Origin: Bacteroidaceae bacterium | GTDB taxonomy: Bacteria; Bacteroidota; Bacteroidia; Bacteroidales; Bacteroidaceae | Assembly (NCBI GenBank): GCA_017381015.1 | Contig: JAFOCV010000054.1 | Coordinates: forward strand, 1-32,670 | Length of the DNA: 32,670 nt | Direction of reading: 5' to 3' | Shown here: piece by piece, positions 1-32,670 of the stretch | Layout: the number at the start of each line of letters is the position of its first letter | How positions within the stretch are numbered: position 1 is the stretch's first letter | The notes under the pieces: model-generated | What the model was told of the DNA's origin: nothing | The model's database searches: none | What the model saw: the letters and a program-made list of their open reading frames with translations, nothing else | Made by a program: the position numbers and the translations under genes

Positions 1-89
1 GATTCTTTTGGATGATTAAAGTGATTGAAGATTTTCTTGCAGAGATGAGTAGTCAAAAAAAATATCGCTTGAAAGTGTGCCGTATCTAA
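1..89 (+). CDS. C-terminal fragment of an unknown protein, cut by the window edge
   Basis: An open frame enters from the left edge (codons in phase from base 3) and ends at a TAA at 87-89. About 28 residues are visible, ending in KKYRLKVCRI. The other two forward frames stop within the first 20 bases. The piece is too short to assign to a family. It could also be chance, but it reads in the same direction as the next genes and stops just before the candidate promoter of the NifU-like gene, as expected for the end of an upstream gene. Confidence 0.4.
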   Translation, partial: FFWMIKVIEDFLAEMSSQKKYRLKVCRI

Positions 90-97
90 ATATTTAT

Positions 98-105
98 TAA
101 CTTTG
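98..105 (+). promoter_or_regulatory. Candidate -7 element upstream of the NifU-like gene
   Basis: TAACTTTG matches the Bacteroidetes -7 consensus TAnnTTTG and lies about 45 bases before the ATG at 151. No good TTTG lies 19-20 bases upstream; the place is taken by GTGT/TGTG. The -33 element is therefore weak or absent. Confidence 0.4.
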
Positions 106-150
106 CCGTGAAATACGATTTTTTAAATCCATTCACTTAATTTTTTAAAT

Positions 151-852
151 ATGGAATATTCTCACGAAGTACAAAACATGTGTTGCGTGGCTAAAGGCCC
201 CAACCATGGTCCCGCTCCTATCCCCGAGGAAGGAAAGTGGGTGCAAGCTAAGGAAATCAAGGACATCTCTGGTCTGACTCACGGTGTGGGTTGGTGTGCA
301 CCACAACAAGGTGCATGTAAGCTCACTTTGAATGTGAAGGAAGGTGTAATCGAAGAATGCTTGATTGAAACTATCGGTTGCTCTGGTATGACTCACTCTG
401 CTGCTATGGCTAGTGAAATCCTTCCAGGTAAAACTATTCTCGAAGCATTGAACACTGACCTCGTATGTGATGCTATCAACACTGCAATGCGTGAACTCTT
501 CTTGCAAATCGTGTATGGACGTACACAATCTGCTTTCTCAGAAGGTGGTCTTGTAATCGGTGCTGGTCTTGAAGACTTGGGTAAGGGCTTGATTTCACAA
601 ACTGGTACTCTCTATGGTACTAAGGTGAAGGGTTCTCGTTACTTGCAATTGACTGAAGGTTACATCACTAAGATGTTCCTTGACAAGGATGACCAAGTAT
701 GTGGTTACGAATTTGTACACATGGGCAAGTTTATGGACGCTATCAAGAAGGGTGTGCCTGCAGACGAAGCCTTGAAGAGTGTAACAGGTACCTACGGCCG
801 TACTAAGGCTGAAGATGGTGTTGTTAAATCAATTGACCCCCGTCACGAATAA
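151..852 (+). CDS. NifU-like iron-sulfur scaffold-type protein, partner of GGGtGRT protein
   Basis: This 233-aa protein resembles the NifU N-terminal (IscU-like) scaffold fold, as annotated for the gene that regularly precedes GGGtGRT genes in anaerobes. The segment IGCSGMTHSAAMASEIL (about residues 75-91) fits the scaffold loop around a ligand Cys (Cys77), with further cysteines at 11, 12, 49, 56, 70, 106 and 184. Residues 1-45 and the C-terminal 80 residues are not part of a classical IscU domain. The gene ends 20 bases before the GGGtGRT gene and is surely co-transcribed with it. Codon use is strongly biased, suggesting high expression. A role in Fe-S assembly or storage is inferred from the family; the true substrate is unknown. 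Confidence 0.8.
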   Translation: MEYSHEVQNMCCVAKGPNHGPAPIPEEGKWVQAKEIKDISGLTHGVGWCAPQQGACKLTLNVKEGVIEECLIETIGCSGMTHSAAMASEILPGKTILEALNTDLVCDAINTAMRELFLQIVYGRTQSAFSEGGLVIGAGLEDLGKGLISQTGTLYGTKVKGSRYLQLTEGYITKMFLDKDDQVCGYEFVHMGKFMDAIKKGVPADEALKSVTGTYGRTKAEDGVVKSIDPRHE

Positions 853-872
853 AATAAGGAGGATTTGCAATT

Positions 873-1892
873 ATGATTAGAGAAGTAAAATTTGAAAGTC
901 AAGACCGTCGTATCAAGCAAATTCTGGCTTGTTTGAACTCACACGGTATCTCATCTATCGAAGAAGCTAACCAAATCTGTGAAGCTGCAGGACTCGATCC
1001 CTATCAAACTTGCGAAGAAACACAGATGATTTGCTTCGAAAATGCTAAGTGGGCTTACGTAGTAGGTACTGCTATCGCATTGAAGGAAAAGGCAAAGGAC
1101 GCTGTTGAGGCTGCTAACTATATTGGTGAGGGCTTGCAGAGCTTCTGTATCCCTGGCTCAGTAGCTGACGACCGTAAGGTTGGTATCGGCCATGGTGAGT
1201 TGGCAGCTCGTCTGCTTTCTCCCGAAACCAAGTGCTTCGCTTTCTTGGCAGGTCACGAGTCATTCGCTGCAGCTGAGGGTGCTATCAAGATTGCTCAGAT
1301 GGCCAACAAGTCAAGACCAGCTGACAAGCCCTTGCGTTGCATCTTGAACGGTTTGGGTAAGGACGCTGCTATGATCATCAGCCGTATCAATGGTTTCACC
1401 TACGTTCAGACTCAGTTCGACTACTTCACTGGCGAATTGAAGATCGTTGGTAAGAAGGCATACAGCAATGGTCCTCGCGCTGCCGTTAACTGCTATGGTG
1501 CAGACGACGTACGCGAAGGTGTTGCTATCATGTGGCACGAGGATGTAGACGTTTCTATCACTGGTAACTCTACCAATCCTACTCGCTTCCAGCACCCCAC
1601 AGCTGGTACTTATAAGAAGGAGCGCGTTCGCGCAGGTAAGGCATACTTCAGCGTAGCATCTGGTGGTGGTACAGGTCGTACTTTGCACCCCGATAACATG
1701 GCTGCAGGTCCCGCTTCTTATGGTATGACTGATACCTTGGGTCGTATGCACTCTGATGCTCAGTTTGCTGGTTCTTCTTCAGTACCTGCACACGTAGAGA
1801 TGATGGGCTTCCTGGGTATTGGTAACAACCCCATGGTTGGTTGCTCAGTAGCTTGCGCAGTACAGGCTGACTTGTACTTGAACAAGAAGTAA
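873..1892 (+). CDS. GGGtGRT family protein (function unknown)
   Basis: This 339-aa protein carries the family signature GGGTGRT at residues 264-270 in the context VASGGGTGRTLHPDNMA. The near-invariant C-terminal third continues through SSSVPAHVEMMGFLGIGNN and the cysteines of VGCSVACAV. No signal peptide or membrane segment is seen, so it is probably cytosolic. The start is supported by AGGAGG 7-8 bases before the ATG, a full Shine-Dalgarno sequence, which is uncommon in this phylum and fits strong expression. The family is defined by its motif and by its association with the NifU-like gene upstream; its biochemical role is not established. The operon ends at the terminator at 1946-1989. Confidence 0.9.
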   Translation: MIREVKFESQDRRIKQILACLNSHGISSIEEANQICEAAGLDPYQTCEETQMICFENAKWAYVVGTAIALKEKAKDAVEAANYIGEGLQSFCIPGSVADDRKVGIGHGELAARLLSPETKCFAFLAGHESFAAAEGAIKIAQMANKSRPADKPLRCILNGLGKDAAMIISRINGFTYVQTQFDYFTGELKIVGKKAYSNGPRAAVNCYGADDVREGVAIMWHEDVDVSITGNSTNPTRFQHPTAGTYKKERVRAGKAYFSVASGGGTGRTLHPDNMAAGPASYGMTDTLGRMHSDAQFAGSSSVPAHVEMMGFLGIGNNPMVGCSVACAVQADLYLNKK

Positions 1893-1945
1893 TCCTGAGG
1901 TATAGTTCTTTGTCTTCTTACTAAGACATAGAATTCTCAAAATAC

Positions 1946-1989
1946 AAATCTCCTATAGTTTTTTTTCTTAAGGCTATAGGAGATTTTTT
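1946..1989 (+). terminator. Intrinsic terminator of the NifU-like/GGGtGRT operon
   Basis: A perfect 13-bp inverted repeat (AAATCTCCTATAG at 1946-1958 against CTATAGGAGATTT at 1974-1986) encloses a 15-base T-rich loop and runs into a T tract. It lies 54 bases after the stop codon. Confidence 0.88.
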
Positions 1990-2062
1990 ACCCTCGTTTT
2001 GAGATTCTTCAGGATACAATGTTCGCAGGAGAAAAATGTAATAATATATAAAGGAAAGAATT

Positions 2063-2347
2063 ATGAATAGAAGTGAACTCATAGCAGCAGTTGCCGAGCG
2101 CACAGGCGAGTCAAAGGCCAGTGTGGCAAAGACTTTCGATGCCATCTTTGGCGTGATAGCAGAGCAGTTGACCGAGGAGAAGGCAGAGATAGCAATTGCA
2201 GACTTTGGAAGATTCTCCGTTAAGCAACAATCAGCACGTACTGGTTTCAATCCCCAGACAGGCGAGAAGATTCAGATAGAGGCAAAGGAAAAGATAGCTT
2301 TCAAGGCATCTACCAGCATTGAATACTATAGCCGCAAGCACAATTAG
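2063..2347 (+). CDS. HU/IHF family DNA-binding protein
   Basis: This 94-aa protein has the length and layout of HU: an N-terminal helical dimerisation region (MNRSELIAAVAERTGES), the turn IADFGRFSV, and the beta-arm GFNPQTGEKIQI (about residues 61-72), followed by the C-terminal helix FKASTSIEYYSRKHN. The arm Pro that intercalates into DNA in this family is present within FNP. It is expected to act as a nucleoid protein that binds and bends DNA as a dimer. The gene stands alone between a terminator and a 500-base gap. The ATG follows AAAGGAAAGAATT, a reasonable ribosome site. HU and IHF subunits cannot be told apart safely from sequence in this phylum. Confidence 0.93.
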   Translation: MNRSELIAAVAERTGESKASVAKTFDAIFGVIAEQLTEEKAEIAIADFGRFSVKQQSARTGFNPQTGEKIQIEAKEKIAFKASTSIEYYSRKHN

Positions 2348-2573
2348 TACTCTGATGCTGCATTTTCTACAAGGGTAGTTTCTTTTCTCCGCTCCTCTCT
2401 TTTCTTATGCACATTCGAGGTGTAAAGCAATAGCTTTTGTTCCTCGGGTGATGGCATAGGGGAGGGTGTAGAGTATGCTTGTTTCATGGTGGGTAGTCTT
2501 TTGTGGTATTTTTAATTTCATTCTAAAAGGGATTTTCTTTTGATTTTTACATTCCTTTTTTATGTCAAAACTA

Positions 2574-2680
2574 ATTTCCTGAGCCTGGGAAATGATATTC
2601 TTTATGCTAAAATAGATTTCCGAGAGTGGGAAATGCATTTCTTTGCAACAAAACACATTTTTCAGGCTTCCAAAGTGGAA
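2574..2680. repeat. Three dyads of the type TTCC-N5-7-GGAA
   Basis: ATTTCC-N7-GGGAAAT lies at 2574-2593 and ATTTCC-N6-GGGAAAT at 2616-2634. A shorter TTCC-N5-GGAA lies at 2668-2680. The first two also share flanking words (AAAA before, ATTCTTT or ATTTCTTTGC after), so they look like two diverged copies about 42 bases apart. They could be operator sites upstream of the MORN gene or remnants of a dispersed palindrome; the sequence does not decide. Confidence 0.5.
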
Positions 2681-2785
2681 TTTCTATAAGACCGCATTTT
2701 TCTTTCAAAAAGTCATCACGATAGCGTGATTTTCCTACATTTTTGACGTTTTTATACCTTGTTATATATAAAAAGGTTCAAAATG

Positions 2786-2817
2786 TTTGTTTCTTTTCTA
2801 GAAAATGCGTATCTTTG
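2786..2817 (+). promoter_or_regulatory. Bacteroidetes-type promoter for the MORN gene
   Basis: TTTG (2786-2789), a 20-base spacer, then TATCTTTG (2810-2817) match the -33 and -7 elements of the major Bacteroidetes promoter. The transcript would start near 2824, about 20 bases before the TTG start of the MORN gene. Confidence 0.75.
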
Positions 2818-2844
2818 TCAGCAAACCTATAAAACAGATTTGCA

Positions 2845-3912
2845 TTGAGCCAGAAAACTCTCTTGATACGACATTTTATGCTAACAGTCATGCTTGTTTT
2901 TTCGACTGTTTCAAATGTTTGCGCTCAAGAAATTCGTATCGGCTCTTATGAATTTTCCGATGGCGCTATCTATCAGGGTGAGCTCTTCAGAGGCAAACCT
3001 CATGGCAAGGGTGTAACCACCTTTACCAATGGTGATCGTCACGAGGGAATGTATTTCAAAGGCAAGCGTCAGGGTGAAGGCACTTATCTCTTCTCGGATG
3101 GAGAAAAGTATGTGGGTGACTGGTTTCAGGATCAGCAGCATGGCTATGGTGTCTATTACTTCATGAACAATAATCGCTATGAAGGTATGTGGTTTCGTGA
3201 TTATCAGCAAGGCGAAGGCACAATGTATTATTACAATGGCGATGTGTATGTAGGTAATTGGGAAAAGGATCTTCGCGAAGGCGATGGTGTTTATACCTAT
3301 AGTAACGGAGCTTCTTACAAAGGTACCTGGAAGAACGATATGCGCGATGGTCAAGGCGTATTTGATTGGGCTGATGGAAATAGGTACGAGGGTACATGGA
3401 AGGAGAATCAAAAGTTTGGACAGGGAACTTTCGTGTATTCTACTGGAGACAAGTACATAGGCGAGTGGCTTTCTGATGAGCCTCATGGACGTGGAATATA
3501 TAGCTTCAATGATGGAAACAGATACGAGGGTTCTTATGTAAAGGGTCAGCGTACGGGTGAAGGCATCTTTACCTTTCAGAATGGAGACAGATACGTGGGC
3601 AATTTTCTGGATGGCGATCAGAGTGGTATGGGTACTTTCACATGGAGTGGGGGAGCCGTTTACGTTGGTAGCTGGAAGCAAAATTGTCAGCATGGCAAGG
3701 GTAAGTACACTTCTGCCAGTGGTGATGTATATGATGGCGACTGGGTGGAGGGTGTTATGGAAGGTGAAGGAATATTGCGTCAATCAGACGGAACAAAATA
3801 TAAGGGACAATTCAAGGCTGGTTTTAAGGACGGGCACGGCATTCAGGAAGACAAGAATGGCGTACGCTATGAAGGTGAATTTAAGGCAGGTGAGATGGTA
3901 TCCCAAAAATAA
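2845..3912 (+). CDS. Exported MORN-repeat protein
   Basis: This 355-aa protein is almost entirely MORN repeats: 13 consecutive units of exactly 23 residues from about residue 43, plus a partial 14th, each of the form Y-x-G-x-[WF]...G-x-G. Two starts are possible. TTG at 2845 gives a signal peptide with a basic n-region (KTLLIRHF) and a cleavage site after NVCA. ATG at 2878 gives a signal lacking charge. The TTG is preferred because it lies just inside the transcript predicted from the promoter at 2786-2817. MORN arrays form elongated beta-hairpin sheets and often serve as scaffolds or bind lipid. The protein should lie in the periplasm or at the surface. The branching enzyme begins only 33 bases downstream, so they probably share a transcript; a functional link is not known. 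Confidence 0.85.
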   Translation: MSQKTLLIRHFMLTVMLVFSTVSNVCAQEIRIGSYEFSDGAIYQGELFRGKPHGKGVTTFTNGDRHEGMYFKGKRQGEGTYLFSDGEKYVGDWFQDQQHGYGVYYFMNNNRYEGMWFRDYQQGEGTMYYYNGDVYVGNWEKDLREGDGVYTYSNGASYKGTWKNDMRDGQGVFDWADGNRYEGTWKENQKFGQGTFVYSTGDKYIGEWLSDEPHGRGIYSFNDGNRYEGSYVKGQRTGEGIFTFQNGDRYVGNFLDGDQSGMGTFTWSGGAVYVGSWKQNCQHGKGKYTSASGDVYDGDWVEGVMEGEGILRQSDGTKYKGQFKAGFKDGHGIQEDKNGVRYEGEFKAGEMVSQK

Positions 3913-3945
3913 ACTTAACAGAGCAATTAACTAAAATCTAATAAT

Positions 3946-6099
3946 ATGGCAACCAAGAAGACCGATGCTGCTAAGGCATCTAAAACAACAAAGGCTACCA
4001 CCAAAAAAACTTCAGCAAAGAAAACCACTACAACCAAGAGAGCTTCCTCTAAGAAAGTTGAAACTCCCGAGGTAGAGAAGGCACCTGCCGTTTTGCGCTT
4101 GATAAAGAACGATAAGTATCTGGCAGAGTATGCTGATGCTATCAATGGTCGTCATCAGTCGGCACTAAACAAGATTGCCGAACTGACCAACAATGGCGAG
4201 AAGACTTTGTCTGAGTTTGCAACTGGCTATATGTATTTCGGTCTTCACAAGGAAGATAAGAATTGGGTTATTCGCGAATGGGCACCAAATGCAACAGCAA
4301 TATACCTGATTGGTGAGTTCAATGGTTGGAAGGAAGATGGTCACTATGCATTCAAGCGCATCAAGGGTACTGGCAATTGGGAATTGGTATTGCCCGAGAA
4401 AGCCCTTAAGCATGGCGACTTGTACAAGATGAGCGTACACTGGGAAGGTGGTCAAGGCGAGCGCATTCCTGCATGGGTGCGTCGTGTTGTTCAGGATGAG
4501 CAGACAAAGATTTTCTCTGCACAGGTATGGTGTCCCGAACAGAAGTATGAGTGGAAGAATCTCAAATTCAAGCCCAATACAAGTCCTCTCTTGATTTATG
4601 AATGCCATATTGGTATGGGTCAGGATGCTGAGAAGGTTGGTTCTTATGAGGAATTCCGAGTAAACGTTTTGCCACGTGTACACAAAGCTGGTTACAACTG
4701 CATTCAAATTATGGCTATTCAGGAGCATCCTTACTATGGAAGCTTCGGTTATCACGTGAGCAACTTCTTTGCTTCTAGTAGCCGTTTCGGTACTCCCGAG
4801 GAATTGAAGGCTCTTATCGATGAGGCTCATGGTCTTGGTATTGCGGTTATTATGGATATCGTTCATAGTCATGCCGTAAAGAACGAGATGGAAGGTCTTG
4901 GCAATCTGGCTGGTGATCCTTGCCAGTATTTCTATCAGGGTGATCGTCGTGAGCATCCAGCATGGGATAGCCTTTGCTTCGATTATGGTAAGAACGAAGT
5001 TTTGCACTTCTTGTTGAGCAACTGTAAGTACTGGATGGACGAATTCCAGTTTGATGGTTTCCGCTTTGACGGTGTAACATCTATGCTATATTACAGCCAT
5101 GGTCTTGGACAGGCATTTGGTGGTTATGGCGATTATTATAATGGTTCTCAGGACGACAATGCCATTGTATATCTGACATTGGCTAACTGCTTGATTCATC
5201 AGGTAAAACGCACAGCTATCACAATTGCCGAGGAAGTAAGTGGTATGCCTGGTTTGGCTGCATCGTTCGAATCAGGCGGTTATGGCTTCAACTATCGTAT
5301 GGCCATGAACGTACCTGATTACTGGATCAAGATAATCAAGGAATTGCGCGATGAGGACTGGAAGCCCAGCAGCATGTTGTGGGAGACAACCAATCGTCGT
5401 GCCGATGAGAAGACCATCAGCTATTGCGAGAGCCATGACCAGGCACTAGTGGGCGACAAGACCATTATCTTCCGCCTTGTAGATGCTGATATGTATTGGC
5501 ACTTCAAGAAGGGTGATGAGAATTATACCGTAGAGCGTGGTATTGCACTTCACAAGATGATTCGTCTCTTGACATGTGCAACCATCAATGGTGGATACCT
5601 CAACTTTATGGGTAATGAGTTCGGTCATCCAGAATGGATTGACTTCCCACGCGAGGGTAATGGCTGGAGCCACAAGTATGCACGTCGTCAGTGGAATCTG
5701 GTTGACAACAAGGAATTGTGCTTCCATTATCTAGGCGACTTTGACAGATCTATGCTCAAGGTCATCAAGTCAGAGAAGGATATGCAGAAGACCAATGTAA
5801 CAGAAATCTGGCACAATGACGGCGATCAGGTATTCGCATTCCAGCGCGGAGGATTGTTGTTCTTCTTCAACTTTAGTCCCACACGTAGCTATACCGACTA
5901 TGGCTTCATGGTCAAGGCTGGTACATATCAATACTTGCTCAATACAGATGATGTCAAGTTCGGTGGTAAGGGATTCAATGACGATTCGCTCAAGCATCTA
6001 ACCATCTATGATCGTGATTTGGCAAAGGATGGTAAGGGATGGTTGAAGCTCTACCTGCCAGCTAGAAGTGCTTGCGTACTAAGATTGTCAAAGGATTAA
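3946..6099 (+). CDS. glgB: 1,4-alpha-glucan branching enzyme, eukaryote-like GH13 type, with Lys-rich tail
   Basis: This enzyme makes alpha-1,6 branches in glycogen. The 717-aa protein has a CBM48-like N-terminal domain (about 95-190: EWAPNATAIYLIGEFNGW), a GH13 barrel and a C-terminal beta domain. The four GH13 regions read DIVHSHAVKN (304-313), GFRFDGVTSM (371-380), AEEVSGMPG (428-436) and ESHDQALVGDKT (495-506). This gives a triad of Asp375 (nucleophile), Glu429 (acid/base) and Asp498. These words resemble the plant/animal branching enzyme (GH13_8) more than E. coli GlgB. Residues 1-46 form a Lys/Thr/Ala-rich extension that is not part of the enzyme fold and recalls histone H1-like tails. 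ATG at 3946 is the only plausible start. No other glycogen gene is adjacent. Confidence 0.93.
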   Translation: MATKKTDAAKASKTTKATTKKTSAKKTTTTKRASSKKVETPEVEKAPAVLRLIKNDKYLAEYADAINGRHQSALNKIAELTNNGEKTLSEFATGYMYFGLHKEDKNWVIREWAPNATAIYLIGEFNGWKEDGHYAFKRIKGTGNWELVLPEKALKHGDLYKMSVHWEGGQGERIPAWVRRVVQDEQTKIFSAQVWCPEQKYEWKNLKFKPNTSPLLIYECHIGMGQDAEKVGSYEEFRVNVLPRVHKAGYNCIQIMAIQEHPYYGSFGYHVSNFFASSSRFGTPEELKALIDEAHGLGIAVIMDIVHSHAVKNEMEGLGNLAGDPCQYFYQGDRREHPAWDSLCFDYGKNEVLHFLLSNCKYWMDEFQFDGFRFDGVTSMLYYSHGLGQAFGGYGDYYNGSQDDNAIVYLTLANCLIHQVKRTAITIAEEVSGMPGLAASFESGGYGFNYRMAMNVPDYWIKIIKELRDEDWKPSSMLWETTNRRADEKTISYCESHDQALVGDKTIIFRLVDADMYWHFKKGDENYTVERGIALHKMIRLLTCATINGGYLNFMGNEFGHPEWIDFPREGNGWSHKYARRQWNLVDNKELCFHYLGDFDRSMLKVIKSEKDMQKTNVTEIWHNDGDQVFAFQRGGLLFFFNFSPTRSYTDYGFMVKAGTYQYLLNTDDVKFGGKGFNDDSLKHLTIYDRDLAKDGKGWLKLYLPARSACVLRLSKD

Positions 6100-6125
6100 A
6101 CTCCTTGATATAAAATAATTTAATG

Positions 6126-6174
6126 ATATCCGCATAGACCTACAAAATAATCCAACGTAGGGCTATGTGGATAT
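6126..6174 (+). terminator. Stem-loop after the branching enzyme gene, possible terminator
   Basis: An 18-bp stem (6126-6143 with 6157-6174), with one mismatch and one G-T wobble, encloses a 13-base loop. It begins 26 bases after the stop. No T tract follows (the next bases are TGTTAC), so it may be a terminator of another kind or an RNA 3'-end stabiliser. Confidence 0.5.
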
Positions 6175-6215
6175 TGTTACAAAAGGAATAACATAAGAAA
6201 AGTGATTTAGGAGAT

Positions 6216-7454
6216 ATGTTTTCAAAGGTGAATTTTCATTACAAGGAAACACAACGAATATCATACATTCTTCCCCTAGTATGTATGATACTCTTTGGTA
6301 TATATTCCTTGTATCTGTTTGTTCATTACCAAGCGGATATTTTGGCATTGACACACTATATGCAATCCAGTGTCAGTGCAAATTCCCATTCCTTTGACTA
6401 TACCTCTTATCCCGTGTGGACAAGTGCTTTTTTGGGTACTGTACTCTGCATCATTCCAGCAATAATTCTATATTGCTGTGTTCGTTTCCCATTGAGAATG
6501 AAGGCACTGGCGCTGTTTCCCTCTTATGTTGTCCTGGGATTGATTACAGGTATATCTCCACAATCGGTAGAGGCAATAGAGATACATATACCTTTAATCC
6601 CCTCCATCATTCTCTTGCTATTATCATCGCTGGCAATAGTCCTTGCTCAAATGGTACATGATGATAGGTCGGAGCATGCCCCATTTTATACATATTTCAG
6701 TTGGAATGTCTTGCTCATGTGTATTGGAATGACATTCAGCATATTCATTACCAACAAAGACCCTCAGATACACACCCAATTGGCATTGGCAAAGTCCGTT
6801 TATAAGCGAGATTATGCCAAGGCTATGACAGATTTCAGATACGGAGAAACGACTACCAATAAGAATATCAATGCGTTACGTGTCTTGGCTCTGAGCAAGC
6901 AGAAACGCTTAGCTGACGAGTTGTTTACCCTGCCACACATCCATGGAAGTGCTTCGCTCATTCCTGACACCATACCCACCATGCAGATATATCATGCACC
7001 AGAGATGGTGTACAATCACATCAAAGCCATACCATGCGGATATACCGATGCAGAGGTGCTGACATTCCTGGACAAGGCTTTGCAGAGGAGAATGAACACA
7101 CTCTCCCAACCAACAGCTACCAGGTGCGATAGCATTCATGCTCGTTTCCTCATAGATTATTATCTCTGTGCTTTATTGTTGGATAAGAAGGTGTCTACGT
7201 TTGCCAGCGAACTCCCTAAGTACTATATTATAGACACTACTTTGCCCAGGCATTATCAGGAAGCTCTGATGCTCCATCAGGCACAGGATTCGTTTTCCGC
7301 TCCCATTGTTCTCAATTCCGAGATGGATAGTTTGTTCGCTCACTATCAGACATTAAGAACTGCCAATCAGCATACACCTCATCTGCAACGCAAGACATGC
7401 TCTAAGGCTGTAGCAGGCAGTTATTGGAACTATTATTACTTTGATGAAATATAA
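6216..7454 (+). CDS. Unknown multi-pass membrane protein (DUF6057-like?)
   Basis: This 412-aa protein has four or five hydrophobic segments in its first half: about 18-36, 69-87, 97-112, 124-146 and 164-180. They are followed by a soluble, helical C-terminal half. It ends in an aromatic tail, SYWNYYYFDEI. The layout and the Tyr-rich tail recall an uncharacterised Bacteroidales family (DUF6057), but I cannot confirm membership and it is shorter than I would expect. No catalytic motif is seen. The C-terminal half may contain TPR-like helices (ALRVLALSKQKRLADELF), an inference only. The start is ATG at 6216, after TTTAGGAGAT, a good ribosome site. The aminotransferase follows after 41 bases. Confidence 0.65.
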   Translation: MFSKVNFHYKETQRISYILPLVCMILFGIYSLYLFVHYQADILALTHYMQSSVSANSHSFDYTSYPVWTSAFLGTVLCIIPAIILYCCVRFPLRMKALALFPSYVVLGLITGISPQSVEAIEIHIPLIPSIILLLLSSLAIVLAQMVHDDRSEHAPFYTYFSWNVLLMCIGMTFSIFITNKDPQIHTQLALAKSVYKRDYAKAMTDFRYGETTTNKNINALRVLALSKQKRLADELFTLPHIHGSASLIPDTIPTMQIYHAPEMVYNHIKAIPCGYTDAEVLTFLDKALQRRMNTLSQPTATRCDSIHARFLIDYYLCALLLDKKVSTFASELPKYYIIDTTLPRHYQEALMLHQAQDSFSAPIVLNSEMDSLFAHYQTLRTANQHTPHLQRKTCSKAVAGSYWNYYYFDEI

Positions 7455-7495
7455 TTTTTTTACTAAATCATACAACTCTCAATCAGTATTACAAT

Positions 7496-8695
7496 ATGCC
7501 ACAGATATCTGTTCGCGGCCAAGAGATGCCCGAATCTCCAATCAGAAAACTAGCGCCCCTGGCAGATGATGCTAAAAAGCGCGGAGTGCATGTGTATCAT
7601 CTTAATATCGGTCAGCCAGACTTGCCAACTCCCAAATCTGCCATTGATGCGATAAAGAATATCGGTAGAAGTATTCTTGAGTATAGTCCTTCGCAGGGTT
7701 ACCTCAGTTATAGAAAGAAATTGGTAAAGTACTATGCTTCCTACAATATCAACCTGGAACCAGAGGATATTATTATCACCAGCGGTGGTTCTGAGGCTGT
7801 GTTGTTTTCTTTCCTGGCATGTCTGAATCCCGGTGACGAGATTATTGTACCCGAACCAGCATATGCCAATTACATGGCTTTTGCTATTTCTGCTGGAGCC
7901 AAGATTCGTACCATTTCCACTACCATAGAGGAGGGCTTCTCATTGCCCAAGGTAGAAAAGTTTGAGGAACTTATCAACGAGCGCACTCGTGCCATCTTGA
8001 TATGCAACCCCAACAATCCTACTGGCTATCTCTATACACGCAGAGAGATGAATCAGATTCGTGACTTAGTGAAGAAGTACGATTTGTATCTTTTCTCCGA
8101 CGAAGTATATCGTGAATTTATCTATACAGGTTCTCCATACATCTCTGCTTGTCATCTGGAGGGTATTGAAAACAATGTAGTTCTGATTGACTCAGTCTCA
8201 AAGAGATATTCCGAGTGTGGTATCCGCATTGGTGCACTTATTACCAAGAATCCAGAAGTGCGCAAGGCAGTGATGAAGTTCTGTCAGGCACGTCTGAGTC
8301 CCCCATTGATAGGACAGATAGCCGCAGAGGCATCATTAGACGAACCTGAAGAATATAGCCGTGAGGTTTATGATGAATACGTGGAGCGCCGTAAGTGCTT
8401 GATAGACGGTTTGAATCGTATTCCTGGCGTATATAGTCCTATTCCCATGGGAGCATTTTATACGGTGGCAAAATTGCCCGTTGACGATGCCGACAAGTTC
8501 TGCGCTTGGTGTTTGAGTGAATTCCAATGGGAAGGAGCTACCGTGATGATGGCACCAGCATCAGGTTTCTATACCACTCATGGAGCAGGACGCAATCAAG
8601 TGCGCTTGGCATACGTTCTTAAGAAGGAAGATTTAGCTCGTGCTCTTGTGGTGCTTGCTAAGGCACTTGAGGCATACCCCGGTAGAACGGAGTAG
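7496..8695 (+). CDS. PLP-dependent aminotransferase, fold type I (aspartate aminotransferase-like)
   Basis: This 399-aa protein is a class I/II aminotransferase. It shows the glycine-rich cofactor loop TSGGSEA (95-101), CNPNNPTGY (170-178, Asn174), SDEVYREF (201-208, Asp202 and Tyr205), the PLP-binding Lys236 in DSVSKRYSECGIRIGAL, and the substrate-carboxylate Arg370 in QVRLAYV. The whole length of the family is covered and the protein is predicted cytosolic. The amino-acid substrate cannot be told from the sequence; aspartate, alanine or aromatic specificity are all possible. The start is ATG at 7496. The gene lies 39 bases before the ABC permease gene and probably shares a transcript with its neighbours. 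Confidence 0.9.
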   Translation: MPQISVRGQEMPESPIRKLAPLADDAKKRGVHVYHLNIGQPDLPTPKSAIDAIKNIGRSILEYSPSQGYLSYRKKLVKYYASYNINLEPEDIIITSGGSEAVLFSFLACLNPGDEIIVPEPAYANYMAFAISAGAKIRTISTTIEEGFSLPKVEKFEELINERTRAILICNPNNPTGYLYTRREMNQIRDLVKKYDLYLFSDEVYREFIYTGSPYISACHLEGIENNVVLIDSVSKRYSECGIRIGALITKNPEVRKAVMKFCQARLSPPLIGQIAAEASLDEPEEYSREVYDEYVERRKCLIDGLNRIPGVYSPIPMGAFYTVAKLPVDDADKFCAWCLSEFQWEGATVMMAPASGFYTTHGAGRNQVRLAYVLKKEDLARALVVLAKALEAYPGRTE

Positions 8696-8734
8696 GGGTG
8701 GGCTTCTACACCCTATGCAAGAGGATATTTCATA

Positions 8735-9976
8735 ATGTCTATGCTATTCATTGCTAAAAGAATATATCGTGGTGGAGAGTTGGGAAAAGTCTCAACCTCC
8801 GCCGTGCGTATTGCCACTATCGGTGTGGCGGTGGGCATTATGATAATGGTGATAAGCCTTTGCGTTACATCAGGGTTTCAGAGTGAAATAAAGTCCAAAG
8901 TAGCATCACTGATAGGGCATGTTCAGATAGTGAACAATCAGAGCCTCTACCGCACACAAACGCATCCAATTCAGATTACGGATTCTCTGCGCGACAGGCT
9001 ACTGTCCATTCCGGAAGTAGAGCGTGTACAGCGCTTTGCATTGTGCAGGGGAATGCTGAAGACGGACAATGCCTTTCGTGGTGTGCTTCTCAGAGGAGTA
9101 GATGCCTATTTCGATACCACCTTCATCTCCACCCATCTGATAGAGGGTTGCATGCCATCGTTTGGAGCTACCAGTGCTCCCTCTGATAGCATTGTGCTTC
9201 CTGCCCGTCTGGCACGAGTGCTTGAATTATGTGCGGGTGACAGGGTTTATGCATATTTCTTTGACGAGAATCTGCGCGCCAGGCGCTTCTATGTGTCAGG
9301 CATTTACGAGACGAATATGGCAGATTTTGATAGTCATATGTGCTATGTGGATTCACGTGTGACGCAGAAACTGTCACAATGGCAATCAGATCAATTCCAG
9401 GGAGCAGAGATAGTTCTGAAGAAAGCCTCTGATATGCATCGAATCACAGATACTATCTCCTCTCTATTCCAACCCAGATTTGATGCCTATGGGCAGTTCT
9501 ATACCGTCTGTACGGTAGAGGATATGTTCCCTCAGATATTCTCATTGCTCACCTTGCTGGATACCAATGTGATGGCTATACTGATTCTGATGATATGCGT
9601 GGCGTGTGTCACAGTGGTGAGTGGTTTGCTGGTGATAATACTGGAGCGTACCCGTTTCATAGGCATGATGAAAGCCATGGGAGCAACCAACGGACAGTTG
9701 CGCCATCTCTTCCTGTACCTCTCTGCTATGATAGTGCTACGAGGTTTGTTTTGGGGCAACAGCATAGCCTTTCTCCTCCTCTTTGTGCAGAAGTTTACTG
9801 GCGTACTCTCCCTTGATCCAACAGTGTATTATATCTCTCAGGTGCCAGTAAGTTTTCCTAGGTTACAATTACTGACAATCAACGTATTAACCCTTCTGGT
9901 TTCCGTCTTGGTGTTGATTGTGCCCACCTATGTTATAAGTCGTATTCACCCAGCTCGTAGCATCAGGTTTGAATAG
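8735..9976 (+). CDS. ABC transporter permease of the LolC/LolE (FtsX-MacB) type
   Basis: This 413-aa protein has the four-helix layout of lipoprotein-release permeases. One N-terminal membrane segment (about 24-46, IATIGVAVGIMIMVISLCV) is followed by a large periplasmic domain (about 50-265). Three C-terminal segments follow (about 270-298, 318-340 and 375-400), with ERTRFIGMMKAMGAT as the family's conserved cytoplasmic loop and IHPARSIRFE as the typical end. It would work with an ATPase to move lipoproteins or another substrate out of the inner membrane. No ATPase gene is adjacent. It ends 28 bases before the preferred PrmA start. Confidence 0.85.
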   Translation: MSMLFIAKRIYRGGELGKVSTSAVRIATIGVAVGIMIMVISLCVTSGFQSEIKSKVASLIGHVQIVNNQSLYRTQTHPIQITDSLRDRLLSIPEVERVQRFALCRGMLKTDNAFRGVLLRGVDAYFDTTFISTHLIEGCMPSFGATSAPSDSIVLPARLARVLELCAGDRVYAYFFDENLRARRFYVSGIYETNMADFDSHMCYVDSRVTQKLSQWQSDQFQGAEIVLKKASDMHRITDTISSLFQPRFDAYGQFYTVCTVEDMFPQIFSLLTLLDTNVMAILILMICVACVTVVSGLLVIILERTRFIGMMKAMGATNGQLRHLFLYLSAMIVLRGLFWGNSIAFLLLFVQKFTGVLSLDPTVYYISQVPVSFPRLQLLTINVLTLLVSVLVLIVPTYVISRIHPARSIRFE

Positions 9977-10004
9977 TATAAAATTTTTGAAGAAGTCTGA
10001 GACA

Positions 10005-10889
10005 ATGAAATATTTTGAAGTAAAGTTTGCCATCACTCCCCCTAGTCAGGATGCCAGTGATATACTCAGCGCCATGCTGGCAGAGGTAGGTTTTGAAGCC
10101 TTTGAACCAACTCCTGAAGGACTCACAGCATGGGTGCAACAAGCATTTTTCAGCCAGGAAGCTATTTCCTCGGTATTGGAGGCTTTTCCCATGTCAGGGA
10201 TGGATATTTCTTATGTAGTGGAAGAGGCTCCCGATGAGAATTGGAATCAGCAATGGGAGGAAGAAGGTTTTCGCCCCATTATCATCACAGACGATAGCGC
10301 AGATATGCCATTGATAGCCATTCACGATGTATCGCATACAGACATTCCCACTGCACGCTATGATATAAGCATACACCCACGTCAAGCCTTTGGTACCGGT
10401 TCTCATGAAACCACCCGTATGATATTGCGTCAGTTACTGTCACTCCCCATCAAGGGCAGCAGGGTGATAGATGCAGGCACAGGCACAGGTATCCTGGCTA
10501 TTATGTGCAAGATGCTGGGAGCATCACATGTATTGGCTTATGATATAGACGAATGGAGTGTGGACAATGCCAAGGACAATCTCTTGCTCAATCACATCTC
10601 CGATGGAGTGGAGGTGCTTCTTGGAGACAGCAGTGTGCTCAATGGATGCAATGCCCCACATCAACAGGCTTCTCTGCTGATAGCCAATATCAATAGGAAT
10701 ATCCTATTGGGAGATATGTCCGTTTTTGCACAGAGCATAGAAGCAGGAGGACTGTTGCTGCTGAGCGGATTCTATGTTGACGACGTTCCCATGCTCCTGG
10801 ATTCTGCCATGGCACATGGATTTACACTCTCTCATCAGCAGGAAGATGGCGATTGGGCACTACTTTTGCTAAAAAAGGGAAATTCCTAA
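10005..10889 (+). CDS. prmA: Ribosomal protein L11 methyltransferase
   Basis: PrmA transfers methyl groups from S-adenosylmethionine to ribosomal protein L11. The 294-aa protein has the N-terminal substrate-binding domain and a Rossmann methyltransferase domain. Visible motifs are the pre-motif FGTGSHETTR, SAM motif I VIDAGTGTGILAIM, the acidic residue in AYDIDEWSV, and LLIANINRNIL, the family's ANIxxNxL motif. The length matches the family. The ATG at 10005 is chosen because the protein then begins MKYFEVKF, the usual PrmA N-terminus. A TTG at 9969, which would overlap the permease gene by 8 bases, adds 12 residues with no counterpart. Confidence 0.93.
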   Translation: MKYFEVKFAITPPSQDASDILSAMLAEVGFEAFEPTPEGLTAWVQQAFFSQEAISSVLEAFPMSGMDISYVVEEAPDENWNQQWEEEGFRPIIITDDSADMPLIAIHDVSHTDIPTARYDISIHPRQAFGTGSHETTRMILRQLLSLPIKGSRVIDAGTGTGILAIMCKMLGASHVLAYDIDEWSVDNAKDNLLLNHISDGVEVLLGDSSVLNGCNAPHQQASLLIANINRNILLGDMSVFAQSIEAGGLLLLSGFYVDDVPMLLDSAMAHGFTLSHQQEDGDWALLLLKKGNS

Positions 10890-10932
10890 TGTTAAATAGT
10901 GTAAAGCCTACTCATTTCTTGTTATAATTCAA

Positions 10933-10940
10933 TATCTTTG
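10933..10940 (+). promoter_or_regulatory. Candidate -7 element before the Tyr/Trp-rich exported protein
   Basis: TATCTTTG fits the Bacteroidetes -7 consensus and lies 43 bases before the ATG at 10983. No TTTG is found at the proper distance upstream, so only half of the promoter is recognisable. Confidence 0.4.
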
Positions 10941-10982
10941 TGCTCAGAATCAGTATAAAGCACTTTAAAATAATACAATACA

Positions 10983-12116
10983 ATGAAACACCTGACACTT
11001 TTACTCAGCACTTGTTTCCTCGTACTATCTTCTGTGGCTATGGCACAGGAAGACGATGATATGTATTTCACCTCTAAGAAGAACAAGAAGACTACTCCAC
11101 ACAAGGTAGAGATTGTTTTTGAGGAAGAGATTGAACCCACTGAGGAAGCACACCCAGTCAAGGCTATTGTTCCCTCCACAGCTACTCGCAACGTAGATGA
11201 ATACAATCGTCGCTATTCTTCAGCCTCCACTGCTTCCTCTGCCTCCACATCAACCACAACGGCTTCAGGCTCCGAGGTTGAAACAGAAGATGGAGTGACA
11301 TATCAACTCTCTGCGCAGAGCTTATACGATTTGGGTTATGAGCAAGGCTATTCCGAAGGTTTTTCCGATGGCGAGGATTTCGACTATTATTTCGCCACCC
11401 GTCTGGCACGTTTTCACCATGGACATTATTATGATCCCTGGTACTGGAATCGTGTGACATACATCTATGATCCCTGGTATTATGATCCTTGGTACTATGA
11501 TCCCTGGTATCGTCCCTATTACTATGGAGGATGGTATTCAGTGGGATGGGGTGTAGGACACTATTGGGGAGCAGGCTACTGGAGCCCCTACTGGCCAGGA
11601 TATTACCCCTATTATCCTCACTATTATCCATCCTATTATCCTGGACATAAGCACCATGGTCCACGTGTATCTACCGACAGAAACAGAGATTACGGACGTG
11701 CACGCATCGCAGACAGAAGCACTCGCATAGGCGAACGCGCCTCTGCCAATAGCAATACGGGCATAGGCAATCGTTCTGCACGCAGAAGCGATGATGCAAC
11801 TACACGCTACAATGAGCGCTACAATTCCCGTAGCCAGCGCGTTACTAATCGCTCCAATTCGTCCAGTACTCAGCGTGCCTCAGAGCGCACTAGAACCAAC
11901 AGTACTCAGCGCTCCACTCAGCGCTCCACTCAGCGTGTAACCGAGCGCTCTTCCACTCAGCGCTCTTCATCCCAGACATCCAGCAGAGTCTCTTCCGGCT
12001 CCAGCTCTTCATCATCACGCTCATCAGGCTTTGGTTCTCGCCCCAACGGCGGCAGCAGTTCAGGCAGCCGTATGGGTGGCGGCGGACGTTCAGGTGGCGG
12101 CGGACGTGGAAGATAA
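10983..12116 (+). CDS. Exported low-complexity protein, Tyr/Trp/Pro-rich centre and Arg/Ser/Gly-rich tail
   Basis: I do not recognise a family. The 377-aa protein starts with a clear signal peptide (MKHLTLLLSTCFLVLSSVAMAQ, 1-22), then an acidic/Lys stretch and a Ser/Thr linker (about 78-95). A 100-residue aromatic block follows, with three repeats of YDPWY and segments such as YYPYYPHYYPSYYPG (about 140-222). The last 150 residues are Arg/Ser/Thr/Gln repeats (TQRSTQRSTQRVTERSS), closing in a Gly-rich tail. The composition suggests a secreted, flexible, perhaps adhesive or matrix-associated protein. A TPR-like or catalytic domain is not seen. The OmpP1/FadL gene follows after 56 bases and may be co-transcribed. 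Confidence 0.75.
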   Translation: MKHLTLLLSTCFLVLSSVAMAQEDDDMYFTSKKNKKTTPHKVEIVFEEEIEPTEEAHPVKAIVPSTATRNVDEYNRRYSSASTASSASTSTTTASGSEVETEDGVTYQLSAQSLYDLGYEQGYSEGFSDGEDFDYYFATRLARFHHGHYYDPWYWNRVTYIYDPWYYDPWYYDPWYRPYYYGGWYSVGWGVGHYWGAGYWSPYWPGYYPYYPHYYPSYYPGHKHHGPRVSTDRNRDYGRARIADRSTRIGERASANSNTGIGNRSARRSDDATTRYNERYNSRSQRVTNRSNSSSTQRASERTRTNSTQRSTQRSTQRVTERSSTQRSSSQTSSRVSSGSSSSSSRSSGFGSRPNGGSSSGSRMGGGGRSGGGGRGR

Positions 12117-12172
12117 TATATTTTTTAGAGAAAGATACAATCAGATAAAACCTCACACATCGAAGGAAATTT

Positions 12173-13735
12173 ATGAAGAAGGTTATTACATTGGCAATGC
12201 TTGCCCTCAGTCTTTCAGCTTCGGCTCAGGACACATATCTCAATAATACAGTCATTGGTACCTCGGATGTCTTTGGCACCTCTCGCTTCGTAGCCATGGG
12301 TGGTGCTATGGGAGCCCTTGGAGCCGATGTATCCACCATCAGCAGCAATCCAGCAGGTTTGGGCATGTTCACCAAGAACGAAGTCACTGTCACCGCAGGC
12401 GCAGCATGGATGGGCAAGAACACAGCCAGCAACTATACCAGTGGTGCCTATGCCAAGTTTGACCAGATGGGTATCATTACCACCTTCCGAGGCTCAGGTA
12501 ATGTGCGCACTGTAAACTTTGGTTTCAACTATCAGAAGAAGGCAGACTACAACAATAGTTTCTACGGAGCCACCCTCTCTTCTGCCTCATGGGCAGACCA
12601 GTTGGACGGCTTGGCAGGTGAGGCTTTTGATAATCGCGGTTACCTCTATGGCAACCCCGACACTTACTTCAACACCCTCTATGGCTTGGCAGATGCCGTA
12701 GGACTCTTTCAGGACAATATCGTCAAGAATCCCAATGATGAGAACAGCACTCTGCATGTCACTCGTGGAGCCCTCAATGCCTTTGATTTCAATATCAGCA
12801 CCAACATCAGCAACCGTGTGTTCCTAGGTATCACCCTGGGTATAGACAATGTAGACTTCAGCAAGTCCACCGACTATTGGGAGCAGCGCACCGACAATCT
12901 TGGACAGATACAGGACTTCGGATACATCAACGAGCAAGTCATCACGGGTAATGGTTTCAACTTCAAGTTTGGTGCCATCATCCGCCCTCTCGAGTCCAGT
13001 TCTTTCCGCCTGGGCTTCACCGTGGAGACACCCACTTGGTACAAGCTCAAGTACATCGATGATCAGAGCCTCAGCACCAAGTATGCCTGGAACGAGAAGC
13101 AAGACATTCTGGAGTATGACTATACCCCTGGTGTCTATCACACCTATTACGTGTATGACTTGTCAGACTCTTATATCAACTATCTGGAGTACAGCATCAC
13201 CACACCCTGGAAGGTGCGTGCACAGATGGGTAGCACCATGGGTACCAACTTTGCATGGGGAGCCGAGTACGAGTTCTGCCACTATCCCGGTACCACTATG
13301 AAGTTTCCCAGTGCCTACGGCGGAACTACCACTGATGCCGATTTCAACGATATGACGGCTCGCCAGCTTCAGTCACAGCATGCACTTCGTCTGGGCGTGG
13401 AGTACAAGCCCATCAGTGCCCTATCGCTGCGTGCAGGTTACAATTTCATTACCTCCACCACCAAGTCCGACTCCTTTTGGGATCCGTACTTTGCCGATTG
13501 CAGCCTTTCATATCCCACTGGGCTCGACTATATGAACCTCTCAGACACCAATATTCTCACTCTGGGCTTGGGATACCGCAGCAAGTACTTCTTTGCTGAC
13601 TTGGCATACAAGTACCGCCATCAGACAGGCGAGTACTATGCCTTCGATTCCTACTATAGCAATGTGGATATGGCATCTATCCCCGTTAACCTGTCCACTC
13701 ATAGCATTACTGCCACAGTGGGTGTGAGATTCTAA
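12173..13735 (+). CDS. Outer membrane porin-like protein, OmpP1/FadL/TodX family
   Basis: This 520-aa protein begins with a signal peptide (MKKVITLAMLALSLSASA, cleavage before QDTYLN). It then shows the family N-terminus GTSRFVAMGGAMGALGADVSTISSNPAGLGMFTKNE in two parts: the AMGGAMGALG block and the NPAG turn that plugs the barrel. The rest is a run of amphipathic beta strands, ending in the strand ATVGVRF with a terminal Phe, as BAM substrates require. The family forms 14-strand barrels that pass hydrophobic compounds; Bacteroidetes members are often labelled hemin receptor without proof. The substrate here is unknown. A terminator hairpin follows at 13801. Confidence 0.88.
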   Translation: MKKVITLAMLALSLSASAQDTYLNNTVIGTSDVFGTSRFVAMGGAMGALGADVSTISSNPAGLGMFTKNEVTVTAGAAWMGKNTASNYTSGAYAKFDQMGIITTFRGSGNVRTVNFGFNYQKKADYNNSFYGATLSSASWADQLDGLAGEAFDNRGYLYGNPDTYFNTLYGLADAVGLFQDNIVKNPNDENSTLHVTRGALNAFDFNISTNISNRVFLGITLGIDNVDFSKSTDYWEQRTDNLGQIQDFGYINEQVITGNGFNFKFGAIIRPLESSSFRLGFTVETPTWYKLKYIDDQSLSTKYAWNEKQDILEYDYTPGVYHTYYVYDLSDSYINYLEYSITTPWKVRAQMGSTMGTNFAWGAEYEFCHYPGTTMKFPSAYGGTTTDADFNDMTARQLQSQHALRLGVEYKPISALSLRAGYNFITSTTKSDSFWDPYFADCSLSYPTGLDYMNLSDTNILTLGLGYRSKYFFADLAYKYRHQTGEYYAFDSYYSNVDMASIPVNLSTHSITATVGVRF

Positions 13736-13800
13736 GAGAAGGAGAAAGATGCGCACACGAGCGCATAGCAAGATAAAGTTACAATACAATCATCATACAC

Positions 13801-13847
13801 AATCCGCAGCACCCCAGAATGGCAAGGTGTTGCGGATTTCTTGTTTT
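13801..13847 (+). terminator. Intrinsic terminator of the + block
   Basis: AATCCGCAGCACC (13801-13813) pairs with GGTGTTGCGGATT (13826-13838) over 13 bp with one wobble and a 12-base loop. The run TCTTGTTTT follows. It lies 65 bases after the OmpP1/FadL stop codon. Confidence 0.8.
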
Positions 13848-13947
13848 GTTGGTTTCGGTATGGCAGCTCAGTTGTTCATCTTTAATCGTTCATCGCTCCT
13901 TCTTCCCTGGACGCTTCGCTAGGGGAGGAGGGCGAAGGATAGGAAGC

Positions 13948-13979
13948 CTAGGCGATCCTAGAAAATCTAGAATCTCTAG
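13948..13979. repeat. Short CTAG array, period 9-10
   Basis: CTAG occurs at 13948, 13958, 13967 and 13976, spaced 10, 9 and 9 bases. The word TCTAGAATCTCTAG here is also found in the larger array at 28134-28210, more than 14 kb away. Confidence 0.65.
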
Positions 13980-14006
13980 CTCCCCCTTTGCTGCTTGCAC
14001 TAAATA

Positions 14007-14038
14007 AATCCCCCTTCCCGATAGTGGGTTAGGGGATT
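14007..14038 (-). terminator. Possible terminator of the - block after DedA
   Basis: AATCCCC at 14007 pairs with GGGGATT ending at 14038, with a further CCC/GGG inside. On the - strand the stem is followed by TATTTAG. It lies about 50 bases after the DedA stop codon. Confidence 0.45.
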
Positions 14039-14087
14039 AGACTTATCCGTTAATCTCCTGCAAGAGGAGGGGGATATTAGCTGGGGA

Positions 14088-14858
14088 TTACTTCTTCTTG
14101 CCCTTGTAGATAAGAAAACCAATGATGAAGGCTGCCAGGGCTATGAAGGCATATCCGATGACGGTGCTGTGCTCCTTGACAGCTGCCATAACGGCTGCTT
14201 CGCTGTCCATACCAGGGATTTTGGACATATAGTAGCCCAGGATGGCAAGGATGATGTTCCACGAACCTGCACCCAGGGTGGTGTAGAGCAGGAAGCGTCC
14301 CAATCCCATGCGTGCCAAGCCTGCTGGGATGCTGATAAGTTGGCGCACGGCAGGTACCAAACGTCCCACGATGGTGGAGATGGCTCCGTGCTTGTCAAAA
14401 TACTCCTCGGCATACTTTACCTTCTCCTCGTCGATAAGGCACATGTGTCCGAAGCGCGAATTGGCAAACTTGTAAACAATGGGGCGTCCAAGCCAGAGGG
14501 CTAGGAAGTAATTGAACAGTGCACCGATGAGGGCACCCAGTGTGGCAAAGAGGACTACGAGGAACACATTCATTTCGCCCGTAACGGCAGCCTTCCATGC
14601 AGCAGGTGGTACTACGGCTTCCGATGGAAAGGGAATGAAACTGCTCTCAATAGCCATAAAGGTGGTGACGGTGGTATAGTTGAGATTGTCCAGACAGAAG
14701 GCGGTGAGGCGCTCCATGGTGCTCAGTTCTGTGCTTGCGATGGTGTCTGCGACAGCATGACTGCAGGCAGTGATAGATGCAGAGACGGTATCTGGTGTCT
14801 CTGTTCCCCAGGAGGCAAGGCAGAATGCCAGCGAAAGGATGGTAATGATTTTCTTCAT
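14088..14858 (-). CDS. DedA family membrane protein
   Basis: DedA/SNARE-associated proteins are inner membrane proteins of about 200-250 residues linked to lipid and proton homeostasis, some acting as lipid-carrier flippases. The 256-aa protein shows the two family re-entrant motifs: ESSFIPFPSEAVVPPAA (about 70-86), and GRLVPAVRQLISIPAGLARM (about 165-184) with its Arg and Pro-Ala-Gly. Hydrophobic segments flank both, and a final one is IGYAFIALAAFIIGFLIYKG. The first 60 residues begin with a signal-like stretch and precede the core, a longer N-terminus than in E. coli members. It ends a run of - strand genes, 61 bases after the glycosyltransferase. Confidence 0.88.
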   Translation of the reverse strand: MKKIITILSLAFCLASWGTETPDTVSASITACSHAVADTIASTELSTMERLTAFCLDNLNYTTVTTFMAIESSFIPFPSEAVVPPAAWKAAVTGEMNVFLVVLFATLGALIGALFNYFLALWLGRPIVYKFANSRFGHMCLIDEEKVKYAEEYFDKHGAISTIVGRLVPAVRQLISIPAGLARMGLGRFLLYTTLGAGSWNIILAILGYYMSKIPGMDSEAAVMAAVKEHSTVIGYAFIALAAFIIGFLIYKGKKK

Positions 14859-14919
14859 AAGAGATAAAATGTGAGTGTGAGGGGTTATGTTTCTAGAGAA
14901 AAAGGATGTGGTTTAATTT

Positions 14920-15768
14920 TTAGTAATGTTTCTTTACAAAGGTGCTCTTCTTGGTTGTCTTCCATCGGAGATAATCTATCATGTCCATCACGATGTAGCA
15001 CAGGCTGCCACGATGGATGGATGCAAGGCAATGGAGTAAGTAGGAGAGTCTGCGGCGCACAGAGTGGGGCAGATGACTGTTGGTTTCAGCATGAAAGAGA
15101 CGCTTCTGTGCCCAGAGCCTGCGGCTGGGAATGCTATCTTCCTTGACGAAGAGTTCCTGCTCGGTGAGACGGATGGTATTGTACTTGTTGGCAACCTGTG
15201 CCACAAAGATGTCCATAGTACCCGTCTTGAGAGCCAGCACATGTGCAGGAGTGCATAAACTGAGAAAGAGTTGCTTCTTCAATCCCACGTTGCATGCCGA
15301 CTGGCGGAAGAGTCCCTGATAGCGTGCTTGTCTGGCATAGAGAGAGCCTTGCCATGCCTCGTGCCCGGCATTCACATCTATCCAAACCTTTTTGCGCTGG
15401 CGCTGAAAGGGAATGAGCATGATGTCACAATCGGTGCGCCATCGCTGCTCCACTTGGCACAACCATTGCTCGTGGGGCACTGTGCTGGTGGCATTCATCA
15501 CCAGTACGTTTTCATACAGGGCTGCCCTCATGCCCAGATGCAATGCCAGACGCTCATGACTGATGTCGCGGGCACTGGTGGGGAGCGAGAGATAGTGCAG
15601 ATGGTGATGACGTTCAGCCAAGGCTTTCAGACAATCGATGGTGTCGTCATCGCTGTTCATATCCACCACCACCACCTCGTAGTCCGTGCCCTGCTGTGAG
15701 AGCAAGGCAGGGAGGTTGGAGGATAGCGACTCGCACTGCTGATGAGCTATGATGATGATACTTGTCAT
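14920..15768 (-). CDS. Glycosyltransferase family 2-like protein
   Basis: The 282-aa protein starts with the GT-A fold of family 2: MTSIIIIAHQQ, LPALLSQQGTDYEVVVVDMNSDDDT (about 20-43, nucleotide-binding Asp) and ENVLVMNATSTVPHEQW (about 86-102) where a DxD motif would lie. The second half is less typical and carries no clear membrane anchor. The DxD motif is not obvious (MNATS instead), so activity is uncertain. Donor and acceptor cannot be predicted. Its ATG overlaps the lysA stop codon by one base (TAATG), so translation is probably coupled to lysA, although a sugar transferase has no known part in lysine synthesis. Confidence 0.75.
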   Translation of the reverse strand: MTSIIIIAHQQCESLSSNLPALLSQQGTDYEVVVVDMNSDDDTIDCLKALAERHHHLHYLSLPTSARDISHERLALHLGMRAALYENVLVMNATSTVPHEQWLCQVEQRWRTDCDIMLIPFQRQRKKVWIDVNAGHEAWQGSLYARQARYQGLFRQSACNVGLKKQLFLSLCTPAHVLALKTGTMDIFVAQVANKYNTIRLTEQELFVKEDSIPSRRLWAQKRLFHAETNSHLPHSVRRRLSYLLHCLASIHRGSLCYIVMDMIDYLRWKTTKKSTFVKKHY

Positions 15769-16922
15769 TATGCTAAATCCTCAGTGGTATATCCCTTGGG
15801 CAACTGGCGGCAATTGTAGCCAGAAGCCATTATCTCGCCATAGGCACCAGCCGAGCGGATGGCAATGATGTCGCCACGCTGTGTGCGAGGCATACCATAG
15901 TTCTTGATAAAGACATCGCTACTCTCGCATATCGGGCCTACCACATCATAGGTGACATAGTCGGAAGGAGACTGTGCCGACAGATTTTCTATATGATGAT
16001 AAGAACCATAGAGAGCAGGGCGAATCAAATCCGTCATACCAGCATCCACGATGCAGAAGTTCTTGATGGGATTGCTCTTTATGTAGAGTACGCGAGTAAG
16101 GAGAGTACCGCACTGGCAGACGATGGCTCTGCCCAGCTCGAAGTGCAACTGCTGTCCATGACGCAGCTTGAGATTCTGCTTGTAGGCTTGGAAGTAAGCC
16201 TTGAAATCGGGTATGGGATGCTCATTGGGCTGCTGATAGTCTACGCCCAGTCCGCCACCCACGTTGATGTCGCTCACGGTGGGGAAACCTGCAGCCTCAA
16301 GACGTTCCTGAATCTCGTTGATACGATGACAGAGGGCAATGAAGTCGTCCATCTCCAGTATCTGGCTGCCGATGTGGAAGTGGAGCCCGATGAACTGGAT
16401 GCCCTGCATCTCCTGGGTGCGGCGGATGACGTCTTCCATGTCCTGCATGTCGATGCCAAACTTGTTCTCAGCCAACCCCGTAGTGATATTGGCATGAGTG
16501 TGAGCACCCACGTTGGGATTGATGCGCAGAGCCACACGAGCCACCTTGCCCCTCTGTAGTGCCAACTGATTGATAATCTCCAGTTCGGGGATGCTCTCCA
16601 CGTTGAAGGCAAAGATGCCATGCTCCAAGCCCAGGATTATCTCTCTGTCGCTCTTGCCCACACCAGCATACACTATCTTTTCGGCAGGAAAACCAGCATC
16701 GATGGCAGCCTGAACCTCACCACCGCTCACGCAGTCGGCACCGAAACCCTCCTGGGCAATGATGCTCAGCACCTTGGGGTTGGCACAAGCTTTGACGGCA
16801 TAGTGCACGTGCATCTCGGGAGTAATGTTGTCGCGTATGGCAGAGAGTGTCTGGCGCAGCAGCTCGGTGTCGTAGTAATAAAAGGGTGTGTCTATTTGTT
16901 GAAACTTTTCTAATGGGAACAT
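15768..16922 (-). CDS. lysA: Diaminopimelate decarboxylase
   Basis: LysA decarboxylates meso-diaminopimelate to L-lysine, the last step of the pathway. The 384-aa protein has the alanine-racemase-fold barrel with the PLP lysine Lys44 in HYAVKACANPKVL, HFHIGSQ (181-187), the phosphate-binding GGGLGVDY (222-229), and the C-terminal domain with catalytic Cys332 in GPICESSDVF. These are the diagnostic residues of a fold-type III decarboxylase. It is slightly shorter than E. coli LysA (420 aa) but typical for Bacteroidetes. Aspartokinase, the first enzyme of the pathway, lies 177 bases upstream in the same direction, so the first and last steps are side by side. Confidence 0.94.
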   Translation of the reverse strand: MFPLEKFQQIDTPFYYYDTELLRQTLSAIRDNITPEMHVHYAVKACANPKVLSIIAQEGFGADCVSGGEVQAAIDAGFPAEKIVYAGVGKSDREIILGLEHGIFAFNVESIPELEIINQLALQRGKVARVALRINPNVGAHTHANITTGLAENKFGIDMQDMEDVIRRTQEMQGIQFIGLHFHIGSQILEMDDFIALCHRINEIQERLEAAGFPTVSDINVGGGLGVDYQQPNEHPIPDFKAYFQAYKQNLKLRHGQQLHFELGRAIVCQCGTLLTRVLYIKSNPIKNFCIVDAGMTDLIRPALYGSYHHIENLSAQSPSDYVTYDVVGPICESSDVFIKNYGMPRTQRGDIIAIRSAGAYGEIMASGYNCRQLPKGYTTEDLA

Positions 16923-17069
16923 ACGTGTTTTTTTATACCTATGATTTGAAAAACAGTATTTCTTCTTCTTCCGTGCACGGTATAGGACATGATACCTTGT
17001 GGAGAGAGGGGAAGTCTGTTTCTCCCCCCATCACAAGGCACCATACCTTGATTACCATATAATATATAC

Positions 17070-17095
17070 TATGCGCGCGTATGTGCGCATGCGTG
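17070..17095. other. 26-nt alternating purine/pyrimidine tract (Z-DNA-prone)
   Basis: Every base from 17070 to 17095 alternates purine and pyrimidine, with CG-rich (GCGCGCG) and mixed TG/CA steps. It starts 4 bases after the aspartokinase stop codon on the - strand, inside the 177-base gap before lysA. Confidence 0.75.
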
Positions 17096-17099
17096 AATA

Positions 17100-18413
17100 C
17101 TAGAACAGAATATCCTGCAAAGACTGCAGAGTGCGCTGCTTGTCCTCAGCCTTGACAACGAAGGAGATATTGTGGTTGCTGCCGCCGTAGGAAATCATGC
17201 GCACGGGGATTTCGCGCAAAGCATCACATGCAACGCTCTCGAAGCCACAATTCTCAGGGCGCAAGTCGCCAACAACGCAGATGATACACATATTCTCCTC
17301 GACAGAAACGGTACCATACTTCTTCAGCTCTGATACGATGTCTGCCAGATGAGCGGTATTGTCGATAGTGAGGCTCACACCCACTTCGCTTGTACAAATC
17401 ATATCAATGCTGGTGCGATATGTCTCGAAAATCTCAAACACCTTGCGCAAGAAGCCATAAGCCAGCAGCATACGAGAAGAATTGATACGGATGCAGGTAT
17501 TGCCATCGCGTGCAGCTACAGCCTTGATTTTGCCCTCGTGGAAGTCATTGTTGATGATAGTGCCATGAGCCTCTGGATCCATAGTGTTGAGCAATCTGAC
17601 GGGAACACCAGAGAACTTGGCAGGCTGTATGCATGTGGGGTGCAGAATCTTGGCACCGAAGTATGCCAGCTCGGCAGCCTCGGCAAAGTGCAACTGATGC
17701 ACGGGAGTAGTGCCCTTGACATAGCGTGGATCATTGTTGTGCATACCATCAATGTCTGTCCAAATCTGAATCTCTTCTACCTGCAGAGCAGCACCAATGA
17801 GGCATGCAGTATAGTCAGAACCACCACGAAGCAGATTGTCCACCTCGCCATAGGCATTACGGCAGATGAAGCCCTGAGTGATGTAAATCTGATAGTCGGG
17901 GTTCTCGTTCATGAAGTAGTTGCACTTCTCCGTAATGTAATGAAAATCTGGCTCTGCATTCTTGTCGGTACGAATCATCTCCAGAGCAGGAAGAAGGATA
18001 GTCTTGATGCCACGCTCCAATAGATAGTTGGTAACCATATTGGTAGAGATAATCTCGCCTTCAGCCAGGATAACCTTCTCCTCGAACGAAGTGAAGTGAA
18101 TCTTGGTAAAACTGCGAAGGTAGCGGAACTGCTCCTTGAGGAAATCACGAGTCTTTGCGCGCCATTCTTCAGTCTCATAGAGCTCGTCAACATGGCTCAT
18201 ATACTTGCGCTCCAACTGATTGATGATGGTGCTGGCACCCTCGGGGTTCTTCTTGTAGAGATAGTCTGAAATCTCCACCAAAGAATTGGTAGTGCCACTC
18301 ATGGCTGATAGGACAACTAGCTTCTGCTCTCCGTCAGCAGTAATCAAGTTGCAAACGCTCTTCATGCGTTCTGGTGAACCAACGCTGGTGCCACCGAATT
18401 TTAGTACTTTCAT
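17100..18413 (-). CDS. Aspartate kinase (monofunctional)
   Basis: Aspartokinase phosphorylates L-aspartate, the first step toward lysine, threonine and methionine. The protein shows the kinase N-terminus [17 protein letters not shown], the substrate-binding RGGSDYTA word ([16 protein letters not shown]) and [18 protein letters not shown] domains follow ([16 protein letters not shown] and [15 protein letters not shown]), which usually bind lysine or threonine for feedback. At 437 aa it lacks a homoserine dehydrogenase domain. The start at 18413 gives the conserved MKVLKFGG. An ATG at 18443 would add a non-conserved MNKTKIKSED and overlap the ftsE stop by 8 bases, so coupling from there is possible. 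Confidence 0.93.
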
Positions 18414-18435
18414 GTCTTCTGATTTTATTTTTGTT

Positions 18436-19104
18436 TTATTCATTTACTTTTGTTAGGGTATAATTCTCGCAATGATATATGTTGCCAGGAAAGGCAACTG
18501 GCCATTGCGCATTGTGTGTTGAGATAACCACGGCACACTTAGTCTTCTCTCTGATGTCATTGAGCAGTGCTATCACACGTTCGCCATTCTCAGCGTCCAG
18601 TTGTCCTGTGGGTTCGTCTGCCAGTATCAGTTCGGGATGGTTGAGCATAGCACGAGCTATGCAGATGCATTGCTTCTGTCCGCCAGACAGTTCGTGGGGC
18701 AGACAGTTGATTTTGTCAGAGAGATGAACCCAATTCAGAACCTCCTCTATGCGCTCATCGCGGAGAGTCTTTTGAGTCCAGTCGGTAGCACGCAGTACGA
18801 AGTCGAGATTCTCATACACGGTGTGCTCTGATAGCAATCTTAGATCCTGATGCACCACACCTATTCTTCGGCGAAGGAATTGCATCTGATTGTGGTTGAT
18901 TCTGCGCAAGTCGTGCTTCAAAACAATTGCTTGTCCGTTGCAGATGGGAGTATTGCCATACATGCTTGCCATCAATGTACTCTTGCCGCTACCCACCAAT
19001 CCTGTGAGATACACCATATCTCCAGCCATGACTTGCATATTCACGCCAGAGAGTATTGTACGCTCGTCGTGCTTGAGGTGCACGTTGTTGTAATTTATTA
19101 TCAT
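18436..19104 (-). CDS. ftsE: FtsE-type cell division ABC ATPase
   Basis: FtsE pairs with the permease FtsX at the septum to control cell-wall hydrolases. The 222-aa protein has Walker A GLVGSGKST (35-43, Lys41), the Q-loop word IGVVHQDLRLL, the signature LSGGQKQ, Walker B LILADEPTGQLD and the H-loop STHNAQW. IGVVHQD and DEPTG are characteristic of the FtsE/LolD group. The Walker A has Leu-Val where Pro-Ser or Ser-Gly is usual. No ftsX is next to it; aspartokinase follows directly. The hisIE gene lies 100 bases upstream across a 9-bp repeat array. LolD is the alternative, but the aspartokinase linkage seen in Bacteroidales favours FtsE. Confidence 0.82.
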   Translation of the reverse strand: MIINYNNVHLKHDERTILSGVNMQVMAGDMVYLTGLVGSGKSTLMASMYGNTPICNGQAIVLKHDLRRINHNQMQFLRRRIGVVHQDLRLLSEHTVYENLDFVLRATDWTQKTLRDERIEEVLNWVHLSDKINCLPHELSGGQKQCICIARAMLNHPELILADEPTGQLDAENGERVIALLNDIREKTKCAVVISTHNAQWPVAFPGNIYHCENYTLTKVNE

Positions 19105-19116
19105 CGTTTCAGAATA

Positions 19117-19200
19117 TATAGATGCTATAGGTGCTATAGATGTTATAGATGCTATAGAAATTAAAGAAGATATAGAAGATATAGATAATCGCTAATCGCT
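19117..19200. repeat. 9-bp TATAG array followed by two 7-bp units
   Basis: TATAG starts at 19117, 19126, 19135, 19144, 19153, 19171 and 19180, with TAAAG at 19162, so eight units step by exactly 9 bases. Two heptamers, AATCGCT, follow at 19187-19200. The same heptamer, as GATTAGC on the other strand, builds the array at 24328. The array fills the gap between the hisIE stop and the ftsE start. Confidence 0.85.
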
Positions 19201-19204
19201 CGTC

Positions 19205-19849
19205 TTAGTGTTTCTTCCAATTGGGGTTGTGACGCTCCATCAGTTCCTGAGCCATCTGCTCTATGCGCATACCCTTGCTGGTGAGCAGAACAATCAGGTG
19301 GTAAAGCATATCCGAACCTTCGTATACCATGCGCTCGTTTGTACCGTTGACAGCCTCGATGACTAGTTCCAAAGCCTCTTCGCCCACCTTCTGAGCCATG
19401 CGGTTGAGTCCATCCTTGAACAGAGATGTGGTGTAAGAACCCTCTGGCATCTGGCGATGACGCTCCTCGATGAAGTTTTGGAGCTCGCTCAGGAAGAGCA
19501 AGGGATTGTTTTCACCAGCAGTAGTGGGAGTGCAGGGATATTCATTCTTCTCTCCCCAGCAGGTATCGGTACCAGTGTGGCACACTGGGCCAACGGGGTG
19601 AACGCGTATGAGCAGTGTATCATTATCGCAATCGTTCTTGATGTCTACTACGTTGAGGAAGTTGCCACTGGTTTCGCCCTTTGTCCAGATGCTTTGGCGA
19701 GAGCGACTCCAGAAGGTAACCTTACCAGTCTTCAAGGTAATGTCGTAAGCCTCCTGGTTCATGTATCCAAGCATAAGCACCTGACGTGTGTCGGCATCCT
19801 GTATGATGGCAGGAATTAATCCTTGCATTTTTTCAAAGTTAATTTCCAT
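19205..19849 (-). CDS. hisIE: Bifunctional phosphoribosyl-AMP cyclohydrolase / phosphoribosyl-ATP pyrophosphatase
   Basis: HisIE carries out steps 2 and 3 of histidine synthesis. The N-terminal cyclohydrolase domain shows LMLGYMNQEAY, TFWSRSRQSIWTKGETSGN and the zinc-site cysteines in HPVGPVCHTGTDTCWG. The C-terminal MazG-like pyrophosphatase domain shows FIEERHRQMPEGSYTTSLF and KVGEEALELVIEA (the ExxE of metal binding). The full bifunctional length (214 aa) is present. The ATG at 19849 (MEINFEKMQG) is chosen over one at 19873, which adds MISHNTIT, not a conserved start. It follows hisF after 62 bases that hold a hexamer array. Confidence 0.95.
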   Translation of the reverse strand: MEINFEKMQGLIPAIIQDADTRQVLMLGYMNQEAYDITLKTGKVTFWSRSRQSIWTKGETSGNFLNVVDIKNDCDNDTLLIRVHPVGPVCHTGTDTCWGEKNEYPCTPTTAGENNPLLFLSELQNFIEERHRQMPEGSYTTSLFKDGLNRMAQKVGEEALELVIEAVNGTNERMVYEGSDMLYHLIVLLTSKGMRIEQMAQELMERHNPNWKKH

Positions 19850-19892
19850 AGTAATTGTATTGTGTGATATCACAAAATTTTGTGAATGTTTT

Positions 19893-19910
19893 GTAAGCGT
19901 AATTGTAAGT
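19893..19910. repeat. 6-bp GTAAnn array between hisF and hisIE
   Basis: Three hexamers read GTAAGC-GTAATT-GTAAGT. With its TTTT prefix the stretch 19889-19909 is identical, base for base, to 23682-23702. Confidence 0.75.
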
Positions 19911-19911
19911 G

Positions 19912-20667
19912 TTATAATCTTACGGGTATATTTTCTTCTCTGAGGTATTGTTTTAATTCGGGGATAGCAATTTCTCCAAAGTGGAATACGCTAGCCGCCA
20001 GGGCAGCATCAGCATGTCCTAGGGTGAAGGCATCGCGGAAATGGCTCATCTCGCCAGCACCACCGCTGGCAATGATGGGTATGGAGAGACGGTTGGCTAG
20101 TTCTGCCAAGGCTTCATTGGCAAAGCCTGTCTTGACGCCATCATGATCCATCGAGGTGAAGAGAATCTCGCCTGCACCACGTTCCTGTACTTCGTGAGCC
20201 CAATCCATGAGTCGCAGTTCCTGACGCTGGCGTCCGCCTTTGGTATAGCAGTGCCAACCATCAGCATCGTTGCGAGCATCAATGGCGCATACTATTACCT
20301 GCGAACCAAAGTGCTGTGCTATCTCGTCGATGAGGCTGGGGTGGTAGATAGCAGCCGAGTTGATACTCACCTTGTCGGCACCAGCATTGAGCAAGCGTTC
20401 CACGTCGCGAATCTCTTGTATGCCACCACCAACGGTAAATGGTATGTTGATTTCTGCCGCCACACGACTGACGATGTTAGTGAAGGTTTTGCGTCCTTCA
20501 TAGCTGGCAGTGATGTCCAGGAAACACAGTTCGTCAGCACCATTGTCACTGTAAGCCTTGCCCAGTTCCACTGGATCACCAGCAGTGCGCAGATTGACAA
20601 AGTTGGTACCCTTCACCGTCATACCATCCTTTACATCCAGACAGGGTATTATTCTTTTTGCTAACAT
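19912..20667 (-). CDS. hisF: Imidazole glycerol phosphate synthase, cyclase subunit
   Basis: HisF takes ammonia from HisH and closes the imidazole ring, giving imidazole glycerol phosphate and AICAR. The 251-aa TIM barrel shows the catalytic aspartates in [11 protein letters not shown] (Asp11) and VCAIDARND (about Asp130), and the phosphate-binding turns [13 protein letters not shown] and [14 protein letters not shown]. The length matches the family. Its first 7 bases overlap the end of hisA, so translation is likely coupled. Confidence 0.96.
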
Positions 20668-21371
20668 AATTTGCTAATGTCTATTTTGCCTTCGTAATAA
20701 GCCTTGCCAAAGACTACGGCAGGTATTCCGCTCTCGTTCAGGTGAAGGATGTCTTCGTTGCACGACACGCCACCTGATGCTATCAGATGCAGATGTGGAT
20801 AGTGCTTCATTACCTCCTGGTACATCTCTGTGGCTGGTCCGCTGAGGGTGCCATCCTTGCTTATCTCGGTGCAAAGCACGTTGGTGACTCCAGCCTCCAC
20901 GTACTTGCCCAAGAAGCTGAGCAATTCTTCCGTAGAGTCTTCCTTCCATCCGTTGATGCTCACCATGCCATCACGCACATCGGCGCCAAGGATGATTCTT
21001 TCGCTACCGTATTTCTTGAGCCAGGCGAGAAACATTTCGGGGTGAGTCACAGCCACACTACCGATGGTTACCATGTGTGCACTGGCGCTGAAGGCTTTCT
21101 CTATGTCTTCGTCAGTCTTGATACCTCCACCAAAGTCTACCGTCAGATTGGTAGCTTCGGTAATGGCACGGAGCACTGCATCGTTTACTATGTGCTTGCT
21201 CTTGGCTCCGTCCAAGTCTACAATGTGCAGGCGTTTGAAACCCAGTTGTTCAAACTCCTTTGCCTGCAGCACAGGGTTTTCATTGTAGATGGTTTTCTGA
21301 TTGTAGTCGCCCTTGGTGAGGCGTACACATTTGCCATCAATCAGATCTATAGCGGGTATGAGTTCTATCAT
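20661..21371 (-). CDS. hisA: ProFAR isomerase (phosphoribosylformimino-AICAR-P isomerase)
   Basis: HisA opens the ribose ring of ProFAR by an Amadori rearrangement, the step before HisHF. The 236-aa TIM barrel begins [24 protein letters not shown] with the catalytic Asp in PAIDL. It has the second Asp region [16 protein letters not shown] and the phosphate turns [13 protein letters not shown] and [13 protein letters not shown]. HisA is separated from its paralogue HisF by the [11 protein letters not shown] word and [10 protein letters not shown]. It follows hisH after 60 bases and overlaps hisF by 7. Confidence 0.95.
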
Positions 21372-21431
21372 AATATCTTTTTCTGAGGTGTCTCCAGAGA
21401 GGGGAGTGGAGTACAGGCTCGTGAGGTTGGT

Positions 21432-22025
21432 TTATAGATTGAGAAAGTTTTTCAGTATTCTTTCTCCCACGCTACCGCTCTTTTCGGGGTGAAACTGTGT
21501 GGCGTAGAAGTTGTCCTTGTGCAGAGCAGCAGAGTAGGGCAGGATATAGTCGCATGTGGCTATGGTGAAATCCTCGTGAAAGGGTACGTAGAAGCTATGC
21601 ACATTGTAGATGTATTCGTGCTCGTTGATACCCTGGAAGAGAGGGGTGGAAAGATTGTAGATGCTGTTCCATCCCATCTGTGGAACCTTGTCTTCGTGTA
21701 CCTTGGGAGAGAATCTTTTCACCTCCAGAGGGAAGATGCCCAGGCAATCGGTGTTGCCTTCTTCGCTGTGCTGGCACATCAGTTGCTGTCCTATGCAGAT
21801 GCCAAGAACGGGTTGGCGCAAGTCCTTGATGACTTTGTCCAGGGCATGCTCCTTGATATAAGCCATAGCATTGCTGGCTTCGCCCTGTCCGGGAAAGAGG
21901 ACTCTGTCTGCCTTAGCCAGAAGTTCTGCATCGTCGGTGAGAATTGGTTCTATGCCCAATCTCTTCAGTGCGTGAACCACCGAGTATATATTTCCTGCGT
22001 TGTATTTTACTATTGCAACGTCCAT
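21432..22025 (-). CDS. hisH: Imidazole glycerol phosphate synthase, glutamine amidotransferase subunit
   Basis: HisH hydrolyses glutamine and passes ammonia to HisF. The 197-aa class I amidotransferase has the oxyanion region FPGQGEA, nucleophile Cys77 in LGICIGQQLM, and the His179/Glu181 pair in TQFHPEKSG, so the triad is complete. It is the first of four his genes here (hisH-hisA-hisF-hisIE, the usual end of a his operon). hisG, hisD, hisC and hisB are not in the window. The tandem-ATPase ABC gene ends 44 bases upstream, and no consensus promoter is visible in that gap. Confidence 0.96.
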   Translation of the reverse strand: MDVAIVKYNAGNIYSVVHALKRLGIEPILTDDAELLAKADRVLFPGQGEASNAMAYIKEHALDKVIKDLRQPVLGICIGQQLMCQHSEEGNTDCLGIFPLEVKRFSPKVHEDKVPQMGWNSIYNLSTPLFQGINEHEYIYNVHSFYVPFHEDFTIATCDYILPYSAALHKDNFYATQFHPEKSGSVGERILKNFLNL

Positions 22026-22069
22026 ATTGCGTATTTCTTTGTGTCTAAGTACTGAGTTTTGACTTGTGT

Positions 22070-23569
22070 TTATGAATTCTTCTTGAGAGTAAGACTATGA
22101 GTGATACAGTTGGGAAGTTCCTCTTTGTAATGCGTAACCATAATCAGAGTCTTGTGTTCTCTCTGGCAGAAGGCATCTATTACCTCGCGCACTCGTTGTC
22201 TGTTGTTCAAGTCCAAACCGTGTAGAGGTTCGTCCAGGATGAGCAGTTCCGGATCTTTTACAAAGGCTCTGGCCAGGAGGCATAGGCGTTGTTCGCCACT
22301 GGAGAGCTTGAGGAAAGTCTTGTCCTGCAGATGTTCTATGCCAAAGACAGTCATCCATTGACGGCAGATATCGCGCTGCTCGGGGCGAGGACGGCAATAG
22401 AGTCCTACGCTATCGGACAAACCGCTTGCTACGATGTCTATGGCAGGTAAGTCGCGCAGATAGGCACGGTGCATCTCGGGAGAGACGTATCCGATGTGTT
22501 TCTTGATCTGCCAGATGCTTTCGCCTGTGCCTCTTCTGTGCCCAAAGAGTTCTATGTTGCAGGCATAGCTCTGAGGATTGTCGGCACATACCAGCGACAG
22601 CAAAGTACTCTTTCCGGCACCATTTTCTCCCTGCAGAGCCCAGCGTTCACCTTCACACACTTTCCAAGTGAGTTCGTTCAGTATGGTACGATTGCCGTAC
22701 TTGATACACACGTCGTGCAGGTGCAGAATCTCTCCTCCCTTCTGGGGATAGAAAGGTATGCTGGAGATATCCTTGGCAGGCAGTTGTTCTATCCATTGAG
22801 CAAGATGCTCGGGGAGAGCAGTAGAGGGTTTTGAGATGGTTTCCATGAATTCAACTCTCGTTTGTTTTGCCTTCAACTCCAGTCCTTCCACGGGGAGAAC
22901 GTGAGTGATAAATTCAGGAATGTCATCATACTTGGACAGCACCAGAATGATGGTGAGATGTGTTTCCTTGGTCAGAGTGCTCAATAGTTCTTTCAAGGCA
23001 TCTCTGGTAGGAGCATCAAGTCCGATGAATGGATTGTCCATGATGAGCACACGAGGTTCGGTGAGCAGAGTGCGTGTCAGTTGGAATTTGCGCAGCTCGC
23101 CACTGGAGAGAGAGATGATATATTTGTCCAGCACACCCTCCAGATTGAACATTCTGTATAGTTCAGAGCGAAGTCCTGGTCTGTGCTCCTCTATCTTTTC
23201 CAGGAGAGTGCCAGCCGTGGGAGTATTCTCGTCTATGTCGTGCTGATTCCAGCGCTGCTGATAATAATATGTTCCGTCCTGATCTCCATAAGAGTCTCGG
23301 AAGGAGATGAAGCGGAGTTGTTCGCTGATGAGGCGTTTCTGTGTGGGAGTACCAGCCTCTGCACCTGTGGTGTCAAAGTCGTAGTAGACACTATTCTGCA
23401 GCAGGGGGTAGTGTCCAGTGATAATCTCTACCAAACGGCTTTTGCCAGCAGCATTGTCGCCACAGATGGCTATCTGCTCTCCGGGCATTATCTCCATGTT
23501 GACGGGAGAAGCCATACGCCAGTCGGGGTGGCGTGTAATGCCGTTGGTTATTTTGATTATTGGGTTCAT
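22070..23569 (-). CDS. Tandem-ATPase ABC protein, ModF-like, with degenerate first ATPase
   Basis: This 499-aa soluble protein has two ABC ATPase domains and no membrane segment, like E. coli ModF. Domain 1 has Walker A GDNAAGKS (37-44) and signature LSSGE (154-158), but its Walker B reads LIMDN (175-179), with Asn where the catalytic Glu should be, and its H-loop position is Ser (LVLSKYDD, 212). Domain 2 is canonical: GENGAGKS (314-321), LSSGE (422-426), LILDE with Glu447, and His480 in MVTHYKEE. One active site is therefore expected to be weak or dead. ModF's role is poorly known; a molybdate link is not supported by neighbours. A short 7-bp repeat lies directly before its ATG. Confidence 0.8.
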   Translation of the reverse strand: MNPIIKITNGITRHPDWRMASPVNMEIMPGEQIAICGDNAAGKSRLVEIITGHYPLLQNSVYYDFDTTGAEAGTPTQKRLISEQLRFISFRDSYGDQDGTYYYQQRWNQHDIDENTPTAGTLLEKIEEHRPGLRSELYRMFNLEGVLDKYIISLSSGELRKFQLTRTLLTEPRVLIMDNPFIGLDAPTRDALKELLSTLTKETHLTIILVLSKYDDIPEFITHVLPVEGLELKAKQTRVEFMETISKPSTALPEHLAQWIEQLPAKDISSIPFYPQKGGEILHLHDVCIKYGNRTILNELTWKVCEGERWALQGENGAGKSTLLSLVCADNPQSYACNIELFGHRRGTGESIWQIKKHIGYVSPEMHRAYLRDLPAIDIVASGLSDSVGLYCRPRPEQRDICRQWMTVFGIEHLQDKTFLKLSSGEQRLCLLARAFVKDPELLILDEPLHGLDLNNRQRVREVIDAFCQREHKTLIMVTHYKEELPNCITHSLTLKKNS

Positions 23570-23572
23570 TTA

Positions 23573-23600
23573 AAACTGAAATGTGAAAACTGAAAACGGA
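23573..23600. repeat. 7-bp array upstream of the tandem-ATPase gene
   Basis: Four heptamers run AAACTGA, AATGTGA, AAACTGA, AAACGGA without interruption, starting 4 bases upstream of the gene's ATG. On the - strand the unit is TCAGTTT. Confidence 0.6.
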
Positions 23601-23685
23601 AATCTCCGAGAGTAATTAAACTTGTTTAAATTGCGGATTCTACCTCACTACCTTCTACCTCACCAACCCTTACTCCATCTCTTTT

Positions 23686-23703
23686 GTAAGCGTAATTGTA
23701 AGC
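23686..23703. repeat. 6-bp GTAAnn array between ruvC and the tandem-ATPase gene
   Basis: Three hexamers read GTAAGC-GTAATT-GTAAGC, an almost exact copy of 19893-19910. An imperfect double TTCTACCTCAC word lies just before it (23638-23665). Confidence 0.75.
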
Positions 23704-23729
23704 GTTTCTTGTATGTTTTTGTGTTATGT

Positions 23730-24314
23730 TCAGGAGTCTGGACTCTTTTTGCCGATGGGCGATGAGGATTGCCTGTCTTTGTTCTTATTGACGAAGTCCT
23801 TCCACGAAGAGTATTTCTTGTCCGTTTCGGGGCGTCCCATCTGCAGGAAGTGACAATAGGCAGCAGCCAGTGCGTCAGTAGCATCCAGGAAGCGTCCCAC
23901 TTCTTCTTTGTCCAGGTGGAGCATTCTTCTGAGCATGTCAGCCACTTGTTCTTTGGATGCAGCACCATTGCCTGTGATGGCCATCTTGATTTTCAGTGGA
24001 GCGTACTCGGTGATGGGAACCTGTCTTTGTATCGCAGCCGCCATGGCTACTCCCTGTGCTCTGCCCAGTTTGAGCATGGATTGCACGTTTTTGCCAAAGA
24101 AGGGAGCTTCGATAGCCATCTCATCGGGCAGGTATGAATCTATGATGCCAGTGATACGCTCGAAGATGTGTCCCAGTTTCAGGTAATGGTCAGAGAATTT
24201 TCTCAGGTCTATTACGCCCAGGGCCAGGGCCTCTGCCTTCTTGCCTGAAACGCGTATCACACCATATCCCATCATATTGGTGCCGGGGTCTATGCCGAGT
24301 ATTATCTTTTCCAC
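23730..24314 (-). CDS. ruvC: Crossover junction endodeoxyribonuclease RuvC
   Basis: RuvC cuts Holliday junctions after RuvAB branch migration. The 194-aa protein has the RNase H-like fold with four acidic residues: Asp9 in ILGIDPGT, Glu69 in [11 protein letters not shown], and Asp144 and Asp147 in [14 protein letters not shown]. The words [11 protein letters not shown] and [21 protein letters not shown] are typical of the family. The extra C-terminal 30 residues ([13 protein letters not shown] and on) are Lys/Ser-rich and usual for Bacteroidetes. No ruvA or ruvB is adjacent. It is probably co-transcribed with the DUF1573 gene upstream, across a 139-base repeat-filled gap. Confidence 0.95.
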
Positions 24315-24327
24315 GAGAGTAGGGGGC

Positions 24328-24450
24328 GATTTGCGATTAGCGATGAGAGATTAGCGATGAGAGATTAGCGATTAGCGATTAGCGATGATTCTGAGTATTC
24401 TGAGTATTCTGAGTAATCAGAGTATTCTGAATGATCTGAATGATTTTTGG
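24328..24450. repeat. Composite array: 7-bp GATTAGC/GATGAGA units then 9-bp ATTCTGAGT units
   Basis: From 24328 nine heptamers run without gap: GATTTGC, then GATTAGC and GATGAGA alternating, then three GATTAGC, then GATGATT. From 24388 seven nonamers follow: ATTCTGAGT three times, AATCAGAGT, ATTCTGAAT, GATCTGAAT and a decayed last one. The arrays fill nearly the whole gap between the DUF1573 stop and the ruvC start. Confidence 0.9.
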
Positions 24451-24453
24451 TTA

Positions 24454-24891
24454 TTACTCGGTCATTTCTCCTTCGATGATCAGGCGCACGATTTTTGTTT
24501 TCGAGTTGGAGCGAATGGTAATGGTCTTGGAGAAGCGTCCGGGCATGAGTCCCTTGCCATTGTATGTTACGTTGATGCTGTCTCTTTCTCCTGGCTTGAT
24601 GGGGTCCTTGGTGTATGCGGGCACGGTGCATCCACACGAGGCGAAAGCCTGATTGATGATGAGGGGAGCAGTACCTACGTTGGTAAAGCGGAAGGTGCAC
24701 TTGCGGATAGGGTCTGACTGGGGGAAGATGCCAAAGTTGTAGCGCAGGGTGTCAAACTTGATTTCCGCATAATTCTCGGCATTGCTGCTACCTGTGGGGC
24801 GCACGTTGCTATTTACTGTCTTCTTTGATTGAGCATTCATGCATAGGGCTGTCATCAAAAGCATGCATGCAAGGAATAAAATCTTTCTCAT
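24454..24891 (-). CDS. Exported DUF1573 protein
   Basis: The 145-aa protein has a signal peptide (MRKILFLACMLLMTALCMNAQ) and one immunoglobulin-like DUF1573 domain. It shows the family words YNFGIFPQSDPIRKCTFRFTN, FASCGCTVP with its Cys-Gly-Cys, and KPGERDSINVTYN. The family is widespread in Bacteroidetes and has no established function; it is probably periplasmic or surface-attached. The ATG at 24891 is chosen because it opens the signal peptide. A TTG at 24927 lies inside the promoter -7 element and cannot be the start if that promoter is used. It may head the long - strand run that begins with ruvC. Confidence 0.9.
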   Translation of the reverse strand: MRKILFLACMLLMTALCMNAQSKKTVNSNVRPTGSSNAENYAEIKFDTLRYNFGIFPQSDPIRKCTFRFTNVGTAPLIINQAFASCGCTVPAYTKDPIKPGERDSINVTYNGKGLMPGRFSKTITIRSNSKTKIVRLIIEGEMTE

Positions 24892-24924
24892 AAGTGTAGT
24901 TTCTATATTATAAAATTTCGCGCA

Positions 24925-24932
24925 CAAAGATA
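24925..24932 (-). promoter_or_regulatory. -7 element upstream of the DUF1573 gene
   Basis: On the - strand TATCTTTG lies 33 bases before the ATG. A TTTG is found only 28 bases upstream, too far for the usual spacing, so the -33 element is uncertain. Confidence 0.45.
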
Positions 24933-25126
24933 CGAAAAAAAACTCGGATTTCTACACTTTCAAAGGACTATTTCTGAACTATGCCTGGTGTTTTGGCCTG
25001 TGTGGTGTGGTGCAGAAAAAGTGCGTGCCATACCCGACGAATCGAATACAGCACGCCATTAACCAAAACTAATATATCAAAATGAAAAAAAACTATTTCA
25101 TTCGGGGGGTGGAGGAACGGTGCGGT

Positions 25127-27058
25127 TTACAGACTTTCACACTCCTTCAGCCAACTGAGCGAAACGGCATCGCTGGGCATTTGCCAATCGCCTCGGGGAG
25201 ACAATCCACAGGTACCCACCTTGGGTCCGTCGGGCAAGCAAGAGCGCTTGAACTGTTGGTTGAAGAAACGTCTGTAACATACAGACAACCATTTCTTTAT
25301 CGTTTCGTCATCGTAGTCGCTTTGTGCAAAGGCATGTCGTGCCAGCATGTATATCTTGCCAGGGCGGAAGCCATGGCGCAGTATGTAGTAGAGGAAGAAG
25401 TCATGCAGTTCGTAGGGGCCTACCAGGTCTTCTGTCTTCTGCTTGATTTCGCCATTCTCGTGGGCGGGTATCAGCTCGGGCGAGATGGGGGTGTCTATGA
25501 TGTCCTCCAGAGTGCTTCTCACCACGGTACTCTTCTGTACGCTGGCATACCATGCTACCACCAGTCTTACTACTGTCTTGGGCACAGAGCCATTGACGCT
25601 GTACATGGACATGTGATCGCCGTTGTATGTGGCCCAACCAAGTGCCAGTTCGGACAGGTCGCCAGTACCCACTACCATGCCATTCACCTGATTGGCTATG
25701 TCCATGAGGATTTGGGTGCGTTCGCGAGCCTGAGAGTTCTCGTACGTGATGTCGTGCTTGAGGGGATTGTGTTCTATGTCCTTGAAGTGCTGCAGGCAGG
25801 CATCCTTGATGCTTACTTCTCGGAGTGTGATGCCCAGATGCTTCATCAGCGTGAGGGCGTTCTGGTAGGTGCGGTCTGTGGTGCCAAAACCAGGCATGGT
25901 GACTCCCACAATACCCTTGCGGTCAAGCTTGAGTAGATCGAATGTGCCCACGCATACCAATAGAGCCAGAGTGCTGTCCAATCCACCGCTGATGCCCAGT
26001 ACAACTGTCTTACACCCAGTGTGTTTCAGTCGTTTGGCTAAACCAAGAGTTTGAATGCTGAATATCTCTTCCGTCTCGCGTGCCAGTTGTGCTTTGTCCT
26101 CTGAATAGAAGGGATGCTGGCTGATGTGGCGAGAGAGTTCCAGGTCGCGACGAGCCATCATGTCCGTATTGGTGATGGTGAGTTTTTCCTTGTTGATTTC
26201 CTTGGTAGAATCGCTGAAAATCTTGTTGGAGCGACGATCACCTCGGATCTTCTCTACGTCTATTTCGCTAAGTATCAAACCAGGTTCCATGCCATAGGGC
26301 TTTTTCTCGCAGAGTATGTTGCCGTTCTCGCATATCAGGGTTTTGCCTCCATAAACCAGGTCTGTAGAGCTCTCGCCAAAACCTGCGCTGGCATACACGT
26401 ATCCACCTATGCAGGCGGCGCTCTGTGCACATACCAGATTGGTGATATAGTCGTTCTTGCCCACGAAGCTACTATCCGCAGCAGGGCACAGTATTATCTC
26501 TGCACCCATCAGTGAGAGAGTGCTGGAGGGGGGGATAGGAGCCCACATGTCGTGTCCTATCTCGATGGCAAAGCTGCATGAGGGAGTATTGAAGATGTGG
26601 TATCGGCTTATTTCCACCTGGTCGCCGCAGAGCCATACCTTGCTGTTTTCTGCTTCGGTGATGGAGGTGAACCATCGCTTTTCGCTGCTGTCTCTGTGGT
26701 TGCTCAGGAAGCTCTTTGCCACGATGCCCTGTATTTTGCCTTTCTGCAATACCACGGCACAATTGAGCATATTGTGATTGCATACCACGGGCATACCCAC
26801 GATGAGTATCATGTCCATGGAGCGAGTAAAGTCCATTAGCTTCATCAGCGCTATCTCTGCCTCCTCCACCAGAGTCTGCTGGAAGAAGAGATCCTGACAG
26901 GTATAGCCAGTGAGGCTCAGTTCGGGGGTGACTAGAATTTCAACGTTCTGAGCCTGTGCTCTGAGGACCAGTTTTTCTATTTCCTCCACGTTGTGCTGAG
27001 TGTCTGCCACCTTTACCTCTGGTATGCCGGCGGCTACTCTTACGAATCCGTATTTCAT
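25127..27058 (-). CDS. nadE: NAD+ synthetase with glutaminase-type N-terminal domain lacking the nucleophile Cys
   Basis: NadE amidates nicotinate adenine dinucleotide to NAD+, the last step of NAD synthesis. The 643-aa protein has an N-terminal nitrilase-fold domain (1-280) and a C-terminal synthetase domain with the P-loop SGGLDS (357-362) and the closing region GTCGLSPRGDWQMPSDA. In the N-terminal domain Glu46 (VTPELSLTGYTC) and Lys115 are in place. The third member, normally Cys in a word like EICEDLW, is Gly168 in IEIGHDMWAP (codon GGA at 26555-26557). Glutamine hydrolysis is thus doubtful and the enzyme may depend on free ammonia. The ATG at 27058 sits 33 bases below a consensus promoter; a TTG at 27112 lies within that promoter. 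Confidence 0.92.
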   Translation of the reverse strand: MKYGFVRVAAGIPEVKVADTQHNVEEIEKLVLRAQAQNVEILVTPELSLTGYTCQDLFFQQTLVEEAEIALMKLMDFTRSMDMILIVGMPVVCNHNMLNCAVVLQKGKIQGIVAKSFLSNHRDSSEKRWFTSITEAENSKVWLCGDQVEISRYHIFNTPSCSFAIEIGHDMWAPIPPSSTLSLMGAEIILCPAADSSFVGKNDYITNLVCAQSAACIGGYVYASAGFGESSTDLVYGGKTLICENGNILCEKKPYGMEPGLILSEIDVEKIRGDRRSNKIFSDSTKEINKEKLTITNTDMMARRDLELSRHISQHPFYSEDKAQLARETEEIFSIQTLGLAKRLKHTGCKTVVLGISGGLDSTLALLVCVGTFDLLKLDRKGIVGVTMPGFGTTDRTYQNALTLMKHLGITLREVSIKDACLQHFKDIEHNPLKHDITYENSQARERTQILMDIANQVNGMVVGTGDLSELALGWATYNGDHMSMYSVNGSVPKTVVRLVVAWYASVQKSTVVRSTLEDIIDTPISPELIPAHENGEIKQKTEDLVGPYELHDFFLYYILRHGFRPGKIYMLARHAFAQSDYDDETIKKWLSVCYRRFFNQQFKRSCLPDGPKVGTCGLSPRGDWQMPSDAVSLSWLKECESL

Positions 27059-27090
27059 ACTTTTCGTTGTTTTTATTCTAATTTCTGGGG

Positions 27091-27121
27091 CAAAGGTATT
27101 GATTTTTTTCAAGAAAACAAA
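27091..27121 (-). promoter_or_regulatory. Consensus promoter of nadE
   Basis: On the - strand TTTG (27118-27121), exactly 19 bases, then TACCTTTG (27091-27098) match the Bacteroidetes promoter at every position. The transcript would start near 27085, leaving a leader of about 27 bases. Confidence 0.82.
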
Positions 27122-27136
27122 GTGAAAGGGAAGATT

Positions 27137-27174
27137 ATCAGTGAGCAGGAGTCAATAAGGCGCTGCTCACTGAT
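27137..27174 (-). terminator. 12-bp perfect stem-loop after the DUF6261-like gene
   Basis: ATCAGTGAGCAG (27137-27148) pairs perfectly with CTGCTCACTGAT (27163-27174) around a 14-base loop. It lies between the end of the DUF6261-like gene and the nadE promoter, so a terminator is likely. The T run is better on the + strand, which has no gene there. The arms share the word TGCTCACTG with the heptamer array nearby. Confidence 0.5.
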
Positions 27175-27188
27175 TTTTCTGAGTGATG

Positions 27189-27230
27189 CTCATATCTCAT
27201 TGTTCACAGCTCTCAGCTCACTGCTCACTG
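27189..27230. repeat. 7-bp CTCACTG array
   Basis: Six heptamers in register: CTCATAT, CTCATTG, TTCACAG, CTCTCAG, CTCACTG, CTCACTG. The array lies 19 bases after the stop codon of the DUF6261-like gene. Confidence 0.75.
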
Positions 27231-27248
27231 CACGGTGGTGTGTGTGGC

Positions 27249-28076
27249 TTACTGCTCTGCTGAGGTGTCGTTGCTGTCTGGAGTAGTGGGTGATTCCTGG
27301 TTTTCAGTGTTGTCTGTATTGTCTGAGTTTTCTGGGCTGTCAGGATTCTCGTTTTTCTCTGTTTTGGCAGTACGCTGGTTGTAGCTGGCATTTGCTTCGC
27401 TCAGGATGGCATTGATGGTAAGGATGTAGGCATCTATCTCTTCTGAGGGAGTGAGTACGTTGTGAGCAAAAGCCACGGTGGTGATGTACTTGTAGAGGGA
27501 GTCCATTTCCTGGCGCAGAGTGGCGCTGTCCACTGCTTTGTTGGCGGTGCGGGCCTGTGTGCGCTGTTCCAGTATGACCTTGTACTGAGCGTTCTTCAGC
27601 GTGAGTGTTTCGATGTAGTTGCCCAGTCCCAGAGCGGTGATGTATGTCTGCATGGATTCCTGATTCAGGTCTATGAGCATGCCCTCTATGGTGGCAGTTT
27701 TCTGTGGTGCTGGCTGGTTGTAGAATCCCACGTAGGGTTTCAATACGGTGTACAGTGCGGTGGCTGCTGCTGCTTTTTCGGCAAGGGGCAGGCTCAGCGA
27801 ATTGCGCACGCTGGTGATGATGTACTGACCCAGGGTGCTGCGCTCTACGTCCAGGGCCTGAAGCTTGATGGTTTCTGGACAGGCTGTGGTACGTGCCACG
27901 TTGTTCTGCAATTGTGTGTGCAGTTGGCGAAGGCGGTCGACGTCGGCTTCTTCATAGTGCAGAGTATCTGCTCCTAGGGCAATGGTTTGTGAGATGAAGC
28001 GGTCCATGATGGTGACGTACTCGGGTGTGTTGAATTTGTGGAAACTGAGTTCCTGGAAGTAATTGATGTTTTTCAT
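27249..28076 (-). CDS. DUF6261-like protein with a repeat-derived acidic tail
   Basis: The 275-aa protein resembles Bacteroidales proteins now called DUF6261; the start KNINYFQELSFHKFNTPEYVTIMDRF fits, but I assign the family from memory only. It has no signal peptide and is predicted largely helical (about 1-230), with heptad-like Leu/Ile. Function is unknown. The last 45 residues are low complexity, rich in Asn, Asp, Glu, Ser and Thr (ENSDNTDNTENQESP). At DNA level this tail is a 9-bp periodic array (cores at 27304-27344), so its length may vary between strains in steps of three residues. The gene stands alone, with no clear promoter seen in the 280-base gap upstream. Confidence 0.65.
   Translation of the reverse strand: MKNINYFQELSFHKFNTPEYVTIMDRFISQTIALGADTLHYEEADVDRLRQLHTQLQNNVARTTACPETIKLQALDVERSTLGQYIITSVRNSLSLPLAEKAAAATALYTVLKPYVGFYNQPAPQKTATIEGMLIDLNQESMQTYITALGLGNYIETLTLKNAQYKVILEQRTQARTANKAVDSATLRQEMDSLYKYITTVAFAHNVLTPSEEIDAYILTINAILSEANASYNQRTAKTEKNENPDSPENSDNTDNTENQESPTTPDSNDTSAEQ
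27304..27348. repeat. 9-bp array inside the 3' end of the DUF6261-like gene
   Basis: On the + strand TCAGT, TCTGT, TCTGA, TCTGG and TCAGG begin at 27304, 27313, 27322, 27331 and 27340, an exact 9-base step. The step keeps the reading frame and produces triplets such as NSD, NTD, NTE. Confidence 0.7.
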
Positions 28077-28133
28077 AAGCTGTAGGTGATAATAAAATGG
28101 TTTTGGAAAAATAATAAGGTCTCTGATAAGGTC

Positions 28134-28210
28134 TCTAGGGTCTCTAGAGTATCTAGTATTTCTAGTATTTCTAGATTTTCTAGAATCTCTAGAACTTCTA
28201 GGACCTCTAG
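28134..28210. repeat. 9-bp TCTAG-N4 array, nine copies
   Basis: TCTAG starts at 28134, 28143, 28152, 28161, 28170, 28179, 28188, 28197 and 28206: nine perfect cores with an exact 9-base step. The four bases between cores vary freely (for example AGTA, TATT, AATC, GACC). CTAG is rare in many bacterial genomes, which makes this density remarkable. Confidence 0.92.
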
Positions 28211-28238
28211 GCCCCCCAAAAGGGTGGCGGCGGTTTTT

Positions 28239-28262
28239 GTAATTGTAATTGTAATCGTAGTC
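28239..28262. repeat. 6-bp GTAATT array
   Basis: Hexamers GTAATT, GTAATT, GTAATC, GTAGTC follow a T run, as in the copies at 19893 and 23686. The last two units are also the left arm of a 14-bp inverted repeat. Confidence 0.75.
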
Positions 28263-28350
28263 TGTGGATGAGGGGGGGGCTTGTGAGTGGTGGTGGTCAG
28301 TTGCTTTTGAGGTATGTTGGTGCTTTTCCCCTGTGGCAGACTACGATTAC
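28251..28350. repeat. 14-bp perfect inverted repeat with 72-base centre
   Basis: GTAATCGTAGTCTG at 28251-28264 is the exact reverse complement of CAGACTACGATTAC at 28337-28350. The centre contains a run of eight G (28272-28279). The right arm ends 6 bases from the stop codon of the 686-aa gene. Confidence 0.8.
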
Positions 28351-28356
28351 GCAGGA

Positions 28357-30417
28357 TTAGTGATTTATGTTGGTTTTGTGGTATTTCTTAGTTTCTTTGT
28401 CGTAAGTGACGAGCTTGCGGTGAATCCACTGGTTGAGCATATTGCGCACGGCTCTGGATGTGGTGGGCTTGTTCATGATGCGTCGTATGCTGACGGCATC
28501 ATTGTATGTGAACGTATTTTGAAGCATGGGCAATAGCATAGTGGGGCGATGACCGCCTTGTTCGACGACGTTGAAGTCCTTCTCGATGAGCTGTCCGAAG
28601 TAGTAGCTCTTGCACCACATGTCATATGATACGCTCCACGAGCAGAAGTCTTCTATCTCCTGGCTCCATCCACCGTGCATGATGCTGAGTATGTATCCTC
28701 TCCAGCATCCCATTTGCAGCGAGCGCCACAGAAAGGGCAGCATGTGCTTGGCATCCATCATCTTGAGATAGTTGGTCTGGCGGATTTTTTCGTCATTAGC
28801 CCATTTGATGGCTTCGGGATAGTGTATTATGCCCTTGGCCCGGAGCAGTGGGGTGGTGTAGACCTTCAGCGTGTTGCGATATGATTCGCCGTACTGGCCA
28901 TAGGTGGGTGTGTCTTCTCCCCAGTCGTCCTCGTCCAGTATGATGGTGCTGAGACACAGTCGGCTGAGAGTACCATTGTTGGTATCCCCCTTGAGCACAC
29001 GTCTTGCCGTATTGGGAGTGGTGGAGAAGTTGAAGCTCCATCTCAGTTGAGCCACTTCGCTGACCGAAGCAGCCGAAACACGTTCCTGACCGTATTGCTC
29101 ACAGTCGTATGCCGAGCGTATGATCTCCGAAGCACCCTTCAGGCGCAGTATCTTCTCTATCTCTTCGCCATAGGTATAGAGCGAGTGCGGGTGGGCTCTC
29201 TTGCAGAGTTTTACCAGGGCAGGATTGGTCATATCCGCCTGTACTATTCTCAGTGGAGAGGTGGGCGCAGGTGGACGTTCGGCATTGGCAGGAAGCACGG
29301 CGCATTTTGCACGCCACTGGTCGTCTGCGGCACGATTCTCCTCGTCCTCCTTCTCTATGTCATATAGTATCTCCTTGAGGGGCATACGTATGGCAGACTT
29401 GCCACTGGCCTGCGATGCTATGCAGATGTTCATGAAGCAGGGCTCAAAGTCACGATTGTCTATGTGTTTGAACTGTACTTCGCTCAGTAGTATTCTCAGA
29501 GCCGAGAAGCAGGCTATTGCCACTGCGGGTCTGGTATTTTCCGGCGAAGCGCTGATGATGTGCTCTATGGCAGGAGGCAGACGTTCGGGCATGGGAGGTA
29601 CCTGTATTTCCTCGTCCTGTAGGCACTGATCGTCCATCAGCTCGTCATCGTCTGCATCGCTGTATGCAGGCTGGGGTGGGGTGCTTTGTTTGATGGGAAC
29701 GGCTTTTGCAACCAGCTTTATAGCCTTCTGATCGTGTAATTCCGCTTCCTCTTCAGAGTGAGTGCCCTCCTGGGGCAAGGATTCGGCTTTTTCGCCAGGA
29801 GAATCATAGTCCTGGAGCGGGAAGAGCATATCCGGATTGTAATAAAGTACATCATCCCTGTGGCACAACAGATACAGGCGCGAGAGATTCTTGCACTTGG
29901 TGTCTATGGGCAGATTCAATATGTTGTGCCATTTCTGTATTTCCTGTTCGATGGACAGTACTCCGGTGCGTTTCACCACCAGTCTCAGACCCTGAGAGGG
30001 AGTGAGGTATGCCATGGCCAGGAAGAGTGAGGGATCTCCCAGCTTGTTTTCTATGCAGCGCAGAGCATGCTGGTACATCTGCATGCCACAATTGGGCATA
30101 TCTATGTCTATGCCATAGAATGGCGAGGGTATAAAGCACTGGTCCTGACGGCGAGAGTGTTGTGGGTCCTGAGCCAACCATCTTTCGGCTAGCGGTGGAG
30201 AGTAGAGTCCGTTGAACAGTACGGCAGGCAGTTTCTTCTTTGCATCCTGCCTCTTTTCGCTACGGTACTGCTCTATCAGCTTGCTGGTGTGCTTGCTGTC
30301 CAGCAATTGGTCCATGATTTCCCGCGTGAGTACCTTCGGTTCAGTGTCAAACGAGTTGTTGACATAGGTAAGGGCTCCTTGCAGAGCCCCTACGCATTGA
30401 TTGTTAATAATTGTCAT
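28357..30417 (-). CDS. VirE_N (BT4734-like) primase-type domain fused to a DUF3987-like ATPase
   Basis: The 686-aa protein has an N-terminal VirE_N/BT4734-like domain (about 60-200), related to archaeo-eukaryotic primases. It shows FYGIDIDMPN (100-109, two acidic residues), SQGLRLVVKR (141-150) and RLYLLCHRDDVLYYN (180-194). An acidic linker follows (about 203-272). The C-terminal ATPase region (about 280-680) has a P-loop-like ASQASGKS (334-341). This pairing is common in Bacteroidales and in mobile-element replication modules, but no integrase, transposase or phage structural gene is nearby. A role in DNA replication or repair is inferred. It starts 8 bases after the 175-aa gene and shares its promoter. 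Confidence 0.72.
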   Translation of the reverse strand: MTIINNQCVGALQGALTYVNNSFDTEPKVLTREIMDQLLDSKHTSKLIEQYRSEKRQDAKKKLPAVLFNGLYSPPLAERWLAQDPQHSRRQDQCFIPSPFYGIDIDMPNCGMQMYQHALRCIENKLGDPSLFLAMAYLTPSQGLRLVVKRTGVLSIEQEIQKWHNILNLPIDTKCKNLSRLYLLCHRDDVLYYNPDMLFPLQDYDSPGEKAESLPQEGTHSEEEAELHDQKAIKLVAKAVPIKQSTPPQPAYSDADDDELMDDQCLQDEEIQVPPMPERLPPAIEHIISASPENTRPAVAIACFSALRILLSEVQFKHIDNRDFEPCFMNICIASQASGKSAIRMPLKEILYDIEKEDEENRAADDQWRAKCAVLPANAERPPAPTSPLRIVQADMTNPALVKLCKRAHPHSLYTYGEEIEKILRLKGASEIIRSAYDCEQYGQERVSAASVSEVAQLRWSFNFSTTPNTARRVLKGDTNNGTLSRLCLSTIILDEDDWGEDTPTYGQYGESYRNTLKVYTTPLLRAKGIIHYPEAIKWANDEKIRQTNYLKMMDAKHMLPFLWRSLQMGCWRGYILSIMHGGWSQEIEDFCSWSVSYDMWCKSYYFGQLIEKDFNVVEQGGHRPTMLLPMLQNTFTYNDAVSIRRIMNKPTTSRAVRNMLNQWIHRKLVTYDKETKKYHKTNINH

Positions 30418-30425
30418 AATTATAA

Positions 30426-30953
30426 TTATTTATTATCCTTAAGTTGCAGACCCTCCTGGGGGGCTTCTTCTTGCTGAGCAAGGAACTGCTCATCGTACTT
30501 ACGTTGCATTTCAAACCAGGCGTCAACGTACTCGCACCATGATGCGAACATAGCCTGGTCTGCTTCCTCCTTGGTTTGAGCCGTGAGGACGTCGTTGTTA
30601 AACATATATTTCCCGATTCTCCTAAGGAACTTTGCGAATGTAGACACACTCTCATAGTATTGTTTACGGTTAAGGTTCTTAGGTAACTTCATCTTACAGA
30701 TGAGGCTGTCCTGGAAGACCTGCACTCTAGACCTTCCAAGGTCTAGGTCCGCCCACGCACGGCGGTTTGGATTTTCTTCGCCTCCACCCAAGATGGCGAA
30801 GATGCTATTATTGTTCTCCTCTTGCTGAGGCTCTCCTACTTCTGCTTTAGCCTTCAAGAATTCCTCTAGAGCGTTATGTTCTGCTACTTCTGCGATGTTA
30901 ATCTCACGACCGTTTTTAACCAGGTCTTCAATTTTAATATAATTCTTGTTCAT
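30426..30953 (-). CDS. Unknown acidic protein, first gene of the VirE_N/DUF3987 unit
   Basis: I do not recognise this 175-aa protein. It is rich in Glu, Asn and Gln, with no signal peptide. Parts seen are MNKNYIKIEDLVKNGREI, an E/Q/N-rich stretch (about 39-50), a more ordered core (RAWADLDLGRSRVQVFQDSL and KQYYESVSTFAKFLRRIG) and a Gln/Glu tail. The start is ATG at 30953, preceded by an A-rich ribosome region and a 10-bp hairpin 16 bases upstream. Only 8 bases separate its stop from the 686-aa gene, so the two are surely one operon. It is probably a partner or regulator of that protein (inference). Confidence 0.7.
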   Translation of the reverse strand: MNKNYIKIEDLVKNGREINIAEVAEHNALEEFLKAKAEVGEPQQEENNNSIFAILGGGEENPNRRAWADLDLGRSRVQVFQDSLICKMKLPKNLNRKQYYESVSTFAKFLRRIGKYMFNNDVLTAQTKEEADQAMFASWCEYVDAWFEMQRKYDEQFLAQQEEAPQEGLQLKDNK

Positions 30954-30969
30954 AATTTTTATCTTTTAA

Positions 30970-30996
30970 GGTAAAGGTGTGCTGAGCACCTTTACC
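30970..30996 (-). promoter_or_regulatory. 10-bp hairpin just upstream of the 175-aa gene start
   Basis: Perfect arms of 10 bases enclose a 7-base loop. On the - strand the next 16 bases are A-rich, not T-rich, and lead straight to the ATG, so it is more likely a translation or RNA-stability element than a terminator. Confidence 0.6.
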
Positions 30997-31165
30997 GATT
31001 ATTAATTATTAATTATTGCTAGTTCCTTTCCCATGCAGCGAGCTACACTGCAATACTAGTTTAGGGTTTTTCGAAAATCAAGTAAATCGGGCAAAAATTT
31101 TTGTATGCTAGCAGAATCCCGAGCTCACTGTCCTTCCGATGTGCACGTCCCCTATATTTCTAATA

Positions 31166-31176
31166 TGTTAAAGAAC
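31166..31176 (-). promoter_or_regulatory. boxA-like antitermination word
   Basis: GTTCTTTAACA on the - strand, about 45-55 bases after the predicted transcript start, is close to boxA of rRNA leaders (TGCTCTTTAACA in E. coli), which binds NusB-NusE. No rRNA gene lies nearby. Confidence 0.5.
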
Positions 31177-31227
31177 TCTTTGCTGGCAGGAAGAAACCCT
31201 CAGCGGCTTGTTTCCCGTTTGCGAGTG

Positions 31228-31258
31228 CAAAGGTATAGCTTTTTATGAAAACTACAAA
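31228..31258 (-). promoter_or_regulatory. Consensus promoter of the VirE_N/DUF3987 operon
   Basis: On the - strand TTTG (31255-31258), exactly 19 bases, then TACCTTTG (31228-31235) match the Bacteroidetes promoter fully. It is the same combination as at nadE. Confidence 0.82.
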
Positions 31259-31291
31259 AGGATAAAGCATTAATTATCAAATAGATACGGA

Positions 31292-31396
31292 GTAAGATTT
31301 CCCGAAAGTTTACCTCTAAAAAAGGAGTGAAAAAGCGCAAAATCTTACCTCGGAAATTGCGGTAAGAATTTCCAAAAACTTACCTCCGCCAGACAG
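31292..31396. repeat. Three tandem 35-bp units upstream of the promoter
   Basis: Units start at 31292, 31327 and 31362. TTACCTC recurs at 31310, 31345 and 31380, an exact 35-base step. Units 1 and 3 match at 20 of their first 26 bases, beginning GTAAGA; unit 2 is more diverged. Unit 3 holds GGTAAG-N12-CTTACC, a dyad, and unit 1 a decayed form of it. They lie about 33-140 bases upstream of the -33 element at 31255-31258, as a set of regulator sites would. Confidence 0.75.
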
Positions 31397-31401
31397 GGCA
31401 C

Positions 31402-31430
31402 AAAAAAACTCCCCGCACAAGGGGGAGTTT
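31402..31430 (-). terminator. Intrinsic terminator of the 332-aa gene
   Basis: AAACTCCCC (31406-31414) pairs with GGGGAGTTT (31422-31430), 9 bp with a 7-base loop. On the - strand the stem runs into seven T. It lies about 45 bases after the stop codon. Confidence 0.85.
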
Positions 31431-31475
31431 ACTGGTGGGAAGATGTGGGTCAGCAGGTGGTCATTCTTCGTGAAT

Positions 31476-32474
31476 TTAACCGAGATAAAATTCCTTAGGG
31501 TCTACTTTCTTTATATAGCTCTTTATGTGTTTACGCAGGAAAGTGCGCCCTTCGCTGTAGAACCTCTCTCTGTTTTTCAATTGCTTCCCGGTCTTCTTGC
31601 CGGCCAGAAGGTCCACTTCCAGTATGTATACCATCCATGCTATCAGGTCGCGCGTGGTGAATTTGTTACATATAATCTCCAGCGGTTTGCCCTCTGGGAT
31701 GTATGCCTTAAGAAAGTGGTCCATCACGGCAGTAAAGTAGGCCACAATCTGAGTGTTGCATGGTTTCTTGTTTTCATATACACTTCCGATGGCAAACGCA
31801 GAAAATATACCGTGATCATGATTTCGATAATACTCTAACGCGAATCTTATTAAAGCTAGTGTTGGCTCGTTGTTTATTTTGAGTTTATTCTTCTCGTCTT
31901 TTGTTTGTATGGTCAAACCGCATTTTCCGTAGCTAAGAAAATTTATTAAGGAGTCGTATTCTTTCTCCACAGTCGTCTGCAGAATTCCATTTTTTCGGTA
32001 CAAGTAAGCCTGCCATTTTACAGCTAGGCACAAGTACCAAAACTTGCGCGGGTCTAGACCAAGCTCCTTTAGAAAGCCTTGTATGAACATATTTTCCGAA
32101 TATATGCTTGACCCAGTGTTGTCTATCTGATTGTCAAAGTAATATTTTTGAAAATAAAAAGGAACAGAAGATGGTTTGTAAATTCGATCTCTATCCAAAA
32201 GCATTTCTTCTGGGTCCTTTTTTAGTTTCTCTCGGAGGTCTTCATTTGTAGTATCATATAAAAGGAACATCGTCTCCTCCAACGGCCCACCTTTATATTT
32301 GTCCCAATCGCGTTTCATTCGGAGGTACGTGTCATATTTAGCTTTAAAGTATGGGTTTACAAACGGCCACAGCTCGTCAGCCAGCTTCACCAGATACTCT
32401 AGGCCATCGTCCTGTGTCAGATCCAGCTTGCCGTCCTTCTGCTCGCACAATTTCAGTTCTTCAATCTCCTTCAT
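31476..32474 (-). CDS. Unknown protein, AT-rich single-gene unit
   Basis: I do not recognise a family in this 332-aa protein. It has no signal peptide, membrane segment or obvious catalytic motif. It looks largely helical, rich in Lys, Glu, Tyr and Phe (FVNPYFKAKYDTYLRMKRDWDKYKG in parts, FLKELGLDPRKFWYLCLAVKW, LALIRFALEYYRNHDHG), and ends in a basic stretch, RTFLRKHIKSYIKKVDPKEFYLG. The DNA is clearly more AT-rich than the neighbouring genes, with A/T-ending codons, a hint of later acquisition. It has its own promoter (32506-32536) and terminator (31402-31430), so it is a one-gene unit. It could be a defence or accessory gene; nothing in the sequence proves this. Confidence 0.65.
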   Translation of the reverse strand: MKEIEELKLCEQKDGKLDLTQDDGLEYLVKLADELWPFVNPYFKAKYDTYLRMKRDWDKYKGGPLEETMFLLYDTTNEDLREKLKKDPEEMLLDRDRIYKPSSVPFYFQKYYFDNQIDNTGSSIYSENMFIQGFLKELGLDPRKFWYLCLAVKWQAYLYRKNGILQTTVEKEYDSLINFLSYGKCGLTIQTKDEKNKLKINNEPTLALIRFALEYYRNHDHGIFSAFAIGSVYENKKPCNTQIVAYFTAVMDHFLKAYIPEGKPLEIICNKFTTRDLIAWMVYILEVDLLAGKKTGKQLKNRERFYSEGRTFLRKHIKSYIKKVDPKEFYLG

Positions 32475-32505
32475 ATACTATTGATTTATTATATTTTCCC
32501 AAACA

Positions 32506-32536
32506 CAAAGATACTGATTTTTTCCTCTCGCTCCAA
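32506..32536 (-). promoter_or_regulatory. Promoter of the 332-aa gene
   Basis: On the - strand TTGG (32533-32536), 19 bases, then TATCTTTG (32506-32513). The -7 element is perfect and the -33 differs from TTTG by one base. The transcript would begin about 25 bases before the ATG at 32474. Confidence 0.7.
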
Positions 32537-32550
32537 GCGAATGCTCCAGT

Positions 32551-32568
32551 GATTACGCTTACGCTTAC
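32551..32568. repeat. 6-bp GATTAC/GCTTAC array
   Basis: GATTAC-GCTTAC-GCTTAC is the reverse complement of GTAAGC-GTAAGC-GTAATC, so this is a fourth hexamer array of the same kind as those at 19893, 23686 and 28239, in opposite orientation. It lies just upstream of the promoter of the 332-aa gene. The window ends in AT-rich TCTATA-type repeats (32636-32670) that may start another array. Confidence 0.7.
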
Positions 32569-32670
32569 AAACTTTTCTTCTCCCCCTGCCCACATGCTGC
32601 CTCCGTCAGGCTCTGGGCATTATATGGTAAAGACTTTATATATATAATATCTATAATATATCTATCTATA

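Follow-up and report, generated by a model that had tools for sequence, protein, structure and literature searches.

Arrays of short degenerate tandem repeats in the intergenic gaps of a Prevotella-like Bacteroidales genome

Gut and rumen harbour abundant Prevotella-like Bacteroidales, whose intergenic gaps have so far received little attention. In a 32,670-nt stretch (the window) from the genome of a Prevotella-like gut bacterium of the Bacteroidaceae, gap after gap holds a short tandem array, which raises the question of what these arrays are, how they arise and whether they serve the cell. If the fixed columns of their words are under selection, gene-end gaps carry a testable sequence code. 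If they are unselected, the arrays are a natural record of slippage and copying that rewrite gaps between strains, and are usable directly as strain markers.

The initial annotation named 13 arrays with periods of 6, 7 and 9 bp. TRF, at a score of at least 30, overlaps ten of them (19117, 19187, 23573, 24328, 24388, 27189, 27304, 28134, 28239 and 32551), and a GTAAKYGTAAKYGTAA pattern search adds two more. Four TRF sites are strong (19117, 24326, 24388 and 28143; score of at least 69) and six others score 30–41; strands are given below where assigned. In a convergent gap, the CTAG-centred words CCTAGG, CCTAGA, TCTAGA and TCTAG at 13948–13979, unreported by TRF, were read directly. CTAG falls at 13948, 13958, 13967 and 13976, giving steps of 10, 9 and 9 and bearing out the description of this array as period 9, partly 10. 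The period-9 array of the word CTATAGANN (TATAGATGC) at 19117–19185, detected by TRF (score 70) and our own detector, adjoins a period-7 TAATCGC array at 19186–19200 (the GATTAGC word on the minus strand; TRF score 30). Period-6 GTAANN arrays at 19893–19910 and 23686–23703 (both plus strand) are exact GTAAKYGTAAKYGTAA matches although TRF misses them; a third, at 28237–28262 (plus strand), was found by TRF (score 39) and the pattern search, as was a period-6 GTAAGC array at 32553–32568 (minus strand; TRF score 32). A period-7 AAAACTG/AAAACGG array occupies 23572–23602 (plus strand; TRF score 41). The period-7 GATTAGC/GATGAGA array at 24326–24386 (plus strand; TRF score 87) points into the adjoining period-9 TCNGANTAN array at 24388–24444 (TRF score 72), which lies between a DUF1573 gene and ruvC. 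Beside the period-7 CTCACTG array at 27189–27231 (plus strand; TRF and own detector), a 12-bp perfect inverted repeat at 27137–27174 holds the same word. The period-9 TCTAGANNN array spans 28127–28214 (TRF scores 69–76; own detector), and a period-7 ATTATTA array at 30998–31017 (TRF score 40) was absent from the initial list. Most arrays lie in gaps, as had been claimed, but the one named at 27304 is a weak period-9 stretch (27307–27334; TRF score 35) inside the DUF6261 ORF at 27249–28076. The absence of arrays from the first 13.7 kb is little informative, because that block has few gaps. No Rfam match at the gathering score and no tRNA were found in the window.

Against shuffled sequence, the excess of these periods in gaps on which the initial annotation had staked its case was found by both a lag self-match and an array detector. 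With the window and five stretches fetched for TCTAGANNN matches (in C10, C25, C78, C126 and C149) left out, 35 stretches of this genome (431 kb, 48.5 kb of it gaps) contain 55 gap arrays versus 4.4 in shuffled gaps. With the picked stretches and the window included (534 kb), the detector finds 80 versus 4.8 in Markov-shuffled gaps. Gap self-match, measured on a 278-kb sample that includes the window, exceeds dinucleotide shuffles at lags 9 (z = 11.4), 7 (z = 6.9), 6 (z = 7.1) and 8 (z = 5.8). Lags 2, 3, 18 and 21 are likewise raised. The detector finds arrays scarce in coding DNA, and an E. coli comparison gave 0 arrays in 14.0 kb of gaps. Genes were taken as uncurated ORFs of at least 80 aa chosen by length, or at least 100 aa for the gap-type, indel, clustering and sense-orientation counts. 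The stretches from G003 and G013 and most of those from G103, G119 and G085 (syntenic ones excepted) were picked for matches, which biases their densities; for G001, G090 and G120, array content was no criterion for picking.

The same words were said to recur at distant loci, and they do so genome-wide with clean reversed controls. TCTGANTAN is matched 53 times in the window genome and GTAAKYGTAAKYGTAA nine times genome-wide (four of them in the window), both with none in the reversed control; TCTAGANNN and GTAAKY also recur with clean controls. For GATTAGC the control is void, the reversed word being a rotation of the same array. Of 101 genomes from the genus, 21 carry the CTATAGANN word, and the GATTAGC 17-mer occurs in 1 of 101; the AAAACGG word class counts 14 arrays over three genomes, at a score cut above that of the 23572–23602 array. 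By the array detector, vocabulary differs among the sampled genomes of the genus, and words differ between clades. The mixing of three periods seen in the window holds, but the range is wider, with periods 7, 8, 9, 10 and 11 across the genus. TCTAGANNN extends beyond one phylum: among the 116 stretches listed, at least ten bear Victivallales or Lentisphaeria names (Lentisphaerota) and at least three bear Kiritimatiellae names (Kiritimatiellota). Eleven of these 13 loci were examined, and at three (L058, L079 and L087) the array lies in coding DNA by the ORF rule. Phage as a general vehicle was rejected, since TCTAGANNN in four and TCNGANTAN in 17 viral-collection stretches are too few.

In each word some columns are fixed and others free. 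Across 27 TCNGANTAN arrays (193 units) from four genomes, the window genome (G000), G103, G119 and G085, positions T1, C2, G4 and A5 are conserved at 98–100% and columns 3, 6 and 9 vary; the GATTAGC and AAAACGG heptamers have fixed and free columns too. The consensus units of period 9 show more dyad symmetry than expected by chance, with z = 2.7 for the window genome and z = 2.4 for the sisters; both values treat arrays with a common word as independent. Applied to the five period-10 units, the same test gave z = −0.2, and their symmetry was read by eye from the words. Heptamers and octamers show no dyad symmetry, so a single mechanism may fail to account for the whole vocabulary. Folded as RNA, the 37 period-9 arrays do better than column-permuted ones, at a median rank of 0.07 and a mean z of −1.27; the advantage is weaker with DNA parameters (median rank 0.23), and period-7 arrays (n = 18) have none over their column-permuted counterparts. 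Across the fold-back axis the free columns are no more complementary than permuted ones (0.248 in both cases), which speaks against selection for long hairpins; long hairpins with paired free columns were not seen. Between adjacent units, the free columns are more similar than when permuted (lag-1 similarity 0.593 versus 0.533, z = 3.5). Coding repeats were set aside, because most arrays lie in gaps and most consensus units carry a stop on some strand (89 of 104 units of periods 7, 8, 10 and 11, versus 79.9 expected); among the same units, 42 have stops on both strands versus 27.1 expected, and the excess of stops overall is modest.

Period-9, and sometimes period-10, centres (TC-N-GA-N-TA-N, TCTAGA-NNN, CTATAG-NNN and CCTAGG-NNNN) often have polar arrays of heptamers (GATTAGC, AAAACGG) on their flanks, pointing inward. 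Near period-9/10 arrays, 70 heptamer words point inward versus 7 outward, a count over 26 rows (22 arrays) that are partly dependent, since some G103/G119 arrays are orthologous; the orientation patterns were written after the arrays had been seen, with both orientations counted alike. Arrays of different period cluster in the window genome (17 pairs versus a random mean of 5.1 and maximum of 16 in 300 trials), and insignificantly in G103 and G119 together (6 pairs versus 3.7 random, maximum 11). Divergent gaps hold 3 arrays in 9.9 kb in the window genome, versus 49 in 35.4 kb of other gaps (2 in 7.4 kb versus 31 in 27.1 kb without the picked stretches), and 1 in 6.4 kb in the sisters, versus 51 in 25.6 kb. 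This avoidance is unclear in G001, G090 and G120 (4 arrays in 3.3 kb) and in G003 and G013 (3 in 2.1 kb). Within tandem gaps of the window genome, 3 of 35 array centres fall in the last fifth; the window arrays at 19117, 23572 and 24326 begin at distances of 12, 2 and 11 bp, respectively, from the start of the next gene.

Comparison of G103 with G119, in stretches fetched or located via array matches, showed that indels at arrays are exact unit multiples in 8 of 13 cases at a flank identity of at least 0.9 and in 8 of 16 at 0.8 or above, with sizes of 7, 36, 27, 18, 7, 9, 9 and 9 bp. Between two close genomes, entire gap contents are swapped; array blocks may be present, missing or replaced, with the neighbouring genes still about 95% identical. 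These unit-step copy changes and swapped contents back the earlier proposal of a shared generating process. Aligned identity between the two is 0.956 in coding DNA, 0.879 in other gap DNA and 0.697 in arrays, the last value taking in replaced blocks force-aligned by the aligner. Core letters do change between some orthologous arrays, such as L268/L322. The window genome shares DNA that is only about 70–79% identical with its sisters G103, G119 and G085, and sister gap DNA is too diverged to reveal insertion points; at the window gaps 13736–14087, 27113–27248, 28077–28356 and 30954–31475, no sister aligned on both flanks. Five sister genomes are without arrays at four window gaps, four of the five bear such words elsewhere, and the TCNGANTAN array at 24388–24444 is missing from that gap in all five.

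We give a probability of roughly 0.5 to the reading that the arrays are slippage-driven, sequence-constrained mosaic extragenic repeat elements, with dyad period-9 centres, oriented heptamer flanks and a putative gene-end role. Units would be gained and lost via replication slippage or unequal exchange, and blocks would be re-seeded into other gaps through copying or recombination. The fixed columns may be held because a protein, dimeric or filament-forming, recognises each dyad unit as duplex DNA, or because the unit folds into a short hairpin, with the free columns drifting. A shared binding protein, suggested in the initial annotation, would be compatible with the fixed columns and dyad symmetry of the sequence, and that annotation's interpretation as a whole is partly supported. 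We infer a function for the arrays; by analogy with BIMEs, a terminator-, insulator- or topology-like role at gene ends would be the likeliest, because arrays in the window genome and its sisters mostly stay out of promoter-only gaps.

Slippage alone, selfish or neutral, is a possible but less probable explanation, under which the arrays have no host function, the fixed columns are what copying propagates and gaps tolerate the result. Unit-step indels, the similarity of adjacent units, the unconserved positions among sisters and the scarcity of arrays in coding DNA and in divergent gaps (the latter for the window genome and sisters) all agree with it, and polymerase slippage has been offered as the cause of heptamer excess (PMC4692102). 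However, identical columns are fixed over the 27 arrays of G000, G103, G119 and G085 despite the divergence of their shared DNA, with free columns varying widely, and the inward orientation rule of the heptamers and the dyad symmetry of the period-9 words also count against it. It is unlikely that the arrays act in RNA, as transcripts bound by an RNA-binding protein or folded into hairpins that protect or end the message: period-9 arrays fold well as RNA, AAAACGG is sense in 13 of 15 tandem gaps and RRM proteins are in use in Bacteroidota (PMC12119571), yet GATTAGC is sense in just 6 of 9, period-9 words are strand-symmetric, free columns lack fold-back complementarity and the window genome (assembly 85% complete) has no RRM_1 match. 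Very unlikely, in our judgement, is that the arrays make up the interior or the tails of a MITE/REPIN-like element moved by a transposase. Among heptamers there is a REP-like hairpin, about 67 bp long, and at one site a block containing it is present in one genome and absent from the other, and the 85% complete assembly has a single RAYT-like Y1_Tnp ORF. However, by eye this ORF is flanked by other repeats instead of arrays, and hairpin copies, counted with a loose pattern, number 3 versus 72 arrays in the window-genome sample, 5 versus 25 in G103 and 4 versus 22 in G119. A bolder reading, which we also regard as improbable, is a clade-specific, fast-changing DNA code in which dyad nonamer centres and oriented heptamer flanks in gene-end gaps would mark, for the proteins reading them, where to nucleate and spread; vocabulary and reader would co-evolve, slippage would keep arrays long and modules would be re-seeded in new gaps.

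Cyanobacterial tandem heptamers go by the name STRR, and BIME/REP elements are extragenic and inverted, avoid divergent gaps and have a conserved palindromic unit of about 20–40 bp. The arrays described here share non-coding heptamers of fixed and free positions with the former, but their units are also 6, 8, 9, 10 and 11 bp long; with units of 6–11 bp, they do not have the palindromic unit of the latter. Whole-unit copy change between close genomes, the slippage hallmark of simple sequence repeats, is found here. The likeness to cyanobacterial heptamers drawn in the initial annotation is apt: PMC4476775 describes degenerate heptamers (Class I TDNGATT, Class II NNTGAGT) in the P6b stem-loop of the Nostoc tRNA-Leu(UAA) intron, likewise with fixed and free positions, length changes of 7 and 14 nt and class switching between lineages. 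Unlike those of the intron stem, our arrays occupy gaps genome-wide, with periods 6–11, nonamer centres and oriented heptamer flanks. Intergenic TAACTGA direct repeats are reported from Beggiatoaceae, cyanobacteria and five Bacteroidetes, and most indels between two Cyanothece strains are reported to come in steps of 7 nt (PMC4679880). In its letters the period-8 TTAACTGA word is near TAACTGA, and both are short, intergenic and direct. TAACTGA is one fixed word, its Beggiatoaceae copies described there as mostly just upstream of start codons, whereas here many degenerate words extend gap-wide. The intergenic GGGAATC and GGGGA(T/C)T heptamers of Xanthomonas and Nostoc, reported to differ in length and sequence between close species (PMC4692102), are G-quadruplex-type single words, whereas the words here are without G-runs. 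BrickBuilt of Porphyromonas gingivalis, a MITE/minisatellite with an intergenic tandem array inside the element, is likewise from Bacteroidales but differs by its 23-nt unit and defined leader and tail (PMC4596501). None of the papers listed by our literature search deals with arrays of this kind in Prevotella; the search did bring up those on TAACTGA and BrickBuilt. Like BIMEs, and like REPINs as described in PMC3116915, the arrays are extragenic and have an inverted layout, but 6–11 bp units stand in place of REP palindromes and no RAYT flanked by arrays was found. Our best reading is that they are akin to BIMEs or degenerate cyanobacterial heptamers, with lineage and layout new: they resemble the cyanobacterial repeats, yet combine several word lengths in an ordered layout, and their positions and lengths shift between close relatives.

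Twelve of the thirteen arrays that the initial annotation had placed in the gaps of the window were confirmed by TRF, our own detector and a pattern search, and the thirteenth, at 13948, is visible by reading the sequence. The gap location fails for one named array, at 27307–27334, which lies inside a gene. The window is contig 35 of an assembly of 2.45 Mb that is 85% complete. Compared with dinucleotide shuffles, gap DNA in a 278-kb sample showed raised self-match at lag 9 (z 11.4), lag 6 (z 7.1), lag 7 (z 6.9) and lag 8 (z 5.8). Across 534 kb, 60.3 kb of gaps hold 80 arrays of period 2–12, 72 of them of period 6–11, compared with 4.8 in Markov-shuffled gaps and 36 in the far larger coding DNA. 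Five stretches of the window genome had been picked by TCTAGANNN matches; without these and the window, 55 arrays remain in 48.5 kb of gaps, compared with 4.4 in shuffled gaps, and coding DNA holds 23; of the 55 in gaps, 47 have a period of 6–11.

The repeated words recur within the window genome and in related genomes. On each strand, the window genome contains 15 matches to TCTAGANNNTCTAGANNNTCTAGA, whose reversed control gives 0; the word occurs in 7 of 61 genomes, and all 7 fall within the 37 that belong to the genus. For TCTGANTAN the window genome yields 53 matches, and 28 of the genus's 101 genomes contain it, with a single reversed-control match in total. TATAGANNN is present in 21 of the 101 (control, 5 matches in three genomes), and GTAAKY has 9 matches (control, 0). 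A four-unit TCTAGANNN pattern was found in at least 116 stretches of the GTDB collection. Among the 116 matches listed, 100 are named as Bacteroidetes/Bacteroidales-type, 10 as Victivallales/Lentisphaeria, 3 as Kiritimatiellae, 1 as Proteobacteria and 2 as unnamed bacteria; genomes named in these listed matches are chiefly Prevotella and other Bacteroidales. G003, a congener of the window genome, is identical over 8,000 bases to the public record of a Bacteroidaceae MAG from goat omasum, and we describe the organism of the window as Prevotella-like. TCNGANTAN also matches three stretches (L309, L312 and L315) of one 126-kb IMG/VR contig, which may be phage or a mis-sorted host contig.

Within the genus, arrays are common yet not universal and their vocabulary is local, because three genomes selected independently of arrays (G001, G090 and G120) hold 38 of period 6–11 in 18.5 kb with words that differ from those of the window genome (for example AATTCNN, TTCAATN and GTTTAGAN), while the sister G004 has none in 3.8 kb. 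Ten genomes of other Bacteroidales families hold 10 arrays of period 6–11 in 32.8 kb, and in E. coli K-12 three stretches of 50 kb each gave none in 14.0 kb of gaps.

When arrays from five genomes were detected by period alone and word classes fitted afterwards, 75 of 100 fit a class and 25 fit none. Units of TCNGANTAN (27 arrays, 193 units) are nearly invariant at T1 (0.99), C2 (0.98), G4 (0.99) and A5 (1.00), followed by A8 (0.93) and T7 (0.88), with three or four bases at columns 3, 6 and 9. In TCTAGANNN (6 arrays, 35 units), columns 1–5 reach 0.97–1.00 and A6 0.80, and the last three are free. In GATTAGC (8 arrays) variation falls chiefly at columns 3 and 4; in AAAACGG (14 arrays) column 4 varies most, and columns 5 and 6 to a smaller extent. 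The conservation of the fixed columns across the window genome (G000) and its sisters G103, G119 and G085 supports constraint on them, given that the DNA which the window genome shares with these sisters is only about 70–79% identical. A bias in propagation could, however, mimic such selection. Free columns of TCNGANTAN are slightly more alike in adjacent units than when permuted (0.593 vs 0.533, z 3.5), as would be expected from slippage; z stayed below 2 at every lag for the four remaining words tested.

At four array-bearing gaps of the window (19105–19204, 19874–19911, 23570–23729 and 24315–24453), the five sisters keep the flanking genes and lack the arrays; four other array-bearing gaps have no sister aligned at both flanks. 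Among the matches listed, window array sequences match numerous loci elsewhere in G088, G103 and G119, several in G085 and none in G004. Between the mutually close G103 and G119, identity over nine aligned pairs is 0.956 for coding DNA and 0.879 for gap DNA outside arrays; arrays reach 0.697, a value that takes in replaced blocks. Where flank identity is at least 0.8, 8 of 16 array indels are exact unit multiples (7, 7, 9, 9, 9, 18, 27 and 36 bp) and the remainder measure 1, 1, 2, 3, 10, 16, 33 and 69 bp; away from arrays, 12 of 17 gap indels are 1 or 2 bp. Two array-bearing gaps differ in their entire content between conserved flanks, and in one gap only one of the two genomes has a block, roughly 105 bp long, that contains a REP-like hairpin. 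Arrays thus change by whole-unit copy number and by block replacement, from which we infer slippage and re-seeding. A G+C-rich repeat (ACCCTCCCCCAGCCCCTCC...) occupies gaps in one genome where a close relative has other content (alignment of L265 and L261, columns 1269–1482 and 1633–1929).

The REP-like hairpin, TGCGA.TAAGCGAGAGCA ... TGCCGAGCG.GAGCA, has 14 distinct copies by a loose pattern, including those in stretches L022 (at 184), L261 (1897 and 9321), L266 (3221), L050 and L052. Its inner stem varies, the two sides of its outer stem appear to change in step, and it often lies close to the clade's heptamers. By eye, window 23600–23640 bears a degenerate likeness that the loose pattern does not match. 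A RAYT-like Y1_Tnp ORF (G000:C55:25083–25427, L275) sits between copies of another repeat family, whose units, judged by eye, measure about 40 bp. Near a TCTAGANNN array, L023 carries a 19-bp minisatellite, CTCTGATAGTATAGACAGG (15341–15466, 6.7 copies), joining TCTGA and TATAGA words in a single unit. Part of a 41-bp period repeat (2.1 copies) at window 2559–2644 falls in a gap within the + strand block.

Arrays are sparse in the divergent gaps of the window genome and its sisters. The window genome has 3 in 9.9 kb there, compared with 49 in 35.4 kb of tandem and convergent gaps, and the sisters have 1 in 6.4 kb compared with 51 in 25.6 kb. With the picked stretches left out, the counts for the window genome become 2 in 7.4 kb vs 31 in 27.1 kb; two other genome groups show a small difference. 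Within tandem gaps, the fifth closest to the downstream start has few array centres: the window genome has 3 of 35 there and the sisters 2 of 35. Taking tandem gaps as a whole, AAAACGG is in the sense orientation in 13 of 15 and GATTAGC in 6 of 9. Heptamers within 60 bp of period-9 or period-10 arrays aim inward from either side (on the upstream side 35 are forward and 4 are reverse, on the downstream side 3 are forward and 35 are reverse), and 23 of 26 rows point inward. The arrays might be recognized by a protein, may form hairpins and could have a role at gene ends.

With arrays of a common word counted as independent, period-9 consensus units exceed letter-permuted units in dyad symmetry (z 2.7 in the window genome, 2.4 in sisters and 1.7 in G003 and G013 combined); period-7, period-8 and period-10 units do not. 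Period-9 arrays also fold better as RNA than column-permuted arrays. Complementarity of free columns across the fold was not found, and therefore the symmetry is per unit. Inverted pairs of period-8 arrays, such as ATAACTGT ... ACAGTTAT, could form stems; they occur in L203 (12482 and 12536), L018 (10208 and 10276) and L015 (19728 and 19829). A perfect 14-bp inverted repeat, GTAATCGTAGTCTG / CAGACTACGATTAC (window 28251–28264 and 28337–28350), begins within a GTAANN array.

In the parts of the literature consulted, none of the closest systems joins multiple unit lengths to fixed and free columns and an inward orientation rule. They comprise the Nostoc degenerate heptamers (PMC4476775), TAACTGA repeats (PMC4679880), the heptamers of Xanthomonas and Nostoc (PMC4692102), REPINs (PMC3116915) and BrickBuilt (PMC4596501).
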